Origin: Aureococcus anophagefferens
Lineage: Eukaryota > Sar > Pelagophyceae > Pelagomonadales > Pelagomonadaceae
DNA length: 64,000 nucleotides
Assembly (NCBI RefSeq): GCF_000186865.1
Contig: NW_008705592.1
Span: 151,700-215,699, forward strand
Direction: 5' to 3'
Below, piece by piece: positions 1 to 64,000 of this stretch (its first letter is position 1; the number at the start of each line of letters is the position of its first letter). The notes under the pieces were generated by a model. That model had not been told where the DNA came from, did no database searches, and was given only the letters and a program-made list of their open reading frames with translations. The translations under genes were made by a program, and so were the position numbers.

Positions 1-2424
1 CGGCGCGTGCCGGTCCCGACGTCGACGTGGTGCCTTCGCCGAAGCCCACCTTCACCGTCGGCTTCCTCAACCGCGTGACCGAAGCCCTCACGTCGTTCTC
101 CTTCGAGGACATCGGTTCTCTTGCCTCCCAGCTCGAGGGGGCCGCGCCGGCGGCAAAGGCGTTGGCCGAGAACCTCATCCTTTGGATCCAGGATCCGTTC
201 CAGGCCAAGACCATCAAGGCCGAGAAGGAGGCCAAGGCCCTCCAGGCCGACAACGAGGACCTGCGGTCCAAGAACCAGGACCTGCGCGAGCGCCTCGCGG
301 CGGTAGAGGCGAACCTCGAGCTCGCGACGTCGTCGCTCGCCGCCAAGGCCAAGAAGTTCGTCACGAACCTCTTCTTCAAGGAGTCGCCGACGGCGAAGGA
401 GGCCGCTCCGGTTCCCGAGGACAAGGACCCGCGCGCGCAGAACAAGGACCTGCGCGCCGAGAACGAAGACCTGCGCGAGCGCCTCGCGGCGGCGGAGGCC
501 AGCCTCGAGCTCGCGACGTCGGCGGAGTCGCCCGCGAAGGCCTTCGTCAAGCGCCTCTGGTTCAAGGAGCCGTCGAACGCGTCCGAGGTCGAGGCCCTGC
601 GCGAGCAACTCGCGGCGGCCGAGGCGCGCGCCGCGGCGGAACTCGCGGCGGCGGAGGCGCGCGCCGCGGCGGCCGAAGCGAGCCTTGCGGCCTCGGAGTC
701 GCGCGCGGTGGCGGCGGAGTCGCGCGCCTCAGTGGCTAAAGCCGGCCTCGCGGCGTCGACGACCCTAGTCAAGGAGTCCGCGCAAGAGATCGAGGACCTG
801 CGCGAGCGCAACGCGGCCTTGGAGGAAGACGTCGTGGCGCTCCACGCGTCGTCGTCGTTCGAGGACTCCACGGCCAAGGGAGCCGTGCAGCCCCGTCGCC
901 TCCAGAGTGCTAGCGGCTCTGCGCCGATCTTCGGCAAGTGCTATGATCCCGCGGCGCTGACGTACCTGCGAGTTCTCCCCGCGTCCCCGACGCCCGGCGC
1001 GCCGCGCGACCGCCCCTCGGCGTCGCAGGAGCTTCGGCTACAACCAGATCACCGGCTCGATCCCGCCCGAGATCGGCCAGCTCGCGGCGCTGACGTACCT
1101 GCGAGTTCTCCCCGCGTCCCCGACGCCCGGCGCGCCGCGCGACCGCCCCTCGGCGTCGCAGGGGCCTCAACAGCAACAAGATCACCGGCTCGATCCCGAC
1201 CGAGATCGGCCAGCTCACGAAGCTCGAGTACCTGCGAGTTCCACCGCGTCCCAGACGCCCGGATCGCCCCGCGACCGCGCCTCGGCGTCGCAGGGACCTC
1301 CGCAACAACCAGATCGACGGCCCGATCCCGACCGAGATGGGCCAGCTCACGGAGCTGAAGTTCCCGCGAGTTCTCCCCCCGTCCCCGACGCCCGGCGCGC
1401 CGCGCGACCGCCCCTCGGCGTCGCAGGTGGCTCGACAACAACAAGATCACCGGCACGATCCCGCCCGAGATCGGCCAGCTCACGAAGCTGGATTACCTGC
1501 GAGTTCTCCCCGCGTCCCCGACGCCCGGCGCGCCGCGCGACCGCCCCTCGGCGTCGCAGGTGGCTCGGCTCCAACCAGATCACCGGCCCGATCCCGCCCG
1601 AGATCGGCCAGCTCACGGCGCTGCAGTACCTGCGAGTTCCCCCCGCGTCCCCAAAGCCCGGCGCGCCCCGCAACCGCCCCTCGGTGTCGCAGGAGCCTCG
1701 AGAACAACAACAAGATCTCCGGCACGTTCCCCCCCGAGCTTTGCGGCGTCGCGACTTGCCAGGCCAACGCTGGCAACGACCTCGTCGCGCCGTGCGGCTC
1801 GACGGGCTGCTGCGATCTGGGGGTCGGTGCAGCGTGTACCGTGACGACGCCCAAGCCCACGCTTCTGCTCACGACGCCCAAGCCCACGACGCCCGAGACC
1901 ACGCCCGAGCCCACGGCCAAGCCCACGGCGCCCGAGCCCACGACGCCCGCGACCACGCCCGCGTCCACTGTCAAGTCCTGCGCCGACGAGGACGACGAAT
2001 CCGACTACCGCGGCACAATCTCCGAGACCAAAACCGGAGCCACGTGTCAGAAGTGGACGGCTCAGTCGCCGCACAGCCATGTCGTCACGCCCGAAGCAAG
2101 GCCGGACAAGGGCCTCGGCGACCACAACTACTGCCGCAACCCCAGCACGAATCAGCCCCACGCCTGGTGCTAAACGCGGAGGGTCAGAGCGGCGCCGGCG
2201 GAACGGACCGCTGGGACTTCTGCTCCATCCCCAAGTGTTCCTCGAACAACAACGGCGGCACGTCCGCGTCACTCGCCATCATCATCCCCGTCGTCGTCGC
2301 GGCCGTCCTCCTCCTCGCGGCCGTCCTCTTCCTCGTCCGCAAGCGCGTCGTCGCCGCGCGCCAGCACCACCGCGAGAGCATGCCTACCGTCGGCGGTGAG
2401 GACGAGGACCAGGCCGAGGCCTAA
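1..2424 (+). CDS. Coiled coil - LRR - kringle - single TM protein, partial 5', frameshifted
   Basis: The frame is open to the left edge (position 27 is GTG, not ATG), so the true start lies upstream. The first ~280 residues are Ala/Glu/Arg-rich coiled coil. A truncated leucine-rich repeat (LRR) follows, ending in PAALTYL at 967, then five complete 24-residue plant-type LRRs of pattern NKITGSIPxEIGQL, each a 72-nt exon (1029-1100, 1162-1233, 1294-1365, 1427-1498, 1560-1631), and a last LRR from 1693. Introns of 60-61 nt with GC donors and CAG acceptors separate them. Next come a Thr/Pro-rich linker, a kringle domain (YRG, CQKW, PHSH, NYCRNP, AWC) and a helix AIIIPVVVAAVLLLAAVLFL. The frame breaks at the kringle AWC, where TAA lies at 2171-2173; one missing base would restore RWDFCSIPKC and the membrane helix. 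Either sequence error or a damaged gene. Likely a surface receptor or adhesin. The intracellular-looking N-terminus without a signal peptide is odd and may mark a fusion. Confidence 0.6.
968..1692 (+). repeat. Tandem LRR exon-intron array, ~132-bp unit
   Basis: Six introns (968-1028, 1101-1161, 1234-1293, 1366-1426, 1499-1559, 1632-1692) alternate with 72-nt exons. Introns 1, 2 and 5 are identical over 61 nt and intron 4 differs at one base, while the exons between them differ at many positions. All start GCGAGTT and end TCGCAG. The unit looks like a repeatedly duplicated LRR exon plus intron. Confidence 0.85.
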
Positions 2425-2895
2425 AGAAGAAGCAAGCACGCGGGCGAAGGTCGCAAGGACCCCCGCCCGCCGAGGCCCGCGTCGGGCGCCAGCCCCCGCC
2501 AAGCGCCTCCACCGTCCGTGCACCGAAGATGCTGCGCCGCGCCACGCCCATCCGCCCGCCCCCCCCCACCCGCCGAGCCTCGCTCCGACCGCCCGCGTCG
2601 CGAACGCCGCCGCTCCTCTTCGGAGGGCGCGGCGGCCGATCGCTTTGATGATGGGAGAGTTCCCCTCCAAAATCGACGCGGCCTCGTCATCGAGCGCGGC
2701 TCCGGGCGCCGCCCGACCCGTCCGCCCCCCTGCCTGCCTGATCCCCCCGCGCCCTGTGTATAGACCTTCGGTATACGGGCGCGGTACTCCGCCCGCTCAG
2801 GCCCCGCACCGGTCCGCCGCCGCGCNNNNNNNNNNNNNNNNNNNNNNNNNNNNNNNNNNNNNNNNNNNNNNNNNNAGGCCCCCGGCGCGGGCGGA
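2425..2895. other. Gene-free stretch with 50-N assembly gap (2826-2875)
   Basis: GC-rich sequence between a + strand and a - strand gene end, interrupted by 50 Ns at 2826-2875. No supported ORF or repeat is seen. The gap may hide the true 3' ends of both genes. Confidence 0.9.
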
Positions 2896-5800
2896 TCAGG
2901 ACGCGCGCATGGTCATGTGGATCGACGAGCGCGCGACGCGGAACCCGTTGAGCACCGCGGCGGCGAGCAGCACGACGAGCATGGCGAGGTTGAAGCGGCG
3001 GTTCTCCGGGATGGCGTCGTAGTGGTGGAGGACCCAGTCGTAGCCCCGGTCCCGGTCGCTGTTGCGGTGCGTGAAGAAGTAGACCCAGCCGTTCTGGATC
3101 GCGTACGTGAGCGGGTTCGCCCAGTAGAGCCAGATGAAGATGTCCTTGAAGCGGTGGCGCGCGACGAGGCCGCCGGAGCACGTGAGCATGACCAGGATCA
3201 GCGGCTCCGTGACCTGGGCGACGCGGATCTTGTCCGGCACCGCGAGCCCGACGGTCATGGCGACGGCGACGAACGTCGCCGCGGCGACGGCGCTGCCGAA
3301 CGCGCAGGGCGCGACGCGCCACAGATCCATGGGCAGCCCCAGCAGAAAGTAGAGCCAGGGCATGATGCTCAGGCAACACAAGAAGACCCAGCTCAGCGTC
3401 ACGGTGCAGCGCGCGGCCCAGTACGCCTCCGCCGAGTAGAGCCCGTTGCGGAACTCGCGCGCGACGAACGCCCTCTCTCCCGGGACGAGCATGACGGACA
3501 CGCCCATGGACGACATGGCGGGCACGCTCGAGATCATGTAGACGGCGATGCCCAGGTAGACGTTGGGGCCGAAGTTGTGGAAGTTGAGCGCCGCGAACGT
3601 CCCCGTCGCGAGCGGCGCGGTGAAGAAGGCGATGCCCTGGGCCGGGTCCACCTTCCAGAGCTTGACGTTGCGCCGCACGAGCGCGAGATACTGGTCGGCG
3701 GGGCCCAGCGCGTAGGCGCCGGCCCGCGCCGCGACGCCGGTTTTCTTCGCCGCGTCGACCGCGGGGACCGCGGCCGCGGCCTCGGCCCGGGCCTGGGGCT
3801 CGACGCCGCCGCGCGCGAGCTCGACCATGACGAAGTCCGCGGGGTTCTCCAGCGGCGGGCAGGCGCGGCCCCGGCCCTCGAGGAAGGGCTTGAGGCCCGC
3901 CGGAGCGCCGCCGTAGACGGGCCGGCCGCCCGCGACGACGACGAGGCGGTGGAAGGTCTCGACGATGGCCCAGGGGGGCTGGTGGATCGTGCAGATCACC
4001 GTGCGCCGCTCGACGGCGCTGAGCGACGTGATTATTTTGGCGACGAGGAGCGTCGCGGCCGCGTCGAGGCCCGTCGTCGGCTCGTCGATGATCATGACGG
4101 GCCGGTCGCCGAGGAGGTCCATGGCCACGCTCAGCCGCTTCTTCTGGCCGCCGGAGAGCGACGGCTTGTCCGGGCCGCCGACGACGACGTCGCGCTTGCC
4201 GTCGAGGCCCAGCGACGCGAGCACGCGCGCGCACGCCGCGGGCGCCGCGCCCGCGGGCAGGCTCAGCAGGGCCTTGTGGTGCAGCGTCTCGCCAACGGTT
4301 AGCTCTGCGATGAGGGCGTCGTCCTGGGGCGTGTACGTCGCCAGGAGCCGGAACTGTTCGGGCCTGGGCAGGAAAAGGGTGCGAAATTCCAAACTTCAAA
4401 GGCTCCTATCTCGGTCGTTTTCCGCTCGTTTCGGCTGATTTTTGGACGAGCGATCATCTCTCGGAGCGCTCTCGAAGCGTGGGTACTGTTTTTGAAACGC
4501 GCGCGCGCGGAACACTCACGTTGAAGCGACGTAGAATCACCCTTTTCCTGCCCTGGTTCCGGCGACGCCTCGGCGCCGTCGACGAGGACCCGGCCTTGGG
4601 TTTCGCCCGCGACGCGGCCCCCCAGGGCGTCGAGGAGCGTGCTCTTGCCCGCGCCGCTCGGGCCCATGAGCGCCGTCGCCGTCGCGCCGGGGAAGACGAC
4701 CGTCGCGTCCTTGACGGCCGCCCTGTCGGGGCCGCCCTTTGCGTCCGCGGCGTGCCAGAACCAGAGGCGGTCCGCGGCCACGGCCACGGGCGTCGCGCCC
4801 GCGTCGGCGCCGCCGTAGGTCGCCTTGTCGGCCTCGAGGGCCTCGTATTCCCCGTCCTTGGCGGGCTTCGCGACCTCGACGCGCGTCGGCGGCGCCGGGT
4901 CCTGCCGCGCGAGCGACCGGGCGCACGCGACGCCCCCCGCGGCGACGACAAAAACCAGGATGGCGAGCTCCGCGAGGTAGCAGGACCGCACGTTGCCCGG
5001 GTTCACGCCCCAGAACTCCTTGGACCGCAGGAGGTAGTACGCGGCCTCGTCCGCGTGGTCTAGCGTCACGCAGAAGATGATCTTGATGTAGTAGTGGAAG
5101 ATGTTCGCCTTCTGGAGGTAGAAGAAGGCGGGCCGCATCATGTGGCCCGGGATGAGGAAGCCCGACGTGAGGAGGGAGAAGACGTGGAACGCCGTCACGA
5201 GGCCCGGCCCGAGAGTCTTCTCGAACGCGCAGCCGATGCCGAGCCCGATGACGGTGCACTTGGCGAAGTGGACGATCGTCGCCGCGTAGAAGTGCCAGAG
5301 GAGGGCGTAGGGCGCCGCCGTCGCCGGCCGGCCGGCGTTCATGCCGTGGACGCCCATGACTATTGAAGTAGTGACAAGGGCGGCGACGCACGCGGACGCG
5401 CACGCCACCGAGACGCGCGCGGCCCAGTACGCGGACGCCGCGTAGGTCCCGTTGCGCCACTCGCGCTTCACGAAGGGCCGCTCCAGGGGCACGTAGACGG
5501 CGGCGGGCGTCGCGCAGCCCAGGAAGACCGTGAAGCCCCAGAAGAGGAGCATCTCCGCCTTCGACTGGCTCCACGACTCGTCGTAGACGAGCGAGCTGCA
5601 GAAGAGCGCGACGACGACGACGATGCAGTAGGTCGTCAGGGCCTGGCCCGGCGCGGCGACCCAGATGCGCGCCGTGCGGCCGAGGAGCACGGCGTACTGG
5701 CGGCCGAGGGGGACGTCGTACTCCGCGGGCGCGCCGCCGCCGCCGGCCCACGCGTCGGCCATGCTCGCCGCGTAGAACTGGGACGCCTTCGCGAGCGCGT

Positions 5801-6850
5801 CGTGCTTCTCGCGCGACGCCTCCCATTTGTCGGCCCACGCGCCGGGGTCCGCGTCGAGGGCGACGAGCGCGGCGTCCGCGGGGTTGCCGCCGCCGTCGGT
5901 CGGGGCCGCGGCCGCGAAGTACGCGGGCGCGGCGTCCGGCGCGCCGGCGAAGGCCGCGCGGCCGCCCGGCGCGAGGAAGAGGACCTGGTCGAAGGTGGAG
6001 AAGAGGCCCCAGGACGGCTGGTGGATCGTCGCCACGACCGTGCGCTGCTCGTCGCGCGCCGCGGCCTGGGCAGCAAAAGGGTGATTCAAGTTCTCTTCAA
6101 CATGAGTGTTCCGCGCGCGCGCGTTCCAAAACAAGCGGCCACGCGTCGAGACCGCTCCGAGAGATGATCGCTCGTCCAAAAATCAGCCGAAACGAGTGGA
6201 AAACGGCCGAGAAAGGAGCCTTTGAAGTTGGGAATTTCGCTCTCTTTTGCTGCCCTGGCCGCGGCCTGGAGCAGGTCCACGAGGTCCTTCGCGGCCGCCG
6301 CGTCGAGGCCGCTCGTCGGCTCGTCCATGAGCAGCACGGGCCGCCCGCTCAGGAACTCGATGGCCGCGCTCAGGCGCCGCATCTGCCCGCCGCTGATGCC
6401 CACGGCGCCGCCGCCGCCGACGCGTTTGTGGGAGGCGGCCGCGAGGCCGAGGCGCTCGAGGTAGCCGTCGACGCGACCGTCGTCGCCGCCCGCCGGCGCC
6501 CGCAGGGCGTGCGCGTAGACCAGGGTCTGCCGCACGGTCAGGTCCGCCAGCAGCTCGTCGTCCTGGGGCATGAGCGTCGCGAGCCGCCGGTACGCGGCGC
6601 GCGGCGGCACGGCGCCGTCGACGAGCACGGCGCCGGACACGTCGCCACCGCCGCGGCCGCAGAGCAGCCCGAGCAGCGTCGATTTCCCCGCGCCGCTCGG
6701 GCCCATGAGGGCCGTCAGCGTGCCCGGCTCGAAGCGCGCGTTCACGCCGGAGACGAGCGTCGCGCCGTTGACGACGTAGCCCAGGTCCAGCGCCTCGAGG
6801 GTCACGCCGGCGCGGCCCCCGACCTCCACGTCCGCCACGTCCTTGCCCAT
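2896..6850 (-). CDS. Full-size ABCG (PDR-type) ABC transporter
   Basis: Exons 6850-6266, 6065-4564 and 4363-2896 join in frame to 1184 residues with the order NBD-TMD-NBD-TMD. NBD1 has Walker A GPSGAGKST (about 50-58), Q-loop MPQDD (~95), signature ISGGQ (~152), Walker B MDEPTSGLD (~175-183) and H-loop ATIHQPSW (~210). NBD2 has a second GPSGAGKST (~663), TPQDD, LSGGQKKRLS, IIDEPTTGLD and CTIHQPPW. Each NBD is followed by a hydrophobic six-helix type region. This is a plasma-membrane or organelle exporter of the ABCG family; the substrate cannot be told. Both introns are family A introners: one falls between Walker B and H-loop of NBD1, the other between Walker A and Q-loop of NBD2. It shares a 244-bp divergent promoter with the flavin monooxygenase. 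Confidence 0.93.
4364..4563 (-). mobile_element. Introner A1 (family A, antisense to host gene)
   Basis: Element 4364-4555 with perfect 16-bp inverted ends (GGGCAGGAAAAGGGTG). TSD gttcgggc (4356-4363) and gttccggc (4556-4563), 7 of 8 identical. The intron on the - strand is 4563-4364: GC donor from the TSD, CCCAG acceptor from the element end. Splicing gives EASPEQFRLLATY in NBD2. The internal orientation is opposite to the sense copies. Confidence 0.93.
6066..6265 (-). mobile_element. Introner A2 (family A)
   Basis: Element 6066-6257, TSD gccgcggc at 6058-6065 and 6258-6265. The 200-nt - strand intron uses a GC donor and a CAG acceptor. Joining gives DLLQ|AAARDEQRTVVATIHQP, as expected for an ABCG nucleotide-binding domain. 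Confidence 0.94.
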
Positions 6851-6949
6851 GGTCGTCGGCGCGGCCTGCTTCAGGACGTCGCGCGGTCGGGCAGCCCGAG
6901 GAAGGGGTCTGGGAACCTCAACACATTGACGCGATCGGAAAATACGATG

Positions 6950-6983
6950 CTTTTGACGTCAAAAGGTAGCTTTCGTGAGTCAC
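6950..6983. promoter_or_regulatory. CRE palindrome and AP-1-like site in divergent promoter
   Basis: CTTTTGACGTCAAAAG (6950-6965) is a perfect 16-bp palindrome centred on TGACGTCA. Ten bases on lies GTGAGTCAC (6975-6983), a palindromic TGAGTCA site. Both are classical bZIP targets. They sit between the ABCG gene (start 6850, -) and the monooxygenase (start 7095, +). Confidence 0.55.
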
Positions 6984-7094
6984 GGTGTCGAGAGTTGAAC
7001 GGGGCAGCCCGACCTCTGCGTCCGAACTTCAGCCGCCTTTGTCAGCTTTAGTTTTCCATTCGACCGCGACACACACCCTTCCGCGCGCCTCGAG

Positions 7095-9126
7095 ATGTGC
7101 GCCCCGCCCGGCGCCATGCTCCACGCCGAGCCCCGCGCGCTGGCGGGGCGGCGCGTCCTCGTCATCGGCGCCGGGCCGAGCGGCCTCGTGGCGCTCAAGG
7201 AGCACCTCGCCTGCGGCAACGACGCCGTCGCCGTGGAGCGGACGCCGCGCATCGGCGGCTGGTTCGCCGCCGACGACGACGCGGCCTACGACACGCTCAT
7301 GCTGACGACGTCCAACTACTTCATGGCCTACAGCGACGCGCCGCCGCCCAAGGGCGAGAAGATGCGCTACTGGACGAAGAAGGAGTACGCGGCCTACCTC
7401 GAGGCCTACGCGGCGCGCTTCGACCTGAAGCCGCACATCGAGTTCTCCACGGACCTCGTCCGCTGCGCCTACGCGGGCGGCCGGTGGACCGCGACGACGC
7501 GCGCCGGCGGCGCGGCCGCCGAGCGGTCCTTCGACGCCGTCGTCGCGTGCACGGGCAGCAACAGCGACCCCAAGTGGCCCCGCGAGGTCGCCGCGGGCTT
7601 CCCGGGCGCGCAGCTCCACTCGTCGGACTACAAGAACGCGACCCGCTTCGCGGGGCAGACCGTCGTCGTCGTCGGTTTAGGCCAGGGCAGCAAAAGAGAG
7701 CGACATGCCCAACTTCCAAGGCTCCGATCTCGGCCGTTTTCCACTCGTTTCGGCTGATTTTTGGACGAGCGATCATCTCTCGGAACGGTCTCGACGCGTG
7801 GATGCTTTTTCCGGAACGCGAGCGCGCGCGGCACACTCACGTTGAAGCGACGTTGAATCACTCTTGTGCTGCCCAGGCCTCGGCGAGTCGTCCGCGGACC
7901 TCGCGAGCGAGGTCGCCGCGGTGGCCGCGCGCGCGGTCGTCTGGACGCGGTCGCCGCCGACCATCGCGCCGCGCTTCCCCGCCCTCCTCGACAAGTTCCC
8001 CGACGAGTACGCCATCATCACGGACAAGGCGGAGGCGGACAAGTGCGCGATGCCCGACTTTCTCGAGTACATGACGACGCCGCGCGTCATGCAGGCCGCG
8101 TCCGTCTTCCTCGTCGGCGCGAACAAGCAGCAGTACTTCGGCATGATCAAGGACGACGCGAGTGCGTCGCCCGAGGCGCGGCTCAGCGCCAAGCTCATCG
8201 TCGCGGCGACGAGGGACGCGTACTACCAGAGCGACCAGGCGCGCTACATCACGAAGAACGGCCGCCCGCTGAAGCTGCTCTGCGAGGGGAAGATGAAGCT
8301 CGTCTGCGCGAAACAATTGGCCGTCGGCGCCGACGCCGTGGCCCGTTTTACGGACGTGAGCTTCGCGGACCTCGACGCGTGCGACCCGCCGCGCGCGGCG
8401 GTCGACGTGCCGAACGTCGACGCGATCTTGTGGTGCACGGGCTACACGACGAAGCTCGCCTGGCTCGCCGAGGACCTGCCCCGGGACCCCCGGGCCTGGT
8501 ACAAGCACTGCTTCGCGCCCGGCTACGGCGCGTCGCTCGCCATGGTCGGCTGGGCCCGGGGCCACCAGGGCGGCATCCCGCAGATGGCCGAGCTGCTCGC
8601 GCGGTACCACGCGCTCCTCGTCGCCGGCGAGCGAAAACTGCCGGCGGACTACGCGGCGCGCGCGGCGCGCGACGGCGCGGAGGAGACGGCCTACTACCGC
8701 CTCTCGCCCCAGCTCCGGCCCCTCGTCGACTACCCGGCCTTCGCGGACTCCGTCGCGGCGCTCATCGGCTGCGAGCCGCGCGCGCCGAACCCGCTCCTCG
8801 ACCCGGCGCGCTGCTTCAAGTACTGGACCTACCCGCTCTGGGCGTGCTGGTTCCGCGAGGTCGGGCCGGGCGCCGCGCCGGACGTCCTCGACGACGTCCT
8901 CGGCCGGTTCCCCGTCAAGGAGTCCGTGGCCGTGTCCCGGAACAACTCGCCCGCGCCCTTCGGCGTCTTCCCCATGCTCGTCATCGGCGCCATCTCCGCG
9001 CTGCTCCAGCTCGCGCCGTCGCTCGTGGGGCTCGCCACGGGCAAGTTCGCGCCCGGCTTCACCGCCGGCTGGGGCTGGGCCAAGCCCAAGCACCGCGTCC
9101 TCCACCGCGGCGCGGCCCCGGCCTAG
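7095..9126 (+). CDS. Flavin-containing monooxygenase
   Basis: Exons 7095-7674 and 7877-9126 give 609 residues. The N-terminal FAD site reads VLVIGAGPSGLVALKE. The FMO fingerprint appears as FPGAQLHSSDYK, and the NADPH-binding loop VVVVGLGESSADLA is completed only after splicing. A second half with WCTGY-like and GH-rich segments follows, ending in a hydrophobic stretch (MLVIGAISALLQLAPSL) that could anchor it to membrane. The family oxidises N- or S-containing small molecules with NADPH and O2; the substrate here is unknown. The intron is introner A3, inserted within the codons of the NADPH loop. It is transcribed away from the ABCG transporter, perhaps under shared bZIP control. Confidence 0.9.
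7675..7876 (+). mobile_element. Introner A3 (family A) with GT donor
   Basis: Element 7683-7876. The upstream TSD copy is gtttaggc (7675-7682), the downstream one gcctcggc (7877-7884), 5 of 8 identical. Using GT at 7675 and CAG at 7874-7876 gives VVVGLGESSAD. The upstream copy seems to have changed from GC to a stronger GTTTAG donor. Confidence 0.9.
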
Positions 9127-9246
9127 GCGGCGGCGGTAGGGGCAGCGACACCCACGCTCTGTGCATAAGAAACAGACTCGGACCACAGGCGAGTCGAGGT
9201 CCGCCACCTCCACGACCACCCCGCCCGGTGCCTCTCCGAAGCCTTA

Positions 9247-9813
9247 CTACAGCTGCTCGATGGGCACGCCGGCGACGTCGGACAGCTGGGCGTTGATGGG
9301 GTCGTTGCGGTAGTCGTCGATGTAGCGGACCTCCTTGATGCCCGCGGAGACGAGCGTCTTGAAGCAGTTGACGCAGGGGTAGTGCGTGATGTAGGCGCTG
9401 GCGCCGTCGAGCGCGATGCCCGTGCGCGCGGCGTGGGACACGGCGTTGACCTCCGCGTGGACCGTCGCCTGCTCGTGGCCGTGCGCCACGATCGATGTGT
9501 GCGGCGCGTTCCGAAAGAAGCCGTTGTAGCCCATGGCCAGCACGCGGCGGTCGCGGACGATGACGCAGCCGACGTGGAGCCGATCGCAGGGGCTCCGCGC
9601 GGACGCGAGCAGGGCCATGGACGCGAAGTACTCGTCCCAGCCCAGGCGCTGGGAATCGTCGGTGCACTTCGCGCAGATCTCCTTCACGCGCCCGAGGAAG
9701 GGCTTCGGCGCGGGCGGGGCGCCGTCGTCGCGCGGGCGCTTGCGGCTCGACGCCGCGGGCTTGCTCGCGGGCGACGCCTCGCTGACCTCGGACGGGCGCT
9801 TGCACGCGTCCAT
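9247..9813 (-). CDS. DCTD: Deoxycytidylate (dCMP) deaminase
   Basis: 188 residues. After a basic Ser/Pro/Lys-rich leader of ~40 residues comes the deaminase fold: WDEYFASMALLASARSPC, then zinc and catalytic motif HAEVNAV and zinc cysteines PCVNC. It converts dCMP to dUMP for dTTP synthesis. The start MDACKRP was chosen because upstream in-frame sequence lacks family character. It ends 120 bp from the convergent monooxygenase and shares a 159-bp divergent promoter with the gene at 9973. Confidence 0.92.
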   Translation of the reverse strand: MDACKRPSEVSEASPASKPAASSRKRPRDDGAPPAPKPFLGRVKEICAKCTDDSQRLGWDEYFASMALLASARSPCDRLHVGCVIVRDRRVLAMGYNGFFRNAPHTSIVAHGHEQATVHAEVNAVSHAARTGIALDGASAYITHYPCVNCFKTLVSAGIKEVRYIDDYRNDPINAQLSDVAGVPIEQL

Positions 9814-9863
9814 CTCTCGGCGCGCGCAGAGTTCGAATTTGCCACTACACTGCAAGTCGCGAT

Positions 9864-9948
9864 GTTTACCCAGCGAAGCAGCCCATGATCGTGATGGTGC
9901 GCGGCTAGCCAGGCGGGGCAAGACACAAGTTTACCCAGACAGCAGCCC
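9864..9948 (+). repeat. Direct repeat pair in divergent promoter
   Basis: GTTTACCCAG followed 4-5 bases later by GCAGCCC occurs at 9864-9884 and again at 9929-9948, 65 bp apart, between the dCMP deaminase and the gene at 9973. The duplicated motif could bind a regulator; no known site is recognised. Confidence 0.45.
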
Positions 9949-9972
9949 TTATGGTATGAACGATTAACCATC

Positions 9973-12074
9973 ATGGTCCGCGCCGACGAGGCCCGCGTCG
10001 CGAACTTCGGCCGCGGCCCCGGCGCGTCGTCGGGCCGCTTCGCCGTCGTCGACGGCGACGTGCGCGAGCTCTGGAAGTCCTGCGCCGGTCTGGAGGCGGC
10101 GGCGCGGGCCGCCGAGGCGAAGCACGTCGTCGACGACGCCGCGCTGGAATGCCGCGAGCTCGCGCGGCGGCGCCGCCGCGCGGCCCAGCGCGAGGCGCGG
10201 CGCGCCGCGCGCGACGCCGCGCGCGTCGGCGCGTCGCTGCGGCGCATGGAGGACGACGACTACGGCGGCGAGCGGCCCTTCACGTCCCGGTGGGGCGGCG
10301 CGCAGGCCGTGCCCGTGCGCCACGACCGCTACTCGCTGTCGAAGCGCGGCGGCGGCGTCGACGTGAAGCGGAACCTCACGGGCGCGGAGACCGCGCGCCT
10401 CGCGCTCGCCAAGTACCGCGACGGCGGCGCCGGCGTCGCGGACGAGCCCGCGGCCGCGGCGCCCGCGCCCGCGCCGGACGCCGCCGCGGCGGCGCCGGCG
10501 GCGGCGCCGCGCGTGCGCTACCTCTACGAGCTCGGGCGGAAGAAGCAGCGGTCGCGCGCCGTCGCGGGCGACGAGGACGCGCGCGTCTACGCGTGGCGCG
10601 CGACGGGCGCGGCCGCGCAGGGCGACCCGGCCTGGTGCGTCGCCCGGCGCGCGCTTACCGCAAACGAGACGCGCGGCGGCTTCGACGCGGCGCGGAAGGC
10701 CTGGGAACCGCGGCCGCGCGCGCCGGCGCCGCGCGCGGCCGACGCGAAGACGCGCGGCGTCGTCGTCTGCGCCGCGGGCTGGCGGGGCCCCGCGGCCAGG
10801 CACGTCGCCGGCATCTTGAAGGTCTACGCCTGCCCGCCGGGCCCGGCGGACGGCAGCCTCGTGACGCGGCGGAAGCGCCTCGTCCACGAGGGGCCCCTCG
10901 GGCTCCACGTCGACGGGGCCGCGTACGCCGAGACCCGCGTCGCCGCGGGGCTCCTCGACGACGAGCTCGACGTGCTGCTCGTGGTCTGGGAGGTCGCGGA
11001 GGAGCGCGCGCCGCGCGCCGTCGCGTCCGTCGAGTTCCGCGTCGAGGACCTCGAATTGGACGTCGGCGACGCGGACGCGTTCGCGCGCGGCGACGCGCTC
11101 GAGGAGCCCTGGCGCTGGGTCGACCTCGCGCCCGCGAAGGCCGCGATGAAGCTCGCCGTCGCGCGCTGCGCGCCGCCCCACGAGGCGCCGCCCGAAGCGC
11201 CGGAGCCGCCGCGGCGCCGGGCGCGGCCGCCGCCGCCGCCCGCCGCGCTCACCTTCGTCGGGCTCCGCGCGGCGCTGCCCGCGTCGCTCGCGCGGTCCGC
11301 GCGCCTCGACGTCGCCCTGCTCGTCGGCGCGGGCGTCACGCGGGCCGCGGCGGACGCGCGCCTGGACCTGCGGCCGGGCGAGCGCTTCGTGTCCTGCGGC
11401 GTGCCCCGGAACGCCGCGCTGAAGCTCGAGGCGCGCGACGCGTCCGGCCGGAGCCTCGGCGCGGCGCTCCTGCGCTTCCACGGCGACGTCCTCGGCGGGA
11501 CGCGGTCGGCGTCGCTGCGGGGGGGCGTCCCGGGGGCGCGGGCCGTCGTCGAGCTCGCCGTCGCGCCGCTCGGCGACGCCGCGGTCGCCGCGCGGACCGG
11601 GGCGGGACAAGCGCGCGAAACTTCCGGGGCTCCGAGCTCGGTCGTCGTCCACTCGTTTCGGCTGATGTTTGGACGAGCGACCATCGCTCGGAGCGGTCTC
11701 CAAGAGTCGACGCTTTCGAAACGGCGCGACACGCGCACGTTGAAGCGACGTCGCATCGCGCTCTTCAGGCGCGGACCGCGGACGTGCCGCGCGTCGCGGA
11801 CGGCGACACGCACGCGCTGGCGCCGCCGGCGCTCCGGCGCCTCGTCCTCGACGGCGCGCGGCTCCACGTCTTCGACGCGGCGAAGCCCCTGGCGGCGCTC
11901 CGGACGCTCGACCTACGGGGCGCGGAGCTCGAGGACGTCCGCGTCCGCGACGCCGCGGGCGCGGACGCGGCCGCGGTCGTCGTCGCGCCGGCGCGGGGCG
12001 ACGCGCTCCTCGTCGACGGCGCCGGGCGCGGCTTCCCCGGGCTCCGGGACCGGCTACGCGCGGCGGTTCAATAA
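9973..12074 (+). CDS. Unrecognised protein, possibly C2-like
   Basis: Exons 9973-11589 and 11769-12074 give 640 residues. The N-terminal ~180 residues are charged and Ala/Arg-rich with short helices. The middle and C-terminal parts are beta-rich with alternating hydrophobics (LDVALLVGAGVTR, ALKLEARDASGRSLG) that look like C2 or other beta-sandwich domains. No family was recognised with confidence. The intron is introner A4. The gene ends in TAATAAA at 12072-12078, only 12 bp from the convergent gene's stop. Confidence 0.7.
11590..11768 (+). mobile_element. Introner A4 (family A, diverged)
   Basis: TSD gcgcggac at 11590-11597 and 11769-11776. The start CGGGGCGGGACAAG and end CTCTTCAG have drifted from the consensus, but the core TTTCGGCTGATGTTTGGACG is clear. 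The intron is 179 nt, GC donor, CAG acceptor, phase 0, joining AVA|ARTADVP. Confidence 0.85.
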
Positions 12075-12086
12075 TAAAGGGGCGCG

Positions 12087-12890
12087 CTACTTGGGCCCGC
12101 GCTTGACGAACGGCCGGGGCTTCATGACCTGGACCTCGAGGTCCTGGATGGCGTCGGCGATGTCGGCGGCGTCGTCGAGGATCGCGTGGTACTCCGTGAG
12201 GTGGGCGGCCTGCGTGCGCATGAGCCGCTCCGTCGTCGTGGCGACGCGCGCCGCCTCGGCTTTCGCGGCGTCCGCCTTGAGGAGCGCGAGGTCCTCGGGC
12301 GGCGGGCGGCCCTTGCCCACGTCCGCGTCGACGACGGCGGCGTAGCGCCAGTAGAAGTGGCTCTCGGCCGTGACGAGGCCCGTGGACCCCGGCTCGGCGA
12401 AGAGCTCCTCGGTGATTTTCGCGTCGATCGCGTCGTCGTCGACGAGCCAGAGCGCCGACTCCGCCTCGAGGGCGGCGACGAGGTTGGCCTGGCGCGCCCG
12501 CCGCGCCGCGCGCGCCGCCTCGGCGCCCGCGACGGCGCCGCCGAGGCGCGCGCGCCGCGCGGCCCTGGCGTCTTCGCGCGCCGCGGCCTGCGCCGCCGCG
12601 CTCTCCGCCGCGCGCGCCGCGCGGACCTCGCGCTTCGCGGCCTTGGCCGCGGCGAGGCGCGCCCGCTCCGCCTCCTCCTCCGCCGCCGTGTCCGCGACGC
12701 GCGCGAGCTCCGCGGCGCGCCAGGCGCGCCGCTCGTCCCGGAGGGCCGCCGCGTAGGCCCGGCGGTCCGGCGTCGGCACGCAGGCCATGACGCGGCCCTT
12801 GGCCGGCTCCGTCGCCTCGTCGCTCAAGGGACGGGCGCCGAGGGGGCGACGCCGCGGGGCCATCGCGGCGAGGCGACGCGCCAGCATCAT
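12087..12890 (-). CDS. Ala/Arg-rich protein, possibly mitochondrial ribosomal (mS26-like)
   Basis: 267 residues. The start MMLARRLAAMAPRRRPLG resembles a mitochondrial presequence. Residues ~50-140 are a long Ala/Arg/Glu helix. The following segment WLVDDDAIDAKITEELF and the basic C-terminus recall mitoribosomal proteins of the mS26/Pet123 type, but this is a weak impression by eye. The coding sense is supported by a start in a divergent promoter (141 bp from the gene at 13032) and close convergence with the gene ending at 12074. Confidence 0.6.
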   Translation of the reverse strand: MMLARRLAAMAPRRRPLGARPLSDEATEPAKGRVMACVPTPDRRAYAAALRDERRAWRAAELARVADTAAEEEAERARLAAAKAAKREVRAARAAESAAAQAAAREDARAARRARLGGAVAGAEAARAARRARQANLVAALEAESALWLVDDDAIDAKITEELFAEPGSTGLVTAESHFYWRYAAVVDADVGKGRPPPEDLALLKADAAKAEAARVATTTERLMRTQAAHLTEYHAILDDAADIADAIQDLEVQVMKPRPFVKRGPK

Positions 12891-13031
12891 GTTTTGCGAC
12901 CGACGACGGGCTAATGTTGCCGATCAGCTTCTCTGCCTTGCCCTTTTGCATCCGACCGCTAGCGGGCTGCCTCGCCTGCCCGCCGCGCCGCAGCGACCGA
13001 CGCGCAGCGACCGCCGCGGCAGCAGCGAACT

Positions 13032-14912
13032 ATGGGCGAGAAGACGAAGAAGAAGGGCGACAAGAAGGCGAGCAAGAAGAAGTCGTCGAGGTGCGTCCCT
13101 TGCGTCCCACGCGCACCTTATGCAACGCACGTGACCTTTCAAACGCGCGCAGCTCGTCGTCGACGGCGCGCCGCAAGTCGAGCGCCGCCGTGGACACGTC
13201 GGCCTTCGAGCGCGCGGCCCACGAGCTCGCCGGCGCCACCGCGAAGATCATGGAGGTCCACGAGCGCCAGAGCGCCGCGTTTCCGTTCGGCGCCGGCGCT
13301 CCGCCGGCCGCGCCCGGCGACCCGCACGCCGCCGAGCGGGCCCGCGCCGCCGAGGCCTTCGCGCGGCGCGTCGGCGGCGACGAGGCCCCCCACAGCCCGA
13401 GCGGCCACGACCGGCGGCCGTCCTTCTCCCGGGGCCACACGTCCGTGTCGTCCGTGCTCCGCGCGTACGAGGAGGGCCGGAGGGCGGGCCTCGAGGCGAC
13501 GCACGGGTCCGGTGCCCCCCACGACCCGGCGCCGGCGCACCCCGCGGCCGCCGCGCCGCCGCCGCCCGCGGCGCCGTCGCCCGAGCGGCCCCGCGCGGCG
13601 CCGGCGGCGGCGCGGGACGACGCCCCGGAGCCGCGCTACTACGAGGACCGCCGCGACGGCGCGGACCGCCTCGTGCTCCGCGACGCCGACGACGAGCCGC
13701 GGCGCCGCCGCCGCGACGACCCGGGCCGCCGCGACGACCCGGGCCGCCGCGACGACCCGGGCCGCCGCGACGACGGCCGCGGGGACCGGCGGCGCCGCGG
13801 CGCGCGCGAGTCCGTGGAGCGCGTCGTCGTGCACCACCACTACGACGACGACGAGCCGCCGGCCTACGACGCCGTCGCGCCCGCGCCCGCGGCGTGCTAC
13901 CCCGGCGAGGCGCCCGCGCCGCGCTTCGCGCGGAGCCGGGCCGCCGCCGCCGTGCTCCTTCGGCCGCGCCGCGCCGCTCTACACGCACTTCAGCGAGTCC
14001 TGCGGCGCGCCGCTGACGGCCGAGGGCGCCGAGGCCGCGGCGCGCGAGGGCCACGACGTCGCGACGCTCGCGGACGCGTACGGCGGGCGCCTCGACAAGC
14101 TCCGGCAGCTCATGATGGCCAAGCTCCTGCCGCGGCGCGACCGGCTCGCCGCCGCGAGCCGCTGGGTCCGCGACAAGGGCGAGGCCTTCGAGCGGACCTA
14201 CGAGCGCATCGACGCGGAGACGCGGCGCGACGCGGACGACGTGCTCGGCCGGCTCCGGGAGGCGCGCGACGCGCGCGCGGGCGAGCTCGACCGCGCGGCG
14301 GAGCTGCTCCGGTGCGACGTCGAGGCCATCGACCGGCTGTCCCTCGAGGCGTCGAACGCGGGCGGCTCCGACGGCGGCGACGGCGACGTGCCGGCCATGT
14401 CCATGGTCGGCTTCGTGCACCGCTTCTCCGAGCTCTGCCACGAGGTCGAGGCGCTCGCCGCGCGCGCGACGCCGCGGCTGCCCGACGCGGACCCGGACGC
14501 GGCGCTGCCCCGGGAGCTCGGCGACCGCCTCGAGGCCGCCGCGGCGAACCGCGGCTGGGCCGAGGCGCTGGACCTCAAGGACGAGATGCTCTGGGAGCTC
14601 GCGGAGCGGCTCAAGGCCGGCGAGGCCAAGCTCGCGTCCGAGAAGGAGCTCACGGACGAGTACGCCAAGGAGATCGCGCACTGGGTCGAGCTCTGCCGCG
14701 AGCTCCAGGCCGAGCTCGACGGCGCGAGGGGCGTTTCGGACCGCGACGACCGGCTCCGCCGCGACCACAAGCGGCTCCTCGCGGAGTCGGGCCTCGTCGC
14801 CGACGAGCTCAAGGACGCGCGCGCGACCATCGCGGCGCTCAAGGAGGACCTCGCGCGCGCGACGCGCGCCGCGGACGCCGCGGCGCCCGTGGCGCCCCGG
14901 CCCCGCGACTGA
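13032..14912 (+). CDS. Coiled-coil protein with apparent frameshift
   Basis: Exon 1 (13032-13090, MGEKTKKKGDKKASKKKSS) joins exon 2 (from 13153) across a 62-nt GT-AG intron in phase 2. Residues ~20-290 are low complexity: Pro/Ala, Arg/Asp (three copies of RRDDPG near 13720-13775) and a His/Asp patch. The reading frame then must shift by one base between about 13925 and 13975, after which a regular helical region (SFGRAAPLYTHFSES onward) runs to the stop at 14912 with long coiled coils. Both frames stay open, so the exact point cannot be fixed; a sequence error or a small unrecognised intron are equally possible. No family recognised. Confidence 0.6.
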   Translation: MGEKTKKKGDKKASKKKSSRCVPCVPRAPYATHVTFQTRAARRRRRAASRAPPWTRRPSSARPTSSPAPPRRSWRSTSARAPRFRSAPALRRPRPATRTPPSGPAPPRPSRGASAATRPPTARAATTGGRPSPGATRPCRPCSARTRRAGGRASRRRTGPVPPTTRRRRTPRPPRRRRPRRRRPSGPARRRRRRGTTPRSRATTRTAATARTASCSATPTTSRGAAAATTRAAATTRAAATTRAAATTAAGTGGAAARASPWSASSCTTTTTTTSRRPTTPSRPRPRRATPARRPRRASRGAGPPPPCSFGRAAPLYTHFSESCGAPLTAEGAEAAAREGHDVATLADAYGGRLDKLRQLMMAKLLPRRDRLAAASRWVRDKGEAFERTYERIDAETRRDADDVLGRLREARDARAGELDRAAELLRCDVEAIDRLSLEASNAGGSDGGDGDVPAMSMVGFVHRFSELCHEVEALAARATPRLPDADPDAALPRELGDRLEAAAANRGWAEALDLKDEMLWELAERLKAGEAKLASEKELTDEYAKEIAHWVELCRELQAELDGARGVSDRDDRLRRDHKRLLAESGLVADELKDARATIAALKEDLARATRAADAAAPVAPRPRD

Positions 14913-15041
14913 GGGCGCGGCGGGGGAAGGCCTGCGGGTAACGCAAGTGGCAACGCGGCGTCGCCGTAGAGCGGACGCGTCGCACGGCAAGCCTACGGCA
15001 TCGAGCCGATGTTGGCCTGCCAGTGGGCGGAGGCGACAGCA

Positions 15042-15758
15042 ATGGCCTCCCTTGTCGCCGCGCCGTCGCCGTCGCCCGACGAGCCGTCGCCGGTGCAGCC
15101 CGGCTGGGAGCTGTTGAGCCAGGGCGCCGAGGCGCGCGTCTACGGCTGCACGGTCTTCGGGTTGCCGGCGGTGGCGAAGCACCGCTTCAGGAAGACCTAC
15201 CGCCACCCGGAGATCGATTCCAAGCTGCGCAAGGAGCGCACGCTCGCCGAGGCGCGGTGCCTCGCCAAGTGCGCCGAGCTCGGCATCCGCGCGCCGGCCG
15301 TGCTCGTCGCCGACACGGCGCGCCACGCGCTCTACCTCGAGCGCGTCGCGGGTTTGACGGGAAAAGCGTACGTCGACGAGCACCGCTGGAAGCGGCCGGC
15401 GCGGGTCGCGGACATGCTGCGGCGCTTCGGCGAGGCCGTCGCCGTGCTCCACGACGCGGGGCTCACGCACGGCGACCTCACGACGTCCAACGTCATCTGC
15501 GAGGCCGCGGCCGACGGCGGTCTGGAAAGCCTCGCGCTCATCGACTTCGGCCTCGGGTCGCTGTCGTCGACGCCCGAGGACAAGGCCGTGGACCTGTACG
15601 TCCTCGAGCGCGCGCTCATCTCGACGCACCGCGACGCCGACGAGATGTGGGACGCCGTCCGCGACGCGTACCGCGAAAAGTCCGCGGACCCGGCGCCCAC
15701 GCTCACGCGGCTCGACGCGGTCCGCGCGCGCGGCCGCAAGCGCGAGTGCTTCGGGTAA
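15042..15758 (+). CDS. BUD32: KEOPS complex kinase Bud32 / TP53RK
   Basis: 238 residues, the usual size for this small atypical kinase. Motifs: GAEARVYG, invariant lysine in VAKHRFRKTYRHPEID, HGDLTTSN catalytic loop, DFGLGS metal loop, and the family signature EDKAVDLYVLERA. C-terminal RGRKRECFG matches the basic tail of the family. Bud32 acts in the KEOPS complex needed for the t6A37 modification of ANN-decoding tRNAs. An in-frame ATG exists at 15009; MASLVAAP at 15042 is preferred because the longer leader has no family character. Confidence 0.95.
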   Translation: MASLVAAPSPSPDEPSPVQPGWELLSQGAEARVYGCTVFGLPAVAKHRFRKTYRHPEIDSKLRKERTLAEARCLAKCAELGIRAPAVLVADTARHALYLERVAGLTGKAYVDEHRWKRPARVADMLRRFGEAVAVLHDAGLTHGDLTTSNVICEAAADGGLESLALIDFGLGSLSSTPEDKAVDLYVLERALISTHRDADEMWDAVRDAYREKSADPAPTLTRLDAVRARGRKRECFG

Positions 15759-15812
15759 ACTACGTGTGCGGAGCGCGACGGCGGGTACGGAGACGCGGAC
15801 CACGCGCGTCGG

Positions 15813-16472
15813 TCAATAGCCGACGGTTACGGAGACGATCGCCACGATGGCGTCGTCGTTCCGGTCGCCCATGGCCGGCAGCGCGATGCCCGACCGGAAG
15901 AGCGCGCCGCCGTCCTGGAGCTCGACGAAGGCGATATTGCCGTAGGGGAAGACGGCCCGCAGCTGGGTCTGGTCCAGCTCGCCGTGGCATCGCCGCGGCA
16001 GCGCGACGTCGAGGCCGAGCTTCATGTTGTCGTAGCCCCCGGGCACGACGGCGCCGATGGACGGGATGGAGTTGAACTCGATGGCGTTGCGCGCCGCGCG
16101 CACGGCGGCCTTCGTCGGGTCCTGGCCGTGCTGGTCGCAGCCCCAGCCCATCTCGACGAAGAGGACCCGCTCGAAGCCGCCGCGGCCCGAGACCTCGACG
16201 CAGCCCAGGAAGTCGCTCCACGACGTCCACCGCTCGCCGTAGGCCGCCACGGGGTCGCTGGGCAGCGCGTAGGCGCCGGGGCAGCGGTACTCCTTGTACT
16301 CGGCCTCGGACGCGAAGCCGAAGGACCGCGCGTACTCCCTCGCCTCCTCCCACGTCCACGCGGGCCGCTTCGCCGCGAGCGCCCGGCGGCGGCGGCGGCG
16401 GCCGACGGCCGGGACGAGCGCGGCCGCGCAGCCGGCGAGGACGAGCGCGACGACGGCGCGGCGCGGGTGCAT
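15813..16472 (-). CDS. Lin0512-family protein with signal peptide and algal repeat
   Basis: 219 residues. MHPRRAVVALVLAGCAAALVPAVG is a plausible signal or plastid-targeting presequence. Residues ~37-90 (WTWEEAREYARSFGF ... WTSWSDFLG) form one copy of a ~55-residue tryptophan-bearing repeat that is frequent in diatom and pelagophyte proteins. The C-terminal ~110 residues (VLFVEMGWGCDQHGQDPTKA, PGGYDNMKLGLDVALP) match the conserved bacterial Lin0512 family of unknown function. The fusion suggests a bacterial-type domain sent to an organelle. Role unknown. Confidence 0.75.
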   Translation of the reverse strand: MHPRRAVVALVLAGCAAALVPAVGRRRRRRALAAKRPAWTWEEAREYARSFGFASEAEYKEYRCPGAYALPSDPVAAYGERWTSWSDFLGCVEVSGRGGFERVLFVEMGWGCDQHGQDPTKAAVRAARNAIEFNSIPSIGAVVPGGYDNMKLGLDVALPRRCHGELDQTQLRAVFPYGNIAFVELQDGGALFRSGIALPAMGDRNDDAIVAIVSVTVGY

Positions 16473-16938
16473 TGCTGTGTCTTTGTGGAAAGCTCCGGCG
16501 GGAAATCCCGGCCTTCGGCGCTCCACTCGCCTTTGATGGCCGAGCGCTCTCTGAGAGCGTTTTGGGAGAGCACTTTCTACTTTTGTGCGATGTGCTCAAC
16601 TTTTTTGCTGCTGCTGCTTGGACAGCGCTGTTGCGCTGCTGCTGCTGAGCGAGCACGCTGTTGCGCACCTTTGACGTGCGACGGCGGCTCGAGCCGGCCC
16701 GCGCCTCTTCCCTGAGGAGAGCAGCAACAAGGGTGCATCACCGGTTTTTTGAAGCAACCCTGGCGACGATAAAAACACCCGTCGATGGTCGACGCCTGGG
16801 CTCGTCAGCGCGCGACTCCACGAGTCGTCGAAGCTCGATCCTCGCATCGTCAAGCTTGAGCGTCGTCCGTCGGTGCCGAGCCTCCGGTAGCGGAAAAAAG
16901 TATAGTTACTCGGCGTTCAGCCCGGACGTCGTCATCGC
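16473..16938. other. Intergenic, CTG-rich, no gene seen
   Basis: Lower GC than the surroundings, with two short CTG/GCTG runs (near 16606 and 16637) and T-runs. It lies upstream of the Lin0512 gene and downstream of the Myb-like gene. No ORF or RNA gene supported. Confidence 0.7.
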
Positions 16939-19900
16939 CTAGGCGTCCTCGTCGGAATCCTCGGAATCAACGTCGCCGCGCGCGGCCGCGGCCGCGGTCG
17001 GAGTACACGCGCGTTTGCTGCGGCGCGGCGCGGCGGCGAGGTCGTTCGCAGCCGCGGCGCGGTGGCGCTTGGACGCGGCCTCGCGGGGCGGCGCGCGGCG
17101 GCGCTTGGCCTGGGGCGCGTCGTCGTCGTCTGACTCGTCGTCGTCGTCCGAGTCCCAGTCGTCGACGCGCTTCCCGGCCGTCGGCGGCGGCCCCAGGTTC
17201 GAGGGGAGGCAGCAGGCGGGGTGGAGCCGCGCGTTCCGCGGCCCGCCGACGAGCCACTCGCCGGTTTCGTCGTCCAAGAGAAAGGCGCGCCCCGCGACGT
17301 CCCAGGGGCCTTTGCCTTGGGCGCCGCCCGCGCCGAGCCTCCGGTAGACGAGGCGGATCTTCCCGTCCCTCCGGGCGACGTCGCGGCCGACCTTGTGGGC
17401 CAAGGCCTCGACGACGCGCGCCTTGACCGCGGAGGGGATGTCGGCCACCATCGACTGTGCCGGGTCCCCGAGACTCGCGGACTCGTCCAAGTTCAGGAGC
17501 CGCTCGAGCAGGAGGTCCGTCTTGGATTTCGCGACGTAAATCGCGGCGGAAGCCGAGGTGATTGAAGAATTCAGGCCCTCCGTCGCGACGTCCTGGGACC
17601 CAAGCGACGTCCCGAGCACGTGCAACGCGATCCACACCTTGCCACGCGAGCCGCGGGCCTTCTTGATCCAAGCCTCGATGAGATCGGTCAGTTCCTTCTC
17701 TAGCTGCTCGAGGTACTCGTCCGTGAAGGCCTCAGCGTCGGCGCCGAGGAGCGCCGCCCACTTTTCAGCTCGCTTCAGCTTCCTCGCGCGTCGCTTTGCC
17801 GCTTCGACCTCCGCGTAGTAGGCTCGACGAGCTTCAGTGCACGCATGACAGAGAAGCAGTCGCCGTCGGTAGTCAGCCCTTTCGTGATAGGGGTTCTTCG
17901 GGAACCACTTGAAAGGAAGTAGCGCACCCTCCGCGTGGCCGCCCCTGTTTCCGAAACAGCGATGGCCGCGCAGGCAGCCGTCTTTGTCGCACTTGTAGTC
18001 GTCGCATGGCTCCGTGTCCACGAACGACTCCGTGCACTGCATCGCTCGTCGCCGCGACTCCGACAGGCCGTCGCTGTCTCCCGCCGCCGGAAGAGGATAC
18101 TTCTTCAGGCACTTCGCGACGTCTTCGAGACACCAGCACAACGTGTCCGCGTCCGCGTCCGCGTTGGCCTTCTTGTCTTTGTCGGGGACTTCGCCGCACA
18201 GCAGAACGTCCCAGCTGGACCTGAAGTCCACGACGACCCTGCCCTTGCCGAAGAGTAGCTTCAGCGCGTTGTGGCCCCTCTGGCCGTCGTTGAAGGCGCC
18301 GCCTGTGTGCAAATCAACCAGTGAGCTGGGACGTCGGGGCCAAACTTCAGAATTCTCTAGCTCGGTCAAATCGAAGTCGATTCGGCTGATCTTTGGACGA
18401 ATCGATTGCTCTCAGCGAGTTCTCGAAGCACGGCGGAAGTGATCGTGTCAAAACATTCGAATACGCGCACATTGAAGTCGGGTTGAAGATTTGATTTGCA
18501 CACAGGGCGCCGCCGAGGGACGCGAAGTCGCCCGTGGGGTGGAACTTGAGCTCGGCGAGCGAGCGCGGCTCCGAGCCGTCGCTGAGCACGTCCGGGTCGT
18601 CGAAGGGCTCGTACTGGCTCACGAGCGCGGCCACGAGGTCGCCCTCGCCGGCGGACGGCGGCGGCGCGGCGCACTTGCACGACGCCGCGAACCCGCCGGG
18701 CACGTCGACGTCCATCTCCAGGCAGGCCGCGCCGCAGCAGGTCACGTCCGCGTCGCCCGTGGTCGAGCCCTCGCCCTCGTCGTCCGTCGCGCCCGTTGTC
18801 GAGCCCTCGCCCTCGTCGTCCGTCGGCGCGTCGCTGGACGCCTCCGCGTCCTCGACGGAGACGTCGTCGTCCACGTCGTTCATGTGCGAGTCCCCGTCCT
18901 CCTCGAACCCCGACGTCTCGCCCGCGTCGCTCGCGTCGGCGCCGTCCTCCTCCGAGTCGCTCGCGTCGTCGTCGTCGTCCTGGAGCCGCCGGTGCTCGTT
19001 CAGAAGTACGAGCGCCGCGGCGACGCTGTCGGCGACCGAGTTCGCGGCTTTCGTGCGGCCCGGTTCCGGCGGGGGCAGCCCGGCCTTGCCGTAGGCTTGT
19101 TCGTAGGGGCGTAGATGTTCGGCATGCTCGGCTGTCTTGCGCTCCATCTTCTCCGTGAACTCCTGGCGCGTCGCCCGCCGCCGTCGCTTCTTCGGCTTCG
19201 ACTTCTTCGCCGCCGCCGCCCACCCGGGACGCTGCTCGTCGAGCTCCCGCAGGCACCGCTCCCTCGCGTCAGCCGTCCCGGGCATCGACTGGACCTCCAG
19301 CGCGGCGCGCAGCTCGGCAACCGCCTCGCCGGGCTCCGCGGACGCCATCTTCGCGAAGTACTTCTGCGCGTGGGTCCGGATCTGGTCCGCGGTCCGCGTC
19401 GGGTGGAAATTGGCCATTCCAGACGCGTCCAGGCCGTGATAAAATCCGCGCAAAGATTCACAGTGCTCCTCAGGGGTCCAGCTTCCCGTCACGTCCACGG
19501 GCGCCACCTCGACCGCGTCCGTCGGCAACTCCGCGGCCGGGAACTCCTCGCGCAGGGCGACGACCTCGTCCTTCCACTTGCTGATGAGGCCGCGCGACGT
19601 CTCCGTCTCCTTCGACTGCTTCGACGTCTCCGTCTCCTTCGTCTCCTTCGTCTCCTTCGGCTTCTTCGACTTCTTCCTCTTCTTCGACTTCTTCGCCATG
19701 GCCGCGACGGCCTTCTCGACGAGCTCCTGGGGCACGTCCGTGGGCCAGAGCAGCGCCTCGAACCCCGAGATGGCCTTCTCCCCTCGGAGCACGGACGCGA
19801 CCTGGTTGCCCGTCTTCATGACGGTTCCGAAGAGTTTCGGGAAGGCCTCGCGGAACGCCTCGCAGATGCCGCGGGCGTTCGCGAAGAACAGCCACTCCGC

Positions 19901-22111
19901 GCCGCCGCGCCGCGCGAAGCAGCCGTCGGCCGCGCCGCCGCCGGACTCCTTCAGGTCGAACCGGTGCTCCGCGACCCGGCGGCGCGCCAAGTCCTCGGTC
20001 GCCCGCTTCTTCGAGATCGACTCCTTCGCCATGGCCGCGACGGCCTTCTCGACGAGCTCCTGGGGCACGTCCTCGGGCCAGAGCAGTGCCTCGAACCCGT
20101 CCACGCGCTTCTCCCCTCGGAGCACGGACCTGACCTGGTTGCCCGTCTTCCGAACGTCCCCGAAGAGGTCCGGGAAGGCCTCGCGGAAGGCCTCGTAGAT
20201 GCCGCCGGCGTTCGCGAAGAACTGCCACTCCTCGCCGACGCGCCGCGCGAAGCAGCCGTCGGCCGCGGTGCCGCCGGACTCCTTCAGGTCGTAGCGGTGC
20301 TGCATGAGCCGGCGGTACGCCAAGTCCGCGGCCGCCCGCTTCTTCGAATACGTGCGCCGGATCTCCGCGTCGTCGACGCTCGTACCGGCGGCCAACGCCG
20401 AACGACACGCCTCGACGACCGCCGAGCACTCCTGCAGCGCCGCCTCATACGCGTCGCGCAGCGCCGCCGCCTCCGCCTCGCGTCGCGCCTCCGCCGGCTC
20501 GTCCGTCGACGGCGCCTCCGCGCCGAGGCCGACGGCGGGCGACGGCGCGGGCGACGGCGCGGGCGACGCCTCGTCCGCCGGCGCGGGCGACCCGGACGGC
20601 GCGGGCGACGCCTCGTCCGACGCCTCGTCCGCCGGCGCGGGCGACCCGGACGGCGCGGGCGACGCCTCGTCCGACGCCTCGTCCGCCGGCGCGGGCGACG
20701 CCGGCGCGTCCGTCGACGGCGGCTTGGGCGACGGCGCGGGCGCGTCGCGCTGCTCAAGCGCCGACTCGTCCGTCGACGCCGGCTTGGGCGACGGCGCGGG
20801 CGACGCCTCGTCCGCCGGCTCGGGCGACGGCGCGGGCGACGCCTCGTCCGCCGGCTTGGGCGACGGCTCGGGCGACGCCGGCGCGCCGGCGTCGTCGCAC
20901 TCCTCGTCCGGCTGCGCGAAGCCCTCGGAGCTCGGGACGGGCGACGGCGGCTTGGGCGGCGGCGCGGGGGGCCGCTGCGCGTCCGACGCGTCGAGGTCCG
21001 CGCGGCCCGGCGCCTCGGGCGTGCTGCCGGGCGACTTCGGCGCCGACGCGGACGAGCCGAGCTCGTCGATGAGCTCCAGCGTCGGCGAGACCGTGCGCGG
21101 CGCGGCGGCGGCGGGCGCGACGTCGCGCTCCGCGGCGAGCGCCGCGGCGGCGAGCTCCGCCGCGAGGCGCTCCGTGAGGCGCTCGACCTCGGCGCGCAGG
21201 TCGTCGTTCTTGCGCTCCAAAGCCACGAATTCGCGCTCGCGCTCCTGGTCGCGGGCTTTGAGCGAAGCGTTCTCGTACATCAGCGAATCGTTCTCGTCCA
21301 TCATGGGGTTGACGATCTCCGCGGCGGTCTTGGAGCCGTCGCGCATGGTCTCGACCGCCGAGGCGTGCGCCGACTCCTTCTCCGCGAGCTTGTGGCGCGA
21401 GTCCGCGACCAACTTGTCGCGGCGGAACGCGTCGTCCCGGGCGGCGCGCTGGAACCGCTTGTTCGAGGCCTCGAGCTGGGCCACGCGGTTGCGGAGCGAG
21501 ACAAGCTCGGCGGCCGCCTCGGCGACCTCGCAGCCCTTCGTCGTGACGGCCGCCCACGACTCGGGCGACGTCGTGCCGCGGGGCGACGCCCCCGGGGCGT
21601 CGCCCGCGCCCAGCGTCGGCGAGACCGCGCGCGGCGCGTCGGCGGCGGCGGCGAGCGCGGCGTCGCACTCGGCGCGCGCGGCGCTCGCCGCGGCGAGCGC
21701 GTCGTCGCGCTCCGCCGTGAGGCGCGCGTTCGCGTCGACCGCCGAGGCGCGCGCCGACTCCTTCTCCGCGAGCTCGCGGTGCGACTCCGCGACCAACGCC
21801 TCGACCTTGTCCACGCGGTCGCGGAGCCAGACGCGCTCGTCGGCGACGGCCGTCCACGACTCGGGCGACGTCGTGCTGCGGGGCGACGCCCCCGAGGCGT
21901 TGCCCGCGCCCAGCGTCGGCGAGACCGCGCGCGCGCGGAGCGTGTCGACGTGCGCGGCGGCGACCTCGAGGAGCGCCCCCGCGGACTCGAGAAGGTACGG
22001 GACGGTGGGGCAGGCGCACGCGGCCGCCGAGTCGACCCTCATCCACCTCGTACTTTCATCGATGGCGTTGATGAGCGCCCAGTTTTCCGTCTCCTGTGGT
22101 AAGCGCGTCAT
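16939..22111 (-). CDS. Large nuclear protein: coiled coil, tandem 95-aa domain, SHAQKYF Myb, Cys-rich region
   Basis: Exons 22111-18514 and 18302-16939 join in frame to 1653 residues. Order: N-terminal coiled coils with two copies of a TLGAG...TSPESW motif; a Ser/Pro/Ala/Asp-rich linker (~370-560); two tandem copies of a ~95-residue domain (about 600-805: FDLKESGG, DGCFARR, FFANA, EAFREAFPDLFG, ALLWP.DVPQELVEKAV); a Lys/Glu stretch; a Myb/SANT-like domain (~873-917) with WTPEEH and RTHAQKYF, the SHAQKYF class; acidic runs; and in exon 2 a Cys/His-rich region (CDDYKCDKDGCLRGHRCFG, LLCHAC) and a basic-acidic tail with NLS-like KRRRAPPR. Probably a chromatin or DNA-binding factor. The single intron is introner B1. 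Confidence 0.8.
18303..18513 (-). mobile_element. Introner B1 (family B, inverted relative to B2-B4)
   Basis: Element 18303-18505 with ends CTGTGTGCAAATC / GATTTGCACACAG. TSD ggcgccgc at 18295-18302 and 18506-18513. - strand intron of 211 nt, GC donor, CACAG acceptor; exons join as SLGGAFNDGQRG. The orientation is opposite to the other family B copies, which also lie in - strand genes. Confidence 0.93.
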
Positions 22112-22643
22112 GATGGTCTACGCGGCGCGGCTGCGGCTCGTCGAGCATCCTGTTCTCCCGTAATGCGATCTAACTTTCATCATCTTGCGCGCGGTCATTT
22201 TGTCGAGGCGGCGTCGTCGGCGCCGGCAGTGGACGTTGTGATTCTGCTAAGTCTCTGCCCAGGGGCGAAAAAGGGGCTCAACATCAACAATCCTTTCGTT
22301 GCACCCACCGCGGGGTCGCGCGCGCCCGGCGACCCGTGCTCGTCGAAATGGGCGCCGAAGGCAGCGGTGTCGAGCCGGGACGCCGTGTGGTGGACGCGGC
22401 GGCGCCTCGGCACCGCTGCGAGACTGGCTGCTTGCCGGGACGCCCACCTCGCAGCAGGCGCGACGCGCTCGCCGCAGATCGCAGGCGATCGCTGCGGATG
22501 GCGCCGGGATCGCGCCGGGTCGCCACCGGATAGCCGCCGGGGTCCCAGTGGCCTTGCTTGCCCCCTGCAGTTTTACCCTGGCGAGACACGCGGAGAAGAT
22601 CGAGCCCCGAGCCACAGCAACAAGACGATCGCACACGACGATA
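22112..22643. other. Divergent promoter region, 532 bp
   Basis: It separates the Myb-like gene (-) from the PsbQ-like gene (+). No supported ORF, no clear core promoter motif. Mixed GC with TTTCATCATC-type AT patches near 22175-22200. Confidence 0.6.
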
Positions 22644-23455
22644 ATGGCCCGCTTCACCGCCCTCCTGATCGCCTCCGCTTCGGCCCTCGCGCCGCAGCAC
22701 TCTAAGGTGCAGACGCGCCGTGAGCTCGGCTCGGCGCTGGTCGGCATCGCCGGTGCGGCTCCGGCGCCCGATCTTGGCAAATCGAGGCCGCAGGCCTCGC
22801 GCGCGCGCGACGCCCCGCCGCCGCCGACCGTCACATTGCGCCCCCACAGGTGCCTTCGGCGCCCAGGCCGCGAACGCCGCCGCGGGCGAGTCGCCCAAGT
22901 TCTCGTTTTTCGGCATCGGCGGCAACGGCGGCACGTCCGGCTCCCGCGCCCCCGTTTTCTCCGCGGCGCCCCCCCCGCCCCGCCGGCCGCCCCGCCGACG
23001 CGCGGCGCCTCACCCCGTCCCCGCGCCCCAGGTACTCCGAGGGCGCCATGTACGGCAGCGACCAGAAGGACGCGGTCTACAGCCCGTACAGCGTCTACGG
23101 CAAGCTCGGCGACCCCAAGGCGGTCTACAAGAAGTACAACGACAAGGAGGTCGCCTTCAAGAAGGCCATGTTCGCCGACAGCTCCAAGCGCGTCGCCAAG
23201 ACCAAGCAGTACATCGAGAAGAAGAGCTGGGAGGACGTGCGCTCCGAGCTCGAGCGCCAGGTCTACAACATGCGCGGCACCATGAACTACCTCGCGGCCG
23301 CGTCGGGCAAGCCCGAGGCCACGGCGGCGGCCAAGAAGTTCTACCAGGACATGGAGGAGGTCAACCTCCTCTCCAAGCGCAAGAAGCAGGCCGCGGCGCT
23401 CGACGCCTACGCGACGATGATGTCGTCCCTCGAGGCCTACACCAAGCTCATCTAA
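22644..23455 (+). CDS. psbQ: PsbQ-like photosystem II extrinsic protein, plastid-targeted
   Basis: Exons 22644-22752, 22850-22934 and 23032-23455 (both introns GT-AG, 97 nt each) give 205 residues. The N-terminus MARFTALLIASASALAPQHSK is a bipartite presequence with the ASALAP cleavage context expected in stramenopile plastid proteins; RRELGSALVGIAG may be a second, thylakoid-type signal. The mature part is a helical bundle: KSWEDVRSELERQVYNMRG, then KPEATAAAKKFYQDMEEVN, as in PsbQ/PsbQ', which stabilises the oxygen-evolving complex on the lumen side. Ends ALDAYATMMSSLEAYTKLI. PsbQ family membership is judged by helix pattern and targeting, so moderately secure. Confidence 0.78.
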
Positions 23456-23953
23456 GCGGCCGCCGGCGGGCGGGCGGCCCCGCTCGGCGGACGCGGCGCG
23501 GGCCACCGGAACGCGTGGCCTCGCGGCGGAGCGCGCGCCGGCGAGCGGCCGGGGGCGGCGGAAGCGGCGCGCGGCGGCGCGGCGCGGCGCGACCGGCTAA
23601 GATCGAGACTTCCACTCCACACCCGCGAGCCGTCGAGGGGAGGGGGCGCGGGGCGCGTCGGGCGAGGCCCTCGCCGCGGCACTGTCGACGCCATGCGGAG
23701 ACCGGGCGCGCGATCGACCGAGGTCCGACGCTCCCCGACGATGGCCGCGTCGTCGCAAACCGCCACGCCACGCGCTCGCGGCGAATCACCGGCCCGCAAA
23801 CACGCGCACCTTGAGGTACACACCCGTGGCCGCGCACTAAGCGGCGGCGGGTTAATATTGAAGTATCCTGGAGGCCTTTTCGAAAAGTTTGAGGACGATC
23901 TCCGTCGACGTCGGAGCGCGCGCGTGCACCGCCACTTGCACGCCACCGACGCC
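23456..23953. other. Intergenic, 498 bp
   Basis: Lies between two + strand genes. Very GC-rich up to ~23700, then a lower-GC stretch (GGGTTAATATTGAAGTATCC, ~23850-23870) just upstream of the dehydrogenase that may hold its promoter. The frame upstream of 23954 is open but has no family character. Confidence 0.55.
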
Positions 23954-25096
23954 ATGACTGCCGCGCCGTTCCGCTGGGCCATCACGAGCGCGGGCAAGAT
24001 CGCCGCGGACTTCGCCGAGGCCGTGCGGCGCCTCGACGGCCACGCCGTCGTCGCCGTCGCCGCGCGGAGCCGCGCCGACGCCGAGGCCTTCGCGGCGCGG
24101 CACTGCGACCGCGGCGTGCAGTGCTACGGCGGCTACGAGGCCATGTTCGAGGGCGCGCGCGACCACGGCGCCGACGCGACCTACGTCGCGACGCAGCCCG
24201 ACACGCACGCCGAACTAGTGCGGGCGCTCCTCGCGCGGAAGATGCCGACGCTCTGCGAGAAGCCCCTCGCGGCGACCTTCGCCGAGGTCGAGGCGTGCTA
24301 CGACTACGCGGCGGCGCAGGACACGTTCCTCATGGAGGGCGTCTGGACGCGGTGCTTCCCGGCGACGGTCGAGGCGCGAGCCGCGCTCCGGTCGGGCGCC
24401 GTCGGCGACGTCGTCGCCGTCCAGGGCGAGTTCGGCTACGACATCGCGAAGGGCTGCCCGGCGAGCGTGCGCGGGCACCGGGCCACGGGCGGCATGTCGC
24501 GGGACATCGCGGTGTACCTCGCGGAGAAGGCCCTGCTCGCCTTCGACTCCAAGGACTTTTCCTGCGTCGACGCCCGGGCGACGGCCGTGCTCGGCGCGGG
24601 CGACGGCGTCGATTTGTCGGTGGCGGCGGCGCTGCGCTTCGCGCCGCGGCGCGCGGGCGTCGGCCGGGGGGGCGTCGCGAGCCTGCTCTACACGGGCCAG
24701 TGCGACACGCCCGAGACCGCCGTCGTCCTCGGGACGTCCGGGTCGTTGCGCTTCGACGCCGCGCACCACACGCCGACGTCGCTGGTGCTGTCGACGCGCG
24801 CGTCGCGGACGGAGAGTGCGGACGACGCGATGACGTTCCCGCTGCCGGCGGACGACGGGTGCCACGCCTGGAACTACCCGGGCTCCATCGCCCTCCAGTA
24901 CGAGGCCCTCGCCGTACAGCGCGCCCTGGCCTCCGGCCTCGCCGAGGCGCCCGAGTGGACGCGCGCGGACTCGGAGGCCGCGCACGGCATCATCCGCGAC
25001 CTCAAGCGCGACCTCGACGCCCAGCTCGGCGCCGGCACGGCCGGCGCGGCGGCCCTCGCCGAGGACATCGCGACGCCCAAGCCGGGCGACGTCTAG
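23954..25096 (+). CDS. Gfo/Idh/MocA oxidoreductase, dihydrodiol dehydrogenase-like
   Basis: 380 residues. The Rossmann start is FRWAITSAGKIAADFAEAV; the conserved CEKPLAATFAEVEA (the EKP motif of the family) and MEGVWTRCFPA follow, as in trans-1,2-dihydrobenzene-1,2-diol dehydrogenase / D-xylose dehydrogenase proteins. An NAD(P)-dependent dehydrogenase of sugars or diols; the substrate cannot be assigned. The start at 23954 places the nucleotide-binding strand at the usual distance from the N-terminus. Confidence 0.88.
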   Translation: MTAAPFRWAITSAGKIAADFAEAVRRLDGHAVVAVAARSRADAEAFAARHCDRGVQCYGGYEAMFEGARDHGADATYVATQPDTHAELVRALLARKMPTLCEKPLAATFAEVEACYDYAAAQDTFLMEGVWTRCFPATVEARAALRSGAVGDVVAVQGEFGYDIAKGCPASVRGHRATGGMSRDIAVYLAEKALLAFDSKDFSCVDARATAVLGAGDGVDLSVAAALRFAPRRAGVGRGGVASLLYTGQCDTPETAVVLGTSGSLRFDAAHHTPTSLVLSTRASRTESADDAMTFPLPADDGCHAWNYPGSIALQYEALAVQRALASGLAEAPEWTRADSEAAHGIIRDLKRDLDAQLGAGTAGAAALAEDIATPKPGDV

Positions 25097-25199
25097 GGGG
25101 GTCCGCCGCCGCCTTTTTTTTTAAACGTCGCGCGGCGCGGGCGCGTACCGCGGGGGGGCCGCGCGCGGCTCGTCGCCCGGCGCGCGCGCGTCGTCGCTC

Positions 25200-25406
25200 C
25201 TAGCAGTCGGTGCCGAAGAGCGTGAGGCACTCTCTGCTCGAGGACCGCGACTCCTTGCTCACGGGCGGGCTCTCCGTCGCCGGGGGCTCCGGAATCGCGG
25301 CGCTCGGCTCCGTGTCGTAGCGCTCGCCGACGACGACGGCGTCGTCCTCCTGTCGCGCGAGCGTCGTCAAGTCGCCCGTGGAGTCGCCCATCGGGTTGAT
25401 GGACAT
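25200..25406 (-). CDS. Small acidic hypothetical protein
   Basis: 68 residues, Ser/Glu/Pro/Asp-rich (MSINPMGDSTGDL ... ECLTLFGTDC), with ATG and stop. It fits between the dehydrogenase and the fatty acid hydroxylase, 103 bp from the convergent stop. The composition is unlike an Arg-rich shadow frame, which favours a real small gene, but no homology is recognised. Confidence 0.45.
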   Translation of the reverse strand: MSINPMGDSTGDLTTLARQEDDAVVVGERYDTEPSAAIPEPPATESPPVSKESRSSSRECLTLFGTDC

Positions 25407-25546
25407 GGCGTCGCGCGGCGGCGCGCGGCGTCAAGACAAGCTGCCCAGCACGGGCTGCTACTCGGCGGGACCGCAAGAAGAAACTTTACGCCGACGTTGA
25501 AGACTACACGCATGAAAACGGGCGCGCCGCGCGCGCGCGTCGGCCC

Positions 25547-26671
25547 CTAGGCGGCGCCGCAGGCCCCGAGGGCGCGCCAGCGGGCCGCGGCGGCGGCGAA
25601 GAAGGCGAGGAGCGGCAGGGGCGTCACGAGCGGGTGGTCCCACTTGATCCGCGGCCGCCGCTTGCCGGTCGCGATCTGGAACGCGTCGCGCCGCGTCGCG
25701 CCCGGCGCCGCGTGGCCCGCCGCCCGGCCCTGGTGGCGCGTCTCGAAGAGCACGTCCCAGAGGCCGCCGAGCGACGCGAACGTGTAGTTGCTGCCCTTGT
25801 GGCCCTCGTGGTGCCAGTCGTGGTGGTGGGGCATCTGGGCGAAGGGCAGCACCTGCTGGGCGCTGTGCACGAGGTTCAGCCCCCCCGACAGGCCGCTGTG
25901 CTTCTCCAGCGACTCGCAGATCCGGAAGAGCCGCGACGCGACCAACAGTCCGAACGGCAACGGCGCGACGAGCAGCGCCGCGACCTCGGAGATGACGGCG
26001 TTGAAGAAGTTGTCGAACCAGTGGTCCATGTAGGTCGCCCGGGCCAGGGGCGTCTTCGCGTAGTGGTGGAGGCTGTGTACGTGGCGCCAGAGGAACGTGT
26101 TCACGTGCAAGTAGCGGTGCGCCCAGTACATGCCGAAGGAGAGCGCGTAGTGGTGCGCCAAGACCCGCAGCATCCAGTAGGCCGGGATGTCCGGGCGCGG
26201 GGCGACGTCCACGTAGAGCTTCTCGCCCCAGGCGACGTAGCCGCCGACGAGGAGCGCGAACGTCGACAGCGCGGTCAAACGGTCGTGCCATTCGATCAAC
26301 GCCTGCTCGTCGTCCGTGCGGCCCATGAGGTCCCGGCCCTCGCGAACTTTGGCGTCCTTCTGCGTGCGCTTCTCGGGAAAGGCGAAGTAGGCCCACTCGA
26401 GGTACTCGTGGTACGCGTGGCGGACGCACGCCGCCGCGAAATAATAGGCCGCGACGTGCCGCAGGCGCACGGCCGCGCCCGGGTTGTCGAAGCGGTCCGT
26501 GGCGAAGCCGGCCACCAGCAGGCCCAGGACGAGCACGTACTCCTGCTGCTGGTTCGTCAGGGGGTAGCGCAGGCCACCGGCGGCCGCTTTCGGCGCCGCG
26601 GCGGCCTTCGGCGACGGCGCGTCCTTCGTGGCGGCGGCGGCGATGTCGGCGGGGGACGTGGGTATGCACAT
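25547..26671 (-). CDS. Fatty acid hydroxylase / sterol desaturase superfamily protein
   Basis: 374 residues with several hydrophobic helices. The di-iron histidine boxes are visible: HRYLH (in WAHRYLHVNTFLWRH), HSLHH and HHHDWHHEGH. These ER-membrane oxygenases act on sterols, sphingolipids or fatty acids (C-4 methylsterol oxidase, C-5 desaturase, hydroxylases). The N-terminal 30 residues are Ala/Pro-rich. The substrate cannot be chosen from motifs alone. Confidence 0.88.
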   Translation of the reverse strand: MCIPTSPADIAAAATKDAPSPKAAAAPKAAAGGLRYPLTNQQQEYVLVLGLLVAGFATDRFDNPGAAVRLRHVAAYYFAAACVRHAYHEYLEWAYFAFPEKRTQKDAKVREGRDLMGRTDDEQALIEWHDRLTALSTFALLVGGYVAWGEKLYVDVAPRPDIPAYWMLRVLAHHYALSFGMYWAHRYLHVNTFLWRHVHSLHHYAKTPLARATYMDHWFDNFFNAVISEVAALLVAPLPFGLLVASRLFRICESLEKHSGLSGGLNLVHSAQQVLPFAQMPHHHDWHHEGHKGSNYTFASLGGLWDVLFETRHQGRAAGHAAPGATRRDAFQIATGKRRPRIKWDHPLVTPLPLLAFFAAAAARWRALGACGAA

Positions 26672-27132
26672 GGCGCTCGTCGCGTTGGCGCGCGCCGGCG
26701 CGTTAATGGATCTCTATATAAGAGAGTTCCTGCGAACTTTGGACCACGTGGATGGCGTTTGGGGCCGACTGCCAGCAGCCGCGATTTCGGAGCAGCTTCT
26801 CTCGAAATCGTTGCGGCAGAAGTGGGTCGGACCCCGGCGAGATCGACGCCGCGCGCGGCCCCAGAGAGCTCCTGCCAGTTACCGGCCAGCCACCGGACGC
26901 ACACGCGAGCGTCATCGCCGACCGTCGCTGCGAAGACGACGACGTGTCCCGGCGGGCGCGACGGCATCTCGCACCGCGGCGCGCGCACCCCAGGCCTCTT
27001 GGGGCCTTTTTTTTGTCCGGTCATCCTATTGTCCGATCTTCCGTCAAGGCCTTATGCTGTTCTGGCGGATCTGCACCTGCTTGACACCGATTCAGCACCT
27101 TTGCAACCCACAAAAGCCATAAATAAGCAGCC
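26672..27132. promoter_or_regulatory. Divergent promoter region with TATA-like site
   Basis: TCTATATAAGAGAG at about 26711-26724 is 40-50 bp upstream of the hydroxylase ATG on the - strand and could serve as a TATA element in either direction. A second AT patch, CATAAATAA, lies 5-15 bp before the + strand ATG at 27133. A T8 run lies at ~27007. No gene seen. Confidence 0.45.
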
Positions 27133-28116
27133 ATGCAACGCCTTTTGATCCTGCTAACGCTCGCCGCGCCGATCCGTGCGCTCCGGCAGCCGCGCGCTTC
27201 GGCCGCTTCGGCGCTGCAGCGGTCGGCCTCCGCGGCCGCCGCGCCGGCCGTGCGCGCGCCGCCGCGCACGAGCGAACCCGCGGCCCCGCCGACGCTGCGC
27301 GCGCCGCCGGGCGCGACCCTGCGGATCCTCAGCGAGTCGCCGCGCGTCGCGGTCGTCGACGACCTGCTGACCGCGGCCGAGTGCGAGGCGTTGGTCGCCC
27401 ACGCGTCCCGCCGCGGCCTCGAGCGGAGCAACCCGTCGGCGGCGCAGTTCGACGCGGCCAAGCTCCGGAGCCTCGCGCCGCTGCTGCTCGCGGCGCCCCT
27501 GCCGCGCGCGGCCGCGACGTTCGACGCCACCGGCGGCGACGTCGCCGCGGCCGCGGCCGCGGGCGGCGCCGTCCTCGCCCTGGCCGGGGCGCTGACCGTC
27601 GCGCTCGCCCAGGTCGTGAAAGCCGTCTCCCAGGCGCGCGCGGCCGGGGGCCGCACGTCCGAGGCCGTCGCGCTCAACGGCGCGGGCGACGCGGCGCTCG
27701 CGGCGCCGCTCGTGGCCCGGCTCGCGGCGGCCCTCGGCGCGTCGCCGCGCGACTTCGAGGCGCCCGTGGTCACGCGCTACGAGCGCGGCGCCAAGTTCGC
27801 GACGCACAACGACGCGTCCGCGGACCCGGAGAGGGACTGGGGCGACGCCGGCGGCCAGCGGCTCGCGACGGTGATCCTCTACCTCAACGACGTCGCCGCG
27901 GGCGGCGAGACGTCCTTCGACAAGCTCGACGTGGCCGTGGCGCCGCGGCGCGGGGCCGCGTGCGTCTTCTTCCCCGCGGACGCGGACTCGCACCGCGCGG
28001 ACGACCGCACGACGCACGCGTCCCTGCCGGCCGTGGACACGAAGTGGATCTGCCAGGTCTGGCGCCGCGCGCGGCGCGTGCCCCCGCCCCTCGGGCTTCC
28101 CGCGGACGCGTCGTAA
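27133..28116 (+). CDS. Prolyl 4-hydroxylase-type 2-oxoglutarate/Fe(II) oxygenase
   Basis: 327 residues. MQRLLILLTLAAPIRALRQ is a signal peptide. The catalytic domain is at the C-terminus: YERGAKFATHNDAS gives the HxD iron ligands, LYLNDVAAGGETSF is the family loop, and the distal His and Lys appear in TTHASLPAVDTKWICQVW. Such enzymes hydroxylate prolines in secreted or wall proteins. An Ala-rich hydrophobic insertion (residues ~135-165, AGGAVLALAGALTVALAQVV) interrupts the N-terminal part of the fold and is unusual. Confidence 0.88.
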   Translation: MQRLLILLTLAAPIRALRQPRASAASALQRSASAAAAPAVRAPPRTSEPAAPPTLRAPPGATLRILSESPRVAVVDDLLTAAECEALVAHASRRGLERSNPSAAQFDAAKLRSLAPLLLAAPLPRAAATFDATGGDVAAAAAAGGAVLALAGALTVALAQVVKAVSQARAAGGRTSEAVALNGAGDAALAAPLVARLAAALGASPRDFEAPVVTRYERGAKFATHNDASADPERDWGDAGGQRLATVILYLNDVAAGGETSFDKLDVAVAPRRGAACVFFPADADSHRADDRTTHASLPAVDTKWICQVWRRARRVPPPLGLPADAS

Positions 28117-28248
28117 CGTCGCGCGGCGCGCCCGCGCCTCGGCTTAAGCCTCGGCAAGGCTTCGGCAACTTGAATGGCGGCAACGTTGAAGAAATCTCGA
28201 TGAAACTCAGGGAGGAGGTGGGCAGCTCCGGCCAATCGCCCCGGCGCC

Positions 28249-29490
28249 ATGCAGCTCCGCGGGGTGGGGTTCGCCGGGCCGACGGGCGTCGTCGTCAGCG
28301 GCGCGACCTGGGACCTGGCGACCTTCTCGCTCGCCTTCCACAAGCGGGACCGCCAGGCCAAGGAGCTCACCCTCGCCTTCCGCCGCGACGCCCAGAACGC
28401 GGACCCGGGCATGGAGGTGGACCTGGTGTTTTGCGGCGTGCGGTGCTGCCGCGTCGTGGAGCGCGACGCCGGCGGGCTGCTGCGGCTGGAGGCGATCACG
28501 TTTCTGAGGGACGCGTCGCCGGAAATGGCGGACCCGTGCGACCGCGAGCGGCCGCTCTTGGAAACGGCAAAGGCGCTCATCGACGGCGCGCGGCTGGCGA
28601 CGACGGCCGTCGGCGAGGGCTGCCACGTGGCCTGCGCGCGCGCCGCGCTCGACGTTTTAGCCTTCGCCGACGCGCTGCGCTGCGACGTCCGGCGCGCCAA
28701 GTCCGGGAGTTTGCCGGACTGCGACCACGGCCGGGGCCTGCGCGTCTACGCGAAGGGCGACGAGAAAAAAACGGTGCTGCCCTCGGGGAGCGAAGTCAAG
28801 GGCGAGCTGCTGCCGGGCTGCGGCGACGCCGCGGGCCTGGGCGTGCGCCTGTGCCTGCGGTGCGGCCACTGCCGGGTCCTCGAGGACGCGGCGCCCTTCG
28901 ATCTGCGGGAGCTCAACGCGGCCGTCGCGCGCGAGGAGGCGGCGTGCCTCAAGCGCAAGACCTGCGGCCGCTGCGGCCTCGAGGCCCACGGCGACGTGCT
29001 CTGCGGCACCTGCGGCTCCGTCTGCGACCAGTGCGCGTGGCAGTCGTGCCGCAACGCGGACGACCACGCCGTCGAGAACTTCACGATGGCCCAGTTCCGC
29101 ATGGCCGCGACGCGGTCGCCGCGGCGCCGGTCGTCGACGGACGGCGGCAAGGCCAGGGGCGAGCGGGCCAAGACGCCGCCGCCGACGAAGAGCCCGCCGC
29201 AGGCGGCCGCGCGCGCGCTCCGCCGCGCGAAGACGGGCTTCGACGGGCCGGCGTCGGCCGACGCGCCCGCGGGCCTCGACGCGCCGGCGTCGTCCGACGC
29301 CGCCGCGGCCGCGATGGCCGAGTTCCTCCTCGCCGCGGAGCGGTCGCCGGGCCGGCGGCGGAGCAACAACGCGACAATCCTGAGCCGCGCGAAGTCGACG
29401 CTCGGCGTGAAGCCGAACGCGACGCCCGGCAGCGCCCCGCGCCAGTCGCGGAGCCTCGGCGACAAGCCCCCGGGCGCCGCGGAGCCGTGA
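28249..29490 (+). CDS. Zinc-ribbon protein, function unknown
   Basis: 413 residues. An N-terminal beta-rich region (~1-100) is followed by a Cys-rich block at about 200-270: CLRCGHCRVLE, CGRCGLEAHGDVLCGTCGSVCDQC, which could bind two or more zinc ions. The C-terminal third is basic and Ser/Pro-rich (RSPRRRSS, TPPPTKSPP) with likely phosphorylation sites. No family recognised. The gap to the prolyl hydroxylase upstream is 132 bp. Confidence 0.7.
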   Translation: MQLRGVGFAGPTGVVVSGATWDLATFSLAFHKRDRQAKELTLAFRRDAQNADPGMEVDLVFCGVRCCRVVERDAGGLLRLEAITFLRDASPEMADPCDRERPLLETAKALIDGARLATTAVGEGCHVACARAALDVLAFADALRCDVRRAKSGSLPDCDHGRGLRVYAKGDEKKTVLPSGSEVKGELLPGCGDAAGLGVRLCLRCGHCRVLEDAAPFDLRELNAAVAREEAACLKRKTCGRCGLEAHGDVLCGTCGSVCDQCAWQSCRNADDHAVENFTMAQFRMAATRSPRRRSSTDGGKARGERAKTPPPTKSPPQAAARALRRAKTGFDGPASADAPAGLDAPASSDAAAAAMAEFLLAAERSPGRRRSNNATILSRAKSTLGVKPNATPGSAPRQSRSLGDKPPGAAEP

Positions 29491-29845
29491 CCGCCGCGGC
29501 GCGGCGCGCCCTGTGACCGGCCAAAGGCGGCGACTCGGACGCCGCCCCTGTTCCCCTCCCGACCCGCGCGCGCGGCGGCGGCCCTGTTTATGGCCCACGA
29601 GCCCCGCGCGCGCGCCCCTCGTAACACCCGAGGGACTCCGTGGCTCAGGCTGAGGCTAGGCTGGCGCCGCGGCCACTTCCGCGGCCGGCGGCGCGGCGCG
29701 GCAGACGCCGCCGTGGCCGGGGGTCGGCCTCGGCCCGTCCAGCTCTCCGGCGTGTGGACGAGCGAGAGCTGCCGCGCCGCCGAGGCCCGCGCGCGCCGCT
29801 CGGCCCGGTCGACCCGCGCGCCGCCGCTTTGCGCGGTAGTGCGCC
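29491..29845. other. Intergenic, 355 bp
   Basis: GC-rich upstream region of the V-ATPase subunit D gene. No gene, RNA or convincing promoter motif seen. Confidence 0.6.
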
Positions 29846-30574
29846 ATGGCGGACCAGGTGCCGCCGACGCGCATGGCGCTGCAGACCTACAAGGGCAAGA
29901 AGGCCGGCGCGTCCAAAGGCCACCAGCTCCTGAAGAAAAAGGCCGACGCCTTGAAGGCGCGGTTCCGCGACATCGCCAAGGAGATCTACAAGACCAAGGG
30001 CACCATGTCCGAGTCCTGCTCCACGGCCTACTTCTCCCTCACGGCCGCGCAGTACGCGGCCGGCGACTTCAAGACGAAGGTCTTGGAGGGCAACTTCGTC
30101 GCGTCGGTCCGCGTCACGGGCCAGACGGACAACATCGCCGGCGTGAAGATCCCCGTGTTCCGCCAGTTCGACACGGGCGCCGAGCATCTGGAGAACATCG
30201 GCCTCGCCGGCGGCGGCCGGAAGATCGCGGAGTGCAAGGAGAAGTTCACGAACCTGCTGGCCGTGCTCGTCAAGCTCGCAAGTTTGCAGACGTCCTTCGT
30301 GACCATGGACGAGGCGCTCAAGGTCACGAACCGCCGCGTCAACGCGCTCGAGAACGTCACGCTGCCGCGCATCGAGAAGACGCTGTCCTACATCACGTCG
30401 GAGCTCGACGAGCTCGAGCGCGAGGACTTCACGCGGCTCAAGAAGGTCAAGGACCAAAACTCGAAGCGCCAGGCGGCCCAGGCCGCAGCGAAGAAGGCCG
30501 CGTTCTACGCCCACGGCGACGGCGGCGACATCATGGGCGACTACGACCTCGCGGACGCGGACGTCGTCATGTAG
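29846..30574 (+). CDS. VMA8: V-type proton ATPase subunit D
   Basis: 242 residues, normal for the family. Starts [19 protein letters not shown]; conserved [16 protein letters not shown] and the C-terminal coiled-coil half [27 protein letters not shown] are all present. Subunit D is the central rotor shaft of the V1 sector, coupling ATP hydrolysis to proton pumping into vacuoles and acidic vesicles. No intron. It converges on adenylosuccinate synthetase with 56 bp between stops. Confidence 0.97.
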
Positions 30575-30630
30575 GGGGGGGCGCTTAGGTTGTTCGGGCG
30601 ATCGTGCTTGGGGGTGTTCGGGGCGGCGCC

Positions 30631-31890
30631 CTAGTGGACGCCGGGCATGATGAACATGTCGTCCCGGCCCGGCCCGACGCCGACCCAGGAGATGGGCACG
30701 CCGACGTGGGCCTCGATGGCGCGGACGTACGCGCGCGCGTTCGGTGGCAGGTCGGCGAAGGATGCGCAGCCGCTGATGTCCTCGGTCCAGCCCGGGAACT
30801 CGAGATAGTCGAGCTCGACCTTGGCGAGCTCGTCGAGGCCCGGCGGCATGTAGCCCCGGGGCAGCGTCGCGCCGTCGACGACGTAGTCGACGCCGAGCTT
30901 GAGCGTTGTGAGGCCCGTGAGCACGTCCAGCTTCGTGAGGTTCAGCGAGTCGTAGCCGTTGAGCGCGTGGGAGTAGCGCAGGAGGGGCACGTCGAGCCAG
31001 CCGCAGCGCCGCTTCCGTCCGGTCGTCGTGCCGTACTCGTGGCCGACGTTCTGGAGGTGGTGGCCCGGGGAGCCCTCAACTGCACAATCGAGCTCCGAGG
31101 GGAAGGGGCCCGCGCCGACGCGCGTCGTGTAGGCCTTGACGACGCCTAACACGCAGTCGACCTTGGACGGCGGGATGCCCAGACCCGTGCAGACACCGCC
31201 GACGGTGGTGGTGGAAGACGTGACGAAGGGGTAGGTCCCGAAGTCCGGGTCGAGCAGCGCCGCGTTCGCGCCCTCGGCGAGGACGATCTTGCCGCCGTCG
31301 TAGGCGTCGGCCATGTACGTCACGGTGTCGCGGACGGACCCGCGCGCAACGAGCCGGTCCCGGAAGCCCCGGAGCGCGGCCAGCTCCGCGTCGTCGTCGG
31401 CGACCGTCGGCGGCGCGGCGCCGGCGTAGTGGAGCGCCTGGAAGGCGCGCATGGCGGCCAGCTTCGCCACGAGGCCCGCGTCGTCGCCGACGAGGTCGCA
31501 GAAGCGGAGGCCGTTGCGGTTCGCCTTCGACGCGTAGCAGGGCCCGATGCCCCGCTTCGTCGTCCCCAGCGCGCCGCCCTTGCCCGCCTTCTCGGCCTCG
31601 AGCATGCCGTCGATGACGCGGTGCCCGTCGAGGAGCACGTGCGCGCGCGACGAGATGACCAACTTCTCGAGCGACGAGTCGTCCCCTAATTGCTTGAGCT
31701 CCTCGAAGAGCGTCGGCACGTGGACGACGACGCCGTTGCCGATGACGTTGACGCACGTGTCCCGGAGCATGCCGCAGGGCAGGAGGTGGAACGCGTACTT
31801 CTTGCCGTCGACCTCGAGCGTGTGGCCCGCGTTGGCCCCTCCGTTGAACCGGCACACGAGGTCCGCGCGGCCCGCGAGCACGTCGACGAG

Positions 31891-31925
<35 letters not shown>

Positions 31926-32067
31926 GCACGACCATGACGCGCGCGTCGTGGCGGCCCGTGACGTCCTTGCGCCGGCGCCAGAGGCGCTGGATGACCAGCG
32001 CCGCCGCCGCCGCCGCCGCCGCCGCGGCGACGAGGCCCTTGTTCGTGATGCCGATGATGATGGCCAT
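30631..32067 (-). CDS. ADSS: Adenylosuccinate synthetase
   Basis: 478 residues. A hydrophobic Ala-rich N-terminus (GLVAAAAAAAAAALVIQRLW, from a GCC run at ~32005-32030) precedes the enzyme: VVLGAQWGDEGKGK P-loop, RFNGGANAGHT, GTTKRGIGPCY, EGANAALLDPDFGTYPFVTSS, and TGRKRRCGWLD. It makes adenylosuccinate from IMP and aspartate with GTP in AMP synthesis. The leader could be an organelle or membrane signal; this is inference. Confidence 0.96.
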
Positions 32068-32257
32068 GGGTGGATCCTACGGCGTCCTAGCGACGGCGAA
32101 CGCGGCGCGCGCGATCGTCCGCGGCGTGGCGGAACGTCGAGTTGCTCACGCGAAGGCCACGACGAGCGTCGACGCTGTGTCGGGTGACAAGACCGGCGCA
32201 AATCAGCTCGCGGTGCAGGTGCCGTGCCGCGTCGATCACACAAAAGCCCGACTCGCC

Positions 32258-35200
32258 TTACCGCGTCTGCGCGGCGAGCATGTGGGCCCGGACGACGTTC
32301 ATGGGCGCCGTGGACACGTTGCGCACGACGGCGCGCGGGTCCGGCGCGACGCGCGGGAACGACGTCGACGACGCGGAGTGCGAGTGCGGGCTGTGGAGCG
32401 CGCCCGGCGCGCCCGGCGGCGGCGCGACGAAGAGGTTCTGGCCCTTCAGGAAGGGCGGGCAGTCGACGTTGCGCAGCCGCAGCGCGCGGTCCTCCTCCTC
32501 CCGGAGCCGCGCGGCGCGCGCGGCGCGGCCGATCTCGACGTAGGCGGCGCGGCCGCGCGTGACGCCGCAGCCGCCGCGCTTGGTCATGTAGCGCCAGGAC
32601 GGCGCGCGGGAGGAACCCAGGGAGCTCGCGTCGTTGGCCTTGGCGTGCTCGACCTTGAGCACGGGCGGGAGCGGCTGCGCGAGCTTCCGCGGCGACGGGC
32701 CCCCGTCGTCGTCGCCCGTCCACGTGCCCGCGTCCGCCGTCGGCACGACGGGCTTGACTTCCACTAAAACCTCCTTGACGCCGCTCTCGGCGGCGGACTG
32801 GGCCTGCTTCGCGGACCCGAGGGCGATCTCGAGGCCCTTGGCCTGGGCCTTCCACTCGTCTTTCTCGCCGTTCGCCTTCTCCAGCGCCTTCTCCGCCCTC
32901 CCCAGCTCGGCCCGGAGGTCCGCGGCCTCCTTGGACGCCGCGTCGAACATCTCGCTGAACTTCTCGACGTTGCGCCGCGCCTCCTTCAAATCCTTGGGCG
33001 CCGTCTTCTCCAATAAATCCTCGAGCGTTTTGATCTTCTCGCGCGCCTCCGTCTTCTCCTCCGCGCAGATCCGATAGTCCTCGCGGAGCCTCGCGACGTC
33101 CTCGCCGTGGCTCAGGACGAGCTCGCTCCGCTCGTCCTCGAAGGCCTTGTTCGCCTCGCGGAGCTCCGCGGACACGCGCTGCTCGTCCTTCAACTCCGTC
33201 TCGACGGCCTGTGTGCAAATCAAATATTCAACCAGACTTCAATGTGCGCGTATTCGAATGTTTTGACACGAGCACTTCCGCCGTGCTTCGAGAACTCGAC
33301 GAGAGCAATCGATTCGTCCAAAAATCAGCCGAATCGACTTCGATTTGACCGAGCTAGAGAATTCTGAAGTTTGGCCCCGACGTCCCAGCTCACTGGTTGA
33401 TTTCCACACAGTCGACGGCCTTGATCCGCGTCGCCCAGAACTCGGCGCCCTTGTCCGGGTAGCTCCGCGCGCGCATGGCTAGGGCCGCGTGCGTCACCTC
33501 GGCGTCGCCGGACTCGGCGGCCGCCGCGAGCGAGAGCGCCTGGTCGAGCGCCTCCCTTAGGTCCTCGAGCTGCTCCGCGGCCTCGTCGGGCTCCGTCTGG
33601 CACTCGCGCTCCTTGAGCACGGTCTGGATCTCCGGGGGGGCGACCTCGAAGGCCTCGCGCAGCCGGCAGAGGTCCACGGCCTGCTGCGCGGCGCCGCGCG
33701 AGAGCTCGCGCGCGAACGCGTTTTTTTCCTCCGCGAGCGCGCGCGAGAAGTCGTTTTCGGCCTCGCCGAGCCGCCGCCCGAGGTCCGCGTCCATCGTCGC
33801 GACGGCGTCGTCGTGCTTCGCCTGGTACTCGTCCGCGAGCTCCGCGTAGCACTCCTCCATCGTCGCGTCGGCCTTCTCGAGCTCGTCGACGAGCAAATCC
33901 GCGGCCTCGAGATCGCGCCGCGCGGCCGCGGCGACCTCGGCCGCCTCGCGCCCGAGCGCCGCGTCGACGCCGCGCCGGCACTTGTCGTAGAACTCGAAGA
34001 GCTGCTTCGTCTGCGTCGCCTTCAGCAGGGCCTCGCGGTCCGCGTAGATCTTCTCCGTGCGCTGCAGCGCCTTGCCGTGCATGGCCGCGTGCTTCGCCTG
34101 GAAACTCAAATCTTCCACCCGACGTCAATGGGCGCGTATTTCGACGCGAGCCTCTCTGCCGTGCTTCGAGAACCCGACCGATGCGTCCAAAAATCAGCCG
34201 CATCGACGTCGACGCGACCGAGCGAGCGAGGTTCGAAGTTTGGCCGGAAGAACCCAACCGGTGGGTGAGTTCGGCGCGGTGCTTCGCCATGGCCCGCACG
34301 GCCATCTGCTGCGCCTTGGCGACCTTCATCTGCGACTCGTCGTCCGTGGGCGTCGCGGCCTTGGCCGTGACCCACGCGGCCTCGACGGCGGCCTTGGCGA
34401 CGGCGTCCTCGCACTTGGCCTCCATCTTCCGGACGACGTCGTCGCAGGCGTCGCGCGTCGCCTTGACGGCCTCCTCCGTCGCCGCGGCGTGCTGCGCGCT
34501 CATCCGCGCGATGAGCTTCCTGTTCGACGCGTCGGTGAGGCTCCGCGCGGCGACGCGGGCCCCGAGCGCGAGGAGCGCGTCATCCTCCTGCACGTCCGCG
34601 AACTCCTCGACGAGGCACTCCTCGCGGTAGCGCGCCTCGGCCTCGGCGCTCCGCAGCTTGTCCGCCCAGCGCTTCTCCGACTTGGCGATCTTGACGGACG
34701 CGCCCATGTTCGCGCGCGCGAGCTTGGCGGACGCGGACTCGACCTGAAAGACGTCGCTTCGACGGGCGCGCGCACGCGTCAGAGAGCGCGCTCCGAGAGA
34801 TGGGCGCTCGTCCGAACATCGGAGCGGAAACGAGCGGAAAAACGGCCGCGCTCGGCGCCTTTGAAGTCGCGCGCGCTCGTGCCGCGCGGGCCTCGACCTG
34901 CGCGTGGAGCTTGTCCTCGAACTGCTCCCGCTGGTGCTCGAGGGCCCGCAGCTTCTCCTTGTCCTTCTCCTCGGCCTGCTGGACGAGGGCCTTCTTCGCG
35001 TCGTCCGTGCGGCCGTCGGCTTTCGCGAGCGCCTCCATGTGGGCCATGTTCGCCTCGTGGAGCGCCTCCTTGGCCTGGTCCTCGGCCTGCTTGAGGGCCT
35101 CCTTGAGCTGCTCGTCGTTGGAGTGGGACTTGGCGGCCTTCCAGGCGGCCTTGGCCTTGACGGCGGCGGCCGCGGCCTTCATCTTGGCCATGATCTCGAG

Positions 35201-36685
35201 CCACGACTGCTCCTTCTTCGCGAGCTCCGCGTCGAGGCGCTCGAGCCTGGGCAGCAAAAGGGTGATTCAACGTCGCTTCAACTTGAGTGTTCCGGCGCGT
35301 GCGCGTTCCAGAAAAAGCGCCCACGCTTCGAGAGCGTTCCGAGAGATGATCGCTCGTCCAAAAATCAGCCGAAACGAGCGGAAAACGGCCGAGAAAGGAG
35401 CCTTTGAAGTTGGGAATTTCGCTCTCTTTTGCTGCCCTGGCTCGAGCATCTCCCGCTCCTTGGCGTTGACGCCGTCGACGGCGGCCTGGCGCGCGGCGTC
35501 GACCTTGCGCTCGGCGTTGGCCTTGCGCTTGCGCTCCATCTGGAGGGCCCACTTGGAGCCCGCGACGTCGCTCTTGAGCTGCTCGATCTCGTCGAGGAGG
35601 CCCTGGACGGACTTGACCTTCTTCGCGGACCGGCGGCCGGCGCCCCCGGACGCGCCGGTCGAGGCGTCGCCGTGCTCGAGCTCGTAGGCCGTCGGCACGC
35701 ACTTGGGCAGCCACTTGGGCCGCGTCGCGCCGGACACCGCGCCCTCGCACGCGTGCTTGAGCTTCGCGTCGACGTCCGCGAAGGGCGCGTGGCAGACGTC
35801 GCAGGTCTCGCCGACGGACTCGGCGCAGTAGATGCGCCAGGCCTCGACGTTGAAGCGGTCGAAGGCGCCGCTGGGGTCCCGGTTCGACGACGGCATGGGG
35901 CAGTCGTCGTCGGCCGGCGCGTGCGGGATGGGCCGCCGCCACTCCTCGGGCAGGCGCTTCTGCTCGCCCGTGCGCCGGCGGATGCAGCTCTTGACGTGGA
36001 TCTTGAGGGACGACGTGCCAAAGTCCAGCCCGCAGAGGTAGCAGACGAGCTGCTTCGGCCGCACGCGGCCGCCGCCGCCCATGGAGAGGCTCTGGCGGCT
36101 CGGCGGCCGCGACGACGCGTCGCTCCCCGGCGTCAGGGGCCGCGCGCGCCAGTCGGCGTCGCGGGACGCCCGGGTTTGGCCGCCCTTGCGCGAGTTCGCG
36201 TGGCGCAGGCGCGCGCTGGCCTTGGGCGGCTCGTCGTAGTTCACAGGCTCCCCTTTGTTGGGGCGCTTGATCCGGAGGCTGAAGCCGCGGCTCGTGTGCG
36301 CGCGGTCCAGGTTCTTGCCCAGGCGGCTCTCGTACGCGCGCGGCGGCGCCTCAGCCTCGGCCTCGGCGGGCGCCGGCGCGCCGGCGAGGAGCGCGCCCGC
36401 GTCGAACGCCGGGTCGTCGCCGAGCGGGCCGACGTAGGACCCGGCCGCGTCCGAGTCCAGCGAGTCGAGCGTCGCGTGCGACCCCTCGTCCTCGAGGGCG
36501 AGCTCGAGGGTCAAAGCCCGCGACAGCGCCTGCGGCGACATGGCCACGTCCAGCGTGTCCCGGCTCGGCGTCGCCGCGGCGGACGGCGTGCCGGCGCCGC
36601 CGTCGAGCGGCGTCGGCGGCCGCACCCAGAGCTCCGCCGCCGGCGCATCGTCCGGCGCCGCCGCCGGCGCCGACGCCGCGTCCAT
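32258..36685 (-). CDS. Coiled-coil protein with C2HC-type zinc fingers; four introners
   Basis: Five exons (36685-35448, 35246-34898, 34743-34288, 34097-33420, 33208-32258) sum to 3672 nt and 1223 residues in one frame. The N-terminal ~200 residues are acidic and disordered. A ZC2HC1-type finger (YLCGLDFGTSSLKIHVKSC, ~212) and a second C-x2-C...H...C motif (CDVCHAPFADVDAKLKHAC, ~295-315) follow. From ~340 to ~1080 the protein is almost continuous coiled coil (KALVQQAEEKDKEKLRALEH and similar). The tail is basic and Ser-rich. It resembles structural proteins of cilia or centrosomes in layout, but no family was recognised. All four introns are introners, two of family A and two of family B. Confidence 0.85.
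33209..33419 (-). mobile_element. Introner B2 (family B)
   Basis: Element 33209-33411, ends CTGTGTGCAAATC / GATTTCCACACAG, TSD tcgacggc at 33201-33208 and 33412-33419. GC donor, CAG acceptor, joining ATRIKA|VETELKDEQ so the coiled coil continues. Confidence 0.94.
34098..34287 (-). mobile_element. Introner B3 (family B, diverged ends)
   Basis: TSD tgcttcgc at 34090-34097 and 34280-34287. The ends have drifted (the 3' part reads GAGTTTCCAG in the gene sense), but the core CGTCCAAAAATCAGCCG is intact. Intron 190 nt; exons join as VRAMAKHAAMHGK. Confidence 0.88.
34744..34897 (-). mobile_element. Introner A5 (family A, short diverged copy, GT donor)
   Basis: TSD gactcgac (34736-34743) and gcctcgac (34890-34897), 7 of 8 identical. 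At 154 nt it is ~45 nt shorter than full copies. Donor GTCGAG, acceptor CTTTCAG; exons join as LHAQ|VESASAKLA. Family A parts such as CGAGAGATGGGCGCTCGTCC are still readable. Confidence 0.82.
35247..35447 (-). mobile_element. Introner A6 (family A)
   Basis: Element 35247-35439, TSD gctcgagc (a palindrome) at 35239-35246 and 35440-35447. GC donor, CAG acceptor; exons join as AKEREMLERLDAELAKK. Confidence 0.94.
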
Positions 36686-36846
36686 CGGTCGCGGAGGCGC
36701 GACGCAACGCTAGGCCGTCTCCGCCTTCGGCGCCGTCATCTCTCCCACTTCGGCGGAACCGCGTTGTTGAGAAGGTTTGTCGTTGGAGTCAATAACAGCT
36801 TATATCTTTACGCAGCCCACTTTTGCGCGCGGAATCGTTCAAGCGC

Positions 36847-37257
36847 ATGGACTCCCCCGAGCCGCTGCGGCGCGACGACGCCGCGCTCCTCCTCGCGCCG
36901 CGCAAGCCGCGGCGGCGCCGCGCCCTCGACGACGACGCGCAGCTCGCGCCGCGGCGGCGGCTCGCCTTCGACAGCGACGACGACGAGCCGGCGGCGCGCG
37001 CCGCCGTCGCGCCGGCGCCGGAGCCCGTCGCCGCGGCGCCGGCCCTCTTCGGGTCGCCCGTCAAGGCGCCGCGGCCCCGCGCCGTCGCGTCGACGCCCCT
37101 CGAGAAGAAGCGCAAGCCGCCGCGGGGCGCGCCCCCGCCAGAGCTCCCGCTCGACAAGGCGCGCGCGTTCGCGACGCCGCGGAAGCAGCCGGCGAAGCGC
37201 GCGGCGGCGCGGTCGTCGAGCGGCCGGAGGCGAGCGGCGAAGACGGGCGACGACTGA
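36847..37257 (+). CDS. Small basic nuclear-type hypothetical protein
   Basis: 136 residues, very basic (RKPRRRRALDDD, EKKRKPPRG, ARSSSGRRRAAK) with SPVK and STPL sites that resemble CDK-type phosphorylation motifs. MDSPEPLRR at 36847 is chosen over an in-frame ATG at 36823. A TATA-like CTTATATCTTTAC lies ~40-55 bp upstream in the divergent promoter. Possibly chromatin-associated; no family recognised. Confidence 0.6.
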   Translation: MDSPEPLRRDDAALLLAPRKPRRRRALDDDAQLAPRRRLAFDSDDDEPAARAAVAPAPEPVAAAPALFGSPVKAPRPRAVASTPLEKKRKPPRGAPPPELPLDKARAFATPRKQPAKRAAARSSSGRRRAAKTGDD

Positions 37258-37355
37258 ATTTCTGTCGGGACGAAGCCCCCCTCCCCATGTTAACTCCTTC
37301 TTGTCCGCGGCGACGCGATCTATATCTTCGAGGCGATCTAGGGGGCGGGAACGGC

Positions 37356-38858
37356 CTAGGCGGCGACGGCCTCGGCCTTGGGCTTCGTCATGCGCGCGAG
37401 CTCCGCCGCCGCGAGCGTCGCGAGGCCCAGCGCGGCCGTCGCCACGGAGAGCGCGCCGGAGACGCCGAGCTTCTTGATGCTGAGGAAGCAGCCGACGACG
37501 ATGGCGTTCAGCGGGATGCCGAACAGGTTCATGATCACGGACCGGTGCGAGTCCGGGATGTACTTGGAGCGCAGCGTGCCGATGGACGGGAAGTACATGC
37601 CCACGCAGAGCTCGAACGCGAAGAACGCGGCGACGAAGGACGCGAGCGTCGCCCCGGCGACCCCGCGGCCCGCCGTCGCCGCCGCCGTGCCCATGGCCGC
37701 CGTCGCCAGCGCGAGCATGCCCAGCGTCGACGACTCCGTGCGCACGGCCGCGGCCGAGAGCCGCTGGAACGCCGTCGACCCGAGCAGGCAGCAGACCATG
37801 AAGGACGAGAAGATGGTGCCGAAGGGCACCTTGGCGCCCTCGCCGAAGGCGGCCCCGACGGCCCGGGACATCGCCGGCGGCCACTGGAGCACGAAGATGT
37901 ACATCGCGCCCTCGAAGAGCGCCTGCGCGGCGCCGACGAGGAGGATCTTCCGGTCCGCGCAGGCCACGTCGAAGGCCTCCCGGATCGTCGGCGCGCCCTG
38001 GGACCCGTCCGCCGACGCCGCGACGTTCTCCGTCCAGAGCAGCGACGCCGCCAGCGCGCCGAGGCCCAGGAAGCCGACGCTCAGCTCGAAGGGCCCCGTC
38101 GGGCCCCGCGCGGCCGCGGCCAGGGACGCCAGCTGGCCCGCGACGATGGCCACGATCGCGTCGCCCGCGTAGGCCGCCCCGAAGACGCCGCCCAGCGACG
38201 CGCCGCAGTCGTTCTTCGTCGCGTCGCCGACGAGCCACGCCTCGGGCGCGGAGAAGAGCAGCGACGTGCCCACGCCCGAGAGCACGCGCCCCGCGAAGAG
38301 CACCCAGAGCAGCGAGCTCTTCGTCGTGAGCGCCGCGGCGCCGTAGAGCACCGCGAAGGCCAGCGTGCCGAGCTTCCGGCCCCGCTTGTCCGCGAGCCGG
38401 CCGACGTACGGCCCGAAGAGCGCAGTACTTAGGAATCCCGCGAGAAACAATTGGGACACGAGGTCCATGGACGCCGCCTTGCCGCCGAAGACCTTCGAGG
38501 AGTAGACCTCGTAGAAGTACGGGCCCTGGAGCCAGTCCGCCATCCTCAGAAGCCAGAAGACCGGCAGGAACCGCCGCCGAACGGCGGCGGCCGCGGCGGA
38601 CGACTCCGCCGCGTCGTCGCCGCCGGGCGGCGCGCTCGCGACCTTGGCGACGACGGCCGTGCCGGCGAGGCCGCCGAAGACCGCGTTAAAGAGCGACGCG
38701 GGTGACGCGCCGATGGCGGCCCCCAGGCTCGCCAGCGGCTTGGCGCCGCCGCGGAGGGCCGTCGTCCGCGCGCGCTTCGCGCGCGCGTGGCGGCGCGGCA
38801 GCTGCAGCGCTCGCGCCGCGGCGCAGAGCGCCAGCAGCATTAAGGCGGCGCGACGCAT
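37356..38858 (-). CDS. MFS transporter, MFSD5 / molybdate-transporter type
   Basis: 500 residues, about 12 hydrophobic helices. MRRAALMLLALCAAARALQLPRR is a signal or plastid presequence, which is why the start 38858 is preferred to the in-frame ATG at 38915. Family features: WLQGPYFYEVYSSK, LFLAGFLSTALFGPYVGRLADKRGRK, LSGVGTSLLFSAPEAWLV. MFSD5/MOT2 proteins are linked to molybdate uptake. The presequence suggests a plastid or endomembrane site. Confidence 0.88.
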   Translation of the reverse strand: MRRAALMLLALCAAARALQLPRRHARAKRARTTALRGGAKPLASLGAAIGASPASLFNAVFGGLAGTAVVAKVASAPPGGDDAAESSAAAAAVRRRFLPVFWLLRMADWLQGPYFYEVYSSKVFGGKAASMDLVSQLFLAGFLSTALFGPYVGRLADKRGRKLGTLAFAVLYGAAALTTKSSLLWVLFAGRVLSGVGTSLLFSAPEAWLVGDATKNDCGASLGGVFGAAYAGDAIVAIVAGQLASLAAAARGPTGPFELSVGFLGLGALAASLLWTENVAASADGSQGAPTIREAFDVACADRKILLVGAAQALFEGAMYIFVLQWPPAMSRAVGAAFGEGAKVPFGTIFSSFMVCCLLGSTAFQRLSAAAVRTESSTLGMLALATAAMGTAAATAGRGVAGATLASFVAAFFAFELCVGMYFPSIGTLRSKYIPDSHRSVIMNLFGIPLNAIVVGCFLSIKKLGVSGALSVATAALGLATLAAAELARMTKPKAEAVAA

Positions 38859-39034
38859 GGTGTACGCGACGCTCGAGAGCTCGGAGGTCGCACCGCCGAA
38901 ATCGATCAACTTCAAGCGTCTTCAACCAAGATAGGCCTCGCGACGTTGCCCTTCAACATAGAGACGCATAACCGTCGTCCATTAGCTAGCTGGCAGAGGT
39001 TAAAAGATTGCGCGCGCCGGCGCTCGCCAGGGAT

Positions 39035-40552
39035 CTATTGGTCGAAGATCTGGCCGATGAGCGTCTTCTGCTCCTCGGAGAGCTGGTTCGGCATCTTGAA
39101 CTGGAACTTGACGAAGAGGTCGCCGTGCTCCGAGGGGAAGTTGTGGATGGGCATGCCCTCGCCCTTCATGCGCTTCACCTCCGCGGGCTTGGTGATCTTC
39201 GAGGAGCTCACGACGACGGGGTGGCCGTCGAGGTGGTCGAACTTGCGCGAGAACCCCAACAGCGCCTCCTTGAGCGTGATGACCATGTCCATGTGGAGGT
39301 CGTTGCCCTTGCGCGTGAACTTGGCGTGGGGCTTCTGCTTGAGGGCCATGATGATGTTGCCCGGGATCTGGCCCGGGAGCTGCTCGGACATGCGGGGGAA
39401 GGTCAATTCGGCGCCGTTGTCCATGCCCTGCTCGACGTGGGCCTTGAGCACCGTCTCCTCGTTCTTGCACTTCTCCTTGGACTGGACCTCCTCCTGCTGC
39501 TGGACGATCATGCCCGGCCGCATCTCGCGCTGGACCATGCGGACCTCGTTCGGGCAGCGGCCGCAGCCCGCGCACTTGCCGTCCTTCTTGCCCGCGCACT
39601 TGCGGCAGACGACGCGCCGCGTGATCGCCGCGTCGACGACGTTGCCCAGGTACATGTCCTCGAGGCTCACGGCGAGCTCCACGTGCGCGTCCTGGCCCCG
39701 CTTGCCGCCGCCGCGCTTCCGCTGCTGGCCGCCGCCGAAGAGCATGGAGAAGGGGTCCATGCCGCCGCCGCCGCCCTCGTCCTCCTCGATGCCCTCCTTG
39801 ACGCTCTCCAAACCGCCCGTGTCGTAGAGGATGCGCTTGTCCTCGTCGCCGAGGACCTCGTAGGCCAGGTTCACGCGGTTCATCATCTTCGCGCACTCCA
39901 CCGTCTCCGTCTCGCCCTCGTCGCCGCCGACCTTGGGCACCTCGATGTCCTTGGCGCACTTGTCCGGGTGGAATTTCAGGCTCAGCTTGCGGTAGGCCTT
40001 CTTGATGGCCTTCTGGTCCACCTCGTCGTCGATGCCCAAGACCTCGTACAAGTCCAGGTCCTCGTCGCGCTCGTCCTTGGAGAGGAAGGTCGCCGTGCAG
40101 CGCTCGCCGTCCTGGACCCGCTTGCCCTTGAGCTTCGTGCCCGGCGCCGCCTCCATGGCCGTGGGCTTGAGCTTGTGGAGGCCCGCCTCGCCCCAGCGGA
40201 TGTAGACGGTGGTCTCGTCCGCGGACCACTTGCAGCCGCCGCGCTCGCAGTCGGGCGTCGGCGCCTCGAAGCGGCCGTCGGCGCCGAAGCGCACGTCCCG
40301 CCAGTTGTTCCAGTTCCAGCTCGACGCCTTGAGCCAGTCGAAGTTGTCGTGGACGCCCTGCGGCGCGCTCGGGCCCCGCGGCCGGCCGCCGCCGCCGCCG
40401 CCCATGCGCCCGCCGCCGCCCATGCCGTGCATCTGCTCGAACATGCCCGCGGGGATCTCGAACTGGAACTGGGCGCTGCCCAGGCCCACGGACAGCGCCG
40501 CGACGGCGAGCGCTCGCCGGCGCGACGACGGGCGGCTACCGACGGACGCCAT
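39035..40552 (-). CDS. ER DnaJ co-chaperone (ERdj3/DNAJB11-like) with extra N-terminal domain
   Basis: 505 residues. A signal peptide (ALAVAALSVGLGSAQF) is followed by a Gly-rich stretch, then an unusual ~100-residue domain (HDNFDWLKASSWNWNNWRD, CERGGCKWSADETTVYIRWG) with two cysteines, before the J domain (DLYEVLGIDDEVDQKAIKKA, HPDK). After a Gly-rich linker, the substrate-binding domain carries a reduced cysteine motif CRKCAGKKDGKCAGCGRCP, as in ERdj3 rather than four-motif DnaJ. Ends without an HDEL-type signal (LIGQIFDQ). Family proteins work with BiP in ER folding. Confidence 0.9.
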   Translation of the reverse strand: MASVGSRPSSRRRALAVAALSVGLGSAQFQFEIPAGMFEQMHGMGGGGRMGGGGGGRPRGPSAPQGVHDNFDWLKASSWNWNNWRDVRFGADGRFEAPTPDCERGGCKWSADETTVYIRWGEAGLHKLKPTAMEAAPGTKLKGKRVQDGERCTATFLSKDERDEDLDLYEVLGIDDEVDQKAIKKAYRKLSLKFHPDKCAKDIEVPKVGGDEGETETVECAKMMNRVNLAYEVLGDEDKRILYDTGGLESVKEGIEEDEGGGGGMDPFSMLFGGGQQRKRGGGKRGQDAHVELAVSLEDMYLGNVVDAAITRRVVCRKCAGKKDGKCAGCGRCPNEVRMVQREMRPGMIVQQQEEVQSKEKCKNEETVLKAHVEQGMDNGAELTFPRMSEQLPGQIPGNIIMALKQKPHAKFTRKGNDLHMDMVITLKEALLGFSRKFDHLDGHPVVVSSSKITKPAEVKRMKGEGMPIHNFPSEHGDLFVKFQFKMPNQLSEEQKTLIGQIFDQ

Positions 40553-40786
40553 CGCGAACGGCGTGCGCTCGGTCGCTCGACGGCGCGCGGGCGCTATGCG
40601 AGGACCGGCGAGCGCGGTCGAAGCGGCTGCGGATTGGGTCTCGCTGTCGCGCCGAGACGTCGACGATGCCAGCGACCTCGGTGACCGAGTGTGAACGCGT
40701 GGAATATAGCCGGGTCATCATCGGGGCGACGTGTCGACGTTGCCGCTTGTGCGCTTCGGCAAGCGCGAGGCTGCCCGCGGTTTACG

Positions 40787-42886
40787 ATGGCGGCGCAGCT
40801 GGCGTCCGCGGACGGGGGCGACGCGGCGCGGCGCGAGGGCGAGAAGACGAAGCACCGGAAGACGGCGGTGCTGCGCTTCAACGGGAAGCCCAAGCTCGGC
40901 CTGGAATACCTCAAGGGCATGGGCCTCTGGGACGGCACGCCCGAGGGCCTCGCGGCCTGGGTCGCCGGGGCGCTGGAGACGGGCCTGAGCAAGCGGCGCG
41001 TGGGCGAGTTCTTCGGCGGCACGCACCCGCTGGCGACGCCCACGTTCGACGCGTGGCTGGGCCTGCTCGGCGGCGACCTGGGCCCCGGCGCGACGCTCGA
41101 CGGCGCGCTCCGCGTGCTGCTGCGCAAGTTCCGGCTCCCCGGCGAGGCGCAGTGCATCGACCGCGTCATGGAGGGCTTCGCGCGGGCCTTCAAGAGGGCG
41201 AACCCGCCGGAGAGCGCCGAGCCCTGGCCGTACAGCGAGGACGCGGCGTACGTCCTGAGCTTCTCCCTCGTCATGCTCAACACGGACCTCCACTCCCAGA
41301 ACATCAAGGACGCGGACCGCATGACGCGCGACGGCTTCGTGTCCAACAACCGGGGCATCGACGCGGGCGGCGCGGACCTGCCGCGGGCGCTGCTCGAGGC
41401 GCTGTACGACGGCGTGAAGCGCGAGGAGATCAAGATGGACGAGGGCGACCTCTACGAGTCGGAGCTCATCACCTACATGGGCGCGCGCAAGGCCGGCTGG
41501 CTCGAGAAGTGCAACGACAAGGGCCTCTTCTCCGTGAAGCACCGCTGGCGGAAGCTCTGGTTCGTGCTCAACGACGGCTGCCTCTACTACTTCCTGTCGC
41601 CGGGCGACGCCGACGTCGCCGAGAAGCCGCCGCGGGCCATCGTGCCCCTGGACCAGGGGTTGGAGGTGCTCAAGCCCCTGGGCGCGGCGCCGGGCCGCGA
41701 GTTCACGCTCGTCGCGCGCGAGGACGACGCCGGCGCGCCCGCCGGGCCCCGGCGGCCCATCAAGTCCATGAAGCACACGTCGGCGGGGCCGAGCCAGGGC
41801 ACGGCGGACGCGATCCGCCTCCGCGCGCGCGACGTCTCCGACGCGCAGGCCTGGGCCGCGGCGCTCCGCGCCGAGGAGGAGGCGCTGCCCAGGGCAGGAC
41901 AAGAGAGCGAAATTCCAAACTTCAAAGCCTCATATCTCGGCCGTTTTCCACTCGTTTCGGCTGATTTTTGGACGAGCGATCATCTCTTAGAACGGTCTCG
42001 AAGCGTGGATGCTTTTCCCGGAACGCGCGCGCGCGGAACACTCACGTTGAAGCGACGTTGCATCTCTCTTGTCCTGCCCAGGCGCTGCCCGCGGGCGGCG
42101 CGGCGCTCACGGCGGCCAAGGCCGCGGCCGCGGCGCGCCAGCGGCGCCTGAGCGCGGCGGCCGCCGGCGACGGCGGCGTCGTCGCGCCGGCCGCGGACAA
42201 GTGGAAGGCCGCGAACGGGGCGGGAAACGGGCGCGAACGTCCCGACTTCAAAGGCTCCTCGCTCGGCCGCTTTCCACTCGTTTCGGCTGATTTTTGGACG
42301 AGCGATCATCCCTCGGAGCGCTCCCGACGCGTGGATGCGGTTTACGGAACGCGCGCGCGCGGCACGCCCACGTTGAAGCGACGTTGAATCACCACAGGCC
42401 GCGAAGCAGCCGAACTCGCACACGCCGCTCCACGCGGGCTGGCTCCGGAAGCGCGGCGAGATCAACACGGCCTGGCGCAAGCGCTACTTCGCCCTCTTCA
42501 GCGGCGTCACCTGCACGGACGTCGAGGGCGAGATCCCTCCGCCCGACGAGCCCGTGCTCATGTACTTCAAGGACGAGGACAAGTTCCGCGACCTCGTCGC
42601 GGGCGCGGCCGCGCGGCCCTACAAGGGCGCCGTGCGCCTCGGCGCCGTCACGGAGATGAAGCGCCGCACGGCCGACGCGGGCGAGAAGGGCAAGCGCGCC
42701 GCGGGCCTCGCGCTCGTCACGGGCGACCGGACCTGGTACCTCGCGGCCGTCGACGACAAGTCCGCCGGCGACCTGGAGCCCTGGTGGTACGCCCTCGAGG
42801 GCGCCTGCCACGCCGCCCAGCTCGGCGCCACGGCGCGCCGCCCGTCGTCGTCGAACCTCACGGACAAGGTCAAGGCCGCGCGGTGA
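40787..42886 (+). CDS. ARF guanine-nucleotide exchange factor, Sec7-PH-PH
   Basis: Exons 40787-41881, 42082-42207 and 42398-42886 give 569 residues. The Sec7 domain spans ~25-210, with the glutamic finger in FRLPGEAQ (E120) and FSLVMLNTDLHSQNIK. PH domain 1 (~228-365, GWLEKCNDKGLFSVKHRWRKLWF) and PH domain 2 (~415-545, GWLRKRGEINTAWRKRYFAL) follow, the layout of cytohesin-like GEFs but with a second PH. It activates ARF GTPases on membranes; PH domains bind phosphoinositides. Both introns are introners and fall at the end of PH1 and in the linker before PH2. Confidence 0.94.
41882..42081 (+). mobile_element. Introner A7 (family A)
   Basis: Element 41890-42081, TSD gcgctgcc at 41882-41889 and 42082-42089. 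Intron 200 nt, GC donor, CAG acceptor, joining AEEE|ALPAGGAAL in phase 0. Confidence 0.95.
42208..42397 (+). mobile_element. Introner A8 (family A, diverged ends)
   Basis: Element 42216-42397, TSD gccgcgaa at 42208-42215 and 42398-42405. The start CGGGGCGGGAAACGGG and end ATCACCACAG have drifted. Intron 190 nt, GC donor; joins DKWK|AAKQPNSH. Only 126 nt of exon separate it from A7. Confidence 0.93.
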
Positions 42887-43018
42887 TAAGGGCAACGACC
42901 GGTGCACCGTGGACGATTTACGGGCGGGGATTCTTGAAGTGCCGACGCGCCAAAAACTCCGGGGCTGCTAGCGCGCTCTCGAGACGCACCGCGATCGACG
43001 CGGCGTCGCCCGGCGACC

Positions 43019-43678
43019 ATGGGCGCCGGCGCCTCGGCGAGCGACCAGGACAAGATCGCCGCCTACGACGCCATCGCGTCGCAGCTCGGCGCCCTGAGCA
43101 AGGGCGGCACGGTCAACGTCGCCGACGTCCAGAAGCTGCTCGCCGCGCCCGCCGACGACAAGGCCAAGGCCGCGGGCAAGCTCCAGGCCATCCAGCGGGG
43201 CAACTCGCGGCGCAAGGAGGACGCGGCAGGCGGTGGCGGCGGCTCCATCGACGAGGTCTTCGCCAACTTCTGCAAAATCTACCGCGTCGACCAGATGACG
43301 AACACGATCTTCGCCAAGTTCTGCAAGGACACCAAGGGCGTCGTCGACAAGAAGAAGTTCGCCGCGCCCCAGATCGACATGGTCTGGAGCAAGGCCGCGG
43401 GCAAGCACAAGAAGATCGGCGTCGACATCTTCAAGCAGATGCTCGCCGCGATCGCGGACCTCAAGGGCGTCGCGCCCGGTGACTTCGAGGCCTTCATCAT
43501 CTCCCACGCCCAGGTGAAGAACTCCGGCACCCAGGGCGAGAGCCGCTTCTACGACGACAAGGACACGTGGACGGGCGTCGCCGTCAAGGGCGGGCCCGAC
43601 ACGTCCCTCGCGAAGAACGACCTGAGCGCGCTGGCGGACCGGGACAACAAGGCCGACGTCCGCGGCAATATCGCCTAA
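43019..43678 (+). CDS. TPPP/p25-alpha family protein with IQ motif
   Basis: 219 residues. MGAGASAS is a probable N-myristoylation site. An IQ-like segment (KLQAIQRGNSRRK, ~55-67) could bind calmodulin. The p25-alpha domain follows: DEVFANFCKIY, MTNTIFAKFCKDTKGVVDKKKF, DMVWSKA...KIGVDIFKQMLAAIADLKG, and the C-terminal GVAVKGGPDT repeat-like motif. The family bundles microtubules and is typical of ciliated protists. Its TAA stop overlaps the stop of the convergent helicase gene. Confidence 0.9.
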   Translation: MGAGASASDQDKIAAYDAIASQLGALSKGGTVNVADVQKLLAAPADDKAKAAGKLQAIQRGNSRRKEDAAGGGGGSIDEVFANFCKIYRVDQMTNTIFAKFCKDTKGVVDKKKFAAPQIDMVWSKAAGKHKKIGVDIFKQMLAAIADLKGVAPGDFEAFIISHAQVKNSGTQGESRFYDDKDTWTGVAVKGGPDTSLAKNDLSALADRDNKADVRGNIA

Positions 43679-45647
43679 GGCGGGGTCTTATCAGCGAGGA
43701 ACAGCGCGCCGCCGGCGAGCTCGAGGTCGTGGATGGGCACGTCGAGCTCGCGCGCGAAGCCGTCGAGCACGCGCGCCTCGCGCGACCGGCAGAGGGAGAC
43801 GACGAAGGCCGGCGCGCCCGGCGCGCGGCCGCAGCGGCCCGCGCGGTGCGCGTAGTGCGCCGGCGTCGACGGCAGCGAGTCGTGGTTGACGACGTGCGTC
43901 ACGCGGCGCGCGTCGAGGCCGCGCGCGGCGACCTCCGTCGCGACGACGACGGCCGGCGCGGCGCCCGCCGCGAGGTGGCGCACGGCTTTCGCGCGGTCGT
44001 CGCCGGAGACGGCGCCGGCGAGGGGCAGCGCGTCGACGTTGCACCGCGTGCGGAGCGCGTTCGCGACGGCGATCGCGGCGTCGCCGTCGTTGACGAAGAC
44101 GACGGCGGCCTCGCAGGGCGGGTCGTCGGCGCGGAGCACGCGGCGCAGCGCCTCCAGGGCGCTCCGGTCGTCCCTGATCGTCACGCGGCCGTGCCGCGCG
44201 CCCGCGCGCAGCGCGCCCGCGACGACGCCGGCCGCCGCGCGCGCGTCGACGAGGAGCGCGTCTCTCGCGCGGTCGCGCACCGTCGGCGCGAAGGTCGACG
44301 CGGCGTCGCCGTCGAGCAGCGCGGGCGCCGTCGCGGACGCGCAGACGAGCCGCGCGGTCCGCGGCGCGGCGCCGAGGACCGCCTCCAAATCGTCGACGAA
44401 CGGCGCCGCGGCCGTCGCGTCGGCCTCGTCCACGATGATCGCCGCGACGCGGCCCAGCTTCAGCGGCCGGCTCCCGTCGAGGGCGAACTCCGCGAGGCGG
44501 CCGGGCGTGCCGACGACGACCTGGGGCTTCCGCTTCTTGAGCCGGTCGCGCATGCGGCCCGCGTTCGCGCCGCCGAAGATCGCGGCGACCTCGAGGTCCG
44601 GGAAGAACGTCGCGGCCGCGTCGGCGATCTGCACGGCGAGCTCGCGGCCCGGCGCGACGACGAGCACGCGGACGGCCGCGTCGCGCGGGTCGACGGCCGC
44701 GAGCGCGGGCAGCAGGAACGCGAGCGTCTTGCCGCCGCCTGGGCAGCACAAGAGTGATTCAACGTCGCTTCAACGTGAGTGTTCCGCGCGCGCGCGTTCC
44801 AAAAAAAGCATCCACGCTTCGAGACCGTTCCGAGAGATGATCGCTCGTCCAAAAATCAGCCGAAACGAGTGGAAAACGGCCGAGAAAGGAGCCTTTGAAG
44901 TTGGGAATTTCGCTCTCTTTTGCTGCCCTGGCCGCCGCCCGTCGGCGCCGCGAGCAGGGCGTCGCGCGCCGGGTCCGCGCGCCAGAGCGCAGACTGCGCG
45001 AGCGTCGGCGCGTCGAAGCCCGCGGCGGCCAGCGCCGCGGCCGTCGACGCCGGCAGGTCCCACGCCTCGAACGTCTCCGGCGCCGCGGCCGCCTCGTCGC
45101 GCGCGGGGCCCGGGGCGTCGGCGAAGGCCGCGCGGCGGCCCAGCGCCGCCAGGGCGTCGTCGACGGGCCGCGGCTTCTTCTTCTTCTTCTCCTTCTTCTT
45201 CTCGCGCGGCGCGGCGGTCTCGCGCGGCGCGGCCTCGTCGCGCGGCGCGGCCGCGGCGGGCGCCGCCGGCTCCGCGGCGGCGCCGCGCCGGCGGCGGATG
45301 AGGAAGTCGTCGCCGAAGGCCGGCCGCGCCTCGCGGCCCCAGCCGCCGAGGCTTCGCGGCGCCTCGGCCGGCGGCTTCGCCGCCGCCGGCGGCGGCGCCG
45401 CGGCGTCGTCGTCGTCGTCGTCGTCGTCCCCGCCGCTCCAGGAGGCGAAGCGCGCGCGCAGGCGCGCCTCGCGGTCCTCGATGCTCGCCGACGCAGACGG
45501 CGCCTCCACCGCTTTGTTGCGCCGCTTGTGCTTGCCGCCCTTGCTCTTGCCGCGCTTCGGCGGCGGCGGCGGGCGGGCGCTCAGCGCCGCGACGATGGCG
45601 GGCGCGGCGATGACAGCGATGAGGCAGAGCTTCAGGGCGTTTTTCAT
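43675..45647 (-). CDS. DEAD-box RNA helicase with N-terminal signal-like sequence
   Basis: Exons 45647-44939 and 44738-43675 give 590 residues. The first ~22 residues (MKNALKLCLIAVIAAPAIVAAL) are hydrophobic, suggesting an organelle or ER route. A disordered Ala/Pro/Lys/Asp region follows to ~200. Helicase motifs: Q-region F-DAPTLAQ, motif I APTGGGKT (formed only after splicing), Ia APGRELA, Ib TPGRLAEF, II VDEADA, III SAT, V ATEVAARGLD, VI HRAGRCGR. A plastid ribosome or RNA role is plausible from the presequence but unproven. The intron is introner A9. Confidence 0.9.
44739..44938 (-). mobile_element. Introner A9 (family A)
   Basis: Element 44739-44930, TSD gccgccgc at 44731-44738 and 44931-44938. 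- strand intron of 200 nt, GC donor, CAG acceptor; it splits the Walker A motif and joins APTG|GGKTLAF. Confidence 0.95.
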
Positions 45648-45675
45648 GGCTGCCTTTGTAGTGTGTTTGGTGCTC

Positions 45676-45801
45676 AGAAGGGCCTGCTAGCGGTCGAGAA
45701 ACCCGGCGCCCATATGCTTGCCACTGCAAGTCGGCGAAGCTTGATGGCGATGTTGGTGCCGATGGTGGGGCGCGATCGCTTATGAGAAGGGCCTGCCAGC
45801 G
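45676..45801. repeat. 17-bp direct repeat in helicase divergent promoter
   Basis: AGAAGGGCCTGCTAGCG at 45676-45692 and AGAAGGGCCTGCCAGCG at 45785-45801, one mismatch, flank the 176-bp spacer between the two DEAD-box helicase genes. Each copy lies near one start codon, suggesting a shared regulatory motif. Confidence 0.5.
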
Positions 45802-45823
45802 CTGAAAAGGACCACGTTAGCAA

Positions 45824-47257
45824 ATGGCCGCATCGCTCGACTTCTTCGGCGACGCGCCGGAGCCGCCGGCGCCGCCGACGCCCGCGCCGAAATCGCGCAC
45901 GAAAGCCGCCGGCGCCGCGGCCGACGCCGGCGCGCCCGCGCCGTGGTCCGACGACGACGTGCGCGCCTTCCGGAAGCGCCTGCGGCTCCGCGTGGAGAGC
46001 GAGGACGCCGTGCCGCGGCCCTGGGCGTCCTGGGACGACGGCAACCTCGACGGCCGGCTCCGGGCCGCGCTCGAGGCGTGCGCGTGGCAAGAACCTACTT
46101 CCGTGCAGGCGCAGGCGTGCCCCGCGCTCGCCGCGGGCCGCGACGCGCTCGTGACGGCGCCGACGGGCTCGGGCAAGACGGGCGCCTTCGTCGTGCCCGC
46201 GGCGGCCTTCCTGCTCGCGCGGGAGAAAAAAACGCCTAAATTCCCCGCCGTCGCGATCTTAGCGCCGACGCGCGAGCTCGTCGCGCAGATCGCGCGCGAG
46301 GCGGCGCGCGTGCTGCGCGGCTGCGGCGTCGAGGACGCCGTCGCGGCGGCGCCCTGGAGCGGCGACGTCGTGGCGCGGAGCTCCGTGCTCGTGTCGACGC
46401 CCGCGCCGCTCCGCGAGCTCTACGAAGCGACGCCCAAGGCCGCGAGCGCGCTCCGGCGCCTCTTCGTCGACGAGGCGGACAAGCTCCTGGATCTGACGCC
46501 GACGGCGGGGCTCGCGGACGCGTCGACGCGGGCGCCGAACGCCTTCGTCGCCGACGTCGACGCGGTGCTGGGCGCGAGGCCGAAAAAGTGCGCGACGGCG
46601 CTCTTCTCGGCGACGATGAACGAGGGCGTCCGCGAGCTGGCGGCGAACTGCCTGCGCGCGGACCGCGTGGTGCTCGGCGTGCTGCCGAGCCTGGGCCCGC
46701 CCCTCGTGGAGCAGCGCTTCGCCTACGTCGGCGAGGACGGGAAGCGGGTCGAAGCGCTGGCGCGGGCGATCCGCGAGGGCTTCGCGCGGCCCCCCTGCCT
46801 CGTCTTCGCGCGGTGCGCGCCGGCGGCCGACGCCGCGGCGGCGCGGCTCCGCGCGCTGGGCTACCGCGCGGGCCGCCTCCACGGCGGGCTGGGCCCGCGG
46901 CAGCGCGCGGACGCGCTGAGAGATTTCCGAAAGGGAACGTCGTGGTTCCTCGTGTGCACGGACGTCGCGAGCCGCGGCCTCGACCTGCGGGCGCTGGAGA
47001 CGGTGGTCAACCTGGACGCGCCGGCGTCGGCGGCGGACTACGTGCACCGCGTCGGCCGCGTCGGCCGCAACGGCCGCAACGGCCGCGCGCTGACGCTGTA
47101 CACGAGCGACGACGCCGCGGGACTGCGCGCCGTCGCGAACATCGCCAAGCAGACGGGCTGCGCCGACGTGCCCCCCTGGCTCCTCGCGAAGACGACGAAG
47201 AAGGCCTGGGCCAACGCCGACCCCCGCGCGAAGCGCAAGCGCGACGCGCCCGGGTAA
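45824..47257 (+). CDS. ROK1: DEAD-box RNA helicase, ROK1/DDX52-like
   Basis: 477 residues. The region before the core (RKRLRLRVESEDAVPRPWASWDD) matches the leader typical of ROK1/DDX52. Motifs: Q in WQEPTSVQAQ, I APTGSGKT, Ia PTRELVAQI, II VDEADKLLD, III SAT, IV LVFARC, V CTDVASRGLD, VI HRVGRVGR. ROK1 acts in early 18S rRNA processing. The neighbour downstream is another ribosome-assembly gene (RRB1/GRWD1-like), 254 bp away. Confidence 0.88.
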   Translation: MAASLDFFGDAPEPPAPPTPAPKSRTKAAGAAADAGAPAPWSDDDVRAFRKRLRLRVESEDAVPRPWASWDDGNLDGRLRAALEACAWQEPTSVQAQACPALAAGRDALVTAPTGSGKTGAFVVPAAAFLLAREKKTPKFPAVAILAPTRELVAQIAREAARVLRGCGVEDAVAAAPWSGDVVARSSVLVSTPAPLRELYEATPKAASALRRLFVDEADKLLDLTPTAGLADASTRAPNAFVADVDAVLGARPKKCATALFSATMNEGVRELAANCLRADRVVLGVLPSLGPPLVEQRFAYVGEDGKRVEALARAIREGFARPPCLVFARCAPAADAAAARLRALGYRAGRLHGGLGPRQRADALRDFRKGTSWFLVCTDVASRGLDLRALETVVNLDAPASAADYVHRVGRVGRNGRNGRALTLYTSDDAAGLRAVANIAKQTGCADVPPWLLAKTTKKAWANADPRAKRKRDAPG

Positions 47258-47511
47258 GGGGCGCCCTAGCGCGGAGGCGTGTGGTTCCGCGGCGTCGGCC
47301 GCGGCTGCCGAGTCGTGCCCGAGTCGGCGGGGAGGCGCGCGTGGCGGCGCCGACGGCGTGGGAGGCGCCGATCGTCGGCCGCGGCGCGGCCGCAGCACGA
47401 GCCCGTCGTCCGAGTTGGCGACGACCGAAGCCAGCCGCCGCCGCCGCCACGGGCGCCGCGTCGTGCAGCGTCGCGGCCGCCAGTGCCATCCGGCGATATA
47501 CGAGCAGGAGG

Positions 47512-49002
47512 ATGTCCGCCATGCAGCAGCGCCGCGGCAACGCCGCGGCGTCGAAGCGCGGGTCCGGCGGCCCGCCGTCGTCGGAGAAGAAGAAGCGGTC
47601 CGGCGGTCCGCCGCCGGCGGCCGACGCCATGGAGGACAGCGATTTGGAGTTCGAGGACGAGGCCGAGGACGAGTTCATCGTCGAGGACGAGGCCATGGGC
47701 GGCGACGACGAGGAGATGGACGAGGACGCCGTGCGCGCGGCCGTCGCCGCCGACGGGCGGGAGCAGGAGACGCAGCTATCCTGGGACCCGCGGAAGAACG
47801 TCGAGGGAGAGGGCGACCTCGAGTGCGACCCGCGCGCGTACAAGATGCTCCACCGCCTCGGCAGCGACTGGCCCTGCCTCTCCTTCGACCTCGTGCCCGA
47901 CGGCGGCGGCGGCGGCCGCACGCGCTTCCCCCACGACCTCCTCGCCGCGACGGGCACGCAGGCGGGCCCGGGCGAGGCGAACAAGCTGACGTTCCTCAAG
48001 CTCGAGGGCCTGGGGCGCATGGAGGTCGAGGACAGCGACGCGTCCGACGACGACGACGACGACGACGAGGCGCGGCCGGCGACGGCGGAGCACGTCGCCT
48101 TCGCCCACCCCGGCGTCGCGCGGCGCGTCGCCTGCTCGAAGCCGTCGCCGGGTCTGGTGGCGACGTGGTCCGACGACGCGACGGTGCGCCTCTGGGACGC
48201 GCGCGACGAGTGCGCCGCGCTCTGCGCGCCGCACCGTTCGGGCCCGAGGCCCGCGGGGCTCAAGGCCCGGGACCCCTTCGCGGCCGCGACGCGGGCCGCG
48301 CCCGGCTACGCGCTCCAGTGGAGCCCGCTCGAGCCGTCGCGCCTCGCGTGCGGCGGCGACGACGGCGGCGTCGCCGTGCTCGACGCCGCGCTCGACGGCC
48401 GCGGCGCCGCCGTCGTCGCGCGCTGGGCCTGCCCGGGCGCCGTCGAGGACGTCGCGTTCTCGCCGACGGAGCCCACCGTGCTCATGGCCTGCGGCGCGGC
48501 GTCCGCGGCGCTCCGCGTCTTCGACGCGCGCCACGGCGACCGGCCCATGCTCGCGTTGGACGGCGCCCACGGCGCCGACGACGTCAACGCCATGTCGTGG
48601 AACAGCGCCGTCGCGTACCTCGTCGCGACGGGCGGCGACGACGGCGTCGCGCGGGTCTGGGACCTGCGGGCCTTTGGGAAGGACGCCAAGCCCGTGGGCC
48701 TCTTCGACTACCACAAGGGCGGCCACGTCTGCTCCGTGGCCTGGGACCCCCACGACGAGTCCGCGCTCGCCGTCTGCGCGGCCGGCGCCGCGGACGCGGT
48801 CTCGCTCTGGGACCTGTCCGTCGAGGACGACACGCCGCCGGGCATCCCCAGCGGCGCGTCCGAGTTCGGCGTGCCGCCCCAGCTCATGTTCGTCCACCAG
48901 GGCCTCCGCGACCCCAAGGAGGTCAAGTACCACCCCCAGATCCCGGGCCTCTGCATGACGACGGCGCTCGACGGCTTCAACGTCTTCATCCCGAATCTCT
49001 GA
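47512..49002 (+). CDS. RRB1: Glutamate-rich WD40 protein, RRB1/GRWD1-like ribosome assembly chaperone
   Basis: 496 residues. An acidic N-terminus (EDSDLEFEDEAEDEF) is followed by the family signature LSWDPRKNVEGEGDLECDPRAYKMLHRLGSDWPCLSFD (37 residues, only the start quoted in blocks: AYKMLHRL, DWPCLSFD). About seven WD repeats follow (ATWSDDATVRLWDARD, MACGAASAALRVFDAR, ATGGDDGVARVWDLR). An internal Asp run (48041-48067) lies in a loop. RRB1/GRWD1 escorts ribosomal protein uL3 into the pre-60S particle. The ATG at 47512 gives MSAMQQRRG. Confidence 0.92.
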   Translation: MSAMQQRRGNAAASKRGSGGPPSSEKKKRSGGPPPAADAMEDSDLEFEDEAEDEFIVEDEAMGGDDEEMDEDAVRAAVAADGREQETQLSWDPRKNVEGEGDLECDPRAYKMLHRLGSDWPCLSFDLVPDGGGGGRTRFPHDLLAATGTQAGPGEANKLTFLKLEGLGRMEVEDSDASDDDDDDDEARPATAEHVAFAHPGVARRVACSKPSPGLVATWSDDATVRLWDARDECAALCAPHRSGPRPAGLKARDPFAAATRAAPGYALQWSPLEPSRLACGGDDGGVAVLDAALDGRGAAVVARWACPGAVEDVAFSPTEPTVLMACGAASAALRVFDARHGDRPMLALDGAHGADDVNAMSWNSAVAYLVATGGDDGVARVWDLRAFGKDAKPVGLFDYHKGGHVCSVAWDPHDESALAVCAAGAADAVSLWDLSVEDDTPPGIPSGASEFGVPPQLMFVHQGLRDPKEVKYHPQIPGLCMTTALDGFNVFIPNL

Positions 49003-49088
49003 GAGGCCCCCCCCTCGCCTAAGTCGAGTCATCCGGCGCCTACGCCCGCGGGCCGGTGCTTGGGGACGGCGGCCGCGCGCATCGGGGC

Positions 49089-50144
49089 TCAGTAGTCGCC
49101 GAAGCCGAAGCTGCCGCGCGTGCGGAGGTGCTTGGGGCCGTCGAAGCGGCGGTCGATGGCGCGGCGCATCTTGTGCTTGGGCTTCCAGGACGGCAGATTC
49201 GCCCAGGAGGCCGTGTCCGCGAAGATGCCCGCGAGACGCTCGCGGCCCTCGGCGACCTTCGCCGACAGCTCGAAGTCGACCTTCGCCGGCAGCTCGAAGC
49301 CGCGCTCGGACTCGGAGGCCTCGTGGGGGTCGTTGCAGCCGTGGTCGACGCAGTCCTTGAGCATGCGCTGGAGCGCGCCGTCCGCGACGCGGTCGTCGGC
49401 CGCCGCGAGCGCGAGGACGAGCGGCAGCGCGAAGGTCGCGAGCTCTTCCGGGTCGTCCGTGCTGAACTGGCCTTCGCCGACGCCGATGGAGCCGAAGTCG
49501 CCGTTGGAGATGTCCTCGCGCGGGCAGCCGCGGAACGGAATCGCCCGCATGTCGTCCCACGTGTCGGCGACCGCGCAGAGCGTGCGGTGGCAGAGGTCGT
49601 AGCCCTCGCCCTTGCGCGCGACCGCGATGCAGGCCTCGGCGCGCTCGAGGCAGTCCTCCATGTACTTGTGCAGGAGCAGGCCCGTCGACTCGTAGCAATC
49701 GTGCCAGTTCCTGCGCGAACGGGGAGGCGGTCGGGCGGAGGCGAAGCGTCGCGCGTCGAGACGTCGAAACGAAGCGGCGCGCGCGCGCATGGGGACGCCG
49801 GCTCCGCGCGCGTCGACGTGCGACGCACAGGAGTTGACGAAGCGGCGCAGCGACGCCTCCGCCTGGGCGGGGTCGACGCCCGGCTCCTCCGTCGCGCTCC
49901 AGGGCCCGGCCATGGCGCGCGCGGCCTTGGCGGCCTTGCTCTGGCCGCCGGAAGCGCCGCCCGCGGCCTTGCGCTTGCCCTTCTGGTTGTTGGCGGGGTC
50001 CAGGAGGTAGCCGACGAGCACGCCCTTGGCGCCGGTCATCGGCACGCCTGCTGCTTTGCAGAGGGTCTTGAGCTCCGGCACGGTCTTCTTCTCGAGGTCG
50101 GCGCGCGTGGATGCGGTCGAATTGGTGGTGTCGGTGAGAGCCAT
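49089..50144 (-). CDS. SAP-domain protein, function unknown
   Basis: 351 residues as one open frame. The SAP motif is at ~14-48 (KKTVPELKTLCKAAGVPMTG, GYLL), usually a DNA/RNA-binding helix pair. A Lys/Ala linker and a helical C-terminal domain (NWHDCYESTGLLLHKYMEDC onward, ~145-350) follow. The Arg-rich stretch ~107-144 may be a retained 114-nt intron (49824-49711, GT...CAG, in frame); removing it would join NSCA to NWHDC. MALTDTT at 50144 is taken as start, though an in-frame ATG exists at 50183. Confidence 0.75.
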   Translation of the reverse strand: MALTDTTNSTASTRADLEKKTVPELKTLCKAAGVPMTGAKGVLVGYLLDPANNQKGKRKAAGGASGGQSKAAKAARAMAGPWSATEEPGVDPAQAEASLRRFVNSCASHVDARGAGVPMRARAASFRRLDARRFASARPPPRSRRNWHDCYESTGLLLHKYMEDCLERAEACIAVARKGEGYDLCHRTLCAVADTWDDMRAIPFRGCPREDISNGDFGSIGVGEGQFSTDDPEELATFALPLVLALAAADDRVADGALQRMLKDCVDHGCNDPHEASESERGFELPAKVDFELSAKVAEGRERLAGIFADTASWANLPSWKPKHKMRRAIDRRFDGPKHLRTRGSFGFGDY

Positions 50145-50307
50145 GCTGATCGCGGTGGTGGGACGCTGCGCTTGGAAGCGCAAGTTCGAGCTGCGGCCAA
50201 CTGTGGCCGCTGGGTTCGAACTGGGATTAGCCCCGCCGAAGTATTCAAGTAAAGGCCAAGTTCAGTGCACTTGCAGAGGCTTCTTGATCGACATCAGAAG
50301 CGATCGG

Positions 50308-51791
50308 ATGGCGCATCGCGGACTCGTGGTGCTCGCGCCGCTGCTGGCCGCCGCCACGAACCCGCTGGTGCCGCACACGGGCATGGCGGACCCCCACGTG
50401 CACGTCTTCAACGGCACGCTCTACATGTACAGCACCCACGATCTCATCGAGCAGGGGGCGTCGGGCTGCTGCGGCGGCGACTGGTGGATCTGGACCGCGC
50501 CCTACCCCGGCGGCCCCTGGACGAACGTGTCGAGCCAGGGCCTGCCGGCCTGGACGCCCGAGTCGCTCAAGGAGACGAACAGCCTGTGGGCGACGGACGC
50601 CGCGGAGCACAAGGGCAGGTACTACTGGTACGTGTCCATCGGCGGCAAACAGATCGCCGTCTTCGAGGCCGACGCCCCGACGGGCCCCTGGCGGGACCCG
50701 CTCGGCGACTTCCTCCTCGCCAACGGCTCCTCCCTCAGCCCGCCGACGAACATCCGGGACCCGGGCGTGCTCCGCGACGACGACGGGCGCCACTATATCG
50801 TCTTCGGCGCCTGCGACGGCGCGAACCAGCCCGACGACGCGTGCTACTACGCGGCGGAGCTCCACGACGACATGATCTCCTACGAGCCGCCGCGCCACCT
50901 GTCCGTCAAGGGCGTGCTCGGCCACTTCGGCTACGGCAAGGCCGACGACAAGCCCTTTCTGCACAAGCGCGGCGACCTCTACTACCTGTCGTGGGGCTGC
51001 TTCTACGCGACGGCGTCCGAGGTCTTCGGCCCGTACCAGTACAAGGGCTGCATCATCGAGGCGGACCTCGTCGAAAAAGCATTCATGGTCGGCAACCAGA
51101 CGGCGGAGCGGTCGCAGCGCTGGCGCTCGCCGGCGTCCCGCGGCGACTTGGACCGGGAAACCCGCGCGAGCGCAGGTTCTCGCACCACATCTACTACGAC
51201 CGCCACTCGAGCTTCGTCGAGCACCTGGGCCAGTGGTACTTCTATTCGAACGACTACTCGCACAGCGACGCGCCCACGGGCGGCTTCCGCGACACGGTGG
51301 CGGCCTTTGTGCACTACCGCGACGACGGCACGATCGCGCCCGTCGAGATCACCGCGGCCGGCGTCGGGCCCCGCGACGCGCGCGCGCCGCTGCCCGCGGA
51401 GCAGTACCACCGCGTCGACGGCGCGCGCACGACCCAGGGCGGCTCGACGACGGGCTTCGTCGTCGGCGACGTCGCGGACGGGGCCGCCGTCGCCTACCGC
51501 GTCGACCGCGCGAGCCTCGGCGGCAGCGTCGCGCTCAACCTGACCTTCGCGAACGGCGGCGAGTGCGCGGGCGCCGCGACGCTCGCGGTCGCGGGGACGC
51601 CGCTCGCGACCTGCGCCCTCGCGCCCACGGGCGCCTGGGACATGTACGCGACCGTCGCCTGCGGCGCGGCCCTCGGCGCCGCGGCCCTCGCGGCGCCGGC
51701 GTCCGCGGACGGCGCCGTCGACGTCGCCGTGTCCTTCGCCGGCTGCGGCGGCGCGGCCTTCGCCAAGCTCGACACGCTCACCTTCGCGTGA
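50308..51791 (+). CDS. Secreted glycoside hydrolase family 43 protein with CBM-like C-terminus
   Basis: Exons 50308-51110 and 51176-51791, joined over a 65-nt GT-AG intron, give 472 residues. MAHRGLVVLAPLLAAATNP is a signal peptide. The five-blade propeller starts with the catalytic base region MADPHVHVFNGTLYMYSTHD; NIRDPGVLRDDDGRHYIVFG and GKADDKPFLHKRGDLYYLSWG carry the other expected acids. The joined ERFSHHIYYDRHSSFVEH continues the fold. The last ~130 residues (AEQYHRVDGARTTQGG ... ALNLTFANGG) look like a CBM6-type sugar-binding domain. It likely trims arabinose/xylose polysaccharides outside the cell. Confidence 0.88.
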
Positions 51792-51864
51792 GCACCCCCG
51801 CCGCGCCGGCGCACCCCCGGGAGAGATCCACGTGGGGCGGGGGTAACATATGCGCGCGCGCGTC

Positions 51865-53674
51865 CTAGATCGCGCCCGCGCCGCCGTCGAAGGCGCCGTC
51901 GGTCGCGTCGGCCTCGTCGCCGTGGACGAACGTGAGCTGCGTGTCGACGGCGTAGTTGTAGAGGCCCTTGCGGCCGAAGTCGACGAGGACGCGCTTCGCC
52001 GCGTTGGGCATCGTGAGCACGTTGCAGGGCCCGACGACGACGCCGCGGTCGCCGACGCGGACCGCGTTGTAGGCGACCTTGGCGACGACGCGCGTGCCCT
52101 TGGCGAAGTGGGGCGCCCCGGCGACGAGGGGCGCGTGCTTGAGGTGGCCCAGGGGCACGTCCTTGGCCGGCGCGCCGTTGGCGACGTCGACGGCGAGCGC
52201 GCCCGCGCGGCGGCCGAGCCCGAGCACGACGCCGCGGACCTTCTTGCCCAGGGCCGGCCCGACGACGACCTCGTCGCCGCGCACGAAGTTCGTGCCCTCG
52301 AGGAGCGGCGCGAGCTGGAGCTGCGTGTCGCAGCGGTAGTTGTACGCGGCCTTGTTCTCGAAGTCGACGAGCACGCGGAGGTCCGCGCGCGACATCGCGG
52401 GGTCGCTGCAGGGCCCGACGACGACGCCCCGGTCGCCGACGGTGACGGCCTCGTAGTCCACGGACGCGAGGACGACGTCGCCCTTCAAAATCGCGGGCGC
52501 GCCGGGCACGACGACGACGGGCGCCGCGCGCACGTCCGCGCCCGCGGACACCTCGGCCTCGACGCCGTTGGGGAAGCGCACGAGCAGCGCGTCCCGCAGG
52601 GACCGCGACCGGCCCCGGCCGACGACGACGCCGCGGTCGCCGACGTTGAACTTCCGCGGCCGCGCGGCCGTCGCGAGCACGCAGTCGCCCAGCACCTGCG
52701 CGGATGCCAAATCTTCAACCCGACTTCAATGTGCGCGCGATCGAACGGTGTGGAACACAGTATGTCGCTGTGCTTCGAGAACTTGACGAGAGCGATCGAT
52801 TCGTCCAAGAATCAGCCGAATCGACGTCGATGTGACCGAGCTCGAGAGTTCTCAAGTTTGGTGGGGACCCCCCGAACCGGCGGTCGGAATCCACGCCGCC
52901 CAGCGCGTGGCCGCCCAAAATGGGCGCGCGGCGCGCCTGCTGGCCCTTCGTGTAGACGTAGGTGCCCTTGCCGTCGTCGAACTTGATGCGGCAGCGCTTG
53001 TGCGGCGCCTTCTCCGACGAGTCCTCGCAGGGCCCGACGACGACGCCGCGGTCGCCGACCATGACGCGCTTCCACGCCGTCGCGGCGACGACGAGGTCGC
53101 CGACGGCGAGGTCGTACTGGAGGGGCAGCTGGCCCGCGGCCCGCGGCGCGCCCTGGCCCGACGCCCAGGGCGCCGCCGCCGCCGCCGCGCCCGAGCTCTG
53201 GCCCCAGAAGCGGCCGCCGGAAGAGCTAGCGGACCGCGACCGCTCGGGCGTCATGGACCGGCTCCGCGGCGGCGGCGGCGGCGCGCTCGCCTGGGCCCCG
53301 CTCGCGGCGCCGTGGAGCGTGTCCCAGCACGCGCGCGCGCGCTCGAGCAGGGACCGGTTCGCGCCGTCGACGCCGAGGTGCTGGCACGCCTGGTCGACGA
53401 CCTGCGCGACCGTGCCCGCGACGCCGAGCTCGCGCCGCAGGCTCGCGACGATGCGGTTCAGGGGCGGCGCGCCGTCGGGGGACGGCGCGTCCGGGGCCGG
53501 GGGCAGCGCCGCGCCGTCCGCGAAGACGGGCACGGCCTCCGCGAAGACCGCCGGCGGGCCGTCGTCGAAGCCGTTGGCCGCCATGGCCGTGGCGATGACG
53601 GGCCGCGCGGGGCCCGTGGGGGGGACCCCGCCGCCCGCGCCGCCCCCGGACGAATTCGTCATCGTGTTGCCCAT
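51865..53674 (-). CDS. Protein with KOW-like GDRGVVVGPC repeats
   Basis: Exons 53674-52907 and 52695-51865 give 532 residues. MGNTMTNSSGG could be myristoylated. Residues ~85-140 form a helical segment (NRIVASLRRELGV ... GRACWDTLHG-like). The rest contains four clear and one degenerate copy of a ~60-75-residue beta repeat with core VGDRGVVVGPC and a trailing R(I/V)LVDF...Y(N/V)Y motif. These resemble KOW/SH3-like barrels but no named family is recognised. The single intron is introner B4, between repeats 1 and 2. Confidence 0.78.
52696..52906 (-). mobile_element. Introner B4 (family B)
   Basis: TSD cccagcac (52688-52695) and cccagcgc (52899-52906), 7 of 8 identical. In the gene sense the donor is GCGCTGGG and the acceptor CGCGCAG, followed by GTGCTGGG. 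Intron 211 nt, phase 0, joining LGGH|VLGDCV. Confidence 0.9.
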
Positions 53675-53794
53675 GGTCCCCGCGGTGGAGCGCGTCCACC
53701 CGAGCAGAACTCCCTCCACCCGGGGGGCAGCCCGACGGGTACTTTTTCGCGCCGGAGGTGAAGCGGGTGACGGCACCGAGCGAAGGTGCACTTC

Positions 53795-53928
53795 GCGTCA
53801 CGGACTTCCGAACTGGGGCAGCCCCTATGGACGCGGCCGCGGACCTCGCGCGGCGAGTGTAGCGTCGCGGACTTCCGAGTGCGGGCAGCCCCCCTATGGA
53901 CGAGGCCGCGGACCTCGCGCGGCGTTCG
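53795..53928 (+). repeat. 67-bp tandem duplication of a translation start region
   Basis: Copy 1 (53795-53861) and copy 2 (53862-~53928) share GGACTTCCGA, GGGCAGCCCC, and ATGGAC.. CCGCGGACCTCGCGCGGCG. Copy 2 holds the start codon of the PqiA-like gene (53896); copy 1 holds an ATG at 53827 that opens an 11-codon ORF ending TAG at 53860-53862, encoding MDAAADLARRV, nearly the gene's own N-terminus. Confidence 0.88.
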
Positions 53929-55503
53929 CCGCTGTCGCCGCCGCTCCTCGCCGCGGCGCGGGCCGGTGCGATCGTCGCGCTCGCGGCCATGTCCGTGGCG
54001 ACGCTCCACGCGCAGCTCGTGCCGTCCTTCGCCATCGCCTGCGACGCGCGCTACAGCGTCGCCCTCCGGGCCCTGGGCCGCCAGCTCACGCTCTTCGACG
54101 ACGGCAAGCGCATCCGGGGCAAGTTCAACGTCTTCCGGACGACGCGCGAGCTCTACGACCGCGAGTCCTACGTCCTCGCGGCCGTCGTGGGCGGCCTCAG
54201 CGGCGTCTGGCCGCACCTGAAGCTCGGCGCGGTCGCGTGCGGCGTCGTCGCGAGCCGGGGCGGCCCCCTGCGGCCGCGCTGGCATCTCCTCACGTACCTG
54301 GGCCGCTTCGCCTTCGTCGACGTCATGATCGTCGCCGTGCTCGTCGCCTGCGGGCGCTTCGGCCTGGCCTACGACGACCTCGCGGCCGCGCGGCGGCCGG
54401 GCAGCGGCAACGAGACGGCCGTCGAGCCCGTGTCCGTCGACTTCGACTTCGCCTTCCGGTCCCGGCCCTGCCGGGGCGTCTTCTGGTACACGGCGGCGGT
54501 CTGCGGCTCCCAGCTCCTCTGCCACGTCGTCCTGAGCCTCCTCGTCGGCGACGCCGCGCCGCCCCAACACAAGGACGCGGCCTACGGCGCGACGGACGCC
54601 GCGGCGCCGCTCCTCGCCGACGGCGCGCCGGCGTGGACCGGCGGCGACGCCGAGGCGCCGGCGCCCGCCGGCGACGCGCCCGCGTGGTCCGCGGAGCCCG
54701 CGGAGGACAAGACGCGCGGGCCCGCGGAGAGCCGCGAGGCCGCGGCGCCGCGGCGCGACGCGCGCACGGCGTCCCTCGCCGAGGAGCAGCTCGCCTGCTG
54801 CGCGGCGGAGGCCGAGGAGTGGTCCGTGGGGCTCGTCTGCGTCTGCTTCCTCGCGCTCTTCGTCGCCTTGCGCGTCGCGCTCGGCTCGGACCGCGCGCCG
54901 CCGGTGCTCACGCTCACGGAGGAGCTCGAGGCCACGCTCACCGTCGCGGACCTCCACGGCAAGCGCTACGACCTGCCGGCCTGGGTCGAGCAGGTCGGCG
55001 TGTCGCTGCGGCGGTCCTACGAGCGGCCCCTGTCCGTCGCGGGCTTACTGCGCGACGTCGACGAGCCCGCGTCGGGCGTCGCGCCGCCGCGGCGCGCGGG
55101 GGGGCTGCGGCGGCGCGCCGTGCTCTTCGCGGTGACGCTGCCGCTCTGCCGCGTGCTCGCGGTCTTCGGGGCGTTCCTCGTGCCGGGGCGCGTCCTGCGC
55201 TACGCCGCCGTGGCCGTCGTCGACGCGCTCGGCGTCTTCGCGGCGGCGGACGCGCTCGTCTGCGCCGTCTTCGTCGCCGCGGTGGACCTGCCGAACCTCT
55301 TCACGCACCTCGTCCACGACTCGCTGCCGGGCTTCCTCAAGGAGGCGTTCACGTTCACCATGTCCGTCGACGGCGCGTCCATGGCCGTCGTCGCGGGCAT
55401 CGTCGCCTTCGAGGAGCTCTTCGCGCGCTTCCTCGCGCGGCCCGCGCTCGCGCGCGCGCAGCGGCGGGACTGGCCCCACGACGAGCGCGCGCCGCCGGCG
55501 TAA
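53896..55503 (+). CDS. PqiA-domain-like multi-pass membrane protein
   Basis: 535 residues. About eight hydrophobic helices in two groups (~20-220 and ~300-510), separated by an Ala/Pro/Glu-rich loop. Segments GGLSGVWPHLKLGAVA and LTYLGRFAFVDVMIVAVLVA fit the paraquat-inducible protein A domain, whose bacterial members assist lipid transport across the envelope. Eukaryotic algal copies are of unknown role. The C-terminal half is also hydrophobic but lacks a recognised domain. The start is in the second copy of a 67-bp duplication. Confidence 0.75.
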   Translation: MDEAADLARRSPLSPPLLAAARAGAIVALAAMSVATLHAQLVPSFAIACDARYSVALRALGRQLTLFDDGKRIRGKFNVFRTTRELYDRESYVLAAVVGGLSGVWPHLKLGAVACGVVASRGGPLRPRWHLLTYLGRFAFVDVMIVAVLVACGRFGLAYDDLAAARRPGSGNETAVEPVSVDFDFAFRSRPCRGVFWYTAAVCGSQLLCHVVLSLLVGDAAPPQHKDAAYGATDAAAPLLADGAPAWTGGDAEAPAPAGDAPAWSAEPAEDKTRGPAESREAAAPRRDARTASLAEEQLACCAAEAEEWSVGLVCVCFLALFVALRVALGSDRAPPVLTLTEELEATLTVADLHGKRYDLPAWVEQVGVSLRRSYERPLSVAGLLRDVDEPASGVAPPRRAGGLRRRAVLFAVTLPLCRVLAVFGAFLVPGRVLRYAAVAVVDALGVFAAADALVCAVFVAAVDLPNLFTHLVHDSLPGFLKEAFTFTMSVDGASMAVVAGIVAFEELFARFLARPALARAQRRDWPHDERAPPA

Positions 55504-55545
55504 AACACGGGCTCCTTCGCGTCCCGCGGCTCCAAAAAAGGTCCC

Positions 55546-57647
55546 TTAGGCGGGCCACCAGGCCGGGTAGGCGAAGACCCAGGGGGGCTGGACGCCCGAC
55601 GCCTCGAGGACGCTCTGGAGCACGCCGGCGACGCCGTCGCCCGCGAGGAGCGCGGCGCCGAAGAGCTGCGCGCGCCGGTCGCGGTGCTCCGGCGCGACGC
55701 GCCCCCACGCCGCGAAGACGCCGAGGCCCAGCAGCGAGCAGAAGACCTGGCCCGAGAGGAGGATGAGGCCGACGCCGAAGGCGATGCCCGACGGGATCAT
55801 CGGCTCGACGCGCGCGGGCGCCTGGGCAGGACAAGAGTGCGAAATTCCCAACTTCAAAGGCTCCTAGCTCGGCCATTTTCCACTCGTTTCGGCTGATTTT
55901 TGGACGAGCGATCATCTCTCGGAGCGCTCTCGAAGCGTGGGTGCTGTTTCCGAAACGCGCGCGCGCGAAACACTCAAGTTGAAGCGACGTTGAATCACCC
56001 TTGTCCTGCCCTGGCGGGCGCGAGGTCCCGCGCGACGTCGAAGCCGACGGCGGCCGCGCCCGTCGCCGCGGACAGGGCGAGGCAGTGGCGCGGGAGCGCG
56101 CCGAGGCCGCCGGCGAAGGCGAAGGCGAGGCCCCGGTAGGACTTGGCGATGACGCAGGGCAGGTCGGCCGACGGCAACGGCACGCGGTCGACGTACCACG
56201 CGTACAGGACCGCCGCGGAGACGACGGACGCGGCCGCGCCGACGCACTGGGCGGCGAAGACGGCCTTCGGCGGCGCGCCCACCAAGTGCGCCGTCTTGAA
56301 GTCGCGCACGAGGTCGAGCGCCTGGTCGATGACGGCCGTCGACAGCGCGCCGAGCGCGAGCACCGGCACGACTCTCGGCTCGCCGTACCAGGCGGCGAAG
56401 AGGATGATCATGACCTTGCCGCAGGAGCTCGCGACGTTCGACCCCGTCGTGCCCACGGCGACGGTGATGCCCAGGGACCAGAGCGGCGCCGCGAGGAGCG
56501 CGACGGCGGTCATCGCGTACGAGCACCCGAAGAGCGGCGGGAGCGCCAAGAGCGCGACGAGCGACGCCGCGGCCCAGGCCGCGACCCAGGCCCGCGTCGG
56601 CGGCCGCCAGGCCGCGGGGGCCGCGGCGCCGCCGAGGAGCGCCGCGCCGAGGTCGCCGCCGCCGCCGTCGTCGCCGCGGGGCTTCCGCCGCGGCCGGAGC
56701 CGCGCCGCGAGCCGCAGCACCTGGTAGACGGCGTCGAGGGCGATGGCGAAGATGGCGGGGACGTAGTAGTAGGCCTCGAGGCCCTCGAAGCCCGCCGCGC
56801 CCGGTGCGTACCAGTCGCCCTCGCGCGCCGCGGCGACCGGGATGAGCACCCCGGACGCGAGGATCGCGCCGAGCGCCTCGGAGAGGATGAAGCGCGCGTC
56901 GACGATGAAGCCGTGGCCGAAGGGCGCCACGCTCAGGTGGAGGGACCACTTGTGCCGCGCCTGGGCCCGCAGGCCGAAGACGGCCAGGCGCTCGACGCCG
57001 CTCCAGCACCACGCGCCCGTGGCCCAGGCCGCCGCGGGCAGCGCGCATGCGAGCAGGAACCGCGGCGCGCCGTCGTCGCCGCCGCCGTGGAGCGACTCGA
57101 TGGTCCTCGCCGCGGCGACGGCGTAGGGGAACGGCAGCGGCTCGTCCTCGACGTACCTCCGCCGCAGCGGGATCGCCAAGGCGAAGCCGATGAAGCAGAG
57201 CGCGCCGCAGTAGGCCAGGAGGCGCGGCACCGTCGGCGCCCAGGTGTCGACGTCGCCCTCGAAGCCCACGGCGTCGCGCAGCTCCGCCTGCATCGCCAGG
57301 ACCGCGAAGGGCAGCGAGCTGCCCCAGATCATCGCCGTGGCCGCGACGGCGGCCGCCATGAGCACGCAGGTCTCCGGGGCCGTCGGCGGCGGCGCGCCGG
57401 ACGCCCGCGACCAGAGCGACAGCGCCGCGTAGCCCAGGATCGCCGCGGAGATGTTGTTCGTCACGGTCCAGCCGTACTTGAGCGCGAAGTAGATGTTCTC
57501 GAGGGTCGTGACCGTGCCGATGGCGAGGCCCAGGGCGACGGCCCGGAGCGTCAGGCCCTCGTAGCCCGACGGGTCCGCCGCCGCGCCCTCGGCCTCCAGC
57601 GGCTCCCGCTCGTCGCCGCCGTGGGCCACGACCTGGGCGCACATCAT
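55546..57647 (-). CDS. Oligopeptide transporter (OPT) family protein
   Basis: Exons 57647-56022 and 55821-55546 give 633 residues with ~14 hydrophobic helices. The N-terminal part GLTLRAVALGLAIGTVTTLENIYFALKYGWT is typical of OPT proteins. ...FKTAHLVGAPPKAVFAAQCVG and the C-terminal PSGIAFGVGLILLSGQVF also match OPT. The family carries peptides, glutathione or metal-nicotianamine complexes with protons; the substrate is unknown here. The intron is introner A10, whose removal completes the last two helices. Confidence 0.9.
55822..56021 (-). mobile_element. Introner A10 (family A, antisense to host gene)
   Basis: Element 55822-56013, TSD gcgggcgc at 55814-55821 and 56014-56021. GC donor, CCCAG acceptor; exons join as RDLAPARVEPMIPSG. 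The internal orientation is antisense, like A1. Confidence 0.94.
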
Positions 57648-57763
57648 GTGCAGTGCTGCCCAGCTTCTTCAACTTGAAGTTCAAGGTCGCCGACGGTGTG
57701 AAACTTGTGCGCATGTTGACCCACGCGCGCATCCACGGCGCCATCCAGCTTATACTTGCGAAC

Positions 57764-58669
57764 TCACAGCTCGACGACCCTGAGACCGCGCGCCGCGACG
57801 TCGCGCGGGAGGCACGTCGGCGCGTGCGCGTCGAAGGTCCGCCGGAGCTCGGCGACGTAGGCGTCGAAGACGGCGCGGACCTCGGCGTCCGACGGGTCGG
57901 CTTTCGGCCCTCCCACGTCGACTACGTCGCCCCAGCGCACGTGGAGCGCGGTCCGGCGGGGCAGCGGCCAGCACCAGGGCAGGCCGAAGCGGCCCGTGCA
58001 GACCGGGAACGTGAGGCCCGTGAGCCGCCTGATCGCCGCCGTGACGCGCTCGCAGCCGTCGACGCGCTCGTACATCTGGTTCTCGCCGAAGATGTAGAGG
58101 GGCATGAGGGGCACGCCGTGGCGCATCGCCAGGCGCACGAAGCCGAGCTTCTTCGAAAAGAAGGCCTGCTCGCGGTCGTGGCGCGTGGCCGCCTGCTCGC
58201 GGACGCCGCCCGGGTTGATGGCGACGGACGCGCCGCTCCCGAGGAGGCGCTCGAGGGACGCGCGGTCCACGGGCCGGCCGTTGGCCAGCGTGAAGTGCTC
58301 GCCGAGCCAGGGCAGCGCGAAGAGCGCGGGCAGCGCCATGCCGTACCACGGCCGGCCGTGCGGTTTTCCCGCCACGGCCCAGCCGCCCATGATCATCGAC
58401 GCCGTGAAGGAGATGAAGCCGTGCGGGTGCCAGACGTAGACGACCTGGCCGCCCCGCCAGGCCATGCCCGCGCCGCCGAAGGACGCGACGGCCACGCCGG
58501 AGACGTGGCGCGCGATGAACGCGCTCGCCGCCGCGCTGAACCGCGCGAGCCATCGCGGGCCGACGTCCTCGCCGCGGCGCACGGCGCGGCGCAGCAGCGC
58601 GAGGCGGCACTGTAGCCAGCAGCCGTAGCCCGCGACGACGAGCACGGCCGTGCGCAGATCCATGTGCAT
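57764..58669 (-). CDS. DGAT2-family acyltransferase
   Basis: 301 residues. Catalytic HPHG motif in YVWHPHGF; NPGGVREQ and LYIFGENQMYERV match the DGAT2/MGAT family. A hydrophobic N-terminal segment (TAVLVVAGYGCWLQCRLALL) would anchor it in the ER. The family acylates diacylglycerol to make storage triacylglycerol; wax or monoacylglycerol substrates are possible alternatives. Confidence 0.92.
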   Translation of the reverse strand: MHMDLRTAVLVVAGYGCWLQCRLALLRRAVRRGEDVGPRWLARFSAAASAFIARHVSGVAVASFGGAGMAWRGGQVVYVWHPHGFISFTASMIMGGWAVAGKPHGRPWYGMALPALFALPWLGEHFTLANGRPVDRASLERLLGSGASVAINPGGVREQAATRHDREQAFFSKKLGFVRLAMRHGVPLMPLYIFGENQMYERVDGCERVTAAIRRLTGLTFPVCTGRFGLPWCWPLPRRTALHVRWGDVVDVGGPKADPSDAEVRAVFDAYVAELRRTFDAHAPTCLPRDVAARGLRVVEL

Positions 58670-58680
58670 TGCGAGTGCTG

Positions 58681-58912
58681 CTAGGCTAGGAGAGGTTAAC
58701 AGCTAGAGGGCCTACCCGGGGGGTTTGCGGCACCAGGCCTTGCGGCACTGGGACTCCAAGCCTAGCCGCGACCGCCACGGGCGGCCGGGCTGGCATCTAG
58801 CTCCGAGGGGCCAGGCGCGCGGGGGCTCACTCGCAGTCCGTGGACTCGCTTCGCGGCCCGCGCGGACATGCCATACTCAGGGCGGGTCCGGTTTTCCATC
58901 CAGCATTGGCGC
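58681..58912 (+). repeat. 232-bp inverted repeat, left copy
   Basis: Identical over all 232 bases, in reverse complement, to 63653-63884. Begins CTAGGCTAGGAGAGG and ends CCAGCATTGGCGC. It fills most of the 337-bp gap between the DGAT2-like and the metallo-beta-lactamase-like genes. It contains a 63-codon open frame that is also perfectly repeated but has no other support. Confidence 0.95.
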
Positions 58913-59006
58913 TGCAACCTCAAATCGCGATCAATCGTCAAGTTGCAACCCGCCTCGCAAAACGCAATGGGCTGCCCCGCTTACATGTAAGACACGAGCT
59001 CGTACC

Positions 59007-59903
59007 ATGGTCGCCGCGGGCGTGCCCGGCGCCGCCTTCAGCCGCGACCCGAGCGCCGTCGCCTTCGGGCGCGTCGAGCGGCTCACGGACCGCGTCTGGC
59101 TCGTCGTCGAGCGCGACGACGACGCGCCCGTCTTCCTCTACGTCGTCGTCGGCGCGAGCCGCGTGCTCCTCGTGGACAGCGGCGCCGGCGGCGAGCCCTA
59201 CGGCGACTGGCTCGACGGCTTCCTCATGGGCGCCGCGGGCCTCGACGCGGCGGCGCGGCCGCGGACGTGCGTGAACCTCGACGGCGGACTCCGCCACGTC
59301 GGCGGCAACGGGAGCCTCGGCGCCGCGACGACGATCGCCGCGAGCGGCCGCGACCGCGCGTTCACGGCGGCCGCGCGCGACGCCGCGCGCCGCGAGGCGC
59401 GGCGCCGCGGCCGCCGCGACCTCGAGCCCTACGACGTCGGCGCGTGGCTCGACGACGGCGCCTCGCTGGACCTCGGCGGCGGCGACGCCGTCCGCGTCGT
59501 GCAGACGCCGGGCCACGCGCCGGACGCGCTCTGCCTCTGGTACGCGCGCGACGCGATGCTCTTCGCCGGCGACCTCGTCTGCCCGCGCGCGCCCGTCGAC
59601 CTCGCGCGCGACGGCGGCGACCTCGTCCAGTACCTCGCGAGCCTCGTCAAGCTCAACGCGCTCCTCGCCGGCCGCGCGTTCGTCGTCGCCTGCGGCCGCG
59701 GGTCCGCGGACCTCCCCGGCGCGGCGCTCCTCGACCTCCAGGCCCTCGTCGACGACGCGATCACGGGCGCGGCGACGCCCGAGCCGCCGCCGGCGGGCCT
59801 CGAGGGCTGGCTTTTCGCGCGCGGCGACCTCGCCTTCACGACGCGCCGCGGCCGCTACGAGGCCCCCGTGCCCGAGGCGCGGCCGCCCCCGACCCCGCGG
59901 TAA
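59007..59903 (+). CDS. Metallo-beta-lactamase-fold protein with degenerate metal site
   Basis: 298 residues. The fold is readable: VFLYVVVGASRVLLVDSGAG, VQTPGHAPDALCLW, DAMLFAGDLVCP. The first metal motif, normally HxHxDH, reads NLDGGLRHVGGN and keeps only the last His and the GGN. The later His (TPGH) and Asp (FAGDLV) remain. Catalysis by the usual two-zinc mechanism is therefore doubtful; it may be a non-hydrolytic or one-metal relative of the glyoxalase II-like group. The C-terminal ~60 residues are Pro-rich. Confidence 0.82.
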   Translation: MVAAGVPGAAFSRDPSAVAFGRVERLTDRVWLVVERDDDAPVFLYVVVGASRVLLVDSGAGGEPYGDWLDGFLMGAAGLDAAARPRTCVNLDGGLRHVGGNGSLGAATTIAASGRDRAFTAAARDAARREARRRGRRDLEPYDVGAWLDDGASLDLGGGDAVRVVQTPGHAPDALCLWYARDAMLFAGDLVCPRAPVDLARDGGDLVQYLASLVKLNALLAGRAFVVACGRGSADLPGAALLDLQALVDDAITGAATPEPPPAGLEGWLFARGDLAFTTRRGRYEAPVPEARPPPTPR

Positions 59904-59925
59904 CGAAGGCCGCGTCGTTACGGGC

Positions 59926-59985
59926 GGCGCGCGGGTCGGCCGGCGGCGCCCGAGTGTCGGCGCCGCCGGCGTCATGGGGCGCGCC
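59926..59985 (-). promoter_or_regulatory. SECIS element of the glutathione peroxidase mRNA
   Basis: On the - strand, starting 10 nt after the TAG stop: lower helix GGCGCGC / GCGCGCC, internal loop CCCA / CC, quartet TGAC / CGAC, upper helix of 12 perfect pairs (GCCGGCGGCGCC / GGCGCCGCCGGC), apical loop of 8 nt (GACACTCG). This is the layout of a eukaryotic SECIS; the usual AA in the apical loop is not evident. Confidence 0.8.
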
Positions 59986-59994
59986 CATCGCCCG

Positions 59995-60570
59995 CTAGTC
60001 CGCGGCGACGTCGACGTCCGCGGCGTCGACGGCGCCGAGGAGCGCCTCGACGCGCGGCGCGAGGTCCCGCGGGTGCGCGTTCTCGTGCGCCTCGACGGCG
60101 CCGTCGCGCGACACCAAAAAGTAGGCGCCGAAGTTCCACGAAATCTTGCACGGCGCCTCCCGCTTCAGGTACGAGAAGACGGGGTCGACGGCCGCGCCGG
60201 AGACGTCGCACTTACGCATGAGATTGAAGGCGCCGACGGCCGACGCGTCGCCGAGCGCCGGGTCCAGGAAACCCCTGGACCGCGCAAAGGCCTTGATCTC
60301 CGATTCGGCGCCCGGCTCCTGGCCCATGAACTGGTTGCACGGGAAGCCGACGATCGCGAGGCCGCGGCCCGAGAACTGCGCGCCGAGCTTCGCGAGGCCC
60401 TTGTAGTGGCTGTTCGTCTTGCCTCATCTCGACGCCAAATTCGTGACGCAGACGACCTGGCCGCGGAAGGCCGAGAAGCGCACCTCCGCGCCGTCGATGT
60501 CCTCGCTCATGAGGTCGTGGAACCCGCCGACGTGCGCGCAGGGCGGCTCCTTGCTCGCGAAGACGCCCAT
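59995..60570 (-). CDS. GPX: Selenocysteine-containing glutathione peroxidase
   Basis: 192 codons with an in-frame TGA at 60424-60426 in the context NLASR-U-GKTNSHY, exactly where family members have selenocysteine or cysteine. The rest of the catalytic tetrad is present: Gln in FPCNQFMGQEPG, and Trp-Asn in ISWNFGAYFL. MGVFASKEPPC is the start. The enzyme reduces hydroperoxides with thiols. A SECIS hairpin follows the stop. A TGA read as stop would leave a 110-codon remnant, but the frame on both sides is intact family sequence. Confidence 0.93.
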
Positions 60571-61591
60571 GGTCCGCGCGACTCTGGAGAGCAGCTTCGC
60601 AATGGTGGCGGCGCTGGCGCTGGCGCTCTGCGACGACGATGATGACGACGACGATGATGACGAGGTCCGCGGAAGACTCTGCCGGCTAAGCTAAAGTTAA
60701 CCGGTTCAAAGAGCAGCGAAGCCGTGAAGTTTTTACGTCACGGCATCGCCTCGCTCCGGGCTCGGACGCGCGATGCAGCGGTTCCAGGACTTGGCGCGGC
60801 GCTCGGTCTGTGGACCATGTCGCGCCTTGGGCCCGGCTGCGAGTCGCTCGGGAAAGACCATCGGTCGAAGGCGAGCAACTTAGTTCGCGTCGGGACAGCC
60901 CGTGGATGACGAGAACGGCCATTAACGGTGAGGGGCGACCGACGAGGGGCCCAACTTAGTTCCAGGGGGCGTTTGGTGCGAACAACTTCGAAGAAACACC
61001 CCCTGGAATGTCGCTCCCGAGGGGGCTGTCCGGGTTTGTTCGCACATACGGCCTCATGCATTGCGCGGTGAGCACCGTGTCGCCCACGGCGCCGCGCGCC
61101 TCCCGGAGCCGGTGAGGTGATCTCGATCAAATCCGCTCGAGCCGAAGAGCTGCCGCGAGGGCATCTGATCGCCCTCATAACGAACGATTCCCGACGCTCT
61201 GTGACTCGAAGGGGAACGAAAGTCGGGTCGGGGGAAGCTGCCCCGCCCCATTCCACCCCCTGGGGCTGCCCGTTTGCGTCGCCTCGCAATCGTCCGGATG
61301 TCGCGTCTTTTCATGTGCCTCACCCACATGTTTGCGGACCTCAAATCCACTGGGATCGTTGCACGTCGCTGCATATTCGAGGAGCGCGGGGTCCTCTAAG
61401 GTGGAGATTCCATCATCGGCCGCTGAAATGCTCGCACGAGAGACCGTCTCTTAGCTACGGATTACTGCATCATTGCTTCATAGATGTGCTTGTTCAACGA
61501 CGGCTCATTCGCAGCCGTAGCCGGTGGTGAATTGCCGCAGCACTTCACTCACACTTCATGAAGTCTTCGACAAAGAGGAGGCCAGCTCTTA
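60571..61591. other. 1-kb gene-free region with nested inverted repeats
   Basis: Contains a GAT/GAC-rich simple run (60639-60663) and, at 60962-61006, an imperfect hairpin CCAGGGGGCGTTT / AAACACCCCCTGG, with TGCGAACAA (60977-60985) repeated inverted as TTGTTCGCA at 61036-61044. GC is lower than in the genes. No protein or tRNA gene supported. Confidence 0.6.
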
Positions 61592-62620
61592 TTACACGGC
61601 GAAGCTGCCGCCCGCGTCCCCGACGTTGCGGCTCTTGAAGATGCGGACGAGGGCGTTGGTCACCGTCGACGGGACGACGTCCTTCTTGCGGCACGCGGCG
61701 CCGCACGTCGGGCACTCGTGGGACCGCTCGAAGGCCGCGTCGACGCAGCCCAGGCAGAAGATGTGGCCGCAGGGCAGGGCCGCGGCGTCGTCGAAGAGCG
61801 CGCCGCAGCGGCCGCAGGACAGCGTCGCCGCCATGCGCGCGAGCACCGCGCCGTCGACGCGGACCGGCGGCGGCGCGTCCGCGTCGTCCGGTGCGCGCGC
61901 CGCGGCGGGCGCGGCGTCGCCGCGCGCCGCGGCGGCCCAGAGCGCGCGGCCGTAGGCCGACGACGGGTTGCGGAGCGAGTTGCAGCGCCGCTTCACGTGC
62001 TGGTCCGTGCGGCCCGGGAGCCCCTGCGCGATGCGCGCCCACCTGCCGCCGTGGTCGACGTACGCGCGGAGGAGCGCCGCGTCCTCGGCGCGCGTCCACG
62101 GCGCGCGGCTCAGCGCCGGGTCGCACTGCTGCATCCACCGCTCGCGGCACTGCTTCGCGTTGCGGCCCGTTTCGTGGAACTCGCGAGCGACGGCCTGCCA
62201 GTCCGCGCCGCGGAGCTCCACGGCGCGCCGGAGGCGCCGGTCCTCGAAGGCGCTCCACTTGCGCCGCCGGTTCCGCTCGCGCGCCTCGGCGCCCGGGTCG
62301 TTGAGGTAGATGACGGGGCCGGGCCGCCGGCGCGGCGGCGACGCGTCCGTGAGCCCCGCGAGCAGGCCGATCGCGTCCTCGACGGTCGTCGCCGGCGGCG
62401 GCGCCGCGGGCGGCGGCGGCGGCGGCCGGGGCGGCCCCGGCTCCGGCCCCGGCTCCGGCCCCGGCTCCGGCCGGGCGACGCGCAGCTTCGTCGAGATCTC
62501 GACGTCCGAGTCGAGGCGCACGCGGAACTCCTCGTCGTTGATGCGCGCGATGATGATCCCCGAGGCGCCGCTGTGGGCGCCCTGGGTCAGGGCCACGCGG
62601 GCGCCGATGAGCTCGGACAT
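61592..62620 (-). CDS. KOW - Myb - Myb - RING finger protein
   Basis: 342 residues. N-terminal KOW-like strand pair (GARVALTQGAHSGASGIIIAR), a Pro/Gly linker with EPGPEPGPEPG, two Myb/SANT repeats (~118-220: KWSAFEDRRLRRAVEL...WQAVAREF, then PWTRAEDAALLRAYVDHGG.RWARIAQGLPGRTDQHVKRR), and a C-terminal C3HC4 RING (CGRCGALF ... LPCGHIFCLGC ... CPTCGAAC, ~265-310). This combines sequence-specific DNA binding with likely E3 ubiquitin ligase activity, suggesting a nuclear regulator that ubiquitinates chromatin or transcription proteins. I know of no named family with this order. Confidence 0.9.
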   Translation of the reverse strand: MSELIGARVALTQGAHSGASGIIIARINDEEFRVRLDSDVEISTKLRVARPEPGPEPGPEPGPPRPPPPPPAAPPPATTVEDAIGLLAGLTDASPPRRRPGPVIYLNDPGAEARERNRRRKWSAFEDRRLRRAVELRGADWQAVAREFHETGRNAKQCRERWMQQCDPALSRAPWTRAEDAALLRAYVDHGGRWARIAQGLPGRTDQHVKRRCNSLRNPSSAYGRALWAAAARGDAAPAAARAPDDADAPPPVRVDGAVLARMAATLSCGRCGALFDDAAALPCGHIFCLGCVDAAFERSHECPTCGAACRKKDVVPSTVTNALVRIFKSRNVGDAGGSFAV

Positions 62621-63955
62621 GGGCCGCGACGGCGCGTCGATGAGGCGTCGCCCCGACCCGACGAGTCGCGCGACCCGATGAGATTCTCGCGACTTGGCCG
62701 AGCTTGCCGCACCAGCTTACTTTTCCGATGCTATGGCTCGGCGCCCGCCCTGCGCGCGCCCCGGGCGGCGGGCCCCGGGCCCCGGTCGCGGTTGTCGCGG
62801 CCCCGGCGCGGTGTCCGCGGCCTGCGGCGCGCGCGGGGCAGCCCTCGTCGGCCCGTCGGCGGCGGCGGCGCGGGCCGGGCTGCCACACGGTGGCGGGTGC
62901 CGGGGCGAGGACTTCGGCGTCACTGCGGCGGCGCGCGGATGCTCCGACACCCTTTCCGGCGTCTGCGGCGGTCGGGTTCGCGCGTGGGGGCGCGGGGCGG
63001 CCCGGACGCCGCGGACTTTTTTTTGGGAATTTTAACGAATGCTCGCACCTGCTCAGGCGTGGCACCCTGGTTGGCTGGCGCCGGTGCGGCTTTGCTCTCT
63101 TCCCGCGGACCGATGCGGCGCTCGGGACGACGTGGCACTCTGACTGGCCGGCGCTGTTGGCTCTCGAAGACCTCCGGGCGGCCTTTGGCCCGCGGATTTT
63201 TTCTTTTCTTTTTTTTCTACGGGCCGGTGCGACACTCGGACAACACCAGGGTTTTTCAGCATGATTCTCATCATCACATGCTTTTTCCCCTAGTCCTCCG
63301 GAAGCGGCCCTCCAGAGCTGGAGCAAGGTCTTCCCGGGGGGTGCGGTGGCCTCGTCTTCCCAGCCTCGTGTCAAAGGACAAGGCTGTAGTCGACAAAGGG
63401 GCGGTGTCAATCCGGTTCCGCATCGTCGACGAGCTCCTGCCCAAGAGCACGATGCCGCCAGACGGCGGTCCCAGGTCGCGGACCGAGGTCCCGGCTGCGT
63501 ACGGACCCCTGAAGCGGTGATCCCCTCTGGGTGGCGGCGAACCGAGAAGGCCGCTCAAGTGAAAGGCGGGCGCCGGGGGGAACGTGGTTCTCTGACCCTG
63601 ACGGCGGCGTCGGCGCGGTGTCTAGAAACCTCGTGCGTTCTGGCCGTGTCCGGCGCCAATGCTGGATGGAAAACCGGACCCGCCCTGAGTATGGCATGTC
63701 CGCGCGGGCCGCGAAGCGAGTCCACGGACTGCGAGTGAGCCCCCGCGCGCCTGGCCCCTCGGAGCTAGATGCCAGCCCGGCCGCCCGTGGCGGTCGCGGC
63801 TAGGCTTGGAGTCCCAGTGCCGCAAGGCCTGGTGCCGCAAACCCCCCGGGTAGGCCCTCTAGCTGTTAACCTCTCCTAGCCTAGCCGCGGCCGTGCCGCG
63901 CGACGGTTCGGTCGGTTGGGTATGGCCTGAAGGCTGCCCCGGGGCGCTCACGATC
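62621..63955. other. Gene-poor region, 1.3 kb
   Basis: Mixed composition, with poly-T/pyrimidine runs near 63016-63024 and 63199-63216 and approximate short repeats (GTGGCACYCTG...TGGCYGGCG near 63059 and 63129). The right part is the 232-bp inverted repeat. No ORF with credible composition. Confidence 0.6.
63653..63884 (-). repeat. 232-bp inverted repeat, right copy
   Basis: Reverse complement of 58681-58912 with no mismatch found on base-by-base reading. Flanking bases differ immediately outside both ends. Confidence 0.95.
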
Positions 63956-64000
63956 ATGAACGTGTCCAAGCTCGACCGCCTGCGTCGCTCGTCGTCGTCG
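63956..64000 (+). CDS. Possible gene start cut by window edge
   Basis: ATG at 63956 opens MNVSKLDRLRRSSSS to the edge. Fifteen codons only; composition is plausible for a coding start but nothing else supports it. Confidence 0.2.
   Translation, partial: MNVSKLDRLRRSSSS

Follow-up and report, generated by a model that had tools for sequence, protein, structure and literature searches.

The window, the whole stretch of 64,000 nucleotides analysed here, is part of contig C32 of the Aureococcus anophagefferens genome (49.05 Mb in 86 contigs) and has a GC content of ~72%. It contains two related families of repeats, A with ten copies and B with four, and all 14 copies that the initial annotation had placed in the coding frames of nine genes were found, within nine open reading frames. 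They are listed below with their flanking repeats (5' / 3' where the two differ) and the support for the predicted exon junction.

4364..4563, minus strand: A copy in an ABC transporter gene; 5' repeat GCCGGAAC, 3' repeat GCCCGAAC, 7/8; junction within ABC_tran
6066..6265, minus strand: A copy in the same ABC transporter gene as the 4364 copy; GCCGCGGC, 8/8; junction within an AAA_21 match, the ABC_tran match stopping before the junction
7675..7876, plus strand: A copy in a flavin monooxygenase gene; GTTTAGGC / GCCTCGGC, 5/8; GT donor; junction within FMO-like
11590..11768, plus strand: diverged A copy; GCGCGGAC, 8/8; frame only
18303..18513, minus strand: B copy; GCGGCGCC, 8/8; frame only
33209..33419, minus strand: B copy; GCCGTCGA, 8/8; frame only
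34098..34287, minus strand: diverged B copy; GCGAAGCA, 8/8; frame only
34744..34897, minus strand: diverged A copy without the core; GTCGAGGC / GTCGAGTC, 7/8; GT donor; frame only
35247..35447, minus strand: A copy; GCTCGAGC, 8/8; frame only
41882..42081, plus strand: A copy in a Sec7-PH (cytohesin-like) gene; GCGCTGCC, 8/8; environmental proteins
42208..42397, plus strand: diverged A copy in the same Sec7-PH gene as the 41882 copy; GCCGCGAA, 8/8; environmental proteins
44739..44938, minus strand: A copy in the Walker A motif of a DEAD-box helicase; GCGGCGGC, 8/8; junction within DEAD
52696..52906, minus strand: diverged B copy; GCGCTGGG / GTGCTGGG, 7/8; frame only; by eye, the junction lies in a motif repeated within the same protein
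55822..56021, minus strand: A copy in an OPT transporter gene; GCGCCCGC, 8/8; junction within OPT
32261..36709, minus strand: 1231-residue frame, open across four introns (33209, 34098, 34744 and 35247)

Terminal inverted repeats are present in both families (ends CWGGGCAG in A and CTGTGTGSAAATC in B) and are eroded in diverged copies, for example that at 34744. Target-site duplications were observed at 14/14 copies, and their identity reproduced exactly the counts given earlier: 8/8 in ten copies, 7/8 at 4364, 34744 and 52696, and 5/8 at 7675. Random pairs of window 8-mers 160-214 bp apart are identical at 8/8 by chance in 0.03% of cases. When one repeat plus the element was taken as the intron, GY...AG boundaries were obtained in 14/14 window copies, with 12 GC and 2 GT donors. 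The predicted introns are 154-211 nt long, compared to the ~150-210 nt first noted. A core shared by the two families is present in 13/14 copies, compared to a mean of 0.02 in 100 shuffles; the copy at 34744-34897 has lost it, yet aligns to family A. The core (for example at 44845-44863) consists of a nearly invariant GGCTGATTTTTGGACGA with short complementary flanking arms that, by eye, differ by family. Within it, GATTTTTGG resembles an Sm site; that the core was found in both orientations speaks against a role as RNA. Neither Rfam, at its gathering thresholds, nor a tRNA scan gave a hit in the window.

One frame is open across each of the 14 junctions, and since further frames are often open at most junctions in DNA of 72% GC, an open frame alone is weak evidence. 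Independent protein support was obtained for 7/14 junctions, five within Pfam matches and two through uninterrupted environmental proteins. The initial annotation had stated that frame and recognisable motifs are restored every time; this stands for the frame at all 14 junctions and for the protein at seven, the rest having the frame only. Six pieces were scanned against Pfam. The junctions at 4364, 6066, 7675, 44739 and 55822 fell within matches, among them the helicase and monooxygenase junctions that had been singled out before, and both junctions of the sixth piece, Sec7-PH, lie between domains. For the four-intron gene a protein search returned no relative at E <= 0.001, leaving seven of the 14 junctions supported by frame alone. 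The monooxygenase search gave 89 hits, none of them a protein named as A. anophagefferens; the nearest named relative among the best-sharing candidates, which alone were scored, was from Chrysophaeum taylorii (46%).

Eleven environmental proteins (P0090-P0100) match the spliced Sec7-PH query with 99-100% identity over all 454 residues, and the three that were aligned (P0090, P0095 and P0097) are continuous through the junctions at 41882 and 42208. The source of these uninterrupted proteins may be cDNA or empty sites. The longest contig behind one of these proteins spans 16.1 kb and may point to genomic DNA that lacks the Sec7-PH insertions rather than to cDNA. As the environmental proteins lack the interruptions, some insertions may still be polymorphic in nature. 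The A. anophagefferens protein JL721_13099 aligns with the gene along nearly its full length and carries SEIPNFKASYLGRFP and NGAGNGRERPDFKGSSLGRFP, which correspond exactly to the translated insertions (41882 and 42208); with these peptides from introner interiors, the deposited annotation counts intron sequence as protein. A second named protein, JL720_2614, covers 46% of the query at 96% identity. At window position 41882, P0107 (a nine-member environmental protein) seemingly runs ~10 nt beyond the junction and then into introner-like interior, which seems to be a second nearby insertion or a rearrangement.

Both families were then sought genome-wide, as had been suggested. The strict A-end pattern, from which an A at position -9 is excluded, matched 2,412 times compared to once for its reversed-pattern control, and the strict B-end pattern matched 946 times (control 0). 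By extrapolation, ~1,660 A and ~690 B copies have an intact end, roughly 2,300 in all. BLAST of 16 sampled 10-kb stretches gave 17 clusters (one a 62-nt fragment) in 8/16, which scales to ~5,200 with wide error. The copies are many, near-identical and dispersed, and form predicted introns in unrelated genes. Among the 100 A ends listed, all on C1, GY stands in the splicing position in 99/100, against a background of 0.20. The flank in the donor position is GC in 26 and GT in 20 of the 46 CA tips, and GC in 29, GT in 24 and GA in one of the 54 CT tips. The earlier reading of the donor as coming from the duplication and the acceptor from the inverted repeat therefore holds in 14/14 window copies and at 99/100 of these ends. 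For the 100 B ends listed (C1 and C2), GY was found in at least one orientation in 99/100 (background 0.36), and for B pairs in 27/27. Duplications are 8/8 in 27/31 A pairs among the listed ends, in 41/53 complete A copies and in 19/27 B pairs; lengths are 192 nt without the 8-bp duplicate in 44/53 complete A copies and 203 nt in 18/22 complete B copies. With one splice site in the element and the other from the duplicated target, there were two exceptions: L103 (A end) has a GA donor and an 8/8 duplicate, and L102 (B end) fits neither orientation, its B copy lying within AGGTAGGG, where a two-base shift gives AG|GT inside the duplicate.

The two tips of family A are not equivalent. One CA tip and one CT tip were found in 31/31 pairs among the listed ends and in 53/53 complete copies, position 2 of the inverted repeat being A at the donor-side tip and T at the acceptor-side tip. 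The 53 copies, drawn from the window and the fetched loci, overlap largely with the 31 pairs but include others. The script admitted both A and T at position 2 of each tip, which made all four combinations possible, and its scope did not extend to tips with C or G; twenty further core matches, B copies among them, were omitted because an end of this kind was missing from one side or from both. The arms of the repeat agree at position 9 in 49/53 and at position 11 in 47/53 copies, against which the constant mismatch at position 2 is conspicuous. The interiors lie in one orientation in 30 copies and in the other in 23, a ratio that is biased because seven loci (L002-L008) are the best matches to one antisense copy. 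Family A thus comprises mirror subfamilies, and since its tips differ (CAGGGC and CTGGGC), splice direction goes with the position-2 mismatch, whatever the orientation of the interior. The B copies that were read carry CTGTG, the sequence demanded by the search pattern, at either tip and could be spliced either way. In the 22 complete B copies, GY fits one orientation only in four, the other only in 12 and both in six.

A tree of 52 A interiors needs 5 polarity changes (bootstrap 4-6; shuffled mean 17), a count that the bootstrap leaves unsettled, the starred branches forcing only one change; repeated switching of polarity is therefore only suggested. Tentatively, and with rather more doubt than belief, we propose that in family A the position-2 base sets the direction, that this has been reset more than once, and that the same interior now serves as an intron in both orientations. 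The resetting could occur by inversion of the interior through recombination between the inverted repeats, with tips and splicing polarity left in place. With donors that are almost GY only, the choice of splice site may depend on the inverted-repeat stem; agreement of the repeat arms can be inherited and was not counted as proof of an RNA stem.

We next considered what the GY bias reflects. Within the duplicated target, positions 1-2 are fixed and positions 3-8 are near background: donor positions +3 to +6 each carry <=0.08 bits over background (n=53), and the values for +7 and +8, slightly off background, are 0.13 and 0.12 bits, C occupying +8 in 0.53 of the 53 copies. We infer that the bias is due to selection against insertions that are not spliced. 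Target choice by the transposase would instead account for the near absence of listed copies without GY, which selection alone could produce only with almost every copy in an expressed gene, and the mild excess of C at position 8 leaves room for a weak mirrored target preference. A symmetric preference, however, would be mirrored at positions 7-8, and the strong signal lies on one side, as splicing would demand, and is confined to GY, so selection for splicing fits better and target choice as the source of the bias is unlikely. Intron phase showed no bias in the window, 9/14 being phase 0 with no difference from the GY supply by codon position (chi-square p = 0.20). On donor improvement after insertion (GC to GT in the upstream copy), 2/53 copies differ in one direction and 1/53 in the other, on which we base no claim.

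Two further explanations concern the copies themselves. If they were merely MITEs, lying in pseudogenes or breaking up the genes they entered, open frames would be a by-product of the 72% GC, and more than one frame is indeed open at most junctions. Such a by-product would hardly place GY at 99/100 listed A ends, and it is at odds with full-length environmental proteins that match the spliced form and with domains that are intact across five other junctions; we consider it very improbable. That nearly all readable copies look spliceable would also be expected had they spread as RNA, by reverse splicing into transcripts, rather than as DNA. The 8-bp target duplications and inverted repeats, together with interiors that, in A and B alike, can run with or against the direction of splicing, speak against spread as RNA, to which we give hardly any credence.

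Collectively, these results make it almost certain that the repeats are introners of A. anophagefferens, short DNA transposons of the non-autonomous kind whose insertion duplicates 8 bp of the target. Such an origin is strongly implied by the inverted repeats, the duplications and more than a thousand dispersed copies, so the transposon identity proposed in the initial annotation stands to that extent; the mobilising transposase was not found. In the mechanism we propose, insertion of the short element would generate the 8-bp duplication, the spliceosome would take its donor from the opening dinucleotide of the upstream duplicate (GC or GT) and its acceptor from the AG with which the inverted repeat ends on the far side of the element, and removal of duplicate plus element would bring back the original reading frame. 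In family A the acceptor would hinge on a single base, which distinguishes CAGGGC from CTGGGC (GCCCAG along the intron). Splicing at all 14 junctions is putative, being predicted from the DNA.

The ends of hAT elements are close to CARNG. The tips of family A read CAGGG at one end and CTGGG at the other (53/53), and those of B read CTGTG. The donor-side CAGGG presumably fits hAT ends, and the 8-bp target duplication is likewise that of hAT transposons and their MITEs. A search for the hAT dimerisation domain gave four weak hits. The frame around the C6 hit is 1217 residues long and matches a zinc finger and, below threshold, hAT. A search for DNA copies of the C6 hAT gave seven matches; 456-bp relatives of it at L036 and L037 have ends CGGGGTCGGACG and 8-bp duplicates. 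The hAT-like features are:

L016:4190-8006, L036, L037 and L039: hAT-like element, end CGGGGTTCGACGTAACG, and 456-bp relatives, ends CGGGGTCGGACGTAACG, with 8-bp duplications (CCGATGGC in L037)
L013:4118-5272: hAT-like remnant on C8, ends CAAGCARGKCCGACGG, duplicate GGCGCAGT

This genome has hAT-like genes, but the hAT copies found end in CGGGGTCGGACG and CAAGCARGKCCGACGG, unlike A and B, and the acceptor-side A tip is CTGGG. In the 10-kb stretches around the hAT hits, A and B ends never occurred as a pair, the sole finds being two isolated short matches in L016, and scans there for ends and duplications found no transposase gene with A or B ends. The ends and the 8-bp duplications would fit a hAT-like origin, and hAT-type mobilisation would presumably act in trans. 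MULE and IS1595 searches gave no match at E <= 0.001 while their controls were detected; in KDZ and U1 RNA searches the controls were silent too, so these have no bearing either way. Viral vectors were considered and rejected: a scan of IMG/VR with one pattern, the core, found exact matches in two contigs, where similarity extends over just 17-20 bp, the flanks are unlike and the frames look phage-like by eye, as expected of chance.

The intron-making system itself is already known in the species. Introners were reportedly described as DNA transposons in A. anophagefferens by Huff, Zilberman and Roy in 2016, and are said to carry one splice site and co-opt the other. The copies studied here are alike in species, in being dispersed near-identical introns of ~200-210 nt, and in their direct and inverted repeats; nothing was found against identity. 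To this we add the copy number of ~2,300, the near GY-only donor and the tip asymmetry of family A; we do not claim that the asymmetry is unpublished, the literature searched, which did not include the full text of the 2016 paper, containing no report of it. An excerpt of a study on Pelagomonas gives ~210 bp as the characteristic length of Aureococcus introners (PMC9481584), and an excerpt of another states that they display canonical splicing motifs (PMC7789003), whereas family A has GC donors in 34/53 copies. Numerous arrangements of donor and acceptor appear in the available sections of Gozashti et al. 2022 (PMC9860276), including, in their Fig. 2B, the one seen here, with the donor from the duplication and the acceptor borne by the element. 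The authors also report GC and GA donors in some families, as here, and methods that allow for copies in opposite orientation. In the same sections, GC donors make up 0-50% per family, compared to 34/53 in family A, and the Aureococcus sp. family of Fig. 2F carries both splice sites and adds 12 bp, whereas with families A and B the original length is regained. Few sources of new introns are as clear as introners, and mirror-image subfamilies and donors that are nearly GY only offer a simple, testable case of the minimal sequence for a spliceable intron.

Some further arrangements were noted. B ends ~740 bp apart at two loci were considered as longer elements and rejected, being pairs of separate introners. 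L101 and L102 each have two B introners whose starts are ~545 nt apart, and this distance may be related to nucleosomes. In the window itself, positions 819-1776 hold a tandem-like repeat with a period of ~133 nt in six overlapping copies, and a perfect inverted repeat of 236 nt occupies 58677-58912 and 63653-63888, its arms 4740 nt apart.
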